Shown one piece after another: positions 1-64,000 of a DNA stretch of 64,000 nt (the first letter of the stretch is position 1; each line of letters opens with the position of its first letter). The notes below the pieces were generated by a model that had not been told where the DNA came from, ran no database searches, and was given only the letters and a program-made list of their open reading frames with translations. Position numbers and translations under genes: made by a program. Origin of the DNA: Ereboglobus sp. PH5-10 (GTDB lineage Bacteria; Verrucomicrobiota; Verrucomicrobiia; Opitutales; Opitutaceae); the NCBI RefSeq assembly GCF_029504735.1, contig NZ_JAQFIP010000002.1:186001-250000 (forward strand), in the 5' to 3' direction.

Positions 1-3000
1 CGTAGTCCGCGCCGGTGCGCAGTTGCCCGCGATATTGCCAGGCGTCGGAGTCGCCGATGTGCACTTGCAGGTCGCGGCTCACGCCGTTCGAGACGGTGTA
101 GTCCGCGCCGTTGATCCATGCCACGGCCACTTGCGCGCTGGGCTCAACCCAGTAGCGGCCGTTCATGAGACGGCGGCCAAACTCAACCGAGAGGCCTTGC
201 GTTTGGTTGGTGTATTTGCCTCGCGAGACAAAGCCGTCCACGCCGCGCGCGTTGAGTTCGTTGGTCGAGCGGTCGAAGCGCAGGGTCGCGTCAACGAACC
301 AGGCGTTGTCGTAGAGCCAGAGCGCGTAGAGGCCGGCGCCGATCATGTTGCTCTTGCCGTCGCCGTATTGGTTGCGCGCGTCGTCGAAGGTGCGGTCGCT
401 GCGGCTCATGCCGAGGTAGGCGCCGGCAATGAGCACCGCGTTTTCGCGGCGGAAGATTTTATCGCCGCCGGCGGTGACGCCGTAGCTGTCCTGCTCGAAG
501 GTGCTGCCGCCGAGTTGCGCGGAGGCGTTGAGGCGGTAGTTGTTCACGCGGGCCCAGACGTTGCCGGTGTCGGCGGGCAGGTTCACGCGGATTTCGCCGA
601 GGCGTTTGTGGACGTTGTCGAGGTTGTAGTGCCAGTCGGCGCCCATCACGCCGGCGGTGAGCAGGATCGCGTCGGCGGCGCGGCTGAGGGCGTCGCCGCC
701 CGAGAGGTAGTAGGCGTTTTTGTCGGGCAGAATCAGGCCGCCGTCGCCTTTGTGGAGTTTGTAGGTGTGCATGCCGGATTCGAGGCCGTCCGACTCAAAC
801 ACGGCGTCGCCATTGGTGTAGCCGATGACTTTGAGCGCGTAGGTGCGCAGCGGGTCGTCGAGCGGCGTGTCGTTGGTCGAGTTGAGATAAACAAAGTGCG
901 TGCCGCTGGCCGTGCCTTGGATCGAGAGTGTGTCGCTGTTTTGGTTGAACAGGTCCACGTTCATGACGCTGGTGGTGTCGCCGGTGAGGTTGCCGGTGAT
1001 CGTCAGCGTGGTGTAATTTGTCGAAAGACCGGCGGCGGTGCTGTATCTAATGAATCCGTTTTCGGCGTGCAGGTTTTTGACGGATTGCGAGTAATTGTTC
1101 AGGTCGAGCATCGCGTTGCGCAGGGTCAGGGTGCCGCTGTTTTGGATCGCGTCGGCAACGCCGGCGCGCAGGGTGCCGTTTTCGACGAGCGTGGCGCCGG
1201 CGTGCGTTTGCGCGACGGCGATGGTCGTGACGCCGGAGCCGGGGAGCACGAGGTTGCCCGCGCCGATGTTGCTGGCGAGGGTCATGTCGTAACCGTCGGC
1301 GTCGAGCGTGGCGGTGGCGTCCGCGGTGCTGACGAAGGGGTTCGAGACGGTGCCGCCGTAGCTGATGTAGAGGTCGGCGTTGTTGGCGAGCGTGGCGGTG
1401 GCGACAACGGCGTCGGCGTGCGTGATGGCGAGGTGGCCGTCGTTGGTGAGCAGCGAGGCGTCGCCCATGGCGGAGGAGCGGGTGAGGGCGAGCGCGCTGC
1501 CGGCGTCGATGACGGCGCGTGCGTTGGATGCGAGGCCGGAGTTGTCGCGCGAGATGGTGACGGTCGAGGATTCGGCGACGTGCACGGCGAGGTTGCCGGC
1601 GAGCTCGTTGCGAAGTGTGTCGGTGTAACCTTCGAGGCGCAGGGTGGCGTCGTTGCCGTCTCCGGCGATATATGCCGAGCCGAGCACCGACTGGTTTTGC
1701 GCGCGCAGGGTGCCGCTTTCATCAATCCAGAAGGCTGCGTTTTCGGTGAGGCCGGTGTTATTTCCTGTGAGGAGCACGGTGCGGTCCTCCTTGATGATGA
1801 CGACGCCGCTATTGCTGACGAGGTCCTTGCTGAATGTGCCGCTGGCATCGAGGTAGAGCCAGGTGGGGCCGAAGTCGCCGAGAAATACGGTGCCGGAGTT
1901 GCCGAGGCCGGCGAGGTTGGTGAGGTGGACATCGCTCCACGATGTGTCGCTGCCGGCATATACGTTTCCTGTGAAGCCGGTGTTGGCTCCGTGGATGTAA
2001 ACATCAGAGTTGCCGGTGAGGATGAGCGTGGAGGCGTCGCCGCCGGTCAGCGCGTTGTCGCCGTGCATCGTGCCGTCGCCGTTGATATTGAGCGCGCCGC
2101 TGGCGCCGAGGTCGATGCGGGCGGTGTCGGCGATGTCGATGCCGCCGATGGTTTGCTCCTGATTGTTGAGATCGAAGACCGACTCCGCCTCGATGGTGAG
2201 GCTGGAGGTTTGGCCGAGAGCGTTGTCGGCGAGGGCTCTCACAGTCGTGGTGCCGGTGATGAGGCTCGCGCCTTCGTAGTTGTTGTTGGTGTGACCGAGC
2301 GAGAGTGTGCCGCCGCCGGTGAAGATGAAATCTCCCGCGCCGCTGAGTTGCGCGCTGAGGGTTTTGTCAACCGAGCCGGTGTGGTCGATCTGCACGCCGA
2401 GGCCGTCGGCGATTGCCGTGGTGCTTTCGATTTTGCTCACGCCGTAGCCGAGGACGATGCCAGCGCCGAGGCTGCCGCTTTCGACAACTTTCGCCGTGTA
2501 GCCGTAGTGAATCGTGCCGAGCGCCGTGCCGCCGCTGTTTTCTATCGTGGCGGAGGCCGTTCCGGGCGGGTTGGCGATTTCGTTGCCGTGCGCATCCTTC
2601 ACGTTGAAGCTTTTTCCGATGGCGCTGGAATCGATCACGCCGGCCTTGACGACGAGCGCCTGGTGGTCGCCGTCAACGTCGAAGACGTGGCTGGTGAGGG
2701 TGGCCGGATCGATGTCGAGTCCGTTGAGGATGCCGTCGGCGAGGTGGATTTGGCTGGCGCCGTCGGTGGACGCGAGCGTGCCGGTGTTCAGGGTCGAGGG
2801 CTCGACTGGGCTGGCGTTGGTGTTGGTGACGACGACGAGCGCGCCGCCGGCGAGGTCGAGCGTGCCGATGGTGCCGGTGACGGTGGAATCGACCGTGGCG
2901 CTGCCTTTTTCGTCGAGGCGCAGGGTGGCGTCGGCGAGGGTGGCTTGCGCGTTGTCGTCGAGGACGAGGTGCGACCAGCCGTTTACACCGCGCATGTTGA

Positions 3001-6000
3001 CGGTGCCGGTGAAAGTCGTGCCGATGTCGATGGTGTAGTCGATGGTGTCGGTGGCCGGGGAGGTGTTGGCGAGGTCGAGTTGGCCGGCGCCGGTGATGGC
3101 GTTGCCCACGGTCGCGTCGGCGGTGGCGGAGATTTGCAGGGTGGCGCCGGCGTCGATGGAGGCGGCGCTTCCGCTGAGCTGGTATTCGTCCCACGCGACG
3201 TTGAGGGTGCCGGTTTTCACGAGCGTGATTTGTTGCTTCATGCCCGCGCCGGGATCCTTGTCGATTGTCCATGCGCCCGCGCCCTGCTTGATGAGCGTGC
3301 CGCTGAAGGTGGTGTCGCCGGTGACGGCGTCGGAGTAATTTTGCGTGCCGCCCGCGTCGCCGTTGAGCGTGAGTTGCGAGGCCGCGCCGGCGATGTTGAG
3401 GTTGCCGACGAGTGTGCCGCTGTTCCAGAGAGTCACTTCGTTCGCGGCGTCGGCGGTGAGGTTGATCGCGTGGGTGCCGCCGCTGATCACGCCGCCGGTG
3501 GTGTTGGTGATGACGGTCTGGGCATTGGCATAAATGCCAGTGTCGGCGGTGCCGGAGATGGTGCCGGAGTTGGTGACACGGCCGCCGTTGGCGAGGTATA
3601 TGCCGTTGTCATCGCCCCGGATGAGGCCGGTGTCGTTGTTGACAATCGCGACCTGGCCGGCGCTGTCGGCGTAGATGCCGTGGCTGGAGGCGGAGGTGCC
3701 GGTGATTTTGCCGGAGTTGGTCACCGTGCCGCTGCCGTTCAGATACGCGCCGTAGAGTCCGCCCTCGATCAAGGCGTTGGAGGTGCTGGTGATTTCGATG
3801 GTGCCGAAGACGTGGATGCCGGCGCCATCGGCCGCGAGGCTGCGGATGGTGCCGGTGTTGAGCGTCGTGCCGCTGCCCGCGAGGTAAGCGCCGGTGCCGC
3901 CGCCTTGGACGAGGCCCGTGTTTGTGAGCAGGGCGGGGCCGTTGAAATAAACGCCCAGGCCGCTGCCCGACACACCGAGGATCGTGCCGTGGTTCGCCAG
4001 CGTGCCGCTCGATTCAAAATAAACGCCGATGGACTCGCCCTGGATGAGGCCGCCGGTGGTGTTGGTGACAAGCGCGTTCCAATTGACCAGCCTGACGCCG
4101 TGGCTGACCGCGGAGGTGCCGCTGATCGTGCCGGAGTTCGTTATGGCGCCATCAGTCATGCGCACCCCGGCGGCTCCGCCCGAAATCAGGCCGCCGTTTT
4201 CGTTGGTGAGTGTGACGGTGCCGCCGGAATAGATGCCGTGGCTGCCGGCGGATGCGCCGCTGATTGTTCCGGTGTTGGTGATCGTGCCGCCGACGTCGAG
4301 CCGGATGCCGGTGGTGCCGCCAGTGATGAGGGCGTGGTTGGCGACGGTGCCGCCGCCTTGCAGCCACACGGCGATGTCGTTGCCCTCGATGAGTCCGCCC
4401 GCGGTGTTGGTGACGAGGGTGGTCGTCGCCGAGACGATGGCTTCGCTGCCCATCATGGCGCGGATGGTGCCGGTGTTGAGGATCGTGCCGCCCGCCGCGC
4501 CCGTGTCGAGCGAGACGCCTTGCGAGTAGCCCTCGATGAGTCCGCTGTTGGTGATGTCAACACGACCGTTGGAATACACTCCGATGCTGCCGGCGCGGGT
4601 CGTGTCGCTGATGATGGCGCCGTGATTGGTGATCGTGCCGCCGGCGGCCAGCCGCACGCCGTAGGTGCCGCCCTGAATGAGGGCGCCGGTGGCGTTGGTG
4701 ACGAAGGCCGCGTTGCCAGCGGAATTGACGCCGATGCCGTTGGCGGAGGTGCCGGTGATCGTGCCGGAGTTGCTCACCGTGCCGCCGGCGAGGAGGGAAA
4801 CTCCTCTTGCTCCGCCCTGAATGAGGGCGCCGGTGTCGTTGGTGACGAGCGTGGCGTTGGCGTCGGAAAGGACGCTGGTGGAGTTGGCGGCCGTGCTGAT
4901 GATCGTGCCGGAGTTGCTCACCGTGCCACCGGCGAGGAGGGAAACTCCTCTGTAGCCGCCCTGAATGAGGGCGCCGGTGGTGTTGGTGACGAAGGCTGCG
5001 TAGACTTCGGAATTGACGCCTTGGCCTGAGGAGGCGTCGGTGCCGGTGATCGTGCCGGCGTTGCTCACGGTGCCGCCGGCGACGAGGGAAACGCCGTAGA
5101 GGTCGCCCTGAATGAGGGCGCCGGTGGTGTTGGTGACGAGCGTGGCGTTGGATGCTGAATAGACGCCGGTGCCACCGGTGATCGTGCCGGAGTTGCTCAG
5201 CATGCCGCCGGCAAGGAGGGAAACGCCTCTTGCTCCGCCCTGAATGAGGGCGCCGGTGTCGTTGGTGACGAGTGTGGCGTTGGCGTTGGAAAAGACGCCG
5301 ATGCCGTTGTAGGCGGTGCCGGTGATCGTGCCGGAGTTGGCAACCGTGCCGCCTTGGTTCAGATTCACGCCGTATCCGAGGCCTTGGACGAGGCCGTTGG
5401 TGGTGTTGGAAATGAGCGTGGCATTATTGTTGGAATAGATGCCGTGGCTGTCCGCGCTCGTGGCCTCGATCACGCCGCTGTTTGTCACCGTGCCGCCGCC
5501 GGCGAGGTTCACACCGGTATCGGCGCCTCGAATCAGGCCGGTGTTGCTGTTGCTGACGAGGATGGCGCCGGTCATTGCATCGACTCCCGTGCCGCCGAGG
5601 ATTGTGCCGGAGTTGGCCACGGTGCCCAGCTCGATGCTCACACCGCGGGTATGGCCGCTGATAAAGCCGCCCGTCTCGTTGCTTATGCGGATGGAAACAT
5701 TGCTGCCGGAAACACCGCCGTAGTTGCCGGTGATCGAACCGGAATTGACGACGGTGCCGCCGGCCAGAAGCTCAACACCCACGTAATTTGCGTTGATGAG
5801 CGCATCGGTGTTGTTTTCGACAAACACCGCCGCGCCGGTCGCCGTGACGCCCACCCTCGAGCTGCTTTCAATCGTGCCGGAATTGGCAAGCGTGCCGCCT
5901 GCCTCGAACAATACGGCGCTGGGGCCGCCCTGGATGAGTCCGGCGGAGTTGTTCGTGATCGTCGCCGCCCCGGACGCGCGCACGCTGGCCTCGCCATATC

Positions 6001-7705
6001 CGAAGATCGCGCCGTCGTTGCCCAGCGAGCCCGTGCCCTGCATATGCACGCCCAGTATGCCACCGGTGAGAGTGCCTTCGTTGGTGTGAGTTTTGGTGTT
6101 CGCAAGAATCAACGCGGTGCCGCTGCTGACATAGACCTCACCAGTGCCGGTGAGCGTGGAATTCACGCCGAGATAAACGCCGCCGCCTTCGATGCGTCCG
6201 TCGTTGTGCACGTTTATGGTGGCGCTTGCGTCCGCATAAATGCCATTCTCTATTGTGGCGCCGGCGTTGTTTTCGATCCGCGCCACGCCGCCCTCCACAC
6301 GCACGCCGTGACCGCTGTCGCCCTGAATTGTGTCATTGTTTACAATGGTGCCGCCAGCGGTGAGTCGCACGCCATTGGTGTCGCCCTGTATCCAGCCGTT
6401 GTTGACCACCGAGCCGCCCGCAGTGAGCGTCACGCCGTCGATGCCACCGTAAATGATGCCGTTCGTCTCATTGGTGATGAGCGTGGCGGCGTTGGTGGAA
6501 TAAACGCCGGACGCGGCGTGGCCTTCGATATTGCCGTCGTTCGTCACCGTGCCGCCCTTGGCGAGGTTCACGCCATAATTGCCACCCATGATCAGGGCGT
6601 CCGCGGAGTTGGTGATTGCCACCGGCGCGTTTTTCGCCTCCACGCCGATGTCGTTTGTGCCCTTGATCACGCCGGTGTTTCCAAGCGAACCGGTGCCCGC
6701 AAAGGACACGCCGACCATGCCGCCCTTGATCTCGTTTGGATTGGTGTGGGTCGCGCCGTCCAGCAGGATCAGCGCCGTGCCGGAGACGTCCATGGAGCCG
6801 GTTCCCGTAAGGGTGGAATTGGCGCCCAGCCAGATGCCCAGGCTGCCTGAAACGGTGCCGTTGTTCACCACCTTGGTGGTGCCGCCGGCGTAGATGCCTC
6901 CGTTGATTGTGGCGCCGGTATTGTTTTCCACGAGGCCCTCGCCCGCGCCTATATACACGCCGTAATTAGAGTCGCTCGTGATTTCACCATGGTTCCTCAC
7001 CGTGCCGCCATTCACCAGACGCACCCCATTGCCATATCCTTGAATCGTGCCGCTGGCTTGGTTGGTGATGAGCGCCGTGCTGTTGGAAAATACGCCACGG
7101 CCGGTTCCACTGATAATCGAGCCTTTATTCGCAACTGTGCCTCCGGCACGTAGAAGCACCGCATCGCCCGTGCCGCTGATAACCGCGTTCGCCTCGTTCG
7201 TGACCAGCGCGGAAACGGCGTTGCCCACATGAACACCCCAGTTCCCCTTTATGGTGCCGGAGTTTGCGACCGTGCCGCCTCCGTAGAGGTCTATGGCATC
7301 ATCACCGATGCCATGGATGAGTCCGTTGTTGGTGACCAAGGTCGATGCGTCGTTGCCGGAGTTGATGCCATCGCTGCTGCCTATGATTGTGCCGTGGTTG
7401 TCAATGATACCGCCTCCAGCCGAAAGGTATATCCCATTGGATGACCCCGATGCCAGCGCGCCGGCATCGATGGTGAGGTTCACGCCGGTCATCGTGCCCC
7501 TCATGCCGGTGCCGCCGCTGACGGTGCCGGTGAGGGTGTAAGTGCCGGAATTGGCGAAGGTGTAGCTGGTGCTGAGGCCCTCGATGCGTGTCGACTCGGC
7601 GGGCAGGGGTGCGTGGCTCATGAATGCTGCGAGCAGAATGAGCGCAAGGATGCCGCGCGAGCGGGCGCGAATCAGATGGCGGGTGAGACGGTTTGTGGTG
7701 TGCAT
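1..7705 (-). CDS. Giant autotransporter adhesin (type V secretion), 3' end beyond window
   Basis: An uninterrupted minus-strand frame of 2,568 codons runs from an ATG at 7705 off the left edge. Residues 1-37 read as a signal peptide (MHTTNRLTRH start, hydrophobic ILALILLAAF). Residues ~50-1390 are dozens of imperfect units of the form GTVTNSGTI..GIYS..NATLVTNTTGGLIQGG, a parallel beta-helix passenger pattern. Residues ~1390-2330 are less regular and include autotransporter-associated strand repeats such as GGGTLSLGHTNNNYEG. From about residue 2375 (VWARVNNYRL) an outer-membrane beta-barrel begins; about 190 residues are present, ending GQLRTGADY, so the last barrel strands lie outside. The role is surface adhesion or display by family knowledge; the ligand is unknown. 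No Shine-Dalgarno sequence precedes the ATG. It is divergent from argC. Confidence 0.9.
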   Translation of the reverse strand, partial: MHTTNRLTRHLIRARSRGILALILLAAFMSHAPLPAESTRIEGLSTSYTFANSGTYTLTGTVSGGTGMRGTMTGVNLTIDAGALASGSSNGIYLSAGGGIIDNHGTIIGSSDGINSGNDASTLVTNNGLIHGIGDDAIDLYGGGTVANSGTIKGNWGVHVGNAVSALVTNEANAVISGTGDAVLLRAGGTVANKGSIISGTGRGVFSNSTALITNQASGTIQGYGNGVRLVNGGTVRNHGEITSDSNYGVYIGAGEGLVENNTGATINGGIYAGGTTKVVNNGTVSGSLGIWLGANSTLTGTGSMDVSGTALILLDGATHTNPNEIKGGMVGVSFAGTGSLGNTGVIKGTNDIGVEAKNAPVAITNSADALIMGGNYGVNLAKGGTVTNDGNIEGHAASGVYSTNAATLITNETNGIIYGGIDGVTLTAGGSVVNNGWIQGDTNGVRLTAGGTIVNNDTIQGDSGHGVRVEGGVARIENNAGATIENGIYADASATINVHNDGRIEGGGVYLGVNSTLTGTGEVYVSSGTALILANTKTHTNEGTLTGGILGVHMQGTGSLGNDGAIFGYGEASVRASGAATITNNSAGLIQGGPSAVLFEAGGTLANSGTIESSSRVGVTATGAAVFVENNTDALINANYVGVELLAGGTVVNSGSITGNYGGVSGSNVSIRISNETGGFISGHTRGVSIELGTVANSGTILGGTGVDAMTGAILVSNSNTGLIRGADTGVNLAGGGTVTNSGVIEATSADSHGIYSNNNATLISNTTNGLVQGLGYGVNLNQGGTVANSGTITGTAYNGIGVFSNANATLVTNDTGALIQGGARGVSLLAGGMLSNSGTITGGTGVYSASNATLVTNTTGALIQGDLYGVSLVAGGTVSNAGTITGTDASSGQGVNSEVYAAFVTNTTGALIQGGYRGVSLLAGGTVSNSGTIISTAANSTSVLSDANATLVTNDTGALIQGGARGVSLLAGGTVSNSGTITGTSANGIGVNSAGNAAFVTNATGALIQGGTYGVRLAAGGTITNHGAIISDTTRAGSIGVYSNGRVDITNSGLIEGYSQGVSLDTGAAGGTILNTGTIRAMMGSEAIVSATTTLVTNTAGGLIEGNDIAVWLQGGGTVANHALITGGTTGIRLDVGGTITNTGTISGASAGSHGIYSGGTVTLTNENGGLISGGAAGVRMTDGAITNSGTISGTSAVSHGVRLVNWNALVTNTTGGLIQGESIGVYFESSGTLANHGTILGVSGSGLGVYFNGPALLTNTGLVQGGGTGAYLAGSGTTLNTGTIRSLAADGAGIHVFGTIEITSTSNALIEGGLYGAYLNGSGTVTNSGKITGTSASSHGIYADSAGQVAIVNNDTGLIRGDDNGIYLANGGRVTNSGTISGTADTGIYANAQTVITNTTGGVISGGTHAINLTADAANEVTLWNSGTLVGNLNIAGAASQLTLNGDAGGTQNYSDAVTGDTTFSGTLIKQGAGAWTIDKDPGAGMKQQITLVKTGTLNVAWDEYQLSGSAASIDAGATLQISATADATVGNAITGAGQLDLANTSPATDTIDYTIDIGTTFTGTVNMRGVNGWSHLVLDDNAQATLADATLRLDEKGSATVDSTVTGTIGTLDLAGGALVVVTNTNASPVEPSTLNTGTLASTDGASQIHLADGILNGLDIDPATLTSHVFDVDGDHQALVVKAGVIDSSAIGKSFNVKDAHGNEIANPPGTASATIENSGGTALGTIHYGYTAKVVESGSLGAGIVLGYGVSKIESTTAIADGLGVQIDHTGSVDKTLSAQLSGAGDFIFTGGGTLSLGHTNNNYEGASLITGTTTVRALADNALGQTSSLTIEAESVFDLNNQEQTIGGIDIADTARIDLGASGALNINGDGTMHGDNALTGGDASTLILTGNSDVYIHGANTGFTGNVYAGSDTSWSDVHLTNLAGLGNSGTVFLGDFGPTWLYLDASGTFSKDLVSNSGVVIIKEDRTVLLTGNNTGLTENAAFWIDESGTLRAQNQSVLGSAYIAGDGNDATLRLEGYTDTLRNELAGNLAVHVAESSTVTISRDNSGLASNARAVIDAGSALALTRSSAMGDASLLTNDGHLAITHADAVVATATLANNADLYISYGGTVSNPFVSTADATATLDADGYDMTLASNIGAGNLVLPGSGVTTIAVAQTHAGATLVENGTLRAGVADAIQNSGTLTLRNAMLDLNNYSQSVKNLHAENGFIRYSTAAGLSTNYTTLTITGNLTGDTTSVMNVDLFNQNSDTLSIQGTASGTHFVYLNSTNDTPLDDPLRTYALKVIGYTNGDAVFESDGLESGMHTYKLHKGDGGLILPDKNAYYLSGGDALSRAADAILLTAGVMGADWHYNLDNVHKRLGEIRVNLPADTGNVWARVNNYRLNASAQLGGSTFEQDSYGVTAGGDKIFRRENAVLIAGAYLGMSRSDRTFDDARNQYGDGKSNMIGAGLYALWLYDNAWFVDATLRFDRSTNELNARGVDGFVSRGKYTNQTQGLSVEFGRRLMNGRYWVEPSAQVAVAWINGADYTVSNGVSRDLQVHIGDSDAWQYRGQLRTGADY

Positions 7706-7953
7706 GAGGGGGAAAAAGGATTGAGGGTTAACATGGGGCGATGGAAATGGCGCCCTGCTGGTTTATGGATGAATGAGACGTTTTTTGTTTTTTTACACGT
7801 TTTTAGTTACGGGCAATTTTTGCAATCCTCTAATGAAGATTTGCGCCAACAAAACACCTGGGAAATTTGAACACGCAAGGCGCCGAACCGCATTTGCGGG
7901 CACGCTAAAAAACCGCTCGCACTGCGGAGGATTTTCTTTGAGCCTCGCGGGCT
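7706..7953. promoter_or_regulatory. Divergent intergenic region, autotransporter / argC
   Basis: 248 bp between two divergent starts, so it must hold both promoters. It contains a T-rich tract near 7780-7810 that contrasts with the GC-rich flanks. A GGAGG at 7926-7930 is too far (over 20 nt) from the argC ATG to act as a usual ribosome site. I could not assign -35/-10 boxes with confidence. Confidence 0.4.
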
Positions 7954-8988
7954 ATGTTAAAAGTCGGAGTCATCGGAGCATCGGGTTATTCGGGCGAGCA
8001 GTTGCTGAAGCTGCTTCTCGCGCATCCGCGCGTCACACTCGCGGCCGTCACCTCGCGTTCGCAGGCGGGCAAGCCGCTCTCGCAAGTCGTGCCATTTTTG
8101 CGCGGACAAGATCGCGGGCTCGCGTTTGTCGACTCGGACGCCGCCGCGCTCGCCGCGAGTGACATCGATTTGTTTTTCCTCGCCCTTCCCCACGGTGCCG
8201 CGGCTGAGTTTGCCAAGGCGCTCGTTCCGGCGGGCAAGCGCGTGATCGACCTGAGCGCCGATTTCCGCATCGCCGATCTCGCAACCTACGAAAAATACTA
8301 CGGAAAACACCACGCGCCCGAGTTGCTGCCCGGCGCGCGTTTTGTGCTTCCCGAGCTCGCGCCGCCCTCGTGGAAGACCGAGGCCAAGTTAATCGCCGCG
8401 CCCGGTTGTTATCCGACGAGCATCCTCACCCCGCTCCTGCCACTAGTGCGCGCGGGCAACATTATTTCGCTCAAGCATATCGTCGCAAACTCCTACAGCG
8501 GCGTGAGTGGCGCGGGCAAAAAAGCGCAGGAAATGTATCTCTACGTCGAGCGCGCCGAAAGCATCAAGGCCTACGGCCTGGTGAAACACCGCCATCTCGC
8601 GGAAATCGAGGCGCAACTTTCGCTCGGCGCCGGCGGCAGCCCCATCGCGATCCAGTTCAACCCGCACCTCGCCCCCATGCGCCGCGGCATCGCGACAACA
8701 ATCACCGTGCCCGCCGCGCCGGGGGCGACAATCGACGCGCTCTACGCCGCGTGGAAGTCCGTTTACGACGGGCGTCCTTTCGTGCAAATTCTCCCGACGG
8801 GCGAGACTCCCGACACCGCGCATGTGACGGGCACGAATCGCGTGGACATGTCCGCCGTGCTCGACGAGCGCACGGGCAATTTTGTGATCACCTCCGCCGT
8901 TGACAATCTTGTGAAAGGCGCGAGCGGCCAGGCTGTGCAGATTATGAACATCTGGTGCGGTTTCGACGAAACCGCCGGATTGGTGTGA
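7954..8988 (+). CDS. argC: N-acetyl-gamma-glutamyl-phosphate reductase
   Basis: ArgC reduces N-acetyl-glutamyl phosphate to the semialdehyde with NADPH, the third step of arginine synthesis, in the cytoplasm. The 344-residue protein has the dinucleotide-binding loop GASGYSG at residues 8-14, the catalytic cysteine at 152 in APGCYPT, and the conserved HLAPMRRGI around 238-246. Length is typical of the long ArgC type. It stands alone: no argJ, argB or argD is in the window. The start is the only ATG before the nucleotide-binding strand. A 25-bp perfect inverted repeat 25 bp after the stop separates it from the convergent next gene. Confidence 0.97.
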   Translation: MLKVGVIGASGYSGEQLLKLLLAHPRVTLAAVTSRSQAGKPLSQVVPFLRGQDRGLAFVDSDAAALAASDIDLFFLALPHGAAAEFAKALVPAGKRVIDLSADFRIADLATYEKYYGKHHAPELLPGARFVLPELAPPSWKTEAKLIAAPGCYPTSILTPLLPLVRAGNIISLKHIVANSYSGVSGAGKKAQEMYLYVERAESIKAYGLVKHRHLAEIEAQLSLGAGGSPIAIQFNPHLAPMRRGIATTITVPAAPGATIDALYAAWKSVYDGRPFVQILPTGETPDTAHVTGTNRVDMSAVLDERTGNFVITSAVDNLVKGASGQAVQIMNIWCGFDETAGLV

Positions 8989-9013
8989 GGCAAAAAATTT
9001 GGCCGGGGTAAAA

Positions 9014-9078
9014 GGCAGGGCGAACCGTCCCGGTGAGCCGCCTTGCCATCCCTGCTCACCGGGACGGTTCGCCCTGCC
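9014..9078. repeat. Perfect 25-bp inverted repeat, likely bidirectional terminator
   Basis: Arms 9014-9038 and 9054-9078 are exact reverse complements (core GGGCGAACCGTCCCGGTGAG) around a 15-nt loop. It lies between the convergent argC and thioredoxin-fold genes. The same arm recurs at 41493-41556 and, degenerate, at 51665-51740, so this is a dispersed palindrome family rather than a unique terminator. There is no flanking T-run. Confidence 0.85.
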
Positions 9079-9102
9079 CCAGGCTCTGCCTCGCCAAAAG
9101 CG

Positions 9103-10137
9103 TCACTTGATGAATTTCTTCAAATCCCACGGTCTGATGTCCGTGGCGCGAACATTCCCCTTGCCGTCGAAAATGTGCCCGCTCCACTGGCCGCCGGCAA
9201 CCAGGCGTTGATAGAGTTCGCCCTTGTTTCCCTTGCCGTCGAAATGAACGGGCATCTTGCACTTCGTTTTTTTGATGAATGCCTTCACTTCGGCGCTCTT
9301 GCTTTCCGGATCGAGGCACACAGCCACAAACTCAATCTGCCTGCGACTGTAATTGTAATACTGGTCGAGCATCCGGTCCATTTCGCCCGCGGCGTTTCGG
9401 GAAGTCGTGCTCCAGGTGAAAACATACAGTAGCGTGTCGCTCTTGAGCTTGGCGGAGTCGAACGCCTTTCCATTGATCGTGGTGAAGGCGAGCGTGAACG
9501 GCGTCTTGCGCATTTCGCCGAGCCGGAGCTCCCGCTTCGCCCAGTTGGAGAGGTCCCTGATCTTGCTTTTTGAGCATCCCTCAAGCTGCGTGTCGATGAC
9601 CTTTTGCATCGAGGGCAGCCGTGCCTTCATGCGGTTCAAGACCAGGTAGAAGCCCCGCTCGCGATCCAGCATGTAAATGTCGCTGCCCGGGGTTTGCGCA
9701 AGGTCGTCGATATGCCTGCGCCAGTCATTGATCGCGCTTCCGGAGGGCGCGTCGAGGGTTTCGCCCTCGGCGATCGCGGCGCGAAGCGCGGCAAAGGCGG
9801 CCTTGTTCTTGTCGTTGGCGGCTGGTTGCTTGTCTATGATCGCAAAGTTGACTTTCGCATACCAGTCGGATCGCAGCGCGTCATTTTTGGCGAGAACGCT
9901 CGTGCCGAAACTGAGCATGTCGTTGACGACTTCCCTCGCCCGTTTTGCATCGCCTCCGTGATCGGCGAGGAACCCCACGCCGGCGTCGCACAGTTGCTGG
10001 CTAAAGGCGACGTCCCGCTTGGGGCTTTTGCGCATGCCCTTAAATTTGTTAAAGGACTCGTCGGCGGTTTGCGCCCAGGCCGTCGAGACGATGAGGCAGG
10101 CGAGCGCGAGGATGGGGATTCGGAGTGTGGTTTTCAT
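9103..10137 (-). CDS. Secreted thioredoxin-fold (TlpA/redoxin-like) protein without CxxC
   Basis: 344 residues. Residues 1-22 are a signal peptide (LALACLIVSTAWA), so it is exported. Residues ~25-205 are a helical region I do not recognise. Residues ~212-344 read like the TlpA/redoxin fold: FTLAFTTINGKAFDSAKLKS, then the strand LLYVFTWSTT, a helix, FVAVCLDPESK and a C-terminal strand with HIFDGKGNV. Where a thiol-disulfide enzyme would carry CxxC, residues 242-247 read WSTTSR, so redox catalysis at that site looks lost. A structural or binding role is possible. The function is unknown. It is convergent with argC. Confidence 0.7.
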   Translation of the reverse strand: MKTTLRIPILALACLIVSTAWAQTADESFNKFKGMRKSPKRDVAFSQQLCDAGVGFLADHGGDAKRAREVVNDMLSFGTSVLAKNDALRSDWYAKVNFAIIDKQPAANDKNKAAFAALRAAIAEGETLDAPSGSAINDWRRHIDDLAQTPGSDIYMLDRERGFYLVLNRMKARLPSMQKVIDTQLEGCSKSKIRDLSNWAKRELRLGEMRKTPFTLAFTTINGKAFDSAKLKSDTLLYVFTWSTTSRNAAGEMDRMLDQYYNYSRRQIEFVAVCLDPESKSAEVKAFIKKTKCKMPVHFDGKGNKGELYQRLVAGGQWSGHIFDGKGNVRATDIRPWDLKKFIK

Positions 10138-10272
10138 GGTAAAATTGTTTTTGGGGACGGGCGGCGGGCGATTTCATGAAACAAACGCGCTGCCTTGTTT
10201 CAATGTTTTAAGGATTGAATTTCGTTCGGAAGAAACAGCCGTCGCCGCAAGCGCGCGAGTTTCACAAGCGGT

Positions 10273-11076
10273 TTACTTTTTGCCCGGCGCAAACGCCTCC
10301 ATCGCCTCGCGCGTGATGATATGGCGCGCGCCGCAACGCGGGCAGCGCATCTCGATTTTTGGCTCGTCGCCGAAAAGCCCGCCGGGGTCGCGTTTCATCG
10401 CGGGCAGGAGCACCTCCATCATTCGGCTCTGGTTGCATCCGCAGTGCCAGCGGTAGATTCGTTTTTCGAGCAGTGCGAGCGTTTCGCTTTTGTCGATCCC
10501 GCGCATGGCGTCGGTCGTGAGCGCGTCGAACCATGCCTTGTCACAATCGGGATGCTCCGCGACCATCACGTAATCCTCCTCGGCCAGCTGAAAAAAACGC
10601 GCGGGGCGCTGCTCGCTTTGCGCGTAAAACTTTTCAACGCCCGCGAGCGGATCGCCGCCCTCGAACTCGACCGCGCTGCGGCGCTTCGGCTCGCCGGGCC
10701 GCACCGTGTCGGCGTAAAACAAGTTGCCCTGCATTTCCTTCACGTCCTCGTCGAACACGCGCCCGGTGATCGCGCCGGTCTCGTTGTCGCCGGTGAGAAA
10801 CAGGTTCAAAAGCGGCTGCTGAAAATGAATCGTCCACGCGGTCATCTCGTTCCACGGGCGCGACGCCAGGTGGAGCGCAAAACCCGCCAGCGCGCGCTTG
10901 AACAATTCCGCGTGCGCGGGCTCGACGCGCAGTTTCTGTTCGCCGGCATGCAAAAAGTAATCGACATACAGCTCGCTGAACATGCCGCGCGCGACGAGCG
11001 CGTTGCGATTGCGGACAAAATACGTGCGAACTTCGTGGCCGGCGTCCTTCAAGTTGGGCGGTGTGTTTTCAGGCAT
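10273..11076 (-). CDS. hslO: Hsp33 redox-regulated chaperone
   Basis: Hsp33 is a cytoplasmic holdase activated when oxidation releases zinc from four C-terminal cysteines. They are all present: HCGC at residues 211-214 and CPRC at 245-248, a CxC-X30-CxxC spacing. The family motif NQSRMMEVL follows the first pair. The N-terminal substrate-binding domain begins with VRTYFVRNRNALVARG. I chose the ATG at 11076 (MPENTPPNLK, 267 residues) because the longer frame to 11130 adds a segment unlike the family. It is divergent from the L,D-transpeptidase, sharing a ~112-bp promoter gap. Confidence 0.9.
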   Translation of the reverse strand: MPENTPPNLKDAGHEVRTYFVRNRNALVARGMFSELYVDYFLHAGEQKLRVEPAHAELFKRALAGFALHLASRPWNEMTAWTIHFQQPLLNLFLTGDNETGAITGRVFDEDVKEMQGNLFYADTVRPGEPKRRSAVEFEGGDPLAGVEKFYAQSEQRPARFFQLAEEDYVMVAEHPDCDKAWFDALTTDAMRGIDKSETLALLEKRIYRWHCGCNQSRMMEVLLPAMKRDPGGLFGDEPKIEMRCPRCGARHIITREAMEAFAPGKK

Positions 11077-11188
11077 GGCGAACAGGCAAGGCGAATTCCC
11101 CGTTTTTGAAAAGCCGCAATATGCGGCCATTGAGGCTAATTGGTTTGAAATATTCGCGCCTGTTCGCGTTCATTCGAGGCTCAAAACC

Positions 11189-11887
11189 ATGGGCACTCGC
11201 ATCACTCGAACACATCGGATTTTTCTCATCGGCTTCATACTTTTCGCAACCTTCGCATCCGCGGCGAACGCCGCCACCGTGCAGGAGCGGGTCAACCAAT
11301 ACGGCGCCGCGGTTCGCGCGCGCATGGAACCGCGCTTCAAGGCGGCCTGCCTCACCTACCCCGCCGCGCGCCTTACTTTCATCGTGCTCAAGGACGTCAA
11401 GCGCCTCGAACTTTGGGCGGGTAACAACACCTCCAAGGACGCGCCCATGCGCCTCGTCAAAACCTACGAAATCAAGGCCGCCAGCGGCACCGCAGGCCCC
11501 AAGCTCCGCGAGGGCGACCGGCAGGTTCCCGAGGGCATCTACGCCATCGAATCGCTCAATCCCAACAGCCGCTACCATCTCTCGTTGCGAATCAATTATC
11601 CGAACGCCTTCGACCGCGCCCGCGCCAGGGAGGAACGTCGTGCCAACCTCGGCGGCGACATCATGATCCACGGCAAGGCGGTGTCCATCGGCTGCATCGC
11701 GATGGGTGACGAGGCCGCGGAGGAACTCTTCGTGATGGCTGCGCAAACCGGCGTTAAAAACATCCGCGTCCTCCTTTGCCCCTGCGACCTGCGCTCGCAG
11801 GAAAACTTTCTCCCGCCCTTCACCGCCCCCGGGTGGACCGCCACGATCTACAAAAACCTGAAGCTCGCGCTCGAGGATTATAAATGA
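11189..11887 (+). CDS. YafK/DpaA-like L,D-transpeptidase-fold protein (YkuD)
   Basis: 232 residues. Residues 1-28 form a signal peptide (IFLIGFILFATFASAANA), placing the enzyme in the periplasm. The YkuD active site reads GGDIMIHGKAVSIGCIAM, giving His161, Ser167 and Cys169. The S-x-GC-x-A-M form resembles the YafK/DpaA subgroup, whose E. coli member detaches Braun lipoprotein from peptidoglycan, rather than classical cross-linking enzymes with SHGC. That assignment is inference; the catalytic fold is well supported. The ATG at 11189 was chosen because the signal peptide starts there. It is convergent with the sulfatase. Confidence 0.8.
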   Translation: MGTRITRTHRIFLIGFILFATFASAANAATVQERVNQYGAAVRARMEPRFKAACLTYPAARLTFIVLKDVKRLELWAGNNTSKDAPMRLVKTYEIKAASGTAGPKLREGDRQVPEGIYAIESLNPNSRYHLSLRINYPNAFDRARAREERRANLGGDIMIHGKAVSIGCIAMGDEAAEELFVMAAQTGVKNIRVLLCPCDLRSQENFLPPFTAPGWTATIYKNLKLALEDYK

Positions 11888-11958
11888 GGAGCACAATCAC
11901 ACCCTGCGCGAGTCGCTCTTGCGCAACGGTTGGCTCATGCGCCGGCGGGCAGGCACGA

Positions 11959-14013
11959 TCATTTGTCTGACTTGAACACCCCGGCGGGAATCGGCTGCTT
12001 GGGCAGGCCGGGCGCGCTCCATGAAACATCCAGGCGCGGCGCGGTGCGATCCTTGGCACTGCGGCAGACAAGGCGGAACGGATGCAGGCCCGCCTTGAGT
12101 TTCATCGCGCCGTTTTTTTCCGCGTCGCCCTGGTATCCATAGTCCGCGTCAACAACCGTGGCGTCGTGGATGCGCAGCGTGGCGCCGTTGCGGGCGAGCA
12201 GGTGGAATGTGTATTCACCGTCAGCGGGAATTTGCAGGTAGCCGGTAAAACTAATCGCGCCGGCGACATGCTGTTTTGCCGGCTTGGTGTCGGGGCGCGG
12301 GATCATCCCGCTGTCAGCCGGCGCCAGGTCGTCGAGGGCGGGCACCCAGGGGAATTGGCCCAGATAAAACTTCCACGCGAGACCGTCCGCAAGCGGCGTG
12401 GGCGCGTCGATTGCGGGAGCAAACTCGTCGTCGTAGGGACGCGGCGCGGGCGCCGAGGCGACGCGCATTTGCAGGACGCGCGCCTTCATCTCGGCTTGCA
12501 GCGCGGGCTGCCCGGCGGCGAGGTTTTGTGTTTCCTTCGGATCGGTGACGACGTTGTAGATTTCAAAATCGTCGGCGTGCGATTTGATGTCGTAGCGCAC
12601 ACCCATCATGTCGCCGATGCGGATGGCCTGCATTTCGCCGCGCAAGCGGCCGCGCCTCGCGGGTTCAAAATCGGGATAGCCGGGCGTTTTGCTTTTGTTA
12701 AAGTATTCGAAATAGAACGCGCGGCTTGGTGGCGCGCCTTTGCCGGAGAGGAGCGGGAGCAGGGAAACGCCGTCCGTGCGCGCGGGCGGCGTGAGTCCGC
12801 TTGCGGCGGCAAACGTGGGCATCCAATCCCAAAACGCCGTGGGCGCGGCGATGACGCGATTGGCCGGGATTTTTGCGGGCCAGCGGGTGATGGTGGGCAC
12901 GCGCAAACCGCCCTCGAGGCAGTCGCGCTTGATGCCGTCGTGCGGACCGTAGGTGCCGAAGAAGGACGGCTTGTAATCCTCGGAAAGATAGGACTCGGCG
13001 GCGGGGCCGTTGTCGGAGGTGAACACGACGAGCGTGTTGTCGTCGATGTTGAGATCCTTGAGAAGTTGAAGGAGGTCGCCGACGGCATCGTCGATGCGGC
13101 GCACGCTTGTGGCGTGGCGTTTGTAAACTTCGGTCCAGGGTTTGTCCTTGTATTCGGGGTGAATCCAGGAATCGGGCGTGCCGCTTGCGGTGGTGATGGC
13201 GCGCCCGGGCGTGCCGAGCCATTGCATGCCGCCGTGAAGTCCGCCGCCCGCGGGATAGGCTTGCGCGGGCAGTTCGAGGACGGCGTGCGGAGTGTCGTAG
13301 GCGAGGTAGAGGAAGAAGGGTTTGTTCGGCGCGTTTTGCTTTTGCTCGACGATCCACTTTTTTGCGCGGGCGGTGAACAGGTCGGTGGTGTAACATTTGT
13401 CGAGTCCGGCGGTGACGTCGTTGCGATTTTCCCAAACGATCAACGGGCCGCGCTGCCGGGCCTTTTTCTTAAAATAGATCGTCTCGACGGGGTAGTGTTC
13501 GTGACCGTCGATGTGGCGGATGTAGCCGTAATAATAATCGAAGCCGCGGTTGAGCGGATGGCTGGTCCAGTCGGGGCCGTTGCCCGCGCCTTGCAGCCCC
13601 CATTTGCCAATGGCGGCGGTGGCGTAACCGGCCTGCCGAAGCACGGTGCCGAGGGTGTGGTTTTCCTCGAGCGCCTTGTCGAACTGGTTGTTGCGGACGG
13701 TGGCGTGCCCTTGGTGGACGCCCTGCATGAGCGAGGCGCGCGAGGCGACGCAGACGGGCGCGGCGACATACTGGCTGGTGAAGCGCGCGCCCTCGGCGGC
13801 CATGCGGTCGATGTTGGGCGTGCGATGCCAGGGGCGCCCGGGATTGTCGTCGGCGCGCCGCTGATTTTGGTAAAACACGCCGACGTCACCATAACCGAGA
13901 TCGTCGGTGAGAATGAAAATGATGTTGGGTTGTTGCGCGGGCTGGGCGGTTGCGGAGGCAAGCGCTCCGAGACCGATGGCGGCTGCGGCAGTGAGGCGGG
14001 CGGCGGGATTCAT
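11959..14013 (-). CDS. Formylglycine sulfatase with C-terminal PA14-like module
   Basis: 684 residues. A signal peptide (residues 1-23) precedes the alkaline-phosphatase-superfamily sulfatase domain. Metal ligands are in FILTDDLGYGD (Asp37, Asp38). The maturation motif is CVASR at 88-92, a C-x-A-S-R form allowed by the family; Cys88 would become formylglycine. Further signatures are IGKWGLQG and FTSDNGPA. Residues ~525-684 are an extra beta-rich region (GYLQIPADGEYTFHLLARNG, ADYGYQGDAEK, GLHPFRL) typical of PA14-type carbohydrate-binding modules. It probably removes sulfate from polysaccharide in the periplasm or outside; the substrate is unknown. No anaerobic maturase gene is in the window. 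Confidence 0.9.
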   Translation of the reverse strand: MNPAARLTAAAAIGLGALASATAQPAQQPNIIFILTDDLGYGDVGVFYQNQRRADDNPGRPWHRTPNIDRMAAEGARFTSQYVAAPVCVASRASLMQGVHQGHATVRNNQFDKALEENHTLGTVLRQAGYATAAIGKWGLQGAGNGPDWTSHPLNRGFDYYYGYIRHIDGHEHYPVETIYFKKKARQRGPLIVWENRNDVTAGLDKCYTTDLFTARAKKWIVEQKQNAPNKPFFLYLAYDTPHAVLELPAQAYPAGGGLHGGMQWLGTPGRAITTASGTPDSWIHPEYKDKPWTEVYKRHATSVRRIDDAVGDLLQLLKDLNIDDNTLVVFTSDNGPAAESYLSEDYKPSFFGTYGPHDGIKRDCLEGGLRVPTITRWPAKIPANRVIAAPTAFWDWMPTFAAASGLTPPARTDGVSLLPLLSGKGAPPSRAFYFEYFNKSKTPGYPDFEPARRGRLRGEMQAIRIGDMMGVRYDIKSHADDFEIYNVVTDPKETQNLAAGQPALQAEMKARVLQMRVASAPAPRPYDDEFAPAIDAPTPLADGLAWKFYLGQFPWVPALDDLAPADSGMIPRPDTKPAKQHVAGAISFTGYLQIPADGEYTFHLLARNGATLRIHDATVVDADYGYQGDAEKNGAMKLKAGLHPFRLVCRSAKDRTAPRLDVSWSAPGLPKQPIPAGVFKSDK

Positions 14014-14118
14014 GTCGGGTTGTTTTTTGGAGAGGCAATAAAAAGAATGATGACTCCGGTCGCGCCAGACTGAATGCGCATGGCGGCGCGCCGTTTTTGT
14101 GAACGCCGTTTGAGCGGC

Positions 14119-15084
14119 TCAGAACCGCTGCAATTGCGGAAAATATTTTTTGTCGTTCACGATCGGCTTGGTCGGCTCGGTGTCTTTTTCGATCGGCTTG
14201 ATCTTCAACGCGGCGTGCTCGGGGATTCCCGTTGCAACCGACGCGGGTTGCTGATCGCCGACACCTTGGAAGGTTGTTCCCGCCGGGGCAACGGGCGGTG
14301 GCGGTGGCAGCACAATGCTCGGGCCCGTCGCCTCAAGCATGGGCTGCCCCATCATCGCGGCGAGATCGGCTCCGCCCGCCGCGCGCGGCGACACATTCGC
14401 CGGCGCGTCGCCGGCGCCGGTATCCGCCGCATTAACGACACCGCCCGCGCTTGGGGGCGTGTCGCCGGAAACTGCTTTCTGCGCGGCGGCGGCGATGCCT
14501 GCGGCCGCGGGCGAGGCATCCGCCCATTTCTGCAAATATTGCACCAGCGGATCATTCGCCGCTGCGGCGTTTCTATTTTCGGGATTGTTTTCGATATCGC
14601 GGTCGCGCTCCGATTTTTCGTTCAACGCACCACGCGCGCTCCCGTCCTCGCGCTTGCCGAAACGCGCCTCAAATTCCTTCTGCCGCTTTTCATCCGCCTC
14701 GAGCTGGGCCATGCCGTCAACCAGCCAGTTGGGCGAGTAGGCCGCGCTCCCCGGCAATTGGTGCGCGACATTGTTGTTCGTCGTCGCCGGGGTCATGCGA
14801 TCACGCGGCATCCGCGAAGCCGGCGCGTATTCGTTGACGGAGGGATGCACGACCGACAGGCCGCCGATACGATCCGGCGCGAACGCGGAATCGGCGGCGC
14901 CCGTGTTCAGGCCGGTTTGCGGAACCGGCGCGGGGGCCATTGCCTGCAACTCCTTGCCCGCGTTCGACGGCGATGGCTGCGGTTGCGCATCCGCTTGCTT
15001 TTGCCCTTCGTTGCCGGACAACGGCGTGATCGCCATTGCGAGGACGGCACAGACGACGGGGACTTGGACGCGAGGGAAAATCAT
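14119..15084 (-). CDS. Pro/Ala-rich secreted protein of unknown function
   Basis: 321 residues from the ATG at 15084; upstream ATGs at 15096 and 15138 are possible but lengthen the segment before the hydrophobic stretch VPVVCAVLAMAITPLSG. After this signal peptide the chain is low complexity: QPQPSPSN, an acidic/basic helix around EADEKRQKEFEARFGKRED, a poly-Pro stretch (VLPPPPPV) and a basic C-terminus ending YFPQLQRF. I recognise no domain. It is divergent from dapA. It looks like an exported linker-type or envelope-associated protein, but nothing in the sequence assigns a job. Confidence 0.6.
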   Translation of the reverse strand: MIFPRVQVPVVCAVLAMAITPLSGNEGQKQADAQPQPSPSNAGKELQAMAPAPVPQTGLNTGAADSAFAPDRIGGLSVVHPSVNEYAPASRMPRDRMTPATTNNNVAHQLPGSAAYSPNWLVDGMAQLEADEKRQKEFEARFGKREDGSARGALNEKSERDRDIENNPENRNAAAANDPLVQYLQKWADASPAAAGIAAAAQKAVSGDTPPSAGGVVNAADTGAGDAPANVSPRAAGGADLAAMMGQPMLEATGPSIVLPPPPPVAPAGTTFQGVGDQQPASVATGIPEHAALKIKPIEKDTEPTKPIVNDKKYFPQLQRF

Positions 15085-15234
15085 GTGGGCAATCATTGAG
15101 CTTGCCCCGAACATGAACAATCCCGCGCCCCGTGGCAAGCCGCATCCCTCAACCTGCGCAAATGCGAAAAAACGTGTCGCATTGATTCAAATGGATGCTT
15201 TTGTTGATGGGAAATTCTCTTAACAACATCCGAC

Positions 15235-16125
15235 ATGAAACTGCGTCCACTCACAGGAGCCATCACCGCCCTCGCAACGCCATTCAAGAACGAAGCCGTC
15301 GCCTACGACGACTTGCGCAAGCTGGTCGAGTTTCAAATCAAATCGGGCATCAACGGCCTCGTTCCCGTCGGCACCACCGGCGAGTCCCCCACCCTCCTCC
15401 ACGACGAGCATCTCGACGTGATCCGCGCCGTCATCGAAACCGCGCGCGGCCGCGTGCCCGTCATCGCCGGCACCGGCTCCAACTCCACGCACGAGGCCGT
15501 CGAATACACGCGCTTCGCGCACGAGGCCGGGGCCGACTCCATGCTCCTCGTCGCGCCCTATTACAACAAACCCAGCCAGGAGGGCCTCTACCGGCACTTC
15601 GCCGCCATCGCCGAGGCCACCGACCGGCCGCTCATCCTCTACTCAATCCCCGGCCGTTGCGGCATCGAAATCGGCGTGCCCGTCGTCGAACGCCTCCGAG
15701 CCAAGTATCCGCACGTCCGCTACATCAAGGAAGCCGGCGGCTCGGTCGATCGTGTTGACCAGCTCAAAAACGCGCTTGGCAAGGACATCACCGTGCTCAG
15801 CGGCGACGACAGCCTCACGCTCCCCTTCATGTCGGTTGGCGCGGAGGGCGTCATCAGCGTCGCCTCAAACCTCATCCCGCGCCAGGTTGTGAAGCTCACC
15901 GCGCTCGCCCTCTCCAACAACTACACCGCCGCAACAAAGCTGCACCGCAAGCTCTACCCGCTGTTCAAGGCGCTCTTCATCGAACCCAATCCCGTCCCCC
16001 TGAAAACCGCGCTCGCCCGCGCCGGCATCATCAGCTCCGCCCTCGTGCGCTCGCCCCTCTGCGAAATGTCCGCCGCCAACGAAAAAATCCTGGCCGCCGC
16101 GCTCGAAAAACTCGGCAAAGCATAA
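15235..16125 (+). CDS. dapA: 4-hydroxy-tetrahydrodipicolinate synthase
   Basis: DapA condenses pyruvate and aspartate semialdehyde in lysine and diaminopimelate synthesis. The 296-residue TIM-barrel protein carries the Schiff-base lysine at 165 (YIKEAGGS), Tyr136 and Arg141 in YSIPGRCG, and the GTTGE loop at 46-50. Its length is standard. No Shine-Dalgarno precedes the ATG (leader ends TTCTCTTAACAACATCCGAC). dapB follows after 263 bp holding two repeat families, so the two may be separately transcribed although functionally linked. Confidence 0.97.
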   Translation: MKLRPLTGAITALATPFKNEAVAYDDLRKLVEFQIKSGINGLVPVGTTGESPTLLHDEHLDVIRAVIETARGRVPVIAGTGSNSTHEAVEYTRFAHEAGADSMLLVAPYYNKPSQEGLYRHFAAIAEATDRPLILYSIPGRCGIEIGVPVVERLRAKYPHVRYIKEAGGSVDRVDQLKNALGKDITVLSGDDSLTLPFMSVGAEGVISVASNLIPRQVVKLTALALSNNYTAATKLHRKLYPLFKALFIEPNPVPLKTALARAGIISSALVRSPLCEMSAANEKILAAALEKLGKA

Positions 16126-16164
16126 GGAGTCGAAAGGCCGGAGCACCAAAAGCCTAAAATAGAA

Positions 16165-16258
16165 TAACCACGGAGGACACGGAGATGCACGGAGACGAAG
16201 AAAAATCACCGACAGTTTCCCACGATTTCTCCGTGTTTCCCAGTGTCCTCCGTGGTTA
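16165..16258. repeat. CCACGGAGGACACGG inverted-repeat element
   Basis: Arms 16165-16180 (TAACCACGGAGGACAC) and 16243-16258 are exact 16-bp reverse complements separated by 62 bp. The interior repeats the theme (CACGGAGATGCACGGAG at 16178-16194 and TTTCTCCGTGTTTCC at 16226-16240), so the whole segment can fold into a long hairpin. It sits in the dapA-dapB gap and looks like a non-coding dispersed element. Confidence 0.75.
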
Positions 16259-16344
16259 AAATCAGAAACTCTAAACCTCCAATTTCCAAGTTTAAGCTGA
16301 AAGTTTAAGATTCAGGTCCTCTGGTCTCTGGCTTTCCGGCATCT

Positions 16345-16382
16345 TCCTCCTGACTCCTGTATCCTGACTCCTTCCTCCTTTT
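16345..16382 (+). repeat. Tandem CTCCTGACTCCT repeat upstream of dapB
   Basis: The stretch reads TCCTCCTGACTCCTGTATCC followed by TGACTCCTTCCTCC, ending 6 nt before the dapB ATG. Related copies lie at 17127-17159 (opposite orientation), 17331-17347, 29206-29231, 29330-29346 and 33031-33042. In this orientation the transcript is pyrimidine-rich and resembles anti-Shine-Dalgarno sequence. Confidence 0.75.
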
Positions 16383-16388
16383 AAAAAA

Positions 16389-17123
16389 ATGTCACTACGC
16401 ATCTCACTCTTTGGCTCCAAGGGCCGCATGGGCCATGCCATCATCAACGCCGCGCAACAACTCGGCCACACCATCGCCGCCACCGTTGACCTCGGCGACG
16501 ACTTCGACGCGGGCGCGAAAGCCGGCGATGTGCTCATAGACTTCAGCTCGCACAAAATCACGGGCGACATCATCCGGCTCGCCGCCGCCAACAACAAGCC
16601 GCTCATCATCGGCACCACCGGGCACACCGACGCCGAGAAAAAAGCGCTCCTCGTCGAGGCCGCCAAAATTCCCTGCGTGTGGTCCGGTAACTATTCCATC
16701 GGAGTGAACCTCCTTTTCGCGCTCACCCGCCGCGCCACCGCCGTCCTCGGCGCCGACTACGACACCGAGGTGATCGAGATGCACCACCGCTTCAAAAAAG
16801 ACGCCCCCAGCGGCACCGCAGCGCGCCTCCTCGAAATCATCCTTGAGGAACGCAAACTCGCCGCCGACGCCGTCCGCCATGGACGCGAAGGCATCACCGG
16901 CGAACGCACGCAATCCGAAATCGGCATGCACTCCCTGCGCGGCGGCGACGTCATCGGCGACCACACCGTCATGTTTGCCGGCCTCGGCGAACGCATCGAA
17001 CTCACGCACAAAGCCAGCGACCGCGCCATCTTCGCCCGAGGCGCCCTCCGCGCCGCCGAGTGGATCACCGGCCAGCCAAACGGCGTCTACGACATGCAAC
17101 GTGTTTTAGGCCTGACGGCCTGA
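16389..17123 (+). CDS. dapB: 4-hydroxy-tetrahydrodipicolinate reductase
   Basis: DapB reduces the DapA product with NAD(P)H in the diaminopimelate pathway. The 244-residue protein has the nucleotide loop GSKGRMG (residues 9-15) and the signature EMHHRFKKDAPSGTA at 130-144, with the catalytic His and Lys137. The ATG is preceded by TTTTAAAAAA and the CTCCTGACTCCT tandem instead of a ribosome-binding site. A reverse-orientation copy of the same tandem begins 4 nt after the stop codon, so the gene is bracketed by the repeat. Confidence 0.96.
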   Translation: MSLRISLFGSKGRMGHAIINAAQQLGHTIAATVDLGDDFDAGAKAGDVLIDFSSHKITGDIIRLAAANNKPLIIGTTGHTDAEKKALLVEAAKIPCVWSGNYSIGVNLLFALTRRATAVLGADYDTEVIEMHHRFKKDAPSGTAARLLEIILEERKLAADAVRHGREGITGERTQSEIGMHSLRGGDVIGDHTVMFAGLGERIELTHKASDRAIFARGALRAAEWITGQPNGVYDMQRVLGLTA

Positions 17124-17126
17124 AAA

Positions 17127-17159
17127 AGGAGTCAGAATACAGGAGTCAGGAGTCAGAAG
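17127..17159 (-). repeat. Reverse copy of the CTCCTGACTCCT tandem, downstream of dapB
   Basis: Reads AGGAGTCAGAATACAGGAGT then CAGGAGTCAGAAG on the plus strand, the complement of the leader repeat before dapB. Homology extends to about 17210 (GGCCGGAGAGCCAGAAGGCC region, resembling the complement of 16310-16345), suggesting a ~100-bp element. The remaining 17210-17330 shows no gene. Confidence 0.7.
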
Positions 17160-17330
17160 TAAAAGGTCAGAGGCCGGAGAGCCAGAAGGCCGAAAGATTA
17201 AATCTGATCCACACCCTCAACCTCATCTTGAACCTAAAATAACGCAGTAGCGCCCCTCTGCCTAAGTTCGTTTCCCTCTTCTTAATGTCAAATATCCCAC
17301 TTCGTTCGGAACACTCTTCACTCTTCTTCG

Positions 17331-17347
17331 GCTCCTGACTCCTTTCC
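17331..17347 (+). repeat. CTCCTGACTCCT copy upstream of ruvA
   Basis: GCTCCTGACTCCTTTCC ends 4 nt before the ruvA ATG at 17352. It has the same position and orientation relative to the start codon as the dapB and rph copies. Confidence 0.75.
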
Positions 17348-17351
17348 TTCA

Positions 17352-17963
17352 ATGATCGTCTCCATCCAAGGCACACTCGCCGCCGCCACACCGCTCCACG
17401 CAACCATTGAAATCAACGGCCTTGGCTACGGCGTGAACATCCCCGTCACCACCGCCGAAAAACTCCCCGCCGCCGGCTCCAATGTGAAACTGCACACCGT
17501 GGCGATCTACCGCGAGGACTCGCAAACGCTCTACGGATTCGCAACCATCGAAGAGCGCGATTTTTTCCAGCTCATGATCAACAATGTGAGCGGAATCGGC
17601 CCCAAAAGCGCGCTCACAATCATGAGCAAGCTCTCGCTCGCCTCGCTCGAGTCGGCGATTCGCATGGGAGACATCGCGACCCTTTCAAAATGCCCCGGCA
17701 TCGGCAAAAAAACCGCCGAGCGCCTCGTCGTCGAACTCCGCGGCAAACTCGGAACGGGCACCGCGACCGGTGATTCGCCAATCGCGACAAACGCATCCGG
17801 CGAGCCCCAGCCCGCCGGTGATTCGCGCATCCGCGACGCAGTGCTCGCACTCGCCGCGCTCGGTTACAAAACCGCCGCCGCCGATGAAGCCATCCGCCGC
17901 GCGAACCTCGCCCTCGGCCCCAAGGCCACCACCGAGCAACTCATCAAAAAAGCGCTTGGTTAA
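17352..17963 (+). CDS. ruvA: Holliday junction DNA helicase subunit RuvA
   Basis: RuvA binds Holliday junctions as a tetramer and recruits the RuvB motor for branch migration. The 203-residue protein has the N-terminal OB fold (MIVSIQGTLAAATP, then INGLGYGVNIPV), two helix-hairpin-helix motifs (VSGIGPKSALTIMSKL and CPGIGKKTAERLVVEL), a flexible linker at ~140-160, and the C-terminal RuvB-binding domain (DAVLALAALGYK). ruvB and ruvC are not in the window. The start codon directly follows a CTCCTGACTCC repeat. It is convergent with the alpha-2-macroglobulin gene. Confidence 0.96.
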   Translation: MIVSIQGTLAAATPLHATIEINGLGYGVNIPVTTAEKLPAAGSNVKLHTVAIYREDSQTLYGFATIEERDFFQLMINNVSGIGPKSALTIMSKLSLASLESAIRMGDIATLSKCPGIGKKTAERLVVELRGKLGTGTATGDSPIATNASGEPQPAGDSRIRDAVLALAALGYKTAAADEAIRRANLALGPKATTEQLIKKALG

Positions 17964-17974
17964 TCGGCAAGGTA

Positions 17975-17996
17975 GCACGGACATTCCTGTCTGTGC
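17975..17996. terminator. Hairpin between convergent ruvA and alpha-2-macroglobulin
   Basis: GCACGGACA (17975-17983), loop TTCC, TGTCTGTGC (17988-17996), with one G-T pair. The preceding GTAGC context resembles the start of the hairpin at 26840-26900, which sits in another convergent gap. It lacks a U-tract. Confidence 0.5.
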
Positions 17997-18035
17997 GGGT
18001 GCATCCGCGCGAACCCCCATTGCATTTTCACCACA

Positions 18036-21000
18036 TCACCTCGCATCGATCCGCACGCGCCGCGCGTCGCTGTTGGCGCGGATTTCCGGCACATACATTG
18101 CCTCGACCTTCACCGGCAGCGCGCGGAAATCCCCCGGCGTGATCGCGCGCATGGTGAAACGGATTTCCCATTCGCCCGCCTCGACATGATCGAGGAAAAA
18201 CGCGCTGTGGTCGTCGTGCTCCTCGCGGTAAATGCGGTGGCCGCGAACGCGCGCAGATTCGTCATCAAAATCATCGTCGTCATCGTCATCAAACTCGTCG
18301 GCGATGGGATCTTTTTTTCCATCAACCCGCACAAGCCGGGCATCCCAGCCGCTGCGCGCGTTTATTGGTTCGCAACCAGCGGGCTTTGGCACGGCGATCA
18401 TCACGTATTCGAGGTCGTTTGGAACATCCAGTTTGACACGGGCCACCACTTGTTCGCCGGCTTGCGCCGCATTTTCACTCCCGCTCATTGGCATGGGATC
18501 AATGCGCACGGCTCCCGTCACTGTGCGGGTGACTTTTTGGCGTGTGAAGTCGCGCGAAACAGCGACCAAATGACTCGCTGGTTTCAGCGAATCGCCGCGC
18601 GCCCACGCCGTGGCAAGCGCCACGGCGTAAACAGGTGATGAACCGGAAAGGCGCCGGAGCGTGATCGCATTATCATTCTCCCGCAAAAGAGGCGCGTCGA
18701 TTGGCAGCTCGCATGTCTCGCCGGCAAGCAATGCCGCAAGGTCGAGCGTTATCGTTCGCCATGTGTTCCCGTTGATCAGAATTTCCATTTGCGCGCCAGC
18801 AGACTCACCGGCGCGTTGCTTCATATATTGATTCAATGCGATCAGCGCGAATGCCGTGGCGCGCGTGTTCTCCCATGCCGTGCCGCGACGGTTCAGCACG
18901 AGCCAGTTCACAGCGGGCTCGACATGCGGGTGCGCGGCGTCAATCCGAAGCAGGGCAATCAACATGAGCGCGGTGGATTCAACGGCCCCGTCTGCCGCCC
19001 TCCAGTAACCGGATGTCGAGCCCCAATGCACCGTGTCGCCCATGCCGTCGGCGCGAACCCGTCGCGCGCCGTTTTCAAGATTGCGCAACAACACCGCGCG
19101 TTGATCCGGCGAGGCAAAACGCGAGGAGGCAAGCAGCAGGCTCGCGCGTCCGGCGGAGGAAAGTTTTTCGCGCTGCTCGTAAACACGTTCAAACACATCC
19201 CGCAATTCCTTATCCTCATCGTCCTGTTGCTTGTGTTTGTCCAAGCGCAAGCCGGCGTGCGCGACCACGCCAAGCATCCATGCGCTTGTGTCGTTCGGTA
19301 TTGTTTTGTCTTTCAATATCAGTTCTTCAATCGCCTCGTGTGTCCGGTCGCGCAAATCTTGGGAAACGGCAATTCCAGCTTCCTCCGCCAATGCCAGTCC
19401 CCACGCCACATAGACGGTCATCCACGCGTCAGCCCTCCGACTGTCCGGCCACCAGCCGAATCCCCCATCGTCCCGTTCCGCCATCACAATGCGGTCGAGT
19501 CCGCGCCTCACAATATCATCGAGCGATGTCCGCGTTTTCCCACCGGCCATGATGCGTTTTTCCAGCACGTCATTTGAAACGCCCAAGTCCGCAAAAGTTT
19601 TTCGAATCATAACCGCCGGCAAAAACCGGCTCATTGTCTGCTCCACGCACCCATACGGATAATTAATCAAATAAGGCAGCGCGCCGAACATCGCGCCCGC
19701 TTGGTTCGGGCTGAGTTGTAACGTCGCGTTCAGGCGATTCCGATTCAGTTGCGCGGGCAATGTCAGCATGAATGTGTGCTCTTTCGCATCACCCGCGAGT
19801 CGCGCGCTGGTTGCGATTTGCTGGCTGACGCCGTCCTCGAGCACGGGTATTGTCAGGGCCATTCCATCGGTCTCCGATTCGGTTTTTGCGGTAAGCGTGA
19901 ATGTCGCGTCGCCCGGCCACGTCGCCATTACCTCCGGCCATGTGACCACAGTCTCCGCTTGGACGGGAATGTTTTTCCTCACCGGACCAATAGTCATCCC
20001 CAGTGGAAACATCGCGGCGCCGGATGGCATGACAAACGCCTCGGCTGAGACCGCCGTGTCGGTGCGATTGACAAGCCGCGCGGAAATCATCGCCCGGTCT
20101 CCCTCAATCAGGAAGCGCGGAGTTTGCAGGCGGGCCTGAAACGGCAGCGTGGTTTGCGTGAAAGCCCGCCCTGTGCCGAACCGGTTTCCATCTATGTCGA
20201 CAGCCAGCGCGCTAATGCTCCAGCGCGTCAGATTATCGGGATAATTGAATGCGACACTCGCCCGCCCTTGCATGTCGGTCAGGACTTCCGGAGCCCAGAA
20301 AGCCGTTGACGAAAAATGCCGCCGGATGCGCGTGGACATGGTGCTCGACATGGCATTCGCCGCATGACCAAGCGATTCTCCATCATCTAAGCCAAACACC
20401 CGCCCCACTTCAGTTTCATGCAGCAACCCGCCAAACGACATCGTTCGACCCGAGGGATTCAGTAACGCGCCCGGCCGCGCGTCGCGCAACGCCAACGGCC
20501 CCGTGTGCGCGCGTCGCGACATCGTGCGGGCGATCTGCGCCGGGGCGCAATGCCACATTGTCGAAGCTTCCATTATTTCCGGATTGCGCGCGTCCCCGGC
20601 AAGGGCGTCCACGGCCTGGTCGCTGACTGCGACGGCGATCTCGGCGACCGCCGGACGTCCGTGCGAATCTCGCACCATTATTTGCGCCTCCGCTCTGTCG
20701 CCCGGACGCGATTTCTCCGGCACGGGTTCGATATCCACGCGCAGCCGCGTGTCCACACGCTCCGTAATCTCCACATAGCCGGAGTCCATGTTGCTTCCCT
20801 TGGCATCATAAAAAATCACATACATCACGCCACCGAAAACCACGGGCGCGCGATCCAAGCAAACAGAAGTCACCCGCCGTCCGGCGCCCTCGACCACACG
20901 CGTGATGATCTCATTTTCCGCATACAAAACGAGCACCGCGCGCGACACGTCCTTTGGCAGCACAACCAGCGTTCGCAGAGACTCGCCGGCCCTCCATGCG

Positions 21001-23840
21001 TCAAGCCCGATCACTTTGCGAGCATCGGGAGGCAGGGCCAGTTCCGTCGTCATATCATCGGCCACCGTCAATTGCGGAGCATCCCTGCGGAGCGAATAAC
21101 GCATGTCCAAAGTCTCGCCATCCGTCTCCAACCGCACGGTGTATAGCCCCTCGCGGGGCGGAGTAAACGGGATCGTCACGTTGCCGTCCGCGCCACCGCT
21201 CGCGTCAAAAACAGCAACCTCGGAAAGCTCATACTCGGACATTCCCAACATGCGCGCCGGGATAAAATCCCTCTTGTCATCCTTCGCGGCAAACCGCCGC
21301 TTCGCAGCATCCAGTTCATCCTCAAACACAAAGCTCCCATCCGGAGCCCGCCACTTCGGACGCCATTTTGCCTCCATCACCCGCGCTTTGCCGGAAAACG
21401 CGCAAGGTTCGCGCGCAGCATTGATAACCCCGACCGTGAACACCACGCTTTCCCCCGGCCTAGCCAAGCTGCGGCTGGCCTTGATAGAACCAACCGATAC
21501 CGACGCTGCGCGCGCCAGATAAGCACTTGTCCTGGCTGTGACCGAGGGCGAGCCCTCCAGAACCACGTCAGCTTTCACGCCCACACGTCGAAGTCCTCGC
21601 ACAGCGGGTTGCGGCAAATGAAGACGCGCTTCGCCATTCGAGTCCGTGATGAGCTCAATCGGCATATCCGTGTGCGTCTCCATCCAGTTTTTGAGCAAAC
21701 GGCGCGCGTCCGGGCCGATGTCTTCCTCGCGCTCCACATCGGCATCAATCGACACATGCACGCGCGCGCCACCCACGGGGCCTCCGGAGTAGTATCGGGC
21801 GCGCACCGCAAACACCACGTCCGCGTCAGGTTGGGCGACAGCCTCGGGATTCAACCACACGGTTTCAGCCTCGATTCCCGATACCGCATAATTGTCCACA
21901 TGAAACGCCCGGGGCAATTCGATCGTTTTTGACGACGGCGCATCGACGAGCGATAAACGCATTCGCACATTTCCGGGCTTGAGCGCCGACGGAAGCCGCA
22001 AGTCCCCGTGCGCAGTTCCATATTTGTTCAGCCTCAACGGGAGCCCATCAATCAAAGTTTCCTCCCCGTGCTCCACGGTGAGCGCAAGATTCGCCCGGCA
22101 TGGTTCGAATCGTCCGTTGTTGCGTTCCCGTGCGACTATTTTCCAATGCACCGTCTCTCCCGGACGATAAAGAGAGCGGTCAAAAAACACATCGGCCCAC
22201 ACATTTGGCCGCAACACACCCTCGTGGCTCTCCACGCTGTTTGGCATGAATTGGTTTTCGCCGAACCAAACAGGCTGCCCGTCGACAAGCGCCATGAGAG
22301 TTGCCCCCCAGTTCGACTCAAATTCGCCCTTTCCTTTTTTGTCATTTGAAACAGGCAGCGTCGCATACCCCTTGTCATCAGTGACCGTCTCCCATTTTTC
22401 TTTTTCGCTCAAAATACCGATCACCTTCGCCCCGGCCACCGGCTCGCCCGAATCATTGTGATAGACGAACAATTTTTTCGGCCCCTCGGTGTGAAAAACA
22501 GCGATAGCCCGCACACTTGTGACAAAAATATCCGCAACACGCTCCTCGGGCTTCTTGCCGGAGCCTGTAATTGAAATTGTATAAAACCCCGGAGGCAACT
22601 CCTCCGCTATTTCGGTGGACTGACGCACCCACTGCATCGAACCGGCAGGAGATCCGCGCAAGGTGAGCCGCTTCATTACCGTGCCGCCATCACGCCAATT
22701 TTTTTCTCGCTGTGCTTCAATTGAAATCCCCGCTCTCCACAAGCCCCACCAATCCACGGGGCGATAAGACTCCATCGGAAACCTGAGAAGCTCGACCGTA
22801 AGTTCGCCGCAATTTGCCGTCGCATAATCAATGCGCAACGGCTCGCCCGGCGCGACGTAATCGGGCGCGTCAAGCAACAGTATTGGACGCGTCCACCAAC
22901 CGATGAGCTTTTCCATCATGGTGCGCGTTTCACGGACAAAACGATCATCAGGAGCGCCGGCAAGCGCGTCGATCAACGCCGAAGCCTGTGCCCTCAATTT
23001 TTCCAAATCCGCCGGTGTGTCGGATTCGACAACAACCGTCCCCGCCGCACTGCCCTTAAGCGTTTGAAGGACAAAAAACCTCGCGCGAACCACGGCGTCC
23101 CATTGTGTGTTTTTTGAAATCTCAACGGCAAAGGCCCAGCGATTGTCGCGCTCCTTCGCAGACACATCTCTGGAGTCCGTGGAATAGTGCGCGTATTGCA
23201 AAGCGCACCATGCGCGATCATCCGCGGAAAGTTCGTCCAACCGTGAGGATCGTCCAAAATTTTCGATAAATTTCTCGCGGTATTCTTTGCGCAAACTCGC
23301 ATACTCGGGCGCTGTGTTCGCCAGTCTGCGAAGGCTTCTCACATACGCATCCGTATTCTCTTTTTCAGGTGTTTTTGCTCCGCAGTAATCTGAAACTTCC
23401 AGTAAATCGCGTATCATGGCTGGATAATCATATGCGCCTGTCCGATGAAATTCGACACGCTCCTCAATGACAGCCAACCAAAAGGCATCCCGCTCGCGAT
23501 ACCCCTTTTCATAGGGAGCGAGCAGTTTCCCAAACATAGGCTTAATTTTCGCCTCGTTCCTTGAGCGCGCAGGCCAGTTCCAATCGTCCTTGGAAAAAGT
23601 CCGCCACTCCGCTCGCGCCAGCCACAACTCGCACCAGCGCCGCGCCTCGTCGTCGGGCGCGAGTTTTTGCGCTTGTGCATAGGCGTCGCGCGCCAGCGCC
23701 CAGGATTTTTCATCGTCGAAACGTTGCGCCTCGGCCAGTTGTGCTTCGTATGTTTTGTCCGCGCCTGCGATTGGAGCCTGCGAAAAAATTACGAAGAAAA
23801 ATAACAATGCGAGGCGACGAGTGATTGAGGGGATTTTCAT
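18036..23840 (-). CDS. Alpha-2-macroglobulin family protein with thioester
   Basis: Bacterial alpha-2-macroglobulins trap proteases in the periplasm through a reactive thioester. This one has 1,934 residues from the ATG at 23840. Residues 1-27 are a signal peptide (LALLFFFVIFSQAPIAGA) without a lipobox cysteine, so it is predicted soluble or loosely bound. Macroglobulin-type beta domains occupy the middle (FDRSLYRPGETVHWKIVARE; ANAMSSTM then FWAPEVLTDMQGRASVAFNY). The thioester GCVEQ is intact at Cys1398, followed by an alpha-toroid (GGFGWWPDS) and a receptor-like C-terminal domain with an Asp-rich loop (DEFDDDDDDDFDDE). No pbpC partner gene is adjacent. N-terminal ~300 residues are helical and unassigned. 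Confidence 0.9.
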   Translation of the reverse strand: MKIPSITRRLALLFFFVIFSQAPIAGADKTYEAQLAEAQRFDDEKSWALARDAYAQAQKLAPDDEARRWCELWLARAEWRTFSKDDWNWPARSRNEAKIKPMFGKLLAPYEKGYRERDAFWLAVIEERVEFHRTGAYDYPAMIRDLLEVSDYCGAKTPEKENTDAYVRSLRRLANTAPEYASLRKEYREKFIENFGRSSRLDELSADDRAWCALQYAHYSTDSRDVSAKERDNRWAFAVEISKNTQWDAVVRARFFVLQTLKGSAAGTVVVESDTPADLEKLRAQASALIDALAGAPDDRFVRETRTMMEKLIGWWTRPILLLDAPDYVAPGEPLRIDYATANCGELTVELLRFPMESYRPVDWWGLWRAGISIEAQREKNWRDGGTVMKRLTLRGSPAGSMQWVRQSTEIAEELPPGFYTISITGSGKKPEERVADIFVTSVRAIAVFHTEGPKKLFVYHNDSGEPVAGAKVIGILSEKEKWETVTDDKGYATLPVSNDKKGKGEFESNWGATLMALVDGQPVWFGENQFMPNSVESHEGVLRPNVWADVFFDRSLYRPGETVHWKIVARERNNGRFEPCRANLALTVEHGEETLIDGLPLRLNKYGTAHGDLRLPSALKPGNVRMRLSLVDAPSSKTIELPRAFHVDNYAVSGIEAETVWLNPEAVAQPDADVVFAVRARYYSGGPVGGARVHVSIDADVEREEDIGPDARRLLKNWMETHTDMPIELITDSNGEARLHLPQPAVRGLRRVGVKADVVLEGSPSVTARTSAYLARAASVSVGSIKASRSLARPGESVVFTVGVINAAREPCAFSGKARVMEAKWRPKWRAPDGSFVFEDELDAAKRRFAAKDDKRDFIPARMLGMSEYELSEVAVFDASGGADGNVTIPFTPPREGLYTVRLETDGETLDMRYSLRRDAPQLTVADDMTTELALPPDARKVIGLDAWRAGESLRTLVVLPKDVSRAVLVLYAENEIITRVVEGAGRRVTSVCLDRAPVVFGGVMYVIFYDAKGSNMDSGYVEITERVDTRLRVDIEPVPEKSRPGDRAEAQIMVRDSHGRPAVAEIAVAVSDQAVDALAGDARNPEIMEASTMWHCAPAQIARTMSRRAHTGPLALRDARPGALLNPSGRTMSFGGLLHETEVGRVFGLDDGESLGHAANAMSSTMSTRIRRHFSSTAFWAPEVLTDMQGRASVAFNYPDNLTRWSISALAVDIDGNRFGTGRAFTQTTLPFQARLQTPRFLIEGDRAMISARLVNRTDTAVSAEAFVMPSGAAMFPLGMTIGPVRKNIPVQAETVVTWPEVMATWPGDATFTLTAKTESETDGMALTIPVLEDGVSQQIATSARLAGDAKEHTFMLTLPAQLNRNRLNATLQLSPNQAGAMFGALPYLINYPYGCVEQTMSRFLPAVMIRKTFADLGVSNDVLEKRIMAGGKTRTSLDDIVRRGLDRIVMAERDDGGFGWWPDSRRADAWMTVYVAWGLALAEEAGIAVSQDLRDRTHEAIEELILKDKTIPNDTSAWMLGVVAHAGLRLDKHKQQDDEDKELRDVFERVYEQREKLSSAGRASLLLASSRFASPDQRAVLLRNLENGARRVRADGMGDTVHWGSTSGYWRAADGAVESTALMLIALLRIDAAHPHVEPAVNWLVLNRRGTAWENTRATAFALIALNQYMKQRAGESAGAQMEILINGNTWRTITLDLAALLAGETCELPIDAPLLRENDNAITLRRLSGSSPVYAVALATAWARGDSLKPASHLVAVSRDFTRQKVTRTVTGAVRIDPMPMSGSENAAQAGEQVVARVKLDVPNDLEYVMIAVPKPAGCEPINARSGWDARLVRVDGKKDPIADEFDDDDDDDFDDESARVRGHRIYREEHDDHSAFFLDHVEAGEWEIRFTMRAITPGDFRALPVKVEAMYVPEIRANSDARRVRIDAR

Positions 23841-23941
23841 GAGGCGAGGAGTGTCTGATGAGAAGACGACCAACTTTCGCTTTTCTTAATCACAAAGACA
23901 ATCGCAGACATCGCCCCTGCCCTTCCCCTTGCCAAAACACC

Positions 23942-25216
23942 CTACTCGCGCACCTGGCCGGTGCCTTCAACTAGGAACTTGTAGCTGCAGAGTTCGCGCA
24001 GGCCCATGGGGCCGCGGGCGTGGAGGCGGTCGGTGCTGATGCCGATCTCGGCGCCGAAACCGAACTCAAAGCCGTCGTTGAAGCGCGTGGAGGTGTTCCA
24101 GAAAACAGCGGCGCTGTCCACGGCCGCGAGGAAGCGGCGGGCTGTCGGCTCGTCGCGCGTGATGATGGCGTCGCTGTGCGCGGAGCTGTCGCGGTTGATT
24201 GTTGCAATGGCGGTTTCGAGCGAATCGACCACGCGCACGGCCATCACGTAATCGAGAAATTCGGTGCGATAATCCGCCTCGGTCGCGGCGGTGTGAGGAA
24301 TGTTTTCCCCTGCAAGAATGGCCGCGCTCGCGGGGTCGCAGCGGAGCGAGACGTTTTTGGCGACCAGCGCGCGCGCCACCCGGGGCAGCAGCGTTTCCGC
24401 CGCGTCGCGGTGCACGAGGAGTTGCTCCGCGGAATTGCAGACGGAGACGCGGCTCGTTTTTGCGTTCACTGTCACGCGCTCGGCAATGTCCGCGTCGGCC
24501 GCGGCGTCGAGGTAGACGAAGCAGATTCCGTTGTAGTGCTTGAGCACGGGCACGGTGGCATTTTCGGTGACGAAGCGGATGAGCGACTCGCCGCCGCGCG
24601 GGATGATGCAGTGCACGTATTGGTCGAGCTTGAGCAGCGTGTTGAGCGCGGCGCGGTCGGTCGTGGGGATGAGTTGCACGGCGTCGGCGGGCAGGCCGGC
24701 GTGGCGAAGCGCGTCGGGGATGAGCGCGGCGAAGGCGGTGTTGGTGTTGAAGATTTCCCTGCCGCCGCGCAGGATTGAGGCGTTGCCACTCTTGAGGCAG
24801 AGGATCGCGCAATCGATGGTGACGTTGGGGCGCGCCTCGTAGATAATGCCGATCACGCCGATGGGCACGCGGACGCGGCGGATGCGCAGGTCGTTGGGAC
24901 GCGTGGCGTCCTCCAATACCTCACCGACCGGATCTGTCAGCGCGACAACCTGCCGCACGCTTTCGACAAGCTGGGCGATGCGCGCGGGTGTGAGTGTGAG
25001 CCGGTCGATTTGCGCGTCGCTCAAGCCGTTGTTTTTCGCCTCGGCGAGGTCGCGGGCGTTGGCGGCGAGAAGCGCGTCCTGTGAAGAGGCGATCAACTCG
25101 GCCAGGCGTGTGAGCGCGGCGTTTTTCTGTTCGGGCGTCGCCGTGGCAAGGGCGAGCGATGCGGCGCGGGCGCGTTGGGCGATGGTGGTGACGAGTTGTG
25201 CGAGATCGGCGGACAT
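23942..25216 (-). CDS. proA: Glutamate-5-semialdehyde dehydrogenase (gamma-glutamyl phosphate reductase)
   Basis: ProA reduces gamma-glutamyl phosphate in proline synthesis. The 424-residue protein belongs to the aldehyde-dehydrogenase fold; the cysteine in TSRVSVCNSAEQLLVH is the expected nucleophile and IGVIGIIYEARPNVT and ILRGGREIFNTN are ProA signatures. It ends with ARGPMGLRELCSYKF, as typical. The ATG at 25216 (MSADLAQLV) fits the family N-terminus; the longer frame to 25261 does not. proB is not nearby. It is divergent from the CobW-type GTPase with a 104-bp gap. Confidence 0.96.
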   Translation of the reverse strand: MSADLAQLVTTIAQRARAASLALATATPEQKNAALTRLAELIASSQDALLAANARDLAEAKNNGLSDAQIDRLTLTPARIAQLVESVRQVVALTDPVGEVLEDATRPNDLRIRRVRVPIGVIGIIYEARPNVTIDCAILCLKSGNASILRGGREIFNTNTAFAALIPDALRHAGLPADAVQLIPTTDRAALNTLLKLDQYVHCIIPRGGESLIRFVTENATVPVLKHYNGICFVYLDAAADADIAERVTVNAKTSRVSVCNSAEQLLVHRDAAETLLPRVARALVAKNVSLRCDPASAAILAGENIPHTAATEADYRTEFLDYVMAVRVVDSLETAIATINRDSSAHSDAIITRDEPTARRFLAAVDSAAVFWNTSTRFNDGFEFGFGAEIGISTDRLHARGPMGLRELCSYKFLVEGTGQVRE

Positions 25217-25320
25217 GATGTTGAAAAGCATGCAATTTAGCGTTGCGCGCCCCACATGCAAGCGGAGAGCGGAAGCCGCGCTTGCGTCGGCGGGCTGGAC
25301 GGGTTTGTTATGCTTTCTTC

Positions 25321-26823
25321 ATGAGCAATTCCGCAGATTCCACGAACACCGCGCCAGCGCCCATTCCCGTCACCGTCCTCACCGGATTTCTCGGCGCGGG
25401 CAAAACCACGCTTCTCAATCGCATCCTCACCGAGCAGCACGGCAAAAAGCTCGCCGTCATCGAAAACGAATTCGGCGAGGTGGGCGTGGACAACCAGATC
25501 GTCGTCCAGACCGACGAGGAGCTTTTCGAGATGAACAACGGCTGCATTTGCTGCTCGGTGCGCGGCGACTTGATCCGCATCCTCACGCGCCTCATGAAGC
25601 GCAAGGACCGGCTCGACGGCATCATCATCGAAACCACCGGGCTCGCCGATCCCGGCCCCGTGGCGCAGACGTTTTTCACCGACGACGAGATGCGCGCGAA
25701 CTTCCGCCTGGACGCGATCGTGACCATCGTGGACACGGCGCACATACTCCGGCACATCGACGACTCGCCCGAGGCGAAAAAACAAATAGCCTTCGCCGAC
25801 GTGCTCGTGCTCAACAAAACCGATCTCATCGCCGCCGCCGAACTCGACGCGCTCGAAAAACGCATTCACGCCATGAACGCCGCGGCCAAAATTTACCGCG
25901 CCAAAAATTGCGATGTGCCGCTCGACGCCGTCATCAACATCGCCGGCTTCGATCCGGCGCGCGCGCTGTCGGTCGATCCGAAATTTCTCCAGCCGAGTTA
26001 TCCGTTCGAGTGGGCCGGCGCCTACAAACTTCCCGCCGGCACGCACAAGCTCGTGATCGGCCACTGCCATTGCCACGAGCACGGGCATGAGGGTTGCGAT
26101 CACGAACACGACCATGAGCATGAGCACGCGCACGGCGACGAACATGAACACGGCGACGGGCACGAGCATCACCACCATCATCACCACGGCAATCCGGGCG
26201 AGCTCGATGTCGTTGTCGCGCCGGTGAAATCGCTCGACGAGGCGGATATTGACGCGGTGGTGAAAACCACGGTGCTCACGTTTTCCGATTGGGAAAACAA
26301 TGTGCGCGACGGCGACGCGTTCACGCCCGGCGACACGCTTCAACGCCTGCATCTCGGCGAGCATGAGCACGGGCATTTTAAGTTCACTGTCACCGAGCCC
26401 GGTTATTACCTTGTGTTCGAGGGCTGCGGCGAGCATCCGCTGCACATTTATCCCGAGGGCGCGGGCGAGGACGACAATGTGCGCCCGGACTGGCAGCGCG
26501 ATTTTGAGCACACGCATTCGCACGAGGACGATGTTTCGTCGGTGGGCATCAACACGCCCGGCGACCTCGACGGCCAGCGCCTGAACGCGTGGATCAGCGA
26601 ATTGCTGCGCACCAAGGGCAACGACATTTACCGCATGAAAGGCGTGCTCAGCGTGAAGGGCTCAAACCGCCGCCTCGTCTTTCAGGGCGTGCACATGCTT
26701 TTCGACGCGAAGATGGACCGCGAATGGGCCGCGGGCGAGACGCGCGCAAACACGCTTGTCTTCATCGGCAAAAACCTGGACCGCGCCGCGCTCAACGAAG
26801 GTTTTAACAAGTGCCTGGCGTGA
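25321..26823 (+). CDS. CobW/G3E-family GTPase, putative zinc chaperone with His-rich insert
   Basis: 500 residues. The G3E GTPase domain (1-~235) has Walker [10 protein letters not shown] (22-30), the metal-binding CxCC motif [11 protein letters not shown] (74-84), ETTGLADP (104-111) and NKTD (165-168). Residues 248-289 are strikingly His/Glu/Asp-rich ([10 protein letters not shown]). Residues ~295-402 form an extra segment with a beta-rich part ([20 protein letters not shown]) and a second His patch (EHTHSHEDD), inserted before the standard CobW C-terminal domain (~406-495, [10 protein letters not shown] to [12 protein letters not shown]). The family loads metals, often zinc, onto client proteins. 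Metal identity and the insert's job are inference. Transcription is convergent with fumC. Confidence 0.88.
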
Positions 26824-26839
26824 GCGATGCGAAGTAGCG

Positions 26840-26900
26840 CGGACTGCCAAGTCTGTCTTCAGTTCCACCGCCGTTTTTCGGAGGCGGACCAGGCAGTCCG
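26840..26900. terminator. Palindrome between convergent cobW-type gene and fumC
   Basis: CGGACTGCC (26840-26848) pairs with GGCAGTCCG (26892-26900); a second inner pairing exists between CACCGCCG and the CGGAGGCGG region. The GTAGCGCGGACTGCC start resembles the GTAGCACGGACATTCC element at 17973. Probably stops transcription from both sides. Confidence 0.55.
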
Positions 26901-26908
26901 AGTCACGT

Positions 26909-28300
26909 TTATTCCTTGGCGCCGGGCCGGACCATGGTTGTCGGATCGAGGGCGCGGTCGAGCGTGGCAGCGTCGAGCAGGCCTTTTTCGAGGACGACTT
27001 CGCGCAATGTCTTGTTTTTTGAATACGCCTCCTTCGCAACCGCGGCCGCGGCATCGTAGCCGATATGGGGATTGAGCGCGGTCACGAGCATGAGTGAGCG
27101 GTCAACGAGTTCGCGGCAGCGCCCGGGGTCGGCCTCGATGCCCTTCACGCAGGCGTCGGCAAACTGTCGCGCGCCGGCGGCCAGGCACCGAATCGAGTCG
27201 TGCAGCGCGTAGGACATCAGCGGAAGCGTGACGTTGAGCTCGAAGTGTCCGTCGCGTCCGCACATGGCCACAATGTTGGCCATGCCTTGCGTGTAGATGC
27301 AGACTTGCACGAGCATTTCGCTCATCACGGGATTAACTTTTCCCGGCATGATCGAGCTGCCGGGTTGCGTGGCGGGAAGTTTGATTTCCTGCAGGCCGCT
27401 GCGCGGGCCGGAGCCGAGCAGCCGGATGTCGTTTGCGATTTTTGTGAGCGCCGCGGCAATGGCGCTGAGATGGCCGGCGGCCTCAACACAATCGTCGCGC
27501 GCCGCCTGCGCCTCGAAATGGTTTTCCGCCTCGTAGAAAAGGATGCCCGTTCGTTCCGTGAGAATGCGGCAGACTGTCGCGGCAAATTCGGGATGGGTGT
27601 TGATGCCGGTGCCAACCGCAGTGCCGCCGATCGCAAGTTCGCGCAGGCAGGCGATGGCTTTTTCCGCGCGGTCGGCGGCCTTCTTGGCTTGCGCGGCGTA
27701 ACCCGAAAACTCCTGCCCAAGCGTGACGGGCGTGGCGTCCATCAGGTGCGTGCGCCCGATTTTCACAACGCCGTCGAAGGCGCGCGCCTTTGCGGCGAGT
27801 TCGGTGTGCAGGTGCTTGAGCGCGGGCACGAGCTGCGCGTGCAGCGCAAGCGCGACCGAAACATGCAGGGCGGTGGGAATGACGTCGTTGGATGACTGGC
27901 CGTGGTTGACGTCGTCATTCGGATGAAGCGGTTTTTTGGAGCCGATCGGATTGCCCGTGATCTGGCTGGCGCGGTTGGCGATGACCTCGTTCATGTTCAT
28001 GTTGGTCGAGGTGCCCGAGCCGGTCTGGAAAATATCGAGCGGAAAGTGCGCGATGTGCTCCCCTTGGATGATTTCCTGCGCGACCTGCTGGATGAGTTGC
28101 GATTTCTCGGGTGAGAGCTGCCCGAGCTGCTCGTTGGCGGCGGCCGCGGCGAACTTCACAAGCGCAAGGCCCCGAATGAAACTCTCGGGCAGCGGACGCC
28201 CGCTGATCGGAAAATTCAAAAACGCGCGCTGGGTGGACGCGCCGTGGAGTGTTTCGTCCGGAACGGACATTTCGCCCATGGAATCTCTTTCAATACGCAT
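26909..28300 (-). CDS. fumC: Class II fumarate hydratase
   Basis: FumC interconverts fumarate and malate in the citric acid cycle and does not need iron-sulfur clusters. The 463-residue protein has the superfamily signature GSSIMPGKVNP, the substrate loops TGSGTSTNMNMNEV and GRTHLMDATPVTLGQEFSGY, and HGQSSNDVIPTALHVS. I placed the start at 28300 (MRIERDSMGEMSVP) because that alignment matches the usual FumC N-terminus; ATGs at 28279 and 28270 are alternatives. The same frame stays open upstream into hisF, but that part is out-of-frame hisF sequence. Confidence 0.96.
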   Translation of the reverse strand: MRIERDSMGEMSVPDETLHGASTQRAFLNFPISGRPLPESFIRGLALVKFAAAAANEQLGQLSPEKSQLIQQVAQEIIQGEHIAHFPLDIFQTGSGTSTNMNMNEVIANRASQITGNPIGSKKPLHPNDDVNHGQSSNDVIPTALHVSVALALHAQLVPALKHLHTELAAKARAFDGVVKIGRTHLMDATPVTLGQEFSGYAAQAKKAADRAEKAIACLRELAIGGTAVGTGINTHPEFAATVCRILTERTGILFYEAENHFEAQAARDDCVEAAGHLSAIAAALTKIANDIRLLGSGPRSGLQEIKLPATQPGSSIMPGKVNPVMSEMLVQVCIYTQGMANIVAMCGRDGHFELNVTLPLMSYALHDSIRCLAAGARQFADACVKGIEADPGRCRELVDRSLMLVTALNPHIGYDAAAAVAKEAYSKNKTLREVVLEKGLLDAATLDRALDPTTMVRPGAKE

Positions 28301-28422
28301 GGGTAAACCAATAACCGCTTTGACAAAAAAATCAAAGCGGAAGCCCGTTTTTGTCGCTGTTTGCCAAAAACTTAACATCGGGCGCACCGAACGCGCCTCG
28401 CGATTTTGGACCGACTTGAAAG

Positions 28423-29184
28423 TTACAGCCTTACCGGAATGCCGCAGGAGGCGAGGTAACCTTTCACTTGCGGGACGCTCAGCGTGCCGAAGTGGAAGAG
28501 ACTCGCGGCGAGCACGGCGCTGGCGTGCCCCTCCGTCACCGCCTCGGCAAAGTGCTCCAGTTTTCCCGCGCCGCCGCTGGCGATCACGGGCACTGTCACG
28601 GCGTCGCTCACCGCGCGGGTGAGCGCGCAGTCGTAGCCATTTTGCACGCCGTCGCAATCCATGCTGGTGAGGAGGATTTCGCCCGCGCCGAGCGCGACGG
28701 CCTCGCGCGCCCAGGCAACCGCGTTGAGTTCGGTCGGGTTGCGGCCGCCATGCGTGTAAACGCGCCATGTCTTGCCATCGGGTTCGCGTTTGGCGTCGAT
28801 GGCGACAACGATGCACTGGTTGCCAAACCGGTTTGACGCGTCGGCAACGAGCTGCGGGGTTTTGATTGCGGCGGTGTTGAGCGAAACCTTGTCCGCACCC
28901 GATTTGAGCATTTTCTCGATATCATCGACCGTGCGAAGTCCGCCGCCGACAGTGAGGGGCATGAAACATTTTTCCGCGGTGCGGGCGACGACATCGTGCA
29001 TGATGTTGCGTTCCTCATACGAGGCGGTGATGTCCAGAAAAACGAGTTCGTCGGCGCCTTGCGCGTCGTAAGCCTTGGCGCACTCGACCGGGTCGCCGGC
29101 ATCGCGAAGTTGCTCGAACTGCACGCCTTTGACGACGCGCCCGTTTTTAACATCCAGACAGGGAATGACTCGTTTTGAAAGCAT
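28423..29184 (-). CDS. hisF: Imidazole glycerol phosphate synthase subunit HisF
   Basis: HisF is the cyclase subunit that, with HisH-supplied ammonia, forms imidazole glycerol phosphate and AICAR in histidine synthesis. The 253-residue barrel has both catalytic aspartates exactly placed, Asp11 ([13 protein letters not shown]) and Asp130 (VAIDAK), and the phosphate-binding loops VGGGLRT and ASGGAGK. No other his gene is in the window. The leader contains a minus-strand copy of the CTCCTGACTCCT tandem. fumC follows after 122 bp. Confidence 0.97.
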
Positions 29185-29205
29185 GGCGGTTTGGATTGGA
29201 GGAAA

Positions 29206-29231
29206 AGGAGTCAGAATACAGGAGTCAGGAG
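29206..29231 (-). repeat. CTCCTGACTCCT copy upstream of hisF
   Basis: On the coding strand of hisF it reads CTCCTGACTCCTGTATTCTG then ACTCCT, 22 nt before the ATG at 29184, nearly identical to the dapB leader. A further copy lies at 29330-29346 just after the end of the next gene upstream. Confidence 0.75.
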
Positions 29232-29329
29232 AAAAAAGACTGAAGGCCGAAGTGCAGGAATCCCCGAAAGACTAGGCGAGTCCATTTTGCCTTGCTCTTT
29301 CCAATGGCGCGGCAGCGCCCGTCCGGAGG

Positions 29330-29346
29330 CTGACTCCTGACTCCTT
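29330..29346 (+). repeat. CTCCTGACTCCT copy at the 3' end of the toroid-like gene
   Basis: CTGACTCCTGACTCCTT abuts the stop codon of the minus-strand gene ending at 29349. With the inverted copy at 29206-29231 it frames a 98-bp segment that shows no gene. Confidence 0.65.
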
Positions 29347-29348
29347 CT

Positions 29349-31118
29349 TCACTCTTCAATTCTGGTGACGTCGGGTTCGAAGTTCACGATGAGGCGGTAG
29401 ATGTTGCCGGGGCGCATGATGAGCGGATGGTCGCGCACAAGGCTCTGCAAATAGTGGATTTTGCCGTAGTTCGTGCAATAGTTGGGGTCGTCGGTCACCA
29501 CCTCGGTTTCCTGCCAGGAGGCCTGGAAATCATCCTTTTGCACTGTGCAACGGTGCGCTTGCTCTCCGAGCGCGAGCGAGCCAGCCACGCGATAGCGAGA
29601 ATGCGGCGCGGCGATGGCGAGCATGTAGCGGAACTTCGTAAGCGTGACTTGCTGCTTCACCGTGTAGGCGAATTCGCAGCTGATGCTTGGGCCCGCAAAA
29701 TTCCACTGCACTTTCACCGAGCCGATGTTTTTTGTGAGTTCCTCGTCCTTGGTGATGAGTTCGGGTTGCTCGTAGCGGAAATAGAAGCTGTTGCGCAGTC
29801 CGAGGCCGGTCACGCAGTTTTTGCCGTAATACGCGGGGATCGTGACTGTGGTGTCGTCGAAGGTGAGCTCTGGGAGCATGATCGGCGCGTAAACATTGCA
29901 CGGCCAGTCAAACACACCCGGGCAATGCGGGAAGGGCAGCGTGTCGGCGCTCGGCACCTTGCTGGAGCTGACGAGCGGGATTTGGGCTTGGATTCCGCTC
30001 GTGGGATCGCGATAGAGGAAGAGCCCCTGCTCCTTGCGGTTCGACTTGTCGAAGATGACGAAGCGTCCGGTGGGATTGGTGCGCACGGGCTCGGGTTTGA
30101 TCGGCGCGGCGGGCATTTGCACGGTCTTGGCGAGGCGCGACCACTGGCAGAGGAAGCGCGCGGCGTCGAAATTGGCGATGCGCGTGGTATGGTGCTGATT
30201 GGCAGTGCGCTCGTTGTCGCGCATGTCGAGGAAGCCGTGCTCCTGGTCGAGATAGGTTTGGTAGAAGAACAGGAAGAGGCGGCGCAGGATATCGAAATAC
30301 TTCGGTTTTTGATCCTCGGCGATCCAGCCGTCGCGCAGGCCTTGCAGAATGAGGCTGATGCAGTGCATCTGGCCGTAGGCGCCCGAGTAGCGGCCAAACG
30401 CCCAGCCGAGCCCGTCCGCGCGCACGAGGTCGGGCATCATTTTGATGTATTTCTCGGCGTAGGTGCGAAGTGTGGGGAGCTTGCGGTCGCGCACGCCTGA
30501 GTTGGCGTGGAGCTGGAGCGAGGAGCGGATGAACACGTAGGTCATCACACCGTAGAGTGAAAAGTTGCCGCCGATGCCGGGGGCCGCGTCGTCGAAAAAT
30601 CCGGTGGAGCTGGTGGCGTTGATGCGCTCGACCATGCGCTCGATGAGGCGCGAGGTTTCGTCCTTCTTGGAAAGACCGAATGAGAAACGGGCGACGGCCT
30701 TGGCGACGTTGAACGCCTGCCAGTGGTTATCGTAGTCCGAGCGGTGGAGCAATTGTTTGTCGATGCGGGCGCGGGTTTCGTCAACAAGGCGTTCCCAAAC
30801 GAGATTGCGCTCCTTGGACGGGCCGAAGCAGAGCAGGCCGAGCGAGGCGTAGGCGAGGCCGTTTTCGGCGGCGGGTTCGGTGAACATCTGCGCGGTGATG
30901 CAGCGCGCGGTCAGGTCAACGAGGTCGTAGCCTTTGAGCGTGGTGGCACCGGTGGCGCGGTAATACTCGCCAAGTGCAAGCGCGGCGTGACCGGGTTCGT
31001 CGGGCCGGGAGTGCTCGCCTTCAACAGGAAGAATAGTGCCTTCCGGCTGTATTGAGGTTAAATTGTGGGCCAGCATTGTGCGGGCCATTTCGAGACATTG
31101 CTCGGAGAAGCTGTGCAT
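29349..31118 (-). CDS. Unassigned protein, helical toroid-like N-terminus plus beta-rich C-terminus
   Basis: 589 residues, no signal peptide. The first ~340 residues are helical with aromatic and His-rich loops (SDYDNHWQAFNVAKAVARFS, SGAYGQMHCISLILQGLRDG, NQHHTTRIANFDAARFLCQW), a pattern seen in alpha/alpha-toroid glycan lyases and hydrolases. Residues ~350-589 are beta-rich (GRFVIFDKSNRKEQGLFLYR, FYFRYEQPEL) like the C-terminal sheets of heparinase-type proteins. I cannot name the family with confidence; a cytoplasmic glycan-active enzyme is a guess from this architecture. It lies between hisF and the Lys/Ala/Pro-tailed gene on the same strand. Confidence 0.6.
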   Translation of the reverse strand: MHSFSEQCLEMARTMLAHNLTSIQPEGTILPVEGEHSRPDEPGHAALALGEYYRATGATTLKGYDLVDLTARCITAQMFTEPAAENGLAYASLGLLCFGPSKERNLVWERLVDETRARIDKQLLHRSDYDNHWQAFNVAKAVARFSFGLSKKDETSRLIERMVERINATSSTGFFDDAAPGIGGNFSLYGVMTYVFIRSSLQLHANSGVRDRKLPTLRTYAEKYIKMMPDLVRADGLGWAFGRYSGAYGQMHCISLILQGLRDGWIAEDQKPKYFDILRRLFLFFYQTYLDQEHGFLDMRDNERTANQHHTTRIANFDAARFLCQWSRLAKTVQMPAAPIKPEPVRTNPTGRFVIFDKSNRKEQGLFLYRDPTSGIQAQIPLVSSSKVPSADTLPFPHCPGVFDWPCNVYAPIMLPELTFDDTTVTIPAYYGKNCVTGLGLRNSFYFRYEQPELITKDEELTKNIGSVKVQWNFAGPSISCEFAYTVKQQVTLTKFRYMLAIAAPHSRYRVAGSLALGEQAHRCTVQKDDFQASWQETEVVTDDPNYCTNYGKIHYLQSLVRDHPLIMRPGNIYRLIVNFEPDVTRIEE

Positions 31119-31264
31119 GAAGGTAGTAGGCTAATCTGTCGTGCGCACCACGCGCGCAACAATGAAGTCGTTAGTTTTGCCAGTGTTTTGGATGCGTGTG
31201 CAAGAGGTAATTTTTCGTAAAGTTAAAAAATTACGTCGCAAACGCGTGAATCGCTCGGGTTTTG

Positions 31265-31303
31265 CAAAAAAATGCGGGGTCGACTCGAAAGCCGTCCCCG
31301 CAT
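31265..31303 (-). terminator. Rho-independent terminator of the Lys/Ala/Pro-tailed gene
   Basis: ATGCGGGG (31272-31279) pairs with CCCCGCAT (31296-31303), and on the minus strand the stem is followed directly by seven T residues (plus-strand A-run 31266-31272). It is 38 bp past the stop codon at 31341 and is the most classical terminator in the window. Confidence 0.85.
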
Positions 31304-31340
31304 GTCGCGATAAACGAAATGTGTTTGTGCCGAGCGCCGG

Positions 31341-31793
31341 TTACTCGAAGGTAGGGATAAGAACGAGTTCGTCGCCCGGTTGCGCAACGTAGTCCTCGCC
31401 ATCGCTCCAGGACAGGTCGTTGACAAGGAATTTGAACGAGACAGGCCCGCTGACGCCGACGAGCGTGATCGACCAGAGGTCGTCGTTGACGCAATTCATC
31501 GAAATGCCCTTGTCCCAGCTCAAGCCGGCGCCGAGGCCGCGAATTGTGAGCGAATTGCCGAAACCGATGTCGATCTGCGCCTTGATCTTGATGATCGAGG
31601 GCTTCGGCTGCCCGGCCGACGCGGCGGCTTTTTTCACTTGCGGAGCAGGCGCGGGAGCGACCGCCGCGGCCGCCGCTTTCGCCACCTTGGGCGAAGTGAC
31701 TTTAGCCGAGGATACCGCTTTGGTTTTCTTCTTTTTTGCCGGAACGGGCGCCGGCGCCGCTGGGGTAGCTTTGGCTTTTGTTTTTTTCTTCAT
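31341..31793 (-). CDS. Lys/Ala/Pro-tailed protein with starch-binding-like E-set domain
   Basis: 150 residues in two parts. Residues 1-65 are almost only Lys, Ala, Pro, Val, Thr and Ser (KKKTKAKATPAAPAPVPAKK), like histone H1-type tails. Residues ~68-150 form a compact beta domain (IDIGFGNSLTIRGLGAGLSW, then FKFLVND..WSDGEDYVAQPG) resembling CBM48/CBM20-type immunoglobulin-like modules that bind alpha-glucans. No signal peptide, so cytoplasmic. It has a GGAG 11 nt upstream (rare here), its own palindrome in the leader and a strong terminator, which suggests a well-expressed single gene. Function unknown; nucleoid or glycogen association are both guesses. Confidence 0.65.
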   Translation of the reverse strand: MKKKTKAKATPAAPAPVPAKKKKTKAVSSAKVTSPKVAKAAAAAVAPAPAPQVKKAAASAGQPKPSIIKIKAQIDIGFGNSLTIRGLGAGLSWDKGISMNCVNDDLWSITLVGVSGPVSFKFLVNDLSWSDGEDYVAQPGDELVLIPTFE

Positions 31794-31870
31794 GATTTGT
31801 ATTCTCCGTTTTGATTAATCAGGCAATTTTTTCGCCCAGACGGCGTTTACTCTTAATTAAATGCCCTTCT

Positions 31871-31889
31871 CTGCAATAGTTATTTGCAG
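31871..31889. promoter_or_regulatory. Palindromic operator candidate CTGCAA-N7-TTGCAG
   Basis: CTGCAATAGTTATTTGCAG is a perfect 6+6 inverted repeat with a 7-nt AT-rich spacer, about 78 bp upstream of the ATG at 31793. A TTGACT (minus strand, 31893-31888) overlaps it, so a bound protein could block a -35 element. I did not find a convincing -10 box. Confidence 0.45.
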
Positions 31890-31967
31890 TCAACCGTATT
31901 TGATATTCGTTTGCGCGGCCGCGTAAAAAAATTACTAAAACTAAAACGCGCGCGAAGCCGCCCTGCC

Positions 31968-32741
31968 TTACTTTAATTTGCAATCCACCACGACCGGGCG
32001 GTGGTCAGACAAAAACGATTTCACCACACTGCACGAGGCGTTGGTGCAGGACGGCGGCAGAAAAACAAAATCCAGCGTGCGCTGGGGCAGCGGCGAGGGA
32101 TATGTTTTTTCACCCATCGGAAACAAACGGTAGTCGCCGTGCCGCGAGAAATATTGAAACAGCGACCGCGTCGCGTCCGCCGTGTGCGAGGGATTGTTCA
32201 AGTCGCCGCACACAATCGGCTGCACCGTCCACTTCGGACGCATCTCGGCGGATTTTTTTGTGAGATACCCCATGAGCATTTCCACCTGCTTGATGCGGTG
32301 CGCGCGCGACCGGTGGTGCAGGTGCATGTTGACCATGGGGACGCGTTTCCCGCCCACATCCAGCTCAACGAACAAGAAGCCCTTCTCGCCCAGTGTTTTT
32401 TTTCCGAACGCAATATTCTCCGAGTCCAGAATCGGATGCTTCGACAAAAACGCATTGCCGTAGTTGAAGTGAAACAACCCGTCCCTGCGCGTGTTCACGC
32501 CGAACACCGCATACGGAAACCGTGTGAACCGCCTCAAGTATTCCAGGTGGTCGAAATGTCCCGCCCACGAAGAGTCCTGGTCAATCTCCTGCAGCGCGAC
32601 GACGTCGGCCTTGAACGTGGACAGCAGCTTCGCGATCTTGGTCAGTTGCGAACGAATCCGGCGCTGCGAAGACAATGCCGAAAACGGCCGCAGCCCGCGG
32701 CCATGGGCGATATTGTAAGTGACGATGCGCAACGAGGACAT
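31968..32741 (-). CDS. Endonuclease/exonuclease/phosphatase-family hydrolase
   Basis: 257 residues from the ATG at 32741 (MSSLRIVTYNIAHG); an upstream ATG at 32768 would add nine. The metal-dependent EEP fold is complete: TYNIAHG, LQEID, MVNMHLHH, CGDLNNP, TLDFVFLPP and a terminal SDHRPVVVD. The family cleaves phosphodiesters or phosphomonoesters in nucleic acids, lipids or inositides; the substrate here cannot be told. No signal peptide, so cytoplasmic, unlike the secreted EEP protein at 59580-60497. Confidence 0.85.
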   Translation of the reverse strand: MSSLRIVTYNIAHGRGLRPFSALSSQRRIRSQLTKIAKLLSTFKADVVALQEIDQDSSWAGHFDHLEYLRRFTRFPYAVFGVNTRRDGLFHFNYGNAFLSKHPILDSENIAFGKKTLGEKGFLFVELDVGGKRVPMVNMHLHHRSRAHRIKQVEMLMGYLTKKSAEMRPKWTVQPIVCGDLNNPSHTADATRSLFQYFSRHGDYRLFPMGEKTYPSPLPQRTLDFVFLPPSCTNASCSVVKSFLSDHRPVVVDCKLK

Positions 32742-32949
32742 TTGTGAAACGGAAAACGCGGGCTTCAACTTCCGGAATTGAAAATGAGTCCAAGTGAATA
32801 CTCCGCCCCGCGTTTCATCTGCAACGAGAAACCATGATTATTTTATGCGACGCCCGCCGCCGGGTGTGATTAAGAATCCGTGGGCGGGGCGGTTGCAGAC
32901 TGCCGCTATCGCTCGAAACACCGTTACCGAGCGCGCCCCACGGCAGAGG

Positions 32950-32983
32950 CAGTTTACGGTTTACAGTTTTCAGTTAACAGTTT
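32950..32983. repeat. Short tandem repeat of TTTACAGT / TTAACAGT units
   Basis: Four degenerate units CAGTTTACG, GTTTACAG, TTTTCAG and TTAACAGTTT follow one another. This is a different low-complexity family from the CTCCTGACTCC tandem that lies 50 bp downstream. Confidence 0.6.
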
Positions 32984-33030
32984 CGGCTCCGCAACCTCCA
33001 CGGCACAACAGCGCCAAACCGCGAATTCCG

Positions 33031-33042
33031 ACTCCTGACTCC
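33031..33042 (+). repeat. CTCCTGACTCC copy upstream of rph
   Basis: ACTCCTGACTCC ends 10 nt before the rph ATG, in the same orientation to the start codon as the dapB, ruvA and hisF copies. Confidence 0.7.
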
Positions 33043-33052
33043 TTTTTCATCC

Positions 33053-33805
33053 ATGCACCGCAACGACAACCGCACACCCGATCAACTCCGTCCCATCACG
33101 CTCGTTCCCGACATCGCGCCGCACGCCACCGGCTCCGTGCTCATCGGCTTCGGCAACACTCGCGTCATCTGCGCCGCGACCATCGAACCCAACGTCCCCA
33201 ACTGGATGAAACAGCAGGGCGTGAAAGGCGGCTGGCTCACCGCCGAGTATTCGATGCTCCCCTACTCCACCCTCGACCGCAAGTCGCGTGACATTTCCAA
33301 GGGCCGCATCGACGGACGCACCGTTGAAATCCAGCGACTCATCGGTCGCTCCCTCCGCGCCATCATCGATCTTCAGAAACTCGGCCAAAACACCCTCTGG
33401 ATCGACTGCGACGTGCTCCAAGCCGACGGCGGCACCCGCACTGCCTCGATCACGGGCGCCTACCTCGCCGCGCGCCTCGCCGTGCAAAAACTTATCGACG
33501 CCAAAAAGCTCGCCGAAAATCCCCTCCTCGATTCCGTCGCCGCCGTGAGCGTTGGCATCCACGAAGGCAAGGAACTGCTCGACTTAAACTATCTCGAGGA
33601 CAAGGACGCCGAAGTCGATTTTAACGTCGTGATGACCGGCAAGGGCCAGTTTGTCGAAGTGCAGGGCACGGGCGAGGAAGCCACTTTCAGTAACGACCAG
33701 CTCCAAGGCCTCCTCGTCCTCGCCCAAAAAGGCCTCAAGGATTTGGCCGCGCAACAAACCGCGTTTTTGACGAAACAACTGCTGGGAACGGTGAAGATCG
33801 GGTGA
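33053..33805 (+). CDS. rph: Ribonuclease PH
   Basis: RNase PH trims tRNA 3' ends by phosphorolysis. The 250-residue protein has the family signatures: TGSVLIGFGNTRVICAATIE near the N-terminus, RDISKGRIDGRTVEIQRLIG, the phosphate/metal region CDVLQADGGTRTASITGAY and the C-terminal EVDFNVVMTGKGQFVEVQGT. Length is slightly over the usual ~240. No Shine-Dalgarno; the CTCCTGACTCC repeat occupies that position. A hairpin cluster (33837-33902) lies 32 bp after the stop. Confidence 0.96.
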   Translation: MHRNDNRTPDQLRPITLVPDIAPHATGSVLIGFGNTRVICAATIEPNVPNWMKQQGVKGGWLTAEYSMLPYSTLDRKSRDISKGRIDGRTVEIQRLIGRSLRAIIDLQKLGQNTLWIDCDVLQADGGTRTASITGAYLAARLAVQKLIDAKKLAENPLLDSVAAVSVGIHEGKELLDLNYLEDKDAEVDFNVVMTGKGQFVEVQGTGEEATFSNDQLQGLLVLAQKGLKDLAAQQTAFLTKQLLGTVKIG

Positions 33806-33836
33806 GGCGCGAAAAACACTATCGTATTAATCGTTT

Positions 33837-33902
33837 CATTGAATCTACCGGAACAGTATACATCGAACAGGTCTGTGGTTTGCCACAGCGATTCAATGTA
33901 TA
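33837..33902. promoter_or_regulatory. Overlapping alternative hairpins after rph, before DUF1287 gene
   Basis: CATTGAATC (33837-33845) is the exact complement of GATTCAATG (33890-33898). The same right arm, extended to TTCAATGTATA (33892-33902), can instead pair with TATACATCGAA (33857-33867; one mismatch). Between them sits a tight hairpin CTGTGGTTTGCCACAG (33873-33888). The mutually exclusive pairings could be a regulatory switch or simply a complex terminator; no U-tract follows. Confidence 0.4.
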
Positions 33903-34045
33903 TCGACTATTTCAGAAAAGAAAAACATCTGATTAGGGCAAGGGGAGTAGATACAAAATGAAAATATAAATTGCTGTAATAATTTATATGCCTCGCAAAA
34001 AACAGATTCCCTATCGCAATCAAAGCCCCACCGGTTGGTGGATAT

Positions 34046-34693
34046 ATGAAGAATCTAAACAACAACTCTCTGTGTTTGATGATGAATATCACGATGAGAG
34101 ATAAGTTTTTGAAGCGAACCGCACTTCTCTTTTCTTTGCTCGTCATCGCCGCAAGCGCCTCCGGCGCACTCCCTAAAATCACCCCCGCCCAAACCATTGC
34201 CGCAGCCCGCGCGCAAATCGGCGTCACCACTTCCTATGATCCGGCGTATCGAAAAATCGGATACCCGAACGGCGATGTGCCCATCGACACCGGCGTGTGT
34301 GCCGACGTGATCGTGCGCGCCTTGCGCAAGCAAAACGCCGACCTCCAGCAACTCGTCCACGAGGACATGCGCGCCAACTTTTCCGCCTACCCAAAAATTT
34401 GGGGGCTCAGCAAAACCGACAAAAACATCGATCACCGCCGCGTTCCCAATCTTTGCACCTATTTCAAACGCGCCGGGAAATCCGTTGCCGTCACCGACAA
34501 AGCCGCCGACTACAAGCCCGGCGATATCGTCGCGTGGAATCTCCGTCCCAAGGGCTCGCTCCCGCACATCGGCATCGTCTCCGACAAAAAAGCACCCGAC
34601 AGCACCCCGCTCATTATTCACAACATCGGCTCCGGCACCCGTGAGGAAAATATCCTTTTCCAATACCAAATCACCGCCCACTTCCGGCTGTGA
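34046..34693 (+). CDS. DUF1287-family secreted protein
   Basis: 215 residues from 34046, or 199 from the ATG at 34094, where the signal peptide MRDKFLKRTALLFSLLVIAA begins; the upstream ATG has a GGTGG in front of it, so the true start is open. DUF1287 proteins share a papain/NlpC-like layout: TGVCADVIVRALRKQNADLQ carries the cysteine and LPHIGIVSDKKAPDSTPLII the histidine. Other family features are SYDPAYRKIGYPNGDVP and YKPGDIVAWNL. A peptidoglycan-related role is plausible but unproven. The upstream 240 bp is notably AT-rich. Confidence 0.8.
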   Translation: MKNLNNNSLCLMMNITMRDKFLKRTALLFSLLVIAASASGALPKITPAQTIAAARAQIGVTTSYDPAYRKIGYPNGDVPIDTGVCADVIVRALRKQNADLQQLVHEDMRANFSAYPKIWGLSKTDKNIDHRRVPNLCTYFKRAGKSVAVTDKAADYKPGDIVAWNLRPKGSLPHIGIVSDKKAPDSTPLIIHNIGSGTREENILFQYQITAHFRL

Positions 34694-34768
34694 CCAACCT
34701 CACACCCATTGATCCATCCCAATTTGAGGGAAGAGCGAAAGATTGAGCGGTTTGTTTCGGGTTAAAAA

Positions 34769-35710
34769 TTAACGCGATTGCGCAAACACCCGCTTCGCAT
34801 TGCCGCCTAAAACCGCCTCAAGTTCCATCTCGCTCAACTCGCCTGTGCGTGCTTCGGCGATGAGCGACGCCATCGAATCAGCGGCGTTCGCGTCATTGTT
34901 TTTTGGATACAGAACAAGCGGATAATCCGTTCCAAACAAAACCCGTTCCGCGCCCGAGGCATCCGCCATCTCGCGCCAAATGCCCGCGCTGGTGTTCGCG
35001 CCATACGTCAGCGGCGACGCCGCCGTGTCATAAAAAATGTTTCCGAGGTTTCGCACCGGCTCACTCCATTCCGCATCCAGCGGCAACCGCGCCCCCCAAT
35101 GCGCCAGCACGAAGCGCGTCCCCGGATGCCGCAGCGCCCAGCGCACGAAATCTCCGATGGGCGTCTCCACCTTTCCCGGATAATTTCTTCGTCCCGCCTC
35201 GCCCGCCGATTCGGTGACGTGCATGCACACCGACAACCCCAGCTCGCCCGCAAGCGCCAGCGCCGCATCCATCGCCTCCCGCGCCGCCGCATCGGCCATC
35301 ACGCCCTGCGAATGTGGTGACAATTCACCAAGCCCGACAAACCCGGCCTCCGCCGCGCGCCTCACCGATTCGCGCGCCGCCTCCGCTCCCGCGCCCGGAT
35401 GCAGGGCCGCGCACGCGCTCAGTCGGTCCGGATGCGCGCGCACGCATTTTTCATAAAAACCATTCTGCCATTCGCATGTCTCCGGCCGCTCCCAATACCA
35501 TCCTTGGAGCACCGCGCGCGCCACGCCCGCCGCATCCATCGCGCGCAGCAATTCATCGACGCTTGGAAACTCCTGCACGCGTCGCCCGTCCTTTCGCGTG
35601 CGCGTGCACAGCACCGCCCAGTGCGCCTCGCCGCGCGCCGCCGCCCATTCAGCCGGAGCCGCGTTCAGCTCCGGCGGATACAAATGCACATGCGAATCGA
35701 CGATTTCCAT
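34769..35710 (-). CDS. Amidohydrolase-family TIM-barrel hydrolase
   Basis: 313 residues of the amidohydrolase-2 (PF04909-like) type. Metal ligands are visible as DSHVHLYPP (His7, His9), MHVTES, LAHWGARL and the terminal FGTDYPL aspartate. No signal peptide, so cytoplasmic. It lies 71 bp downstream of the sulfatase on the same strand, probably in one unit with it and the DUF4239 gene. The substrate cannot be inferred; lactone or carboxylic-acid hydrolysis/decarboxylation is usual for the family, which would fit catabolism of a sugar derivative. Confidence 0.8.
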   Translation of the reverse strand: MEIVDSHVHLYPPELNAAPAEWAAARGEAHWAVLCTRTRKDGRRVQEFPSVDELLRAMDAAGVARAVLQGWYWERPETCEWQNGFYEKCVRAHPDRLSACAALHPGAGAEAARESVRRAAEAGFVGLGELSPHSQGVMADAAAREAMDAALALAGELGLSVCMHVTESAGEAGRRNYPGKVETPIGDFVRWALRHPGTRFVLAHWGARLPLDAEWSEPVRNLGNIFYDTAASPLTYGANTSAGIWREMADASGAERVLFGTDYPLVLYPKNNDANAADSMASLIAEARTGELSEMELEAVLGGNAKRVFAQSR

Positions 35711-35781
35711 TTGCTTGGTTTCAAGACGAAAAAGTCATGCGGAGCCATTCCCAATTCCAAACTTCCAAGACTGTGACCGCC

Positions 35782-37401
35782 CTATCGTTTCAGCGGACGC
35801 TCCGGATCAAAATCGGGCGCCTCGAAATCGCTTTGTTCCACCCACGAGGTCCTTATCTTGGCGCGTTCGTTTTTGTTCATGAAGCGATTGTATAAATTCC
35901 TGTTTTTCGATGCGTAGGGATATTGGTCGAAAACATCGCCGCGTCCCTCCATGCGCGGGTCGTTTTGCCTGCGCAACTCGGCAAACAAACACTCTTTCAT
36001 TTGCGACAACCGCGCACTGTGCTCCGGCGCGCGGGCCAGGTTGTTCATGCAATCGGCATCCGTTGACAGGTCATACAATTCCTCCTCCGGGCGCATTCCG
36101 AAATTGAGCTCCCACATCCAGTGATTAACGCCCCGTCTGTTTTGCTCGAGGATTGCGGTCTTGGTCGGGCCGCCGTCCGTGTTCAAATATCCGGTTACCG
36201 GATCGCACATGGGCCAGCGCGCGGGCTCGAAATTTTTCAAATATAAAAAACCGTCCATGTGCAGGCCGCGTATCGGGTATCCGGTGTCATTCGGACGCCC
36301 CAGGTCGTGCCGCTCCTGTCCGACGAGCAGCATTTCCCGTCCCCGCGCATTGTTCTGAAATATATCCATCAAACTCCGCCCCTGAACCGGGGCCATGATT
36401 GCCGCCTGTGGAGCTCCGCTGGCGGCCTCGATGAATGTCGGGGCGAAATCTATGAAGCTCACATAATCGTGTGAAACACGTCCGGGATTTTTTATGCCGC
36501 GCGGCCAGCAAATCGCCAGCGGCATGTGCACGGATGCCTCGTAGGCGGTTCCCTTCATCCGGGGAAACGGCATGCCGTTGTCGGAAGTGACGACGATGAT
36601 TGTGTTCTCCAACTCACCCGCGCGCTCCAACGCCTCCAGCATGCGTCCGAGGTGCCTGTCGAAATGCTCCACTTCCAGCGCGTAATCGAGCATGTCGTTG
36701 CGCACGGTTTCGGTATCGGGCCAATACGGGGGCACGCGATCAATCTGCGCCGTGTTTTTGCCACCGACGGCGACACCGGAGCCGTATTCATATTTGCGAT
36801 GGGGCTCGCGCCCTCCATACCAAAAGCAAAACGGGCGTCCGGGGTTTCTCGATTTTAGAAACGACTCGAAGTTCCCCGCGTAGTCGATTGGCGAAATGCC
36901 TTTTGTCGGCGGGGTTGCCTTAACCCCATTGTATTCCGCGCCGGTTAATTGCCGACGCGTTCCATCCTCCGCAGTCCCCGGATCGCCCGGACTCCACCCT
37001 TTTCCCGTGAAGCCGGTTTCATACCCCATTCCGGAAATCGCCTCCATGAAGGTGCGGTATTCCGCGGGAAAATAACACCCGTGGTTCGCCGCCGCTCCGA
37101 GCTGCCAGCTGTTGCGCCCCGTGAGCACCGCCGCGCGCGACGGCGCGCACTTGGCATTCGGCGTGTAGGCGCGCATGAACAAAACACCCTCCCTCGCCAC
37201 GCGATCAAACGCGGGCGTGCTCACCCACTTGCAACCATACGCCGACATGTGCCCGAACGACGCGTCATCGGCGATGCAAAACAATATGTTGGGCCGGCCT
37301 GCCTTGTTGGCATCCGGCTGCGCGACCGCGCCGGACGTGAACAGCAACGGCGCGGCCATCGCGCACAAAACGCCACCCGCGGTATTTTTGACAATCTTCA
37401 T
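35782..37401 (-). CDS. Formylglycine sulfatase
   Basis: 539 residues with signal peptide (1-28, ending SGAVAQP). Metal site IADDASFG (Asp45, Asp46); maturation motif CAPSR with Cys85; [21 protein letters not shown] and [14 protein letters not shown] are further sulfatase signatures. The layout resembles polysaccharide (heparan-type) sulfatases of gut Bacteroidetes and Verrucomicrobiota, but specificity is not readable. It lies 31 bp after the DUF4239 gene and upstream of the amidohydrolase, divergent from the nahK-like operon, supporting a role in sulfated HexNAc glycan use. Confidence 0.9.
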
Positions 37402-37432
37402 GTCGGTATTATTTTTTGGGCTCCTTGATAAT

Positions 37433-38266
37433 CTACTCCCTCGGCGCCTTGATATCCCCGCCGATCGTTTGGTGAAGCGCGGCCATGCTGCCCTGGTTGA
37501 TGATGATGACGCCGCGGATCGGGCGGTCGAGGTCGAGGATGATGGTCAACACCGAGCAAATGGCCATGACCAGAACGACGTTTGGCCAGAAGATGCGCGT
37601 GCTTTTTAAACCGATGCCGTAGGCGAGCGTGCCGGTGGCGCAGGCCGAGACAAATATCAGCAGCCAGATGATCGCCTCGGGAATGTGATTGCCGCGCGCG
37701 GCGGTGCGGTCGTTTTCGTCGGAAAACACGCGGGTGAGTGTGTTCATGAAGTTTACGATTTGGTCCGCGCCGACGCCGGCCTTTTCGGTGTTGGCGCGTT
37801 CGAGCAATCGCACGGTCTCCGCCCACATTTCATTTTGCAGGATGTTTGTGCGGTCGATGTTGTCGCGCATCTGGTCGGCGCGCGTGCCCGGCGTGTAGTA
37901 TTCGGCGCGCAGGCCCGTGTATTCGTAAATCCGCTCCTTCATTTTTTGCGCGCCATCCCTCGGCAGGAGATCCGCGAACAGGTGGGCGGTCTGAAGGTCG
38001 TTGACCTCCTGCCGCAGCAAATCCTGCCGCGTGTTGAAACGCCCGAGCGCCATGCCGAAGGCGAAACCGAGCATCAAAGCGACAAGCCCCAGCAGCGTGC
38101 CGCCGAGCGCGGTGACCTGGCCGCTCAGATGCTCGCGCGCATTTGCGGCGCGCCGGCGCCCGTAGCGGAACGCGCATTCGGTGACGAGCAACAGAAGCGC
38201 GACCAGAACAATAAAAAACGCGGCCTCGTGGAAATAATGGAAAACTTCAGGCAATGGCTTGGGCAT
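37433..38266 (-). CDS. DUF4239 (bestrophin-like) membrane protein
   Basis: 277 residues from the ATG at 38266; the longer frame to 38341 adds an unlikely tail. Four hydrophobic helices are visible: [59 protein letters not shown] and [20 protein letters not shown], with a ~100-residue soluble helical segment between the second and third. The last helix runs into [11 protein letters not shown], the DUF4239 signature. The family is distantly like bestrophin channels; transport activity is unproven. It leads the unit with the sulfatase and amidohydrolase. Confidence 0.8.
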
Positions 38267-38407
38267 GGCGAAAAGGATGAAGTTGAGGGTTGTTGGTGAA
38301 ATACACAGTCGATGGTTTGCCGGGAGGCTGTTGTTTGACAATCCCTATCACCGCGCGGGTGCCGGTGTTTTGGCGAGCATCTAAAAAGTTAAAAATGAAA
38401 ACTAATT

Positions 38408-38422
38408 GACAAAAACGACTAT
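38408..38422. promoter_or_regulatory. Shared motif upstream of nahK-like gene (copy 1)
   Basis: GACAAAAACGACTAT, 29 bp before the kinase ATG, matches GGCAAAAACGATTAT at 51607-51621 in the nagB/araC divergent promoter at 13 of 15 positions. It overlaps a TTGACA (38406-38411). Candidate operator for one of the two AraC proteins; inference only. Confidence 0.4.
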
Positions 38423-38450
38423 CTTAATGACCTACCCATAATTCTTTACG

Positions 38451-39590
38451 ATGAGCCATAACGCCCTCCCCTCCCCACCCTCGGACTTGGCCGATGTTGC
38501 CGGACAATTCATGCTGCACGGGCAGTTCCTGGGCGCGCAACCCTACGGTTCCGGGCATATCAACGACACCTTTGTCGCGCGATTCGACCAGTCGGGCGCG
38601 CCGGTTCGCTACATCTTTCAAAAAATAAACCAAAATATTTTCAAGGACGTCGCGGCGCTGATGGACAACATCGAACGCGTCACCAGCCACGCCTCGCGCC
38701 GCGCAAAGGAAAAAGGCACCGACGCCTCGCGCCGCGCGCTCACCCTTGTGCCGACCCGCGACGGACGCTCCCATCTCAATGCCGCCGGCGGCCACGCCTG
38801 GCGGTGTTACCTTTTCATCGAGAACGCGCGCACCTACGACATCGTCGAAACCCCGTCGCACGCGCGCGAGGCGGCCCGCGCCTTCGGCACGTTTCAAGGC
38901 CTGCTGAACGACCTGCCCGGCGGGCGCCTGCGCGAAACCATCCCCGATTTTCACAACACGCGCAAACGCTTCGAAAACTTCCAGCGCGCGCTCGCGGACG
39001 ACGCGCACAACCGCGCGGCGAATGCGCGCGATGAAATCGACTTCGCGCTAAAGAGCGAATCCATGGTGGACGTGCTGCTCAACCTCCAGAAAAGCGGCGC
39101 GATCCCCGAGCGAATCACGCACAACGACACCAAGATCAACAATGTGATGCTCGACGACGCCACGCACGAGGGCATTTGTGTGATCGACCTCGACACCGTG
39201 ATGCCCGGCCTCGCCCTCTACGACTTTGGCGACATGGTGCGCTCCGCGACAAACTCGGGCGCGGAGGACGAGCGCGACCTCTCCAAAATCTCCATGCGCA
39301 TGCCCTTTTACGAGGGGCTTGTATCCGGCTACTTGAGCGCCGCCGGCTCATTCCTGAACGAGGCCGAGCGCGCGCACCTCGCTTTTTCGGGCAAACTCAT
39401 CACCTTCGAAATCGGCCTGCGTTTTCTCACCGATTACCTTGAGGGCGACGTGTATTTCAAAACAAAACGCCCCGGCCACAACCTCGACCGATGCCGCACG
39501 CAATTCGCCCTCGCGCGCAGCATCGACTCGCAACAATCCGCAATGGAAACCATCACCACACGCATCGCAAACAAGGAGACCTCACAATGA
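38451..39590 (+). CDS. nahK: N-acetylhexosamine 1-kinase-like phosphotransferase
   Basis: 379 residues of the aminoglycoside-phosphotransferase fold. The N-terminal GSGHINDTF (33-41), catalytic HNDTKINNVMLD (His224-Asp226) and DLDT metal site (VIDLDTVMPGLALYDFGD) match the NahK group, which phosphorylates GlcNAc and GalNAc at C1. In bifidobacteria NahK works with a nucleotide-sugar epimerase; here the stop overlaps the start of an epimerase gene by 4 bp (ATGA), the same pairing. NahK relatives are often annotated mucin desulfatase; the kinase motifs argue otherwise. No Shine-Dalgarno upstream. Confidence 0.82.
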   Translation: MSHNALPSPPSDLADVAGQFMLHGQFLGAQPYGSGHINDTFVARFDQSGAPVRYIFQKINQNIFKDVAALMDNIERVTSHASRRAKEKGTDASRRALTLVPTRDGRSHLNAAGGHAWRCYLFIENARTYDIVETPSHAREAARAFGTFQGLLNDLPGGRLRETIPDFHNTRKRFENFQRALADDAHNRAANARDEIDFALKSESMVDVLLNLQKSGAIPERITHNDTKINNVMLDDATHEGICVIDLDTVMPGLALYDFGDMVRSATNSGAEDERDLSKISMRMPFYEGLVSGYLSAAGSFLNEAERAHLAFSGKLITFEIGLRFLTDYLEGDVYFKTKRPGHNLDRCRTQFALARSIDSQQSAMETITTRIANKETSQ

Positions 39591-40513
39591 AAGTGCTCAT
39601 CACCGGCGGAGCCGGATTCATCGGCAGTCACATCGCGGAACAATTGCAAGGACGCGCCGAAGTGCGCGTGCTCGACAGCCTGCGCACGGGATCCGAAAAA
39701 AACCTGGCGGGCATGAGCGTGGAGTTCATCGAGGACTCCATCCTGAGCCGCGACGCGCTCCGCGCGGCCATGCGCGGCGTCGATTATGTGTTTCACCTCG
39801 CCGCGCTGATCAGCGTGCCCGAATCCGTTGAGCGTCCGCACGAATGCGTTTCCCTCAACGTCACCGGCACGCTCAACGTCCTCGAGGAAGCCGCCGCCGC
39901 AGGCGTGAAAAAGCTCTTCTTCGCCTCGTCCGCAGCCGTCTATGGAAACAACCCCTCCGTGCCGAAACTCGAGACCATGCTTCCCGAGCCGCGCAGCCCC
40001 TACGCCGTGACCAAGCTCGACGGCGAATACTACTGCCGCCAGTTCGCCGAAACGGGGCGGCTCGACACGGTCGCCTTCCGGTTCTTCAACGTGTTCGGCC
40101 CGCGCCAGGACCCCGGAAGCGCCTACGCCGCAGCGGTGCCGATCTTCATGCAAAAGGCGCTCGCGAACGAACCGCTCACCCTCTTCGGCGACGGCGGGCA
40201 GACGCGCGATTTCATCTATGTGAAAGACCTCGCGGCGGCGTGCATCCAGGCCGCCACCACTCCCGGACTGTCCGGCGTGTTCAACGCGGGTTACGGCGGG
40301 CAAATCACAATACTCGAACTGGCGCAACGCATCATCGCCATGTCCGGCTCGCGCTCCGATATCCGCCACGCGCCGGAACGCGCCGGCGACGTGCGCCATT
40401 CGCGCGCAAACGTGGACGCGTTGCGCCAGGCGGGTGTTCCGCTGTCGGGATCGCTTGAGACGGGGCTGCGCGAAACGCTCGCGTATTACAAGGCATGCCA
40501 CGAAACCCGATAA
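39587..40513 (+). CDS. UDP-hexose / UDP-HexNAc 4-epimerase (extended SDR)
   Basis: 308 residues. NAD-binding GGAGFIGSH at 6-14, HLAALISVPESVERP, SSAAVYG, and the catalytic YAVTK motif in PRSPYAVTKLDGEYY, followed by RFFNVFGPRQDP. These place it with GalE/WbpP-type 4-epimerases; whether it takes UDP-Glc, UDP-GlcNAc or both cannot be told. The ATG overlaps the kinase stop and is preceded by AAGGAG at ideal spacing, one of the few clear ribosome sites in the window, so translation is probably coupled. With NahK it would feed HexNAc-1-P into nucleotide-sugar pools or epimerise GalNAc to GlcNAc. Confidence 0.85.
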   Translation: MKVLITGGAGFIGSHIAEQLQGRAEVRVLDSLRTGSEKNLAGMSVEFIEDSILSRDALRAAMRGVDYVFHLAALISVPESVERPHECVSLNVTGTLNVLEEAAAAGVKKLFFASSAAVYGNNPSVPKLETMLPEPRSPYAVTKLDGEYYCRQFAETGRLDTVAFRFFNVFGPRQDPGSAYAAAVPIFMQKALANEPLTLFGDGGQTRDFIYVKDLAAACIQAATTPGLSGVFNAGYGGQITILELAQRIIAMSGSRSDIRHAPERAGDVRHSRANVDALRQAGVPLSGSLETGLRETLAYYKACHETR

Positions 40514-41460
40514 AAAAGAGCGGCGCGCGCGCAAACGACCGGGCTTCGCTCAAGGCAGCCTGCGATCGAATCGGCAAATCGCTCAACCGGTTGGTCAATC
40601 CGGCCGACTTGTTTTCCGGCGCGAAACTGGAGGACGCCGCGGTCGCCGACAACATCATCATTTTCAAGCGCACCTCGCCGGACATGCTGCGGCCGCGCGG
40701 TGTGACGCACAATTACCATCATCGCTACGAATTGGTGGTGCCGCTTCAGAAAACCGGACGCATTCATGTGGACGGCGTGCCGTATCAACTCACACCCGGC
40801 ATGGCTTGCCTGATATTTCCGCACCAGTTTCACCATTATCTGGACATTGAGAAAGGGCCGATAAAGTGGGTGTTTGTTACCTTTGAAATGAAAAATGCCG
40901 CCACCCTGCGGCCCCTGCGCAACTCGCCGCGCAAGCTCGGCGCGCGCGAAATCGAAGAGCTCGACGCGCTTATTAATGAATATGCATCGCCCGCCGCCGC
41001 CCCCGGGCGCGGCTTGAATTTGGTGCTCAAGGTTTCCGACTTTCTGCAACGGCTCGCCAAATGCAGCGAAGCCGATTGCGTGATTCGCAACGACGGCGAG
41101 GAGTCGGACACGCGCGGCGCGATTCTGGAAAAAATCAACGCCTACGTGCGCTCGCACCTCGGGGAGCCCGTAACCATATCCGATCTCGCCGCGCACACTG
41201 GCTACTCGATTAGTTATTTGCGGGCGATCTTCCGCAAAAACCTGGGCGTGAGTCTCGGCAGCTACATGCGCGAATCGCGACTGTTGATTGCCGCGTCAAT
41301 GCTCGGCGATCCGAACCGCGGCAGCATTGAGGAAATCTCAAGGGCGTGCGGATTCGAGTCGATCCACGCATTCAGCCGCGCCTTCAAAAACGCCATGGGC
41401 ATGGCGCCGCGCGCCTACGGAAAATTCGTTCAGACAAACAACGCCAAATCCTCCACGTAG
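40495..41460 (+). CDS. AraC-family transcriptional regulator (nahK operon)
   Basis: 321 residues. The N-terminal half (~45-150) has the cupin-like ligand fold (THNYHHRYELVVPLQKTGRI, LIFPHQFHHYLDI). The C-terminal ~100 residues carry two helix-turn-helix motifs: VTISDLAAHTGYSISYLRAI and IEEISRACGFESIHAFSRAF. The ATG lies 19 bp inside the epimerase 3' end, so it is likely co-transcribed with the kinase and epimerase and regulates this locus by a sugar ligand. It resembles the second AraC protein (51763-52650) in architecture. Two palindromes follow the stop immediately. Confidence 0.88.
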   Translation: MPRNPIKKSGARANDRASLKAACDRIGKSLNRLVNPADLFSGAKLEDAAVADNIIIFKRTSPDMLRPRGVTHNYHHRYELVVPLQKTGRIHVDGVPYQLTPGMACLIFPHQFHHYLDIEKGPIKWVFVTFEMKNAATLRPLRNSPRKLGAREIEELDALINEYASPAAAPGRGLNLVLKVSDFLQRLAKCSEADCVIRNDGEESDTRGAILEKINAYVRSHLGEPVTISDLAAHTGYSISYLRAIFRKNLGVSLGSYMRESRLLIAASMLGDPNRGSIEEISRACGFESIHAFSRAFKNAMGMAPRAYGKFVQTNNAKSST

Positions 41461-41480
41461 GGGCGTCGCTTGCGACGCCC
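41461..41480. terminator. Hairpin directly after the AraC stop codon
   Basis: GGGCGTCGCTTGCGACGCCC is a perfect 9-bp stem with a TT loop starting one base after the stop. Together with the longer inverted repeat at 41493-41556 it probably ends the nahK operon, though there is no U-tract. Confidence 0.6.
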
Positions 41481-41492
41481 GTGAACCGCTTT

Positions 41493-41556
41493 GGCAGGGC
41501 GAACCGTCCCGGTGAGCCGCCCACAGTCTCGGCTCACCGGGACGGTTCGCCCTACC
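41493..41556. repeat. Second copy of the GGGCGAACCGTCCCGGTGAG palindrome
   Basis: Arms 41493-41519 and 41530-41556 pair over 27 bp with one G-T pair and a 10-nt loop. The arm sequence is the same as at 9014-9078 for 25 bases while the loops differ, so stem sequence is conserved and loop is not. Confidence 0.85.
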
Positions 41557-41573
41557 CCAAACATGCCGCGCCA

Positions 41574-41603
41574 AACATTAAATAAATATTTATTCCGAAT
41601 GTT
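41574..41603. promoter_or_regulatory. AT-rich palindrome upstream of GH30 gene
   Basis: AATAAATATTTATT (41581-41594) is a perfect 14-bp palindrome flanked by AACATT (41574-41579) and AATGTT (41598-41603). It lies 32 bp before the GH30 ATG inside a very GC-rich genome, a likely regulator-binding or promoter-melting site. Confidence 0.45.
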
Positions 41604-41634
41604 TTAATCGACTCAGCAATTCCTTGCGTTTCAC

Positions 41635-43068
41635 ATGCGCGTTATGAGTCCCCGTAAAACCTTCCTCGTAGTGTCTGCCCTGATTGGCTGTTCGTTATCC
41701 GCCTTCGCCGGATCTTATGTGCCGAAGGACAACGAAATCCAGTTTCGCATCCTGCAAACCACAAAGGACAAGGCCCTGCGCGAAGTGGCATCGACACCTT
41801 TCACGCGGCACGAATACAGTTTGCTTAAGTCGATCGACTTGGATGCCGCCAAGCCTTCGCACGAATATTTCGGCATCGGGGTTTCGATGACCGACGCCAG
41901 TTGCTGGCTGCTTTCGCAGATGGATATCGAAGCCCGCCACAAAGTGCTCAAGGAGGCGTTCAGCTCCCGCGGCATGAACATCTCAATGATACGCCTCAAC
42001 TGCGGATCGAGCGACTACGCAACCGAGCTCTACAACTACAACGATAACGAGGGCGATGTTGAGATGAAGAAATTTTCCGTGGCGCGCGACGAGGCCTATA
42101 TGATTCCGATCATCAAGCGCGTCCACAGTTACCGCTCCGACTTGTTCACCTACGCGGCCGTGTGGAGCGTCCCGGGTTGGATGAAAGATTCCGGCGCCAT
42201 GTGCGGCGGCAGCCTGCTCGACAAATATTTGCCGTCGTTCGCGGCCTATTGGACGGCCTATCTCAAGGCCTACAAGGAACGCGGCGTTCGCATCGACGCC
42301 GTCTCGGTGCAAAACGAACCGGGAACCGACCAGCGCGGCGGCTGCCCCGCGACACTTGTCTCCGCAAAACAGGAAATCGAACTGGCCGGAAAACTGATGC
42401 CCGCGGCGTTCAAGGAGGCGGGGCTCGACACGGAAATATGGTTGTATGACTGGGATTACGAGGGTCGTGATCGTGTGAACCAGATGCTCGCGGACCCCGA
42501 CGTAAAGCGCAACGCGGCGGCCGTGGCATGGCATCCCTACGCCGGAAAGCCCGAGATGATGCGGGAAGTTTTGAAACAAAACCCGGGCACGAAAATGCAC
42601 CTGACCGAGCGCGGCCCCAACCTGGCGCTGAAAGACATCCAGACTCCGAAATGGTGGTCGGAGGTGATTTTTGGCGCCCTCAACAATGGCTGCTCCTCCT
42701 TCACCAGTTGGAATCTGCTCTTGGACGAGGACGGCCAGCCCAACACCGGAAGATTCCCTTGCGGCGGTCTCATGTCGATCGACACCGAAACCGGAAAAGT
42801 GAGCAAGAGCACGCAATGCGCCGTGTTCTTCCACTTCAGCCCCTACGTAAAGCGGGGCGCGCAGATCATGGCCATTGAGCAGCCGGACGACGCGCTGACC
42901 GCCATCACATTCAAAAACCCGGACGGCCAGTTTGTGATCGTCGTTGCCGCCGGTGAAAACCCCAAGGTGCGCCAGCGCTTTCAGGTCAAATTCAAGAACC
43001 AGTATCTGGCCGTCTGCCTGCCGCTGAACAGCTGGTCGCTGACAACCGTCATCATCGACAAACAATAA
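41635..43068 (+). CDS. Secreted glycoside hydrolase family 30 enzyme
   Basis: 477 residues with a signal peptide (residues ~1-26, FLVVSALIGCSLSAFAG). The GH30 retaining-mechanism residues are visible: acid/base Glu228 in DAVSVQNEPGTDQ and nucleophile Glu325 in MHLTERGP. The FGIGVSMTDASCWLLSQ start and the C-terminal beta domain (AIEQPDDALTAITFKNPDGQ) also fit. GH30 includes glucosylceramidases, beta-1,6-glucanases, fucosidases and xylanases; this one resembles the glucosylceramidase-like branch but the substrate is open. A second ATG at 41644 is possible. It is in the amino-sugar locus and convergent with the PIG-L gene. Confidence 0.88.
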   Translation: MRVMSPRKTFLVVSALIGCSLSAFAGSYVPKDNEIQFRILQTTKDKALREVASTPFTRHEYSLLKSIDLDAAKPSHEYFGIGVSMTDASCWLLSQMDIEARHKVLKEAFSSRGMNISMIRLNCGSSDYATELYNYNDNEGDVEMKKFSVARDEAYMIPIIKRVHSYRSDLFTYAAVWSVPGWMKDSGAMCGGSLLDKYLPSFAAYWTAYLKAYKERGVRIDAVSVQNEPGTDQRGGCPATLVSAKQEIELAGKLMPAAFKEAGLDTEIWLYDWDYEGRDRVNQMLADPDVKRNAAAVAWHPYAGKPEMMREVLKQNPGTKMHLTERGPNLALKDIQTPKWWSEVIFGALNNGCSSFTSWNLLLDEDGQPNTGRFPCGGLMSIDTETGKVSKSTQCAVFFHFSPYVKRGAQIMAIEQPDDALTAITFKNPDGQFVIVVAAGENPKVRQRFQVKFKNQYLAVCLPLNSWSLTTVIIDKQ

Positions 43069-43126
43069 TTATCTCATCGCAACGCCGGGAGAGAGCGCGC
43101 AGTGGCGCGCCCTTGCGCGAAATTTA

Positions 43127-43978
43127 TCAAGAAAACTTCTTGATGCGGTCGGCGACGTCCTGGCGGAAGCGGTCGATGTGGGCGAGCGTGTATTCGGAAA
43201 TTGAATACTCGGGGTTTTCCACGAGCGGCGTCAGGTCCATGGCCCAGTTGATGCCGTCGTAAACATCGGTGGCGTGCGAGGTGTGGTAGGTGGCGTTCGC
43301 GAGGCGGCGGCCCGCCGTGGCGAGGTCGTAGCGCTTGCCTCCCGTGATCTGCGAGTCGAAGACGCCGACGAGCGAGGCGCCGATGTTCGGGTGCGCGCCG
43401 GTGTCGAGCGCGTGCTTGTCGGTGTCGCACATCCAGTCGAGGTCGCGCCAGACTTCGCAGCCGATCACTTTTTTCGGACGACGCTCCGCGGGAAGCGCGC
43501 GCAACGCCTTGAGGCTGTGCGAGAGCACCGCGATGTGCGTGTCGTGCTTGTCGGCGGGTTGGTGCAAATAGACGACCTCGGGCGTGCATCCGGCGAGGAT
43601 TGCGGCGAGGTCGGCTTGCACGCCGGCGTCGGCCGGGTTCTTCACCGCCGCGCTGGGATGCGCGAGCTGAAACTGAATCGAATAATCGCCGACATAGGCG
43701 GCCTTGCGCTGCTCGCGACGGCGGATGCCCTGCATGGCCTCGTCGGTGTAATCCTTGTAGGGGCCCGAACGCGGGCTGCCCGCGCCGTTGGTGACGACGA
43801 CGCCGGAAAACCATTTGTCGTCGCGACCGAAGCAGGCGGCGATGCCTTGGTAGGCCATGATTTCAATGTCGTCTTGGTGCGCGGCGATGCACAGGTGCGT
43901 GGTGCGCTTGAGCGCGTCGGCGGGCGCGAGGGCGGATTCGGGAACAAAGATGTCGGCTTCGTTGCGTGTGAATTTCAT
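43127..43978 (-). CDS. PIG-L/LmbE-type sugar N-deacetylase
   Basis: 283 residues. The zinc motif reads AAHQDDIEIM (His34, Asp36, Asp37), a Q variant of the usual HPDD, with the third ligand probably in the DKHDTHIAVLSHSL segment. No signal peptide. PIG-L enzymes remove acetyl from GlcNAc-containing small molecules or lipids. Here the gene ends the minus-strand run nagB-GH20-symporter-ROK-PIG-L, so deacetylation of a GlcNAc derivative in the cytoplasm before NagB is a reasonable inference. No nagA gene is seen in the window, which this protein might replace. Confidence 0.82.
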   Translation of the reverse strand: MKFTRNEADIFVPESALAPADALKRTTHLCIAAHQDDIEIMAYQGIAACFGRDDKWFSGVVVTNGAGSPRSGPYKDYTDEAMQGIRRREQRKAAYVGDYSIQFQLAHPSAAVKNPADAGVQADLAAILAGCTPEVVYLHQPADKHDTHIAVLSHSLKALRALPAERRPKKVIGCEVWRDLDWMCDTDKHALDTGAHPNIGASLVGVFDSQITGGKRYDLATAGRRLANATYHTSHATDVYDGINWAMDLTPLVENPEYSISEYTLAHIDRFRQDVADRIKKFS

Positions 43979-44019
43979 GATGAATAGGTGTGGTTGTTGG
44001 TTGTTGAAAATTGCCTGTT

Positions 44020-44134
44020 TTTGGAGTGCGGCGGCAGAGGGCTCAGAGCCCGGCGACGCCGCTTTCGAATGCGGAGAAAATTCGCAAATCGCTCAAAGCG
44101 GTGTCGCCGCTTCGCTCTGCCACCGCACTCCAAA
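44020..44134. repeat. Long imperfect inverted repeat between ROK and PIG-L genes
   Basis: TTTGGAGTGCGGCGGCAGAG (44020-44039) pairs with 44115-44134 at 19 of 20 positions, and the inner CGGCGACGCCGCTTT region pairs with the AAAGCGGTGTCGCCG region with one mismatch. The whole 115 bp folds into a long hairpin, like a MITE or REP-type element. No ORF inside. Confidence 0.7.
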
Positions 44135-44149
44135 GAAAAATCGTCGTCG

Positions 44150-45559
44150 TCATTTTTGCACGTCAGTTATCGCCGGCAGGCTGGCGGCGGCGATGGCCTG
44201 GCCATGGCGTTTTTCCTGCTCGCCGGGCGTGCGCAACGCGAGGCGCGTGGAGAGTTCGGGGAACTCCGCGTCCAGCACGGCGCGCGCGCGGTCGATGATG
44301 ACGCGACCGCCCTCACCGGATGTCACGCGGCCGAGGATGAGGATGTTGCGCAGCTCGTAGAAATCCGCGTAGTGGGCGAGCGAATAGCCGAAGCAGTCGC
44401 CCACGGTTTCGTAGATGGCGCGCGCGCGCGGGTCATCCTTCGTCATGGCCGCCTGCACGGCTTCGAGTTGCTCGGGCATCGGCATGGTTTCGGGGAAGCC
44501 GAAACCGGCGGCGCGGGCGAGGCGCGCCACGCCTTGCTGCGAAAAATACTGCACGCCGCAACCGCCGTCGCCCGACCATTCATCGCGGGGCGCGTCCTCG
44601 CGGTAATCGATTGGCGTGAACGCGAGCTCGTTGAGCCAGGGCGTGATGCCGCCCTTGGGGGTGACGTAGCCGCCGGCCTGGCTGGTGCCCATCGAGACGC
44701 CGAGCACGGCGTTGTCCTTCATGAACATCGAGCCGGCGAGCGCGGTCACCTCGCCGTCGTTGGCGACCTCGAAGGGCACGCCGCCCCAGCGTTCGCGCAG
44801 GTCGGGAAACATGCGGCGGATTTTTTTCTCAAAAAGCTCGGGTGTGATGTTGCGGAAAAGCGACGCGACACGCACCTCGTTGTTCACATACACGCCGGCG
44901 GAGCTGCCGCCGATGGCATCGACGCGAGGCAGGTGCGCGGCGGCGCGAACAAGCAAGTCCTGCACGCCGTCGATGTGATACGAGGGATCTTTTTCGAAAT
45001 ACGGACTCCACGGGATTTCCTCGGAAAACACCACGCGCCCGTCGATGAGCGCGGCGACTTTGCGATCGCTTCCGCCGAGGTCGAAACCGATGCGGCAGCC
45101 GTCGAGATGCCCGCCAACCGAAAGCTCGTCCTGAGACTCGGATGAGGACGCCGCGTTCGACACATCCGCGCGGGCGACCTCGAAGGGTTTCCCGTAAATC
45201 TTAGCCCCCATCATTTCGCAGTCGAACGCGCGCTCGCCCTGCGCTCCGTAAATGCGCTTGAGCGGCTCGACCAGCTCGTCCGCGCCCGCGATGAGCACAC
45301 GGCAGCCGCCGCGCTGCCAGAGGAGAAACTTGATCATGCGCTCGATGTGGCGGAGCGTGAGCGCGGCCCGCGGATGACCCGCGGCGAGTGCGCGCGTGCG
45401 ATGGGTTGTGCGGCCGCCATCGCCGCGCACGAGCGTGATTTCGACGTCGCGCGCGCCGTTGTCGTTTGCCACCAGCCGGCCGTAGGCGCGCGTCCAAAGC
45501 GAGGCGGGCACAAAGGCGGGATCGAGGGGAGGTGTGATTTTCGGACGAATGTCTGTCAT
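44150..45559 (-). CDS. ROK-family sugar kinase-like protein with N-terminal extension
   Basis: 469 residues, much longer than the usual ~300 of ROK kinases. Residues ~1-150 are an added domain I do not recognise (WTRAYGRLVANDNGARDVEI, RHIERMIKFLLWQRGGCRVL). The ATPase core starts at FDLGGSDRKVAALIDGRVVF (Asp160 phosphate loop), continues GGSSAGVYVNN, VANDGEVTALAG (catalytic-region Asp) and SMGTSQAGGYV. The classical ROK zinc motif CxCGxxGC is not visible. Context between the symporter and PIG-L genes points to GlcNAc or GlcN 6-phosphorylation, but a sugar-sensing role cannot be excluded. Confidence 0.75.
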   Translation of the reverse strand: MTDIRPKITPPLDPAFVPASLWTRAYGRLVANDNGARDVEITLVRGDGGRTTHRTRALAAGHPRAALTLRHIERMIKFLLWQRGGCRVLIAGADELVEPLKRIYGAQGERAFDCEMMGAKIYGKPFEVARADVSNAASSSESQDELSVGGHLDGCRIGFDLGGSDRKVAALIDGRVVFSEEIPWSPYFEKDPSYHIDGVQDLLVRAAAHLPRVDAIGGSSAGVYVNNEVRVASLFRNITPELFEKKIRRMFPDLRERWGGVPFEVANDGEVTALAGSMFMKDNAVLGVSMGTSQAGGYVTPKGGITPWLNELAFTPIDYREDAPRDEWSGDGGCGVQYFSQQGVARLARAAGFGFPETMPMPEQLEAVQAAMTKDDPRARAIYETVGDCFGYSLAHYADFYELRNILILGRVTSGEGGRVIIDRARAVLDAEFPELSTRLALRTPGEQEKRHGQAIAAASLPAITDVQK

Positions 45560-45600
45560 GGGAAAAAATTATTGGATTAAAAAAACAGATGAGTCCGCGC

Positions 45601-45832
45601 TTGAAGCCCAACGGGCTTCTGTCCTCTAGCCCGGGGTTGCGAGCGCGGCGAGCTACCCCGGGAATAATAAACATGACAACCAACCCCAACGGGGTTGCGG
45701 CCTGTTTGTTCGCCATGCGTTCGCAAAAGATGCAACCCCTTCAGGGTTGTGTTTTCTCTTTCAACAAACCCAGGGTAGGCGCTCGTTCCTCGCGCCAACC
45801 CCGGGCTAAGGGATTCATCCCCGTTGGGGATG
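45601..45832. repeat. Composite palindrome element between symporter and ROK genes
   Basis: This 333-bp gap (45560-45892) has no gene. It holds nested palindromes: CAACCCCAACGGGGTTG (45681-45697), CAACCCCTTCAGGGTTG (45733-45749), CATCCCCGTTGGGGATG (45816-45832), plus a distant pair TAGCCCGGGGTTG (45627-45639) and CAACCCCGGGCTA (45796-45808) that encloses most of the element. The regular spacing suggests a mobile or REP-like non-coding element. Short open frames through it are by-products of the repeats. Confidence 0.7.
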
Positions 45833-45892
45833 AGAGGAAGCGCAGTTCGAGTTTTCATGGCGGAAAATTTCAATGGATAATGACGGACGCGA

Positions 45893-47863
45893 TCAGCCCA
45901 GTTTGATGCGTGTGGAGAGCCGCAGCGTGGCAAGCGTGGCGAGCACCGCCACGACGCAGAGCACCGTGCCCAGCGTCGAGCGCCCGTAGAGCAAATTGCC
46001 GATGCCGAACAGGGCCGACCAAACCGCAAGGCAGCCGACCATCATGCACAGCAGGCCGGTGGGCACATCCCACTTGCCCTTCGCAACGGACGACGCGGGC
46101 ATCGCAGCGCTCACCTTGCGCCAGCCGGGACCGCCCGCGCGGATTTTTTCGCAGAACTTCGCGAGCACTTCCTGCGGCTCGGGTTGCGTGAGGAATGTCA
46201 CGACCAGCCAGCCGGCGGTTGTCAGCAAAATGCCGAGGACGAGCTTCCACGCGCTGTAATCCATGATTGAGAACCAGCCGCTCTCGCGCATGGCCGCCTC
46301 GATGCCGAGATGCGGCGCGCCCCATTGGAAGAAACAGGCGACGGCGAAGGAGACGATCATCGCGGTGATTTCGCTCCACGCGTTGATGCGCCACCAGAAC
46401 CAGCGCAGGATGTAGAGCAGCCCGGTGCCGGCGCCGATCTGGAGGAGAATGTCGAAGGAATCCTTCGCGTTTTGCATCCAGAGCGCGACCACCCCCGAAA
46501 GCGCGAGCAGCGCGAGCATCGTAAGGCGCCCGACGAACACGGCGTGGCGCGGGCTGACGTCCTTGCGGATGAAGCGCGTGTAGAAATCCTGCACCACGTA
46601 GGAGGAGCCCCAGTTCAGGTGCGTGGCGATGGTGGACATGTAGGCGGCGATGAGCGAGGCGACGATCAGCCCGAGCCAGCCCTTGGGCATCTTGGAAATC
46701 ATGCCGGGATACGCGATGTCGTGCCGCAAGAACTGCTCGTCCACATTCGGAAACTCCCGCGCGAGACTGCCCGTTCCGGCGGCGTCGGCGCGCGCCTGGC
46801 GCACCTCGTTGCGCACGGTTTCGCCGAGTGTCGCGTCGCCGCTTTCGTAGCGGGTGACGAGATCCGGATTCGCGGCGAGCCACGTGCGCGCGGCGGCCTG
46901 CTGGTCGGGCGGGGTGAGCGGAAACTGCGTCAACGAAACGAGCGCGACGATGATCCACGGCCAGGGGCGCACGGCGTAGTGCAGGAAGTTGAACAGGAGC
47001 GTGGCGCCGACGGCGTTCTTTTCGTTTTTCGCCGAGAGCATGCGTTGCGCGATGTAGCCGCCGCCGCCGGGTTCGGAACCGGGATACCAGACGTTCCACC
47101 ACTGCACGGCCACGGGCAGAATCAACAACGTCATCAGCGTCGAAAGCCCGCCCTCGCGGTCGGGAAACATCGCCATGCGCGCCGAGACGTCGGCGTTGGA
47201 AAACAATTCACCCAGCGACGAGATGCCGCCGACCTCGGGCGACTTGACCGCGTAAACCGCCGCAAAAATCGCGCCGACCATCGCCACGGAATATTGGTAA
47301 AAATCCGCCCAGATCGACCCGGTCAGTCCGCCGAGCGTCGCGTAAACCGCCACGCCCGCCATGGCCCACAGCAATGTTTCCACAGGCGAAAGGCCGAAGA
47401 GCACCTGCCCGATCTTGATCGCCGCGAGCGACACGGTGGCCATGATCATGACATTAAAAAACACGCCCAGATACAGCGCGCGAAATCCGCGCAGGGCCGC
47501 CGCGGGACGTCCACTGTAGCGGATCTCGTAAAAGCCGAGGTCGGTGTCGAGCGCCGAGCGGCGCCAGAGTTTCGCATAGACAAAAACCGTCAGCATGCCC
47601 GTCAGCAGAAACGCCCACCACACCCAGTTGCCCGCCACGCCGTGCGTGCGCACGATGTCGGTGACGAGGTTCGGCGTGTCGCACGAAAACGTGCACGCCA
47701 CCATCGAGACGCCGAGCAGCCACCAGGGCATGGAGCGGCCGGAGAGAAAGAAGTCGCCGGCGCTGCGGCCCGAGCGGCGCGCGGCGGCGGAACCGACGAG
47801 CACCACCGAGATCAGAAAGCCGGCGATGATCGCCAAATCGAGAGACGAGAGGTTTGTTAGCAT
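45893..47863 (-). CDS. Sodium:solute symporter (SSS family)
   Basis: 656 residues with about 14 hydrophobic segments, starting LDLAIIAGFLISVVLVGSAA. The family hallmark GRSMPWWLLGVSMVACTFSCDTP covers the first two helices, and AYMSTIATHLNWGSSYVVQD is the conserved TM8-type region with Na2-site Ser/Thr. There is a soluble insert at ~330-400 and a long cytoplasmic C-terminal loop. The gene lies 60 bp downstream of the GH20 hexosaminidase and upstream of the ROK kinase, so the cargo is probably a GlcNAc- or GalNAc-type sugar; this is inference from context. Confidence 0.92.
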   Translation of the reverse strand: MLTNLSSLDLAIIAGFLISVVLVGSAAARRSGRSAGDFFLSGRSMPWWLLGVSMVACTFSCDTPNLVTDIVRTHGVAGNWVWWAFLLTGMLTVFVYAKLWRRSALDTDLGFYEIRYSGRPAAALRGFRALYLGVFFNVMIMATVSLAAIKIGQVLFGLSPVETLLWAMAGVAVYATLGGLTGSIWADFYQYSVAMVGAIFAAVYAVKSPEVGGISSLGELFSNADVSARMAMFPDREGGLSTLMTLLILPVAVQWWNVWYPGSEPGGGGYIAQRMLSAKNEKNAVGATLLFNFLHYAVRPWPWIIVALVSLTQFPLTPPDQQAAARTWLAANPDLVTRYESGDATLGETVRNEVRQARADAAGTGSLAREFPNVDEQFLRHDIAYPGMISKMPKGWLGLIVASLIAAYMSTIATHLNWGSSYVVQDFYTRFIRKDVSPRHAVFVGRLTMLALLALSGVVALWMQNAKDSFDILLQIGAGTGLLYILRWFWWRINAWSEITAMIVSFAVACFFQWGAPHLGIEAAMRESGWFSIMDYSAWKLVLGILLTTAGWLVVTFLTQPEPQEVLAKFCEKIRAGGPGWRKVSAAMPASSVAKGKWDVPTGLLCMMVGCLAVWSALFGIGNLLYGRSTLGTVLCVVAVLATLATLRLSTRIKLG

Positions 47864-47923
47864 GGGGAGTGTGTGGGTTTTCTTCTACAACTAGGAAGCA
47901 ATGATGCGTATTGAGACAATTAA

Positions 47924-49594
47924 TTATCGCGCCCGCGCGGGCGAGCCGTCGGGACGACGGTAGTTGGCGTTGACCTTGTCGAGATAACGAATCGCGGAAG
48001 GCAGGCGCTTTTGGAAGCAGCTCCAGTCGCGCGCCTCCTTCGGGCTCCACGCAACCTCAGCCAGCGCGAACATGCGCGGATACAGGTTATACTCGGCTCG
48101 GTTCCAATCGAAAAGATACTCGCCCCAAAGGTTCGCCTGGCAGCCGAGCACTTGCTTCTCGCGCTCCGGCGGCGTGCCCTCGGGAATGGGCTCGAAGTGA
48201 TACGCCTTCTCCAGCGTGACGAGCCGCTGCGGACGGTTGCCGGAACGATTGAGGGCAGGCTGCTCGTAATAGGGATCGGCCAGCTTGTCGTCGGCGGAGG
48301 CGAGGTAGTCCAGGTAACAATGGGAGTTTGGCGTCATCACGACATCGTTGCCTTTTTCGATGGCGAGCCGCGCCCACTTCCAGTCGCGCCAGACCATCAT
48401 CGTCGCGGTTGGCGACAGGCCGCCCTCCTGGATTTCATCCCAGCCGACGATGCGGCGTCCGCGCGCGTTGAGATATTTTTCGATGCGCGCGAGGAACCAC
48501 GATTGCAGCTCGAACTCGTCCTTCAGATTGTTTTCACGAATGACTTTTTGCGCGAAGGCGGACGCCTTCCATTGTTTTTTCGGAGCCTCGTCGCCGCCGA
48601 TGTGAATGTATTTTGAATTGGGAAACAACTCGCAAACCTCGTCGAGCACATCCTGCAAAAAGCGAAACGTCCCATCCTTGGGCGCGAAGATGTAGGGTTT
48701 CACGCCCCAGGTTTCGACGACCTTGGGCGCGTAGCCTTCGATGTCGCTGTTGCCGAGTTCCGGATAGGACGCGATGGCGGCGGCGGCGTGCCCCGGGATT
48801 TCGATTTCAGGAACGACGGTGATGCCGCGCTGATGCGCGTAGGCGACGATTTCGCGGACCTCGTCCTGCGTGTAATAACCGCCGTGCGGCACGCCGTCGG
48901 GTTTGTTGCGGTCGCCGGGCGTGGGAGAGTTGGCGCGCCACGCGCCGATTTGCGTGAGCTTGGGATATTTTTTTATCTCAATGCGCCAGCCCTGGTCCTC
49001 GGTGAGATGCCAGTGCAGCGTGTTGAATTTATACAGCGCCATGGCGTCGATCAATCGCTTCGCCGCAACCGGGCCGAAGAAGTGCCGCCCGTCGTCGAAC
49101 AACACGCCGCGCCACTTGAATCGCGGCGAGTCGTAAATGCGCACGACCGGCAGCGTGACGCGCGCGCCGTCCCGCGCCACGAGCTGCGCGAGTGTTTGCA
49201 GCGCGTAAAACGCGCCGTTGCGGGCGGACGCCTCGATGCGCACGGCGCCATCCGCGGCGACCTCAAGCGCGTAGCCCTCGGGATGCGCGACGTGCGCGTT
49301 CGCCGAGCGCGAGGCGGAATCAACGCTGATTACCGGACGGCCCGCCGCGGTCGCCGTTGTCGGGTGCACCGCCAGGCGCAATCCCGTCCATTCCAAAAGC
49401 GTGTCCGCATACACGCGCCCAAGTGCGGCATCGGCGCACACAATGACATGCGCCGCGCCCAACGGCGCGTCCGCCTTCGCATCGTCGCGCACGATCTGCG
49501 CGGGACGCGGGATGACATTGATTTCACCGGCGGCAAGCCCGCATGAAAGGACAACGCACGCAAGCGCGCCGAGGAGTAGTTTGTGTGGAGTCAT
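47924..49594 (-). CDS. GH20 beta-N-acetylhexosaminidase, secreted
   Basis: 556 residues from the ATG at 49594; a signal peptide (LLLGALACVVLSCGLAAG) follows. Residues ~22-140 form the GH20 N-terminal domain (INVIPRPAQIV). The barrel has HWHLTEDQGWRIEIKKYPKL and the substrate-assisted catalytic pair Asp335-Glu336 in HIGGDEAPKKQW. The enzyme would release terminal GlcNAc or GalNAc from chitin, mucin or peptidoglycan-type chains outside the cytoplasm. It lies 35 bp after nagB and 60 bp before the symporter, a tight catabolic operon. Confidence 0.95.
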   Translation of the reverse strand: MTPHKLLLGALACVVLSCGLAAGEINVIPRPAQIVRDDAKADAPLGAAHVIVCADAALGRVYADTLLEWTGLRLAVHPTTATAAGRPVISVDSASRSANAHVAHPEGYALEVAADGAVRIEASARNGAFYALQTLAQLVARDGARVTLPVVRIYDSPRFKWRGVLFDDGRHFFGPVAAKRLIDAMALYKFNTLHWHLTEDQGWRIEIKKYPKLTQIGAWRANSPTPGDRNKPDGVPHGGYYTQDEVREIVAYAHQRGITVVPEIEIPGHAAAAIASYPELGNSDIEGYAPKVVETWGVKPYIFAPKDGTFRFLQDVLDEVCELFPNSKYIHIGGDEAPKKQWKASAFAQKVIRENNLKDEFELQSWFLARIEKYLNARGRRIVGWDEIQEGGLSPTATMMVWRDWKWARLAIEKGNDVVMTPNSHCYLDYLASADDKLADPYYEQPALNRSGNRPQRLVTLEKAYHFEPIPEGTPPEREKQVLGCQANLWGEYLFDWNRAEYNLYPRMFALAEVAWSPKEARDWSCFQKRLPSAIRYLDKVNANYRRPDGSPARAR

Positions 49595-49628
49595 GGATGT
49601 GTGATGGGAGGGAAACGGAAACCAACTA

Positions 49629-51536
49629 TTATTCCATCCACTGCCGGAACGGTTCGATCGCCTCGTAGTTGGCGAGGCCGAACTCATCGTAGGCGCGGGC
49701 GACGGCCTGGTTGTGCTGCTCGGCCTGCTGCCACGCCTCGCCCGCCTGCTGGCTGCGCGCGGGCGTCTGGCTGCGCTGGCTTTTGTGATGGCAGATGGAT
49801 TGGATCTTTGCGGACAACTCCATCGGGCTCATCGGCACCGCCATGTCGATTTCGGCGATGTCCCAGATTCCCGAGGCGCCGCGATAAATCCACACGCGGC
49901 AATCGCGCCGCCAGGCGTCGTCGCGCGTTTTTTCAAGCGCCTGCCGCAGCACGCTGAAACAAATCGCGGGCAGCGAGCTCGGGTCCTCGGACGCGCCCGT
50001 GGCAAAAATCTGATGCGGCTCGATCTTGCGCAGGAGCGCCACAACCGCGTCCACATCCGCGTCGCCGATGCGGAACTGGCGGTAGCGGCCCTGCTCGTAA
50101 AACGGCAGGTCGAGGAAGACCGAGTTTTCCTTGGTCACGCCGCACGCGCGGACGGCGGCGCGCGCCTCCTCGCGTCGCAACGCGCCCTTGAAGCGGCGCA
50201 GTTCCGGCGGGTCGATGTCGAAGGCGGATTTCTCGTCGAGCTGCTGCCTGATTTTTCGGACAAATGTGTTGCTGGCTCCCTTCGCGTCGGAGTCCTCCAG
50301 CTCGATCATGAAGTCGGCATACGAGGCGGCCTCCTCGTCGGGCACGCCGAGGTTGCCCGATGTCTGGCAGGCCACGGTGACCTGGTGCCCCTGCTCGACA
50401 AGACGGCGGATGGTGCCGCCCATGCCAATCACATCGTCGGAAGGCTCGGGGCTCAAAACGAGCACGCGCTTCGGGTGCGGCGCGGCGCGCTCGGGACGAT
50501 GCGTGTCGTCCGCGTCGGGCTTGCCGCCGGGCCAGCCGGTGATGGTGTGCTGGAGTTCGTTAAAAATGCGAATGTTGAGGATGTAGGCGGGTCCCTGCTC
50601 CGTGAGCAAATCGGTCATGCCGTGCTCGGTGTAATCGTCGTCGAGGAGCTTGAGCACGGGCTTCTTGACCTGCCTCGAAAGCCACACGACCGCGCGGCGC
50701 GAAATCGTCGGGGTCCACTCGACCGGGCCGACCAGCCAGGGAAGTTTTATGCGCGTGAGCTCCGACGCCGAGGCGCGGTCAACATGGAAGGTGACGTCGC
50801 CATGCTGCTGGAGAAAACTCGCGGGCAGCGCCTCCGAGGGCGCTTTCTCGGCGGCCTCGGCAACCACGCGCGCCTTGGCCCCGCCCCACGAAAGCAGGAC
50901 GATGCGGCGCGCGTCGAGAATCGAGCCGACGCCCATGGTGATCGCGTGGCGCGGCACATTGGCCTCGCCGATAAAATCGCGCGCGGCGTCGCGGCGCGTC
51001 ATGCTGTCGAGCGTGACCAGGCGCGTGCGCGAATCCGCGCCGGAGCCCGGCTCGTTGAAACCGATGTGGCCGGTGCGCCCGATGCCGAGCACCTGCAAAT
51101 CGATGCCGCCGGCGTCCTTGATTTTCTGCTCGTAGGCGCGGCACCACGCAAACACCTCCGCGCGCGGCACCATGCCGTCGGGGACGTTGATGGCGGACGC
51201 GGGAATGTCGATGTGGTCGAAAAGCTGCTCGTGCATGAAGCGCCAGTAGCTTTGCGAATGCTCGCGCGGCAGGCCGTAATACTCGTCGAGATTAAAGGTG
51301 ACGACGTTCGCGAAACTCAGCCCCTCCTCGCGGTGCATGCGAATCAGCTCGCGGTAAAGGCGCACGGGCGTCCCGCCCGTGGCGAGCCCGAGGACGACGG
51401 AGCGCCCGGCCTTGGCGCGGGCGCGGATTAACCCGGCAATTTCGAGGGCGAGCGCGCACGACGCCTCGTCGGCTGTATCATGAATCTGGATACGGATGCG
51501 CTCGCGTTGCTGACTTTCGGTGGTGACTTGGTTCAT
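49629..51536 (-). CDS. nagB: Glucosamine-6-phosphate deaminase fused to PIG-L-like domain
   Basis: 635 residues, two domains. The N-terminal NagB domain (~1-275) has LGLATGGTP (49-57), FNLDEYYGL (Asp84, proton transfer) and GIGRTGHIGFNEPGSG (151-166). The second aspartate that E. coli NagB has in GxGxDGH is Thr here, as I recall for the Bacteroidetes-type fusions. Residues ~365-635 form a PIG-L/LmbE-like domain beginning KRVLVLSPEPSDDVIGMGG, where the histidine of the HPDD zinc motif is replaced by Glu. NagB converts GlcN-6-P to fructose-6-P and ammonia. It opens the minus-strand operon and is divergent from araC. Confidence 0.9.
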   Translation of the reverse strand: MNQVTTESQQRERIRIQIHDTADEASCALALEIAGLIRARAKAGRSVVLGLATGGTPVRLYRELIRMHREEGLSFANVVTFNLDEYYGLPREHSQSYWRFMHEQLFDHIDIPASAINVPDGMVPRAEVFAWCRAYEQKIKDAGGIDLQVLGIGRTGHIGFNEPGSGADSRTRLVTLDSMTRRDAARDFIGEANVPRHAITMGVGSILDARRIVLLSWGGAKARVVAEAAEKAPSEALPASFLQQHGDVTFHVDRASASELTRIKLPWLVGPVEWTPTISRRAVVWLSRQVKKPVLKLLDDDYTEHGMTDLLTEQGPAYILNIRIFNELQHTITGWPGGKPDADDTHRPERAAPHPKRVLVLSPEPSDDVIGMGGTIRRLVEQGHQVTVACQTSGNLGVPDEEAASYADFMIELEDSDAKGASNTFVRKIRQQLDEKSAFDIDPPELRRFKGALRREEARAAVRACGVTKENSVFLDLPFYEQGRYRQFRIGDADVDAVVALLRKIEPHQIFATGASEDPSSLPAICFSVLRQALEKTRDDAWRRDCRVWIYRGASGIWDIAEIDMAVPMSPMELSAKIQSICHHKSQRSQTPARSQQAGEAWQQAEQHNQAVARAYDEFGLANYEAIEPFRQWME

Positions 51537-51546
51537 GTGTGGCGTG

Positions 51547-51564
51547 TGACGTTAATGACGTTAA
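51547..51564. promoter_or_regulatory. Tandem TGACGTTAA direct repeat in the nagB leader
   Basis: TGACGTTAATGACGTTAA is two exact 9-bp copies, 11-28 bp upstream of the nagB ATG. AraC proteins commonly bind direct repeats, and an AraC gene is divergently transcribed from this gap. Position this close to the start would fit repression or a leader role. Confidence 0.4.
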
Positions 51565-51606
51565 AAAAGCTTGCCCATAATAGCCGCCGCCGTGTTCATG
51601 TGAAAT

Positions 51607-51621
51607 GGCAAAAACGATTAT
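51607..51621. promoter_or_regulatory. Shared motif in nagB/araC divergent promoter (copy 2)
   Basis: GGCAAAAACGATTAT matches 38408-38422 before the nahK-like gene at 13/15. Related A-rich units AACAAAAATGA and TGACAAAAGC follow at ~51628-51644, so the site may be a multi-unit operator. Confidence 0.4.
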
Positions 51622-51664
51622 GTTTTTAACAAAAATGACAAAAGCTGTGAGCGCCATGAACGGT

Positions 51665-51740
51665 GGTGCGAACCCTCCGGGTGAGCCGCGACAATTTGAA
51701 TATCGTTACATAATTTCGGCTCAGCCGAAGGCTTCGCCCC
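51665..51740. repeat. Degenerate copy of the GGTGAGCCG palindrome upstream of araC
   Basis: Arms 51665-51688 and 51717-51740 pair at 20 of 24 positions and keep the CGAA..GGTGAGCCG theme of the elements at 9014 and 41493, with a 28-nt AT-rich loop. It ends 22 bp before the AraC ATG. Confidence 0.6.
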
Positions 51741-51762
51741 ACCCCCTGCCCCATTCCGCACC

Positions 51763-52650
51763 ATGACCCCCGACCTTAAAAAAATGATCGCCCTGCTTCC
51801 CTCGCCGAAGCACCCGCTGCGCGGACGCCGGACGGTGCCGCTCAACCTGCCCGAAAACATCATTTGTTTTGGCCGGCGCGAGGCCTCCGCCCTCAACCAG
51901 CCACAACGCGGACGCGCGCTGCACCGCCGCTTCGTGCTCATGCTCGCGCTTCAAACGGGTGTGACCGTGCGCGTGGACGACCGCGAAATCACATTAAACG
52001 AAGGCGAGGGCCTGATGGTGTTTCCGTTTCAATTTCACGACTACACAAACCCCGGCGACGAGACGCTGCAATGGCTGTTCATCACGTTCGACCTTGTGGA
52101 CGACGGGACGATGCAGGCGTTGCGCTACCAGCCGTTCGCGATTTCGCCCGCGATGCGATCACTCGCGACGGAGCTGGTCGCGACCTACTTAAAAACCGGC
52201 CCCTCTGCCAACGACCTCATCACGCTGCAACTCTCGCTCCTGCTCGCGCACATCCGGCAGACGAAACCCGCCTCGCAACGCCGCGCCAAGCCCACGCTCG
52301 CGCCGGGCCTCTTCACCAGGGTCAACGAAATCGTCGAGGACAAGGCGCAGCCGCCAAACGTGAAGGTGATGGCCTCGACGCTCGGAATCAGCGTGAGCCA
52401 TCTGCGCGCGCGCTTCCGCGAATCGTGCGGTGTGAGCCTGGGCAAACACCTGCGCCGCGTGCGCCTGGAAAAAGCGCGTGGTCTCCTGCGCCTGAGCACG
52501 CGCCGAGTGACGGAAATCGCCGAGATGTGCGGTTTCTCGTCGGTCTACACCTTCAGCCGCGCCTTCCACACCGCCTACGGTGTCGCCCCCCTGAACTACC
52601 GCAAGGGCGGCCATGTGAAATTGCAGACAAGCCAGAGGAAGAAAAAATAA
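51763..52650 (+). CDS. AraC-family transcriptional regulator (nagB operon)
   Basis: 295 residues. An N-terminal cupin-like sensor (VTVRVDDREITLNEGEGLMV, FPFQFHDYTNPGDETLQWLF) precedes two helix-turn-helix motifs at the C-terminus (VKVMASTLGISVSHLRARFR and VTEIAEMCGFSSVYTFSRAF). It is divergent from the nagB-GH20-symporter-ROK unit across a 226-bp gap with direct repeats, so it most likely controls that operon in response to an amino sugar or its phosphate. Its architecture parallels the AraC protein at 40495-41460. It is convergent with xerC, 33 bp away. Confidence 0.88.
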   Translation: MTPDLKKMIALLPSPKHPLRGRRTVPLNLPENIICFGRREASALNQPQRGRALHRRFVLMLALQTGVTVRVDDREITLNEGEGLMVFPFQFHDYTNPGDETLQWLFITFDLVDDGTMQALRYQPFAISPAMRSLATELVATYLKTGPSANDLITLQLSLLLAHIRQTKPASQRRAKPTLAPGLFTRVNEIVEDKAQPPNVKVMASTLGISVSHLRARFRESCGVSLGKHLRRVRLEKARGLLRLSTRRVTEIAEMCGFSSVYTFSRAFHTAYGVAPLNYRKGGHVKLQTSQRKKK

Positions 52651-52683
52651 CCCCTTCGCCTGCGCCGCGGAATCGCCGCCATG

Positions 52684-53628
52684 TTACGTCGCCCGAGGAT
52701 GGGCTTTTTTATAGATGTCACGAAGGCGCGCCACGCTCACATGCGTGTAAACTTGTGTCGTGCTCAGGCTCGCATGGCCGAGCAACTCCTGCACGAGCCG
52801 CAAGTCCGCCCCCGCGTTGAGCAAGTGCGTGGCGTAGCTGTGGCGCAGCTTGTGCGGCGAAATCTCCAGCGGCAAGTCGGCCAGCGCGAGATAGCGCTTC
52901 AACAACAACTGCACCTCGCGCACCGTTATGCGCGCGCCGCCCTTTGTCACGAGCACGGGCGATCCCGGCGTTTTCCCCTGCGCGAAGCCGGCGCGAAATT
53001 TATTCAGCACCGCCATCGCCACGCGGCCCAGCGGGCAAAGGCGCTCCTTGTTTCCCTTGCCCAGAACGCGGGCGACTCCGCTCTCAAAATCAATGTCTCC
53101 ATAATTGAGCGCCGCGAGTTCGCTCACGCGCAATCCGCCCCCGTAAAGCAGTTCCATCGCAAGCCGGTCGCGCCACGCCATGAACGGATCGATCGTCTCG
53201 TTTTCGAGCAGGAGCATGGGCCCGTTGAGCAGGCGGCGCATTTGTTCCTCGGTGAGAAATTTGGGCAGGCGTTTTTCAACTTTCGGCAACGGCACACCCG
53301 TGAACGGATTCGCCGCAAGCCGTCCCTGGCGCATCCAATACCTGTAAAACGCGCGCAAGCCCGACACATGATTGTGCAGCGTCTTTCGATCAAAGCGCGC
53401 CTGCGACTCGATTACGAAGTCGCGCACATCGCGCGCGTTGAGCGCCGCGAAGGTATCGTCACCGCGCGCCAGTTTCGCGCCCTCAATCCAGCGCCAGAAA
53501 TCCTCGAACGCCTGCCGGTAGTTGCGCACCGTGTAGCGCGAGTAGCGGCGCTCCTTGGCTAGAAAATCGAGAAACGGCGCAAGCCAGTCGCGGGCGATGG
53601 CATCGGGGATGGGCGGGAGTTGGTTCAT
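52684..53628 (-). CDS. xerC: XerC/XerD-type tyrosine recombinase
   Basis: 314 residues from the ATG at 53628 (a TTG 12 bp upstream is less likely). The SAM-like N-terminal domain (FLDFLAKERRYSRYTVRNYR) is followed by the catalytic domain with Arg167 (GGGLRVSEL), Lys191 (GKGNKERLCPLG), His259 and Arg262 (SPHKLRHSYATHLL), His285 (LLGHASLSTTQ) and nucleophile Tyr294 (VYTHV). The full catalytic set and length fit chromosome-dimer resolvases acting at dif. No integrase-associated att sites or phage genes are nearby, supporting the housekeeping role over a mobile-element integrase. Confidence 0.93.
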   Translation of the reverse strand: MNQLPPIPDAIARDWLAPFLDFLAKERRYSRYTVRNYRQAFEDFWRWIEGAKLARGDDTFAALNARDVRDFVIESQARFDRKTLHNHVSGLRAFYRYWMRQGRLAANPFTGVPLPKVEKRLPKFLTEEQMRRLLNGPMLLLENETIDPFMAWRDRLAMELLYGGGLRVSELAALNYGDIDFESGVARVLGKGNKERLCPLGRVAMAVLNKFRAGFAQGKTPGSPVLVTKGGARITVREVQLLLKRYLALADLPLEISPHKLRHSYATHLLNAGADLRLVQELLGHASLSTTQVYTHVSVARLRDIYKKAHPRAT

Positions 53629-53672
53629 CGCGCGGATCAAATCTCAAGCCTGGAAATCCCAAGAAACGGCAA

Positions 53673-54383
53673 TCAAGCGCCGGCGTTTTTTGTGATTCCA
53701 GAATTCGCGAGTTTCTCCTCGACCGCGTCCATCACCCCCGTCGCGTGCAATCGCAACGCGCCCTCCGGATCAAGCCCGCGCTGGCGGGCGGCGGCGGCGA
53801 TCTCGAAAAGCATCCTGCCGAGCGCCGCCTCGTCGAGCCGGGAGGCGATCTCGTTTACGCGCGCGGCATCGACAATGTCCTCGTGAGGAAGTTTTTTCTT
53901 TTCGATTTGTTTCCAAACCGTTTCGGCAAACATGAGCGCGGGCAGGCGCGGCGGCAGGTCCTTGAAAAGTTTCTCCCTGGTCGTGTCGATCCCCTTGGCG
54001 GCCTTTTCCCGCAACTTGATCTGGTCCCATTGCGTGACGACCTTGTCCGGCGTGTCCACGCCGCCGTTGTCGGAGCCGAACACATGCGGATGGCGCCGGA
54101 TGAGTTTTTCGTTTATGTCGCGCGCCACATCCTCGAAGTCGAACAACCCGCGCTCCTCGGCGAGGCGCGAGTGGAACACAACCTGGATGAGCACGTCGCC
54201 CAGCTCCTCGCGCATGTGATCCATGTCGCCGCGGTCGATTGTCTCAAGCAGCTCGCTCGTTTCGTCGATAAGGCAGCGCGCGAGCGTGGCATGCGTCTGC
54301 TCCTGGTCCCAAGGGCATCCGCCCGGCTCGCGCAGGCGCGCCATTGTGCGTTTTAGTTTTTCGATTTCGCTGGGTTCGCTCAT
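53673..54383 (-). CDS. mazG: Nucleoside triphosphate pyrophosphohydrolase MazG
   Basis: 236 residues from the ATG at 54383 (MSEPSEIEKLK). MazG hydrolyses NTPs to NMP and PPi and cleans the nucleotide pool. The first MazG domain has REPGGCPWDQEQTHATLARC and the metal motif LIDETSELLETIDRGDMDHM then REELGDVLIQVVFHSRLAEE; a second, weaker repeat follows (LFEIAAAARQRGLDPEGALR). Both are typical of the tandem-domain bacterial type. It is upstream of xerC on the same strand with 44 bp between, and divergent from the kinase gene. Confidence 0.93.
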   Translation of the reverse strand: MSEPSEIEKLKRTMARLREPGGCPWDQEQTHATLARCLIDETSELLETIDRGDMDHMREELGDVLIQVVFHSRLAEERGLFDFEDVARDINEKLIRRHPHVFGSDNGGVDTPDKVVTQWDQIKLREKAAKGIDTTREKLFKDLPPRLPALMFAETVWKQIEKKKLPHEDIVDAARVNEIASRLDEAALGRMLFEIAAAARQRGLDPEGALRLHATGVMDAVEEKLANSGITKNAGA

Positions 54384-54553
54384 GTTGGGATTGATACTCG
54401 CGCGCGCGCCGATTTCAAACGACAAAAACACACTTCCCTCGCAAATACCAAATCACCGCGCAATCCGGCGCCCGCACGACCATGCAGCATGTTTCGTGCT
54501 AGATTCTCCTTTCATCACTTGCCAGAGTCCAAAACCCTCTTTTCTTAACACTC

Positions 54554-55558
<1,005 letters not shown>

Positions 55559-55604
55559 ATCGAGCCTCGCGCACACCGGGGCAGTTTACACTCCGCATTC
55601 ACGC

Positions 55605-57167
55605 ATGAGCGGCAACCTCAACCAAGGACTCCAGCAACGCCAGACGCAAAACCTCGTTCTTGCGCCCCAGCTCCGCCAGTCCTTGAAAATCCTCCAGGTT
55701 GCCGCCCTTGATCTCCGCTCAGTCATCCAGGAGGAACTCCAGTCCAACCCCACCCTGGAGGAACTCGCCAACGACACCGGCTCTATCTCGCTCGAGCGCG
55801 CCGCCGAGGACGCCGCCAATCGCGACGATCCCGCCGGGGACAATACCATCGACCGCCCCAATTCCGACGACCCCGGCAGCGACGACGCCACCACGCACAT
55901 CCTCCCCGCCGACGACACTCCGGACGACAACTCCCGTCCCGAAGCCCTCGATTTTTCCAACGGCAAGGAATACGAAATTCTCCAAAAACTCGACCAAGAC
56001 TGGCACGACCACATGGCCAACGCCGGCGGCGCCCAGCCCTACACCTCCGACGACGCCGAAAAGCGCCAGCACTTTCTCGAATCCATCACCGCCGAAACCT
56101 CCCTGCAGGAACACCTACGCGAACAAGCCGACCTCGCCGACCGCTCGCCCCAAACCACCGAGGCTCTTAACTATCTCATCGGCTCGCTCGACGACCGCGG
56201 CTACCTCACCCAATCCCCGAACGACATCGCCCTCCAAACCGGCCTTCCCCTCGACGCCGTCCAGAAAGCCCACCGCCTCCTCCAAACATTCGACCCCACC
56301 GGCATCGGCGGTGAAAACATCCAGGAATGCCTCCTCATTCAGCTCGCCGCCAAAAACCGCGCGGACAGCCTCGCCGCGAGCATCATTCGCGACCACTTTG
56401 ACCTTCTCACACGCCGCCGCATCCCCGAACTTGCGCGAAAGCTCGCCGTCCCCGCCGACGATGTGCAGGCAGCCATCGCGGAAATCGGCGCGCTCGACCC
56501 CGCTCCCGGACGCCGTTTCGCCCACGACAGCAATCGCGTCGTCATCCCCGACGTCACCGTCACCAAGGACGGCGACGAATGGAAAATCGAGCTCAACAAC
56601 GATTATATTCCCCGGCTCCGAATCTCCAACACCTACCGCGAACTCATAGCCAAGGGCGGCCTCACCAAACAAGAGCGCGACTACATTCAGGAACGCATTC
56701 GTTCCGGCAAGTTTCTCATCAACTCCATCGAGCAACGCCAGCAAACCATCGAACGCATCACTCGTGAAATCCTAAAAATCCAGCGCGAGTTTTTCGAGGA
56801 AGGCGTTTCGAAGTTAAAACCCCTCACCATGATCCAAATCGCCGACATTGTCGGCGTGCACGAAACAACCGTCAGCCGCGCCATCGCCAACAAATACATC
56901 AAAACCCCGCACGGCACATTCGAGTTCAAATACTTTTTCACGTCCGGCTACCAAGCCGGCGACGGCGCCGCCGTATCAAACACAAGTGTGAAGGAAATGA
57001 TCGCCGACCTTATTGCCGTCGAGGATCGCGCGCACCCCCTCAGCGACCAGGACCTCGTCGAAAAACTCGCCGAAAAAAGCATCACAATCGCCCGCCGCAC
57101 CGTGGCGAAATATCGCGAGGAACTGAACATCCTCCCCAGCAACCTCCGCCGCGACTACACCGGATAA
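55605..57167 (+). CDS. rpoN: RNA polymerase sigma-54 factor
   Basis: 520 residues. Region I is Gln/Leu-rich (QTQNLVLAPQLRQSLKILQV) and interacts with AAA+ enhancer proteins; region II (~50-130) is an acidic Asp-rich linker. The core-binding and DNA-binding parts are present (FDPTGIGGENIQECLLIQLA; DIVGVHETTVSRAIANKYIK). The RpoN box ARRTVAKYRE, which reads the -24 element, is at residues 496-505. Sigma-54 needs enhancer-binding proteins; none is in the window. The upstream kinase gene is likely in the same transcript. Confidence 0.97.
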   Translation: MSGNLNQGLQQRQTQNLVLAPQLRQSLKILQVAALDLRSVIQEELQSNPTLEELANDTGSISLERAAEDAANRDDPAGDNTIDRPNSDDPGSDDATTHILPADDTPDDNSRPEALDFSNGKEYEILQKLDQDWHDHMANAGGAQPYTSDDAEKRQHFLESITAETSLQEHLREQADLADRSPQTTEALNYLIGSLDDRGYLTQSPNDIALQTGLPLDAVQKAHRLLQTFDPTGIGGENIQECLLIQLAAKNRADSLAASIIRDHFDLLTRRRIPELARKLAVPADDVQAAIAEIGALDPAPGRRFAHDSNRVVIPDVTVTKDGDEWKIELNNDYIPRLRISNTYRELIAKGGLTKQERDYIQERIRSGKFLINSIEQRQQTIERITREILKIQREFFEEGVSKLKPLTMIQIADIVGVHETTVSRAIANKYIKTPHGTFEFKYFFTSGYQAGDGAAVSNTSVKEMIADLIAVEDRAHPLSDQDLVEKLAEKSITIARRTVAKYREELNILPSNLRRDYTG

Positions 57168-57423
57168 AAAACCAATCGCGGAAACGCGAAAGGGCGGAAA
57201 TGTCTTGCTCCGCAAACCATGATTTCGGCGAAAACTCGCGGGATTAAATGTCACTGGAAATCATTGATCGCCGAATCATCAAAACACGAGATTGCGCCCC
57301 CGTGTTTGATTCTTTTCCGCGCTTTTCACTCTTCAGCGTTTCCGCGATTAAAAAACACTGCGAACAACTTTTTCGCATAATCGCTCGACGAATCCGCGCG
57401 CGCTCGCACAGTGACCGTCACTC

Positions 57424-58839
57424 ATGCGCAGTCTCGTCAGCAAATTCCCGGTTTCGTCACTCATCCCGCTCTTCGCCACTTTCGTCGCGCTTTTCGGACT
57501 CGCGGGCTGCACCTCCGAACCCACTCCCGCCGACACGCGCATTTCGCCCGTCACAACCGCGCAGACACCAGTCATCACCGCGCCCTCCCAGCAACGGCCC
57601 GCGACACCGGTCACGCCCGCAAACGCCGCGTCACCCGTCATTCCGCGCGACACCTCGCCCGCCATCATGCTCGGCATCGACGTGCTTGAAGCCGAGGGCT
57701 TCCGACAGATCGCCGGCAAACGCATCGGCCTCCTCTCCCACCCCGCCGGAGTCAACCGCCACGGCGTTAGCACAATCGACGTTCTCCTCCGCGCTAAAAA
57801 CGCTAAACTCGTCGCCCTCTTCGGCCCCGAGCACGGCATCTATGGCAACGCGCCCGCCAGCCAAAACATCGCCGACACCATCGACAAGCGCACCGGCCTC
57901 CCCGCCTATTCCCTCTACGGCAAAAACCGCCGCCCCACCAAGGAGCAACTCAAGGGTCTCGACGCGCTCGTCATCGACATGCAGGACATCGGCGTGCGCT
58001 CCTACACTTTTTCCGTCTGCATGAAATACGCCATTGAAGCCTGTTTCGAGCACGGCGTCGAAGTCATCGTCCTCGACCGCCCCAATCCCCTCGGCGGCCT
58101 CAAGGTTGACGGGCCCATCCTCGACAAAACCCTCTTCAGCGGCGTCGGACAAATGCCCATCCCCTACGTCCACGGACTCACAATGGCCGAACTCGCCCGC
58201 ATGACAGTCGGCACCCCCGGCTGGCTCGACGTCTCCGCCAACATCAAAGGCCGCCTCACCGTCGTCCCCATGCGCGGCTGGCGCCGCGCCATGCGCTGGC
58301 CCGAAACCGGCCTGCGCTTCGTGCCCACCTCGCCCTACATCCGCGATTTCCACGCCTGCGTCGGCTACGCCATGACCGGCCTCGGCTGCCAGATTGGCGG
58401 CTTTAAGCATGGCATCGGCACGCAATTCCCATTCCGGGGACTCTCCCACAAGGCGCGCTCCGTCAATTTGCTCTTGCGCGATCTCAACGCGCTCAAGACC
58501 CCCGGCCTCGGTTTCCGCAAAATCACCCTCACCGCCCCCAACGGCTCGCCCAAGGGCGACGGTATTTTTGTGGAAGTGACCGATTGGGATTCCTGGCGTC
58601 CGACCGAGCTCAGCTTCCACCTCATGCGCCTCGCCTGTGCTTACAATGCGCAAAACCCCTTTGCAGCCGCCAGCCCCGCCTCCGCCCGCAGCTTCAACAT
58701 CCACACCGGCAGCCGTTGGTGGTGGAACACCATCGTAAAGGACGGCGCCAGCATCGACGTCAACCTATTCCTCCGCGCATGGCACCGCGAATGCCTGAAA
58801 TTCCAAGGCGCGAGCCGTCAGTTTTGGCTTTATAATTAA
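57424..58839 (+). CDS. namZ: DUF1343 lipoprotein, NamZ-like exo-beta-N-acetylmuramidase (GH171)
   Basis: 471 residues. A lipoprotein signal ends LFGLAGC with Cys29, followed by a Thr/Pro/Ala linker (~30-80). The DUF1343 domain (~82-471) has IGLLSHPAGVNR, FGPEHGIYG (Glu136), DMQDIGVRSYTF, LDRPNPLGG and FKHGIGTQFPF. NamZ enzymes cleave MurNAc from the non-reducing end of peptidoglycan fragments. Being a lipoprotein, it would act at the envelope on its own or scavenged cell wall. It stands alone: no murQ or amgK homolog is in the window. Confidence 0.88.
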   Translation: MRSLVSKFPVSSLIPLFATFVALFGLAGCTSEPTPADTRISPVTTAQTPVITAPSQQRPATPVTPANAASPVIPRDTSPAIMLGIDVLEAEGFRQIAGKRIGLLSHPAGVNRHGVSTIDVLLRAKNAKLVALFGPEHGIYGNAPASQNIADTIDKRTGLPAYSLYGKNRRPTKEQLKGLDALVIDMQDIGVRSYTFSVCMKYAIEACFEHGVEVIVLDRPNPLGGLKVDGPILDKTLFSGVGQMPIPYVHGLTMAELARMTVGTPGWLDVSANIKGRLTVVPMRGWRRAMRWPETGLRFVPTSPYIRDFHACVGYAMTGLGCQIGGFKHGIGTQFPFRGLSHKARSVNLLLRDLNALKTPGLGFRKITLTAPNGSPKGDGIFVEVTDWDSWRPTELSFHLMRLACAYNAQNPFAAASPASARSFNIHTGSRWWWNTIVKDGASIDVNLFLRAWHRECLKFQGASRQFWLYN

Positions 58840-59050
58840 TGCCCGCGATTTTCTCCGCGGCGTTTCCCGATCTTGACTGCCATTCGCAAATGCGCACGGT
58901 TGGTGACTCATGACAAATAATTCAGGTGAGTCTGCAAAGTAATACACGCGCACTGGTGAACACTGTGAGCGAGAGAAGGCTTGGTTATGCCCCGGCAACC
59001 ATGGCGTCCCGTTCCGCAAAGTGGATCAGTGGCGTGTAAACATAGGTAAG

Positions 59051-59073
59051 GGAGCCTGCCGCAAGGCGGCTCC
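59051..59073 (+). terminator. Strong hairpin before the RNHCP gene
   Basis: GGAGCCTGCC, loop GCAA, GGCGGCTCC form a stable stem with one bulge. A T-run (GTGTTTTT) follows 17 nt later. It could terminate transcripts entering from the namZ side or be part of the RNHCP leader; the rest of the 266-bp gap shows no gene. Confidence 0.45.
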
Positions 59074-59105
59074 GGTTTATTGCCGCCGGGGTGTTTTTCA
59101 CACCT

Positions 59106-59486
59106 ATGTCTCATTTTACTGATCCGTCGCATCGCCGTCGGTCGAAACAACACACTTGTCATTCATCGCCAGCCGCATGGCTAAAATGCCGCCATTGCGG
59201 AGGCGAATTTTCACTTAACGCGCCGGGCACGCGGCATCGCAACCACTGCCCGTGGTGCCTCTGGAGCATCCACCTCGACGACAAACCGGGCGACCGAAAC
59301 TCGGATTGTCATGGAGGAATGGAGCCCATCGCCGTGAGCGCGTGCCCCGATGGAGAATGGCTGATCGTGCACCAATGCAAAACCTGCTTCGTCGTCCACA
59401 TAAACCGGATCGCCGGCGACGACAGCGAACGGGAGTTGCTAGGGCTCGCCGTGCGTCCGCTCAAACTATCGCCATTCCCAATATGA
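59106..59486 (+). CDS. RNHCP-domain zinc-ribbon protein
   Basis: 126 residues from the ATG at 59106 (MSHFTDPSH); a frame-extending ATG lies 15 bp upstream. The conserved RNHCP layout is complete: WLKCRHCGGEFSL, TRHRNHCPWCLWSIHLDDKP, a middle EPIAVSACPDGEW strand and VHQCKTCFVVHINRIAGDDS. The paired cysteines probably bind zinc. The family is small and its function is unknown, though nucleic-acid binding is likely for such ribbons. Flanks: namZ upstream, EEP hydrolase convergent downstream. Confidence 0.85.
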   Translation: MSHFTDPSHRRRSKQHTCHSSPAAWLKCRHCGGEFSLNAPGTRHRNHCPWCLWSIHLDDKPGDRNSDCHGGMEPIAVSACPDGEWLIVHQCKTCFVVHINRIAGDDSERELLGLAVRPLKLSPFPI

Positions 59487-59579
59487 TTGGGAACGGGATG
59501 CGCGGGGCACCCGAAACCGGGGCTTCGCGCATCCTGTTAACCCCCTCGCAAAATCATTCTCTCAATCAGCCTTAACCGC

Positions 59580-60497
59580 TCACCGCTTGCCCGCGTAAAC
59601 CAACTCCGCGGAAACAAAATAATGGTCGCTCGGATAGCGCCGGACGCCATCGACGAGGCGGCTGTCCTTGCTGATTTCGGCGGCGACGGGCTTGAGGAAC
59701 TTGTTGATGAGGATGTGATCGATCTTCACCCGCTTCTTCTCGCCTTCAGTTCCGCGAAAACCATGGAAGGTCGCGCCCGGCTCGGCGGGGCCGTGCACAA
59801 CCGCGTAACTGTCAGCCCAGCCTGCCGCCGTGGTTTTTTTCATGGGGCCGGAATTCATGCCGCAATTAAAGTCAGCCGTCATAAACGCGGCCGTGCCGGG
59901 CGGGAGAGTCTTCGCAAAATCAAGCATCACATCCATCTGCAACATGCGGACGGAATCGGAGTCGTGCTGCAGGTGCGCGTTGATAACGCACAGTTGTTTC
60001 CCGGTGACTTTGTCCTTCAGCAACACCCAGTTTGCCACGCGGCGCGTGCCGCCTTCGAATATGGAATTCTCAACATCCGGCGTGGGTGAGAGCCAGAAAC
60101 CGCCCTCGTTCATTTTTTTGAAACGCTTCGTCGAATACATGATGGGGTTTATGGGCTGCTTCGAGCGGTAAATGGTGTTGGAAAGCGTGAAGCCGGGCAT
60201 GGCTTTCATCAGGTAATCGGTGATGGCCGCGCGATTTTCCTGAATGCAATAAATGTCCGCGTTTTGGGCCATGATGGCATCGCGGCAGATGTCCTTCCTT
60301 TGGTCCCAGCCGTTGCCTGTTTTGTAGTCATCCTTCATCATTTGCCGCACATTGGCGGTGACGACCCTGAAGCCGTCGGTCGTCCGCCTCTTGCGAAGCG
60401 CGAATTCGCCGGAAGCCTGCGCCCAAATCGATCCCGAAAGTATCGAGAAAGTCAGTGCGATTGCGATTATGAGGGGGCATTTTTTTTGGTTTGTCAT
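59580..60497 (-). CDS. Secreted endonuclease/exonuclease/phosphatase-family protein
   Basis: 305 residues with signal peptide (LIIAIALTFSILSGSIWAQA). EEP signatures: VVTANVRQMM, YCIQENRAAI, VINAHLQHDSDSVRML, FMTADFNCGMNSG, VKIDHILINKF and YPSDHYFVSAEL. All metal and catalytic residues seem present. Exported members degrade nucleic acids, sphingomyelin or other phosphodiesters; substrate unknown. It is 75 bp downstream of the chagasin-like gene, on the same strand. Confidence 0.85.
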   Translation of the reverse strand: MTNQKKCPLIIAIALTFSILSGSIWAQASGEFALRKRRTTDGFRVVTANVRQMMKDDYKTGNGWDQRKDICRDAIMAQNADIYCIQENRAAITDYLMKAMPGFTLSNTIYRSKQPINPIMYSTKRFKKMNEGGFWLSPTPDVENSIFEGGTRRVANWVLLKDKVTGKQLCVINAHLQHDSDSVRMLQMDVMLDFAKTLPPGTAAFMTADFNCGMNSGPMKKTTAAGWADSYAVVHGPAEPGATFHGFRGTEGEKKRVKIDHILINKFLKPVAAEISKDSRLVDGVRRYPSDHYFVSAELVYAGKR

Positions 60498-60572
60498 GAT
60501 ATTAAGGGAATTGTTTCGAAGCGAAGGCTGAGGTTGCCTGGGGCGGTTTGCCAGATGGAGGCTTTGGCCCGC

Positions 60573-60980
60573 TCACTTTATCCTCACATTCACCGTGAAG
60601 GTTTTCACCGGCGGCCTGTCTTTTTGGGCGGCGTGTCGATAGATAAACTCGAGCGGCTGCTCGCCGATGTGGATTGTGCGCATCAGATAGGTGAACTTGC
60701 CCGGCTTGCCCGCTTCGGACGGGTTGGAATACCGTCCCTCAATCAGCGCCATTCCCGCCACATCCGGGGGCAGCGGACGCAACTCCCACATGTAGCCCGC
60801 GGCCATGTCGCCGGGCATCTCGATCACGAGCACATCGCCCAAAACGATGGTCGCATCCTTGGAGGGCTCGTCATTTTTCTGCACAACACTCACCTGGTGC
60901 GGCAGGCGCGCGGATTTCGAGCATCCGCCCGGCGCGAGAGCGGCGGCGGCAATGGAAATTATCAAAGTCAGTTTTTTCAT
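60573..60980 (-). CDS. Chagasin-like cysteine-protease inhibitor lipoprotein
   Basis: 135 residues. A lipobox ends LAPGGC (Cys20), so the mature protein is membrane-anchored. The I42/chagasin fold is suggested by GDVLVIEMPGDMAAGYMWEL (the NPTTGxxW loop equivalent), SEAGKPGKFTYLMRTIHIGE and EFIYRHAAQKDRPPVKTFTV. Chagasin family proteins block papain-type proteases with three loops. The first loop lacks the usual NPTTG. Together with the alpha-2-macroglobulin this is a second potential anti-protease defence. Neighbours: ispA upstream, EEP hydrolase downstream. Confidence 0.75.
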   Translation of the reverse strand: MKKLTLIISIAAAALAPGGCSKSARLPHQVSVVQKNDEPSKDATIVLGDVLVIEMPGDMAAGYMWELRPLPPDVAGMALIEGRYSNPSEAGKPGKFTYLMRTIHIGEQPLEFIYRHAAQKDRPPVKTFTVNVRIK

Positions 60981-61009
60981 CGAAATAGTTTTGAAGCGGG
61001 TGCGGGCGA

Positions 61010-61897
61010 TTATTTTCGCCGGTCGAGCATCGAAGTGATCAGGTCGCGCAGGAAAGTTGTGTCGCCGGGCAACTGCGCGAGCGCGGCGAGCGCGGCCTGC
61101 GTGTGCGTTTCGGCGTGGCGGCGCGCGCCTTCGATTCCATACAGGCGCACGTAGGTCGTCTTGCCCGACTTCGCGTCCTTGCCAACGGTCTTGCCAAGCG
61201 TGGCGCTGTCGGCCGTCGAATCGAGAATGTCGTCAACAACCTGAAACGCGTGCCCAAGTTCGCGCCCGAGTTCGCGAAGCGCGTCAAGCTCGCTTTCGGA
61301 AAGCAGGCCGCCGCACATGCCGCCCATGACAAGCGACGCGCGAATCATCGCCGCGGTTTTGTTGAGATGGATGTATTCGAGCTGCTCGCCGGTGGCGTCG
61401 ACTTTTTTCTCGGCAAGCAAATCCTCCATTTGTCCGCCGATGAGCTGCTCGCTGCCCGCGGCGGCGGCAAGCTCGCGCACGAGCGCGCGCGACAACTCGG
61501 CGTCGGCGGAGTAGTGCGTCGCCAGGAGCAAAAACGCGTGCGTGAGCAGCGCGTCGCCCGCGAGCAACGCCGTGGCCTCGTCATAGTGTTTGTGCGCGGT
61601 GGGGCGCCCCCTGCGCATGTCGTCGTTGTCCATGCACGGCAGGTCGTCGTGAAGCAGCGAATACGTGTGAATGCACTCGACGGCAACCGCCGCGGCAGCC
61701 GGATCGTGGAGCGGGTTGCCGCGCAGATCCGCCGCGGCAAGGAGCAGCACGGGGCGCAGCCGCTTGCCGCCCGCCTGCATGCCGTAGCGCATGGCCTCGT
61801 GCAAACGCGATGGACGCGCCGCGGCGGCGGGCAGGAGCCCGCCAATTGCCTGCTCGACGCGGGCGATGTGGGTGTTGAGCTTTGTTGTGAAATCCAT
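61010..61897 (-). CDS. ispA: Geranyltranstransferase / (E,E)-farnesyl diphosphate synthase
   Basis: 295 residues from the ATG at 61897. Both Asp-rich motifs of short-chain prenyl synthases are clear: HDDLPCMDNDDMRRGRP (first, with the two-residue insertion typical of type II bacterial FPP synthases) and QVVDDILDSTADSATLGKT (second). GGKRLRPVLLLAA and LAGDALLTHAF also fit. It makes farnesyl diphosphate for undecaprenyl, quinone and hopanoid synthesis. No dxs or xseB is next to it. The longer frame to 61969 adds Cys-rich sequence unlike the family. Confidence 0.92.
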   Translation of the reverse strand: MDFTTKLNTHIARVEQAIGGLLPAAAARPSRLHEAMRYGMQAGGKRLRPVLLLAAADLRGNPLHDPAAAAVAVECIHTYSLLHDDLPCMDNDDMRRGRPTAHKHYDEATALLAGDALLTHAFLLLATHYSADAELSRALVRELAAAAGSEQLIGGQMEDLLAEKKVDATGEQLEYIHLNKTAAMIRASLVMGGMCGGLLSESELDALRELGRELGHAFQVVDDILDSTADSATLGKTVGKDAKSGKTTYVRLYGIEGARRHAETHTQAALAALAQLPGDTTFLRDLITSMLDRRK

Positions 61898-62095
61898 GGG
61901 GCGATATCCGGTTCTTGCAGTTTGCGTTATCGTGTCAAAACAGATCCCGCAATGCCGGCACTCCGGCAAATTTGCAAACGCCTATTCACACGATTCGCCT
62001 CGACACGCGAATTTTCACGCAAAAAACATTTTTGCGCCCCTCTCAAACACTCGGCTCGCATGTCGCAAAAAAATTACTATGAGAGGAGGTTTTTT

Positions 62096-62368
62096 ATGCC
62101 AACCTACGATTACGTCTGCCCGAAATGCGGCTTCGAATTTGAAGCCTTCCAGTCGATGAGCGACAAGCCGCTCACCAAGTGCCCGTCGTGCAAAAAAACG
62201 GGCGTCAAGCGGCTTATCGGCCCCGGCGCCGGTTTTGTGTTCAAGGGAACGGGATTCTACGAGACCGACTTCAAAACAAAAAAAGGCAAACCGCCCGTCG
62301 AGTCCGCGCCCAAGCAGACAAAGGCGTGCGACAGCTGCGCCTGCAAAAACGCCGGCAAATCAAAATAA
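62096..62368 (+). CDS. FmdB-family zinc-ribbon protein
   Basis: 90 residues. The start PTYDYVCPKCGFEFEAFQSM with a second pair in CPSCKKTGVKRL forms the FmdB/CxxC regulatory-type zinc ribbon, followed by GFYETDFKTKKG and a Cys-rich tail (CDSCACKN). GAGAGGAGGT at 62081-62090 is the strongest Shine-Dalgarno in the window and fixes this start, although the same frame is open for ~1 kb upstream. The family is small, possibly regulatory or rRNA-associated; its function is not established. The next gene starts 3 bp after the stop. Confidence 0.88.
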   Translation: MPTYDYVCPKCGFEFEAFQSMSDKPLTKCPSCKKTGVKRLIGPGAGFVFKGTGFYETDFKTKKGKPPVESAPKQTKACDSCACKNAGKSK

Positions 62369-62371
62369 CGC

Positions 62372-63061
62372 GTGCCCTCGCCCTCCCCCCGCCCCTCCCG
62401 CCTCTGGCCTGACGTCATCCTTGCCGCCGTCGCATTAATCGCGGGCGGCGCGCTCGCCTGCGCCTGCCTGGTTTTCAAGCCGGTCACGATCATTCCGGGC
62501 GATTCGTCCCCGCCGCAAAACACACGCGAGGTTTATTACGCCCAAGGTTCGCGGGATCGCGCCAAGGGCGCGTCGTGGATTCGCAAACGCGCCGCGCTTC
62601 TCGCCGCCGCGCCGGGCGTGATCACATTGAACGAGGACGAGCTCAACACCTGGTTCGCCGCGAGCTCGCGCGCACGACAAGCCCGCCGCTCCGGAACGAC
62701 CGCGCCCGCCCCTCAACTCGACTTCCGCATCGACGACAATCTGCTGCAAGTGGCCGCCCCCGTCATCGTGCAAACGCCCGCCGGCAAACGAACGGTGCTC
62801 ATGCGGATGCGCGGCAACTTTGAGCGCGTCGCGGCCAATCCCGACACCGGCCTGCCCAGCGTGATCATGTATGCGCCGCGCGAGGCCCACGCCGGCTCGC
62901 TGCCGCTGCACCGCATTCCCGGCGCAACCGCGTGGCTCATTTCAAAAGTGCTCCAATCCCAAACACCGCCTGGCGAGGCGCTCGCCGCTTGGAGAAAAAT
63001 CGAGCGCGTCACAATCGCCGGACGCGAATTGCGCATCATTATTTCAAACACGAACGAATAA
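62372..63061 (+). CDS. Single-pass membrane protein of unknown function
   Basis: 229 residues from a GTG start 3 bp after the FmdB-like gene, so translation is probably coupled. One N-terminal transmembrane segment (ILAAVALIAGGALACACLVF) and a periplasmic domain with VITLNEDELNTWFAASSRAR, LDFRIDDNLLQVAAPVIVQT and MRMRGNFERVA. These LNEDELN-type proteins recur near zinc-ribbon and FKBP genes in this kind of genome as I recall, but I can name no function. An FKBP gene follows after 58 bp. Confidence 0.7.
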   Translation: MPSPSPRPSRLWPDVILAAVALIAGGALACACLVFKPVTIIPGDSSPPQNTREVYYAQGSRDRAKGASWIRKRAALLAAAPGVITLNEDELNTWFAASSRARQARRSGTTAPAPQLDFRIDDNLLQVAAPVIVQTPAGKRTVLMRMRGNFERVAANPDTGLPSVIMYAPREAHAGSLPLHRIPGATAWLISKVLQSQTPPGEALAAWRKIERVTIAGRELRIIISNTNE

Positions 63062-63119
63062 AATTGCTGACAGCCGGGGATTGACGCCAGAAAGTGCGCC
63101 TGCAGAAAAACCTTTCGAC

Positions 63120-63677
63120 ATGCGTTTGCTCAAATTACTCGCCGCCCTTTTGATCCTAGCCACGCCCGCCGCGCTCCACGCGCAACGCGAAAAGCTGCCG
63201 CCAGCCGATCTCGAATACGTTGAGAAAACCTGGCCGGACGCCCAAATCACCTCCACGGGCATGCGCACAATCGTCATGCAAACCGGCACTGGTGAAAAAG
63301 CCGAGCGCGGCGACCGTGTCAGCGTTCTCTACAAAGGCATGCTGCTCAACGGAACTGTTTTCGACCAGACGCGCAGCGCCGATCACCCGTTCACATTCCG
63401 CGTCGGCCGCGGCGAGGTCATCGAAGGCTGGGAGGAAGGCATCCCGATGATGCGCGTCGGGGAAAAACGCCTCCTTATCATCCCCTTTGAACTCGGCTAC
63501 GGCACGCGCGGCGACCCCCCGAAAATTCCGCGCCGCTCGACCCTGGTTTTTGAGGTTGAATTGGTGAAAGTTGTGAAACCCGATCCGGAAACCCAGATCG
63601 AGAAGACCCCGATTGCGCCGCGCGCGAAAAAGAAGGACACCGGTCCCGTGACCAACGTCCCACCGGTCAAAAACTGA
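63120..63677 (+). CDS. Periplasmic FKBP-type peptidyl-prolyl isomerase
   Basis: 185 residues. A signal peptide (LLKLLAALLILATPAALHA) is followed by a single FKBP domain (~45-145): GDRVSVLYKGMLLNGTVFDQ, FRVGRGEVIEGWEEGIPMMR, VGEKRLLIIPFELGYGTRGD and STLVFEVELV. Tyr, Asp, Phe, Trp and Tyr of the active pocket are present, so catalysis of proline isomerisation in the periplasm is likely. The C-terminal ~35 residues are a Lys/Pro/Thr tail. It ends the FmdB-membrane protein-FKBP run; a CGCAAGCGCGCTTGCG palindrome (63678-63693) directly follows the stop. Confidence 0.93.
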   Translation: MRLLKLLAALLILATPAALHAQREKLPPADLEYVEKTWPDAQITSTGMRTIVMQTGTGEKAERGDRVSVLYKGMLLNGTVFDQTRSADHPFTFRVGRGEVIEGWEEGIPMMRVGEKRLLIIPFELGYGTRGDPPKIPRRSTLVFEVELVKVVKPDPETQIEKTPIAPRAKKKDTGPVTNVPPVKN

Positions 63678-63856
63678 CGCAAGCGCGCTTGCGCGCCGAA
63701 AGACGCCGCCGGTGAAAAGTTCGCGTTTTGTCAGCCATGCCGAAGCGCGCGAGGGGAGTTGCGCGCGGAGAAAACAAAACTCGATTCATTTCGCCATCGC
63801 CTGTTTTATTCAGGCGTTTCCTTTCGCCATTCGCACAAGGAACCATCCGTTTTCCG

Positions 63857-64000
63857 ATGCCTGATTTCACCAACATCAAACATTCAACCGACGCCGCCAG
63901 ACCAATGGGCGCCGACACCTCCTCGCTGCTTTCCGCCAGCTCCGGAATAATCGCCCCGGCATCAGGCTCTCGCGAACCGCTCTTCAACTGGCTCACGCAA
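63857..64000 (+). CDS. 5' end of a gene cut by the right window edge
   Basis: 48 codons are open from an ATG at 63857 to the edge (MPDFTNIKHSTDAARPMGAD; ends REPLFNWLTQ). An AGGAA lies 15-19 nt upstream; a later ATG at 63902 is possible. The segment is Ser/Ala/Thr-rich and then begins a PLFNWL motif. A 4-alpha-glucanotransferase would start that way (a WLxxRxxGVLLHPTS motif would follow), but too little is visible for a call. Confidence 0.45.
   Translation, partial: MPDFTNIKHSTDAARPMGADTSSLLSASSGIIAPASGSREPLFNWLTQ

Follow-up and report, generated by a model that had tools for sequence, protein, structure and literature searches.

A hexosamine catabolic locus of Ereboglobus in which a PIG-L protein is proposed to take the place of NagA

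The window analyzed here is a 64,000-nucleotide stretch of the genome of Ereboglobus sp. PH5-10, and the core of its 34769-52650 span appears to be an N-acetylhexosamine (HexNAc) catabolic operon in which a stand-alone PIG-L protein would deacetylate GlcNAc-6-P instead of NagA, while NahK and an epimerase would provide a second route (a reading to which we assign a probability of roughly 0.58). Replacement of NagA by the PIG-L protein as the GlcNAc-6-P deacetylase is the most likely explanation of the sequence comparisons because PIG-L proteins of two subfamilies and NagA exchange in a single position, or slot, beside the gene for a divergent ROK-fold protein, lending support to the preliminary description of this DNA, which had put forward a PIG-L protein as a possible deacetylase.

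Gene content of the locus

The sulfatase, GH30, GH20, sodium:solute symporter (SSS), NahK, epimerase, PIG-L, nagB, and two AraC genes of the preliminary description were confirmed, and every gene that it listed is an open reading frame within the span with family matches that agree (sulfatase PF00884, APH/NahK, SDR epimerase, two AraC, GH30, PIG-L, SSS, GH20, and NagB; Table 1). Its list was incomplete, as genes for an Amidohydro_2 protein, which had no NCBIfam match at E<=0.001, and a bestrophin-like protein also lie there.

Table 1. Features of the 34769-52650 span of the window
Feature	Position	Strand	Basis
Amidohydro_2 (TIM-barrel) protein, neighbor, not NagA	34769..35710	-	PF04909 100 bits
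S1-type sulfatase, neighbor outside conserved core	35782..37401	-	PF00884 137 bits; CAPSR motif
Bestrophin-like membrane protein, neighbor	37433..38341	-	PF14023
NahK-type N-acetylhexosamine 1-kinase	38451..39590	+	phmmer to 4wh1, E 1.8e-86
SDR sugar-nucleotide epimerase, probable UDP-HexNAc 4-epimerase	39587..40513	+	PF01370 202 bits
AraC-type regulator 1	40495..41460	+	HTH_18
GH30 hydrolase, neighbor outside conserved core	41635..43068	+	PF02055
Stand-alone PIG-L/LmbE-type protein (subfamily 1), proposed GlcNAc-6-P deacetylase	43127..43978	-	PF02585 49 bits
Divergent ROK-fold protein, 469 aa, proposed HexNAc 6-kinase	44150..45559	-	predicted structure
Sodium:solute symporter (SSS), probable HexNAc importer	45893..47863	-	PF00474 93 bits
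GH20 beta-hexosaminidase	47924..49687	-	PF00728 367 bits; HIGGDE motif
NagB (GlcN-6-P deaminase)-PIG-L fusion, 635 aa	49629..51536	-	NF002557, TIGR00502
AraC-type regulator 2, divergent from nagB	51763..52650	+	HTH_18

The GH20 reading frame probably has its signal-peptide start 93 nt downstream of the first ATG. GH20 also sits between NagB and SSS in G169, the next relative in which the core is complete (ROK 83% identical), and relatives of the symporter occur in the operon of G169 and in L193 (86% identity each). Relatives of AraC regulator 1 adjoin the operon in L040, L193, and G169, and other loci, too, have an AraC gene divergent from nagB (e.g., L043, L058, L064, and L068); the two AraC proteins are the probable regulators of the divergent units.

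Beyond the genus, the recurring unit does not include the GH30, sulfatase, bestrophin-like, and amidohydrolase genes. All four are kept in the same-genus genome G133, where the locus is 91-99% identical per gene, but the core in G169 is one uninterrupted run and the fetched region contains none of them; among ten genomes compared, the bestrophin-like gene was found in G133 only. The preliminary description had proposed a candidate sulfated amino-sugar glycan locus; read as one utilization locus, it would have the sulfatase and GH30 act ahead of the HexNAc core. The clustering of these genes, their conservation in G133, and the top PDB hit for the sulfatase, a GlcNAc-6-sulfatase matched in pieces, are consistent with that interpretation, but the full core of G169 without any of these genes makes it very unlikely. 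Across 57 regions around PIG-L relatives there is no GH30 match, and the sulfatase matches are distant (24-47% identity, mostly partial). The closest resemblance of the GH30 itself is to beta-1,6-glucanase/glucosylceramidase enzymes, with a score short of the curated cut-off (178 bits to the BT3312-type 1,6-glucanase model, cut-off 700). The sulfatase and GH30 are neighbors of the HexNAc core and lie outside it.

Gene order and the deacetylase slot

The comparison of gene order across relatives that the preliminary description had proposed reveals a recurring linkage, with NagB in 29 (52-70% identity) and ROK in 25 (44-67%) of the 57 PIG-L regions. The recurring unit runs from NagB through the divergent ROK-fold protein to PIG-L and is sometimes joined by NahK and the epimerase, GH20, and the symporter. 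ROK and PIG-L lie within 60 nt on one strand in 21 of the 25 regions holding both, and NagB lies within 30 nt of ROK in 19/21. When 80 named ROK loci were screened for a deacetylase gene on the ROK strand at a distance of at most 600 nt, the slot was occupied by PIG-L subfamily 1 in 33 (32 identified by script and L212 by inspection), by PIG-L subfamily 2 in six, and by a genuine NagA in five (four over the TIGR00221 cut-off, the fifth 5 bits under); none of the three is adjacent in the other 36, four of which have one elsewhere in the locus. In the Lentisphaeria the slot holds NagA in L234, L247, and L258 and PIG-L in L240, with PIG-L 1-1.5 kb from ROK in L254 and L257, and in the Bryobacterales it holds NagA in L264 and L270 and PIG-L in L238 and L250. 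The two PIG-L subfamilies both belong to PF02585 and are distant from one another (the best pairwise match has 27% identity over 55 aa, with E 0.002 in a very small database). The 36 subfamily-1 and six subfamily-2 proteins of the named loci retain the metal motifs, the latter with SPHPDDE and NSRHxxTH in 6/6.

The stand-alone PIG-L of the window is a member of PF02585 (49.0 bits against a curated cut-off of 28.2) and carries AHQDD and DKHDTH motifs. PMC4101496 describes an HxDD + H metal/general-base motif for LmbE/PIG-L deacetylases, which is present here as H34-Q-D36-D37 and H148, and the 111 residues from D37 to H148 are inside the range of 97-148 given there. H34, D36, D37, H145, and H148 are found in 56/56 aligned sequences, window protein included. 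A PDB sequence search gave no match for the protein, and its AF2 model (pLDDT 96.7) matches BshB and diacetylchitobiose deacetylases. As GalB, a hydratase, is also among the structure matches, the fold is no proof of deacetylation.

The archaeal diacetylchitobiose deacetylase among these matches offers a precedent for a different order of steps, in which PIG-L acts on free GlcNAc and the ROK protein then phosphorylates glucosamine; the chitin-degrading PIG-L enzyme is described in PMC4101496 with an unphosphorylated sugar as its substrate, and the ROK model fits glucokinases as well as NagK. We consider this order unlikely because NagA, a family named for its 6-phosphate substrate, fills the slot beside ROK in 5/80 loci, and because, in the growth data of PMC7356697, two Pontiella type strains use GlcNAc but fail to grow on glucosamine, a difference that a lack of uptake could also explain. 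These strains are congeners of the genomes searched here, not the same genomes.

Both PIG-L modules and the nagB of the preliminary description are present, though one module is stand-alone and the other is fused to NagB (NF002557 851.9 bits against a cut-off of 384; TIGR00502 265 bits, also over its cut-off). The metal ligands of the fused half are not kept, as SPEPSDD stands for SPHPDDD and DPSSLP for DPHGTH, which removes the first metal-ligand His, the Asp acting as general base, and the final His. By its sequence this half is probably catalytically dead in the window, and it was rejected as the deacetylase of this genome because of the lost ligand residues. SPHPDDD and DPHGTH are kept in the fusions of L097 and L100, and the fusion of L098 (G028) has another partial loss, SPLPDDA; a survey of fusions returned 39 places over the cut-off, of which 30 were assigned to loci and read, two of them intact. 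A general rule by which a nearby stand-alone PIG-L goes with a dead fused domain was also rejected. An intact fused PIG-L, ROK, and an intact stand-alone PIG-L co-occur in six loci, the fused PIG-L being directly before ROK in L213, L219, and L284 and about 4 kb off in L208, L215, and L288, so a dead fused domain does not account for the retention of the stand-alone PIG-L there.

Distribution of NagA and PIG-L among genomes

The preliminary description had found no recognizable nagA, and this was upheld by a genome-wide search of the window genome (completeness given as 100%), in which no gene exceeded the TIGR00221 cut-off, the best being a partial match of 25.2 bits against 225.65. Two Amidohydro_1 genes are present, neither over the nagA cut-off, and PF02585 occurs in two genes only, both in this locus. 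A dedicated nagA elsewhere, which would have counted against the proposal, is thus absent from the window genome by this search, but NagA-like genes do occur in many relatives.

In an order sample of 132 genomes, with a NagA-like gene taken as a match at E<1e-30, the divergent ROK is present in 41, of which 29 hold PIG-L 1, five have PIG-L 2 beside ROK, four (one genus) have NagA only, and three have none. PIG-L occurs without NagA at this threshold in 14 of the 41 and together with a NagA-like gene in 20. Strict exclusion of NagA and PIG-L per genome was rejected, as a NagA-like gene at E<1e-30 accompanies PIG-L 1 in 24 of the 54 genomes that have it and is missing from the other 30 (G023, with a PIG-L 1 match of just E 5e-4, would be a 55th and is excluded); 25 of the 54 lack the divergent ROK. 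Fisher tests on these counts take no account of common ancestry and carry no weight here. Among 20 PIG-L-adjacent genomes tested one by one, 12 have a NagA-like gene and eight have fragments at most. Chthoniobacter flavus (G195), with PIG-L beside ROK, also has a true NagA (292 bits), the same-genus G133 has a NagA-like gene elsewhere in its genome (178 bits), and all five ROK-NagA genomes have other PIG-L proteins elsewhere. Many NagA-like genes in relatives adjoin a separate NagB-like gene (coordinates compared, uncounted). ROK occurs without an assigned deacetylase in G018 (another PIG-L lies 2.7 kb off on the opposite strand), G037 (a short contig), and G071, and G204 (Akkermansiaceae MAG, L239) has ROK with no PIG-L and a NagA fragment at most. 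A 381-aa gene in the PIG-L slot of G071 was considered as NagA and rejected, its translation start and end looking unrelated; no NagA is among the matches listed for that genome.

The many genomes that combine PIG-L with NagA-like genes or an intact fused PIG-L domain would fit a role for PIG-L outside GlcNAc-6-P breakdown, on another amino-sugar substrate, with the NagA-like protein or intact fused domain being catabolic where present. Candidate substrates are HexNAc-1-P, a conjugate, or a cell-wall fragment. The ROK loci without an adjacent PIG-L or NagA (36/80) are consistent with such a role, as are the varied substrates of other LmbE enzymes noted in PMC4101496. We regard it as rather improbable, since the window genome is without NagA and its other PIG-L domain is without ligands, since G189 (Pontiellaceae B12227), G190 (Pontiella MAG), and G192 each carry a single PIG-L, located beside ROK, and fragments of NagA at most, and since two distant PIG-L subfamilies and NagA occupy one slot. 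NahK is present in only seven of the 25 regions with ROK and PIG-L; therefore, HexNAc-1-P is not a general substrate.

Two candidate kinases

The ROK kinase of the preliminary description stands as a ROK fold in the predicted structure but not as a sequence match: no Pfam family, PF00480 included, matches the protein at E<=0.001, a PDB sequence search at E<=1 was empty, and the sole PF00480 match of the window genome is elsewhere (C1:72217-72678). In the model (pLDDT 90.4), which has about 150 additional N-terminal residues, residues 153-467 match ROK glucokinase, NagK, ManNAc kinase, and ROK repressors (Foldseek to 2qm1, E 8.2e-18; VIA-align Z 27.1, 295 aligned, rmsd 3.0). One scan confirmed at least 528 loci of this divergent family. 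We propose that the protein is a HexNAc 6-kinase. The usual ROK zinc motif, CxCGxxGCxE, occurs in 0/26 aligned sequences, which, along with the extra N-terminal region and the repressors Mlc and Lmo0178 among the structure matches, could point to a sensor or regulator, leaving the locus with the NahK route only. Such a role is highly improbable given that GxDLGGSDRK, NDG, and GTS are invariant in 26/26 sequences (window included), that the best three structure matches are kinases, and that AraC regulators already flank the operon.

NahK is homologous to the solved NahK 4wh1 over nearly its full length (residues 14-368), and the start of the SDR epimerase gene overlaps the nahK stop. The epimerase scores 173 bits to the galE model, under its cut-off, and its PDB relatives include UDP-glucose 4-epimerases, WbgU, and WbpP. 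A nucleotidyltransferase lies between PIG-L and NahK-SDR in L063, L065, and L067, and the window genome has an unlinked 55% relative (G000:C1:151441-152325). NahK, this nucleotidyltransferase, and the epimerase may convert HexNAc through HexNAc-1-P to UDP-HexNAc and its 4-epimer, a route that would be most useful for GalNAc. The two entry routes for HexNAc envisaged in the preliminary description are supported by an amino-sugar catabolic core with C6-type (ROK) and C1-type (NahK and epimerase) kinases.

Discussion

In the preferred reading, GH20 would free terminal HexNAc and the symporter would import it, the divergent ROK protein, judged by its fold, kept motifs, and context, would phosphorylate GlcNAc at C6, and the NagB half of the fusion would convert GlcN-6-P to fructose-6-P, the reaction of the NagB family. 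The central claim, that PIG-L is the zinc enzyme that would deacetylate GlcNAc-6-P, draws on the slot exchange, the intact motif, and the lack of NagA throughout the genome.

More broadly, and tentatively, at near-even odds, two distant PIG-L subfamilies may each have replaced NagA beside an undescribed family of ROK-fold kinases without a Pfam match. The replacement would span Verrucomicrobiota, Kiritimatiellales/Pontiellaceae, Lentisphaeria, and Acidobacteria, and a textbook step would there have passed to non-orthologous enzymes that go unrecognized by all the curated models applied here. No report of a PIG-L GlcNAc-6-P deacetylase was found in the open-access literature searched. If the replacement is real, reconstructions based on nagA overlook how some Verrucomicrobiota and their relatives break down GlcNAc, and a substrate is suggested for the stand-alone PIG-L family and the large unnamed ROK-fold family. 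A survey of gut genomes (PMC5583593) gives the GlcNAc pathway as absent from its Verrucomicrobia genomes and lists replacements for other steps.

Several known systems share components with the locus. The NagB of the window belongs to the PRK02122/NF002557 NagB-PIG-L fusions, but its PIG-L ligands are lost where other members here keep theirs. The archaeal diacetylchitobiose deacetylase (LmbE/PIG-L) has the fold, the HxDD + H motif, and the amino-sugar setting of the window PIG-L, which has only about 12-17% identity to it over the fold, a proposed substrate that is phosphorylated, and NagB and the ROK-fold protein as partners. Bifidobacterial NahK (lnpB) works in the lacto-N-biose pathway; the window NahK is homologous over almost its whole length and likewise paired with a 4-epimerase-like SDR, whereas the window locus has no uridylyltransferase and the nucleotidyltransferase, operonic in some relatives, is unlinked in this genome. 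Compared with the classical nagK-nagA-nagB system, the kinase role would fall to a divergent ROK-fold protein that no Pfam model matches and deacetylation to a PIG-L and not NagA (TIGR00221), but kinase, deacetylase, and deaminase genes again stand together, with fructose-6-P as the proposed end product.

Organization and conservation of the locus

Reading of open frames combined with family searches places thirteen genes in the locus, within an assembly of 3.58 Mb in 45 contigs for which completeness is given as 100%. The minus strand carries the NagB-PIG-L fusion, GH20, a symporter, the ROK-like gene, and the stand-alone PIG-L, with genes for a sulfatase, an amidohydrolase, and a bestrophin-like protein further left. 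On the plus strand are NahK, an SDR epimerase, and an AraC gene, with overlapping ends, followed by GH30; a second AraC gene is divergent from nagB.

Coordinates of the features discussed
Feature	Position in window	Strand	Remarks
Whole locus	34769-52650		
Protein of 589 aa	29349-31118	-	No Pfam match at E≤0.001
Stand-alone PIG-L	43127-43978	-	Subfamily 1 (PIG-L 1); proposed GlcNAc-6-P deacetylase
ROK-fold protein (the ROK)	44150-45559	-	469 aa; proposed HexNAc 6-kinase
Residues 1-150 of the ROK	45110-45559	-	Mostly modelled with good confidence, partly conserved, outside the structure matches
NagB-PIG-L fusion	49629-51536	-	Fused half is the second PIG-L module

Among 57 regions fetched around PIG-L relatives within the order, some of them short contigs, 29 hold NagB, 25 the ROK, and 8 NahK. 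The ROK and PIG-L lie within 60 nt of each other in 21 of the 25 regions holding both, and NagB and the ROK within 30 nt in 19 of 21. In G169, a genome with an 83% identical ROK, the genes form one run (NahK-SDR-NagB fusion-GH20-symporter-ROK-PIG-L-AraC), and none of the GH30, sulfatase, bestrophin-like, and amidohydrolase genes occurs within the 40 kb fetched; these four are therefore neighbours at the genus level. The sulfated-glycan locus of the preliminary description is not supported, as the sulfatase and GH30 are missing from a region with the core. The gene-order comparison it had proposed recovered the core unit in relatives, but not every relative keeps it, with the ROK the only window gene seen in 4 of the 10 relatives' genomes compared. 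The same NagB fusion is part of another sugar route at four loci of relatives (L056, L061, L139, and L140), where genes for a GFO/IDH/MocA oxidoreductase, a xylose-isomerase-like TIM barrel protein, and an SSS symporter come after it; the stand-alone PIG-L sits between those genes in two of the four.

NahK strongly matches a solved N-acetylhexosamine 1-kinase and the SDR protein resembles UDP-sugar 4-epimerases. A nucleotidyltransferase-like gene (weak Pfam match) lies between PIG-L and NahK-SDR in three relatives' loci (L063, L065, and L067), and the Ereboglobus genome holds a 55% relative of it at another site. The natural reading is a C1 route in which HexNAc would be converted to HexNAc-1-P, UDP-HexNAc, and then the 4-epimer. 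The two HexNAc entry routes initially proposed are therefore plausible, with predicted substrates. In L227, from Pontiellaceae bacterium B12227, tandem NahK-like genes (222 and 420 bits) follow the ROK, PIG-L 2 (a distant PIG-L subfamily), and NagB, and precede an SDR gene.

The kinase candidate and the PIG-L modules

The ROK had no match in Pfam or PDB sequence searches. In its structural model (pLDDT 90.4), residues 153-467 match ROK glucokinase, NagK, ManNAc kinases, and ROK repressors (2qm1: Z 27.1, 295 aligned, rmsd 3.0). The motifs GxDLGGSDRK, NDG, and GTS are invariant in all 26 aligned sequences, and the zinc motif usual in ROK proteins is missing from all 26. The modelled fold makes the protein a kinase candidate and does not give the substrate. 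One other ROK gene is present in the genome. The best named relatives of the window's ROK, among the best 80 of at least 528, are mostly Opitutaceae, which makes this very likely the family of the host.

In eight loci (L196, L198, L200, L201, L203, L204, L209, and L246) a second ROK-like C-terminus (N-A-G-I-x-G-A-A, by eye) lies just upstream of the divergent ROK, with no PIG-L or NagA adjacent to the latter, and the same protein may be put to another use there. The ROK gene has a second copy at L184 (G080:C10:74209-75841), and a 59-residue PIG-L fragment (47% identity) next to it looks like the remnant of a decayed second ROK-PIG-L unit.

The stand-alone PIG-L carries the HxDD and H family motif, and all 56 aligned sequences, the window's own among them, retain its ligand positions (the distant relative L095 was excluded beforehand and L096 yielded no match). 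Its AlphaFold2 model (pLDDT 96.7) resembles BshB and diacetylchitobiose deacetylases (VIA-align Z 21-24), and the hydratase GalB is also among the structure matches. In the fused domain of the window the first His is Glu, the general-base Asp is Ser, and the final His is gone; Glu at the first position recurs in all 24 fused copies from the first 57 regions, in addition to the window's. The order search gave 39 fusion places over the cut-off, and among the 30 of these loci read only L097 and L100 have an intact fused motif. Ligand loss in the fused module is common but not neighbour-dependent, because six later loci hold an intact fused motif, the ROK, and an intact stand-alone PIG-L together, with the fusion directly before the ROK in three.

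Proposed exchange of deacetylases beside the ROK

The preliminary description had called for a search for nagA elsewhere in the genome, and the curated model (TIGR00221) gives none over the cut-off, the sole match being partial (25 bits); all 14 control genomes gave a match to the model, 7 of them above the cut-off. Both PIG-L copies of the genome are at this locus. The absence is true of this genome, not of all its kin, as G133, of the same genus with locus genes 91-99% identical, has a NagA-like gene elsewhere (178 bits, below the cut-off).

A contig scan with the ROK alignment confirmed at least 528 relatives, of which the best 80 were kept; selection followed similarity to the ROK and took no account of neighbours, although the alignment itself had been built from PIG-L neighbourhoods. 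The slot, a gene within 600 nt of the ROK on the same strand, is held among these best 80 of at least 528 by PIG-L 1 in 33 (32 by script and L212 by eye), PIG-L 2 in 6, NagA in 5, and none of the three in 36, 4 of which have one elsewhere in the locus. As judged by the curated model, the slot NagA proteins are genuine (L234 247, L247 286, L258 234, and L270 226.6 bits; cut-off 225.65), with L264 slightly under at 220.4. NagA and PIG-L both occur in the slot within the Lentisphaeria, and likewise within the Bryobacterales. PIG-L 1 and PIG-L 2 align poorly; three PIG-L 2 proteins tested belong to PF02585 by curated score, and the motif is kept in all six from named loci. Among the 41 genomes with the ROK in the order sample, PIG-L 1 is present in 29, PIG-L 2 adjoins the ROK in 5, NagA alone occurs in 4 (one genus), and 3 have none; 14 have PIG-L without NagA and 20 have both kinds.

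NagA and the two PIG-L kinds thus look interchangeable beside the kinase candidate, as would be expected if they catalysed one reaction, and this exchange is the principal evidence for the proposed replacement. This is weakened because many genomes hold both, some loci hold none, and G204 has the ROK and neither enzyme. Phosphorylation followed by deacetylation of the 6-phosphate is the order favoured, because NagA occupies the same slot. Two Pontiella type strains use GlcNAc and not glucosamine (PMC7356697). As evidence on order this phenotype has a possible alternative in uptake, and the type strains differ from the genomes searched. Three of the latter (G189, Pontiellaceae B12227; G190, a Pontiella MAG; and G192) have ROK-PIG-L 2, exactly one PIG-L each, and nothing of NagA beyond fragments.

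We place the HexNAc operon reading as a whole, with PIG-L replacing NagA for GlcNAc-6-P, at a probability of roughly 0.58. That two distant PIG-L subfamilies each stand in the place of NagA beside the ROK-fold kinase candidate is a tentative reading, just short of an even chance. G204 lowers both estimates slightly.

Comparison with known pathways

Among the open-access papers listed in literature searches, none was on a PIG-L GlcNAc-6-P deacetylase. In the relevant sections of PMC5583593, the non-orthologous replacements named for these pathways, whether known or predicted, include none for NagA, and the GlcNAc pathway is described as absent from Verrucomicrobia among the genomes surveyed. 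The term '6-phosphate' appears nowhere in the main text of a review of the LmbE superfamily (PMC4101496). The operon reading yields a specific enzyme prediction that is cheap to test.
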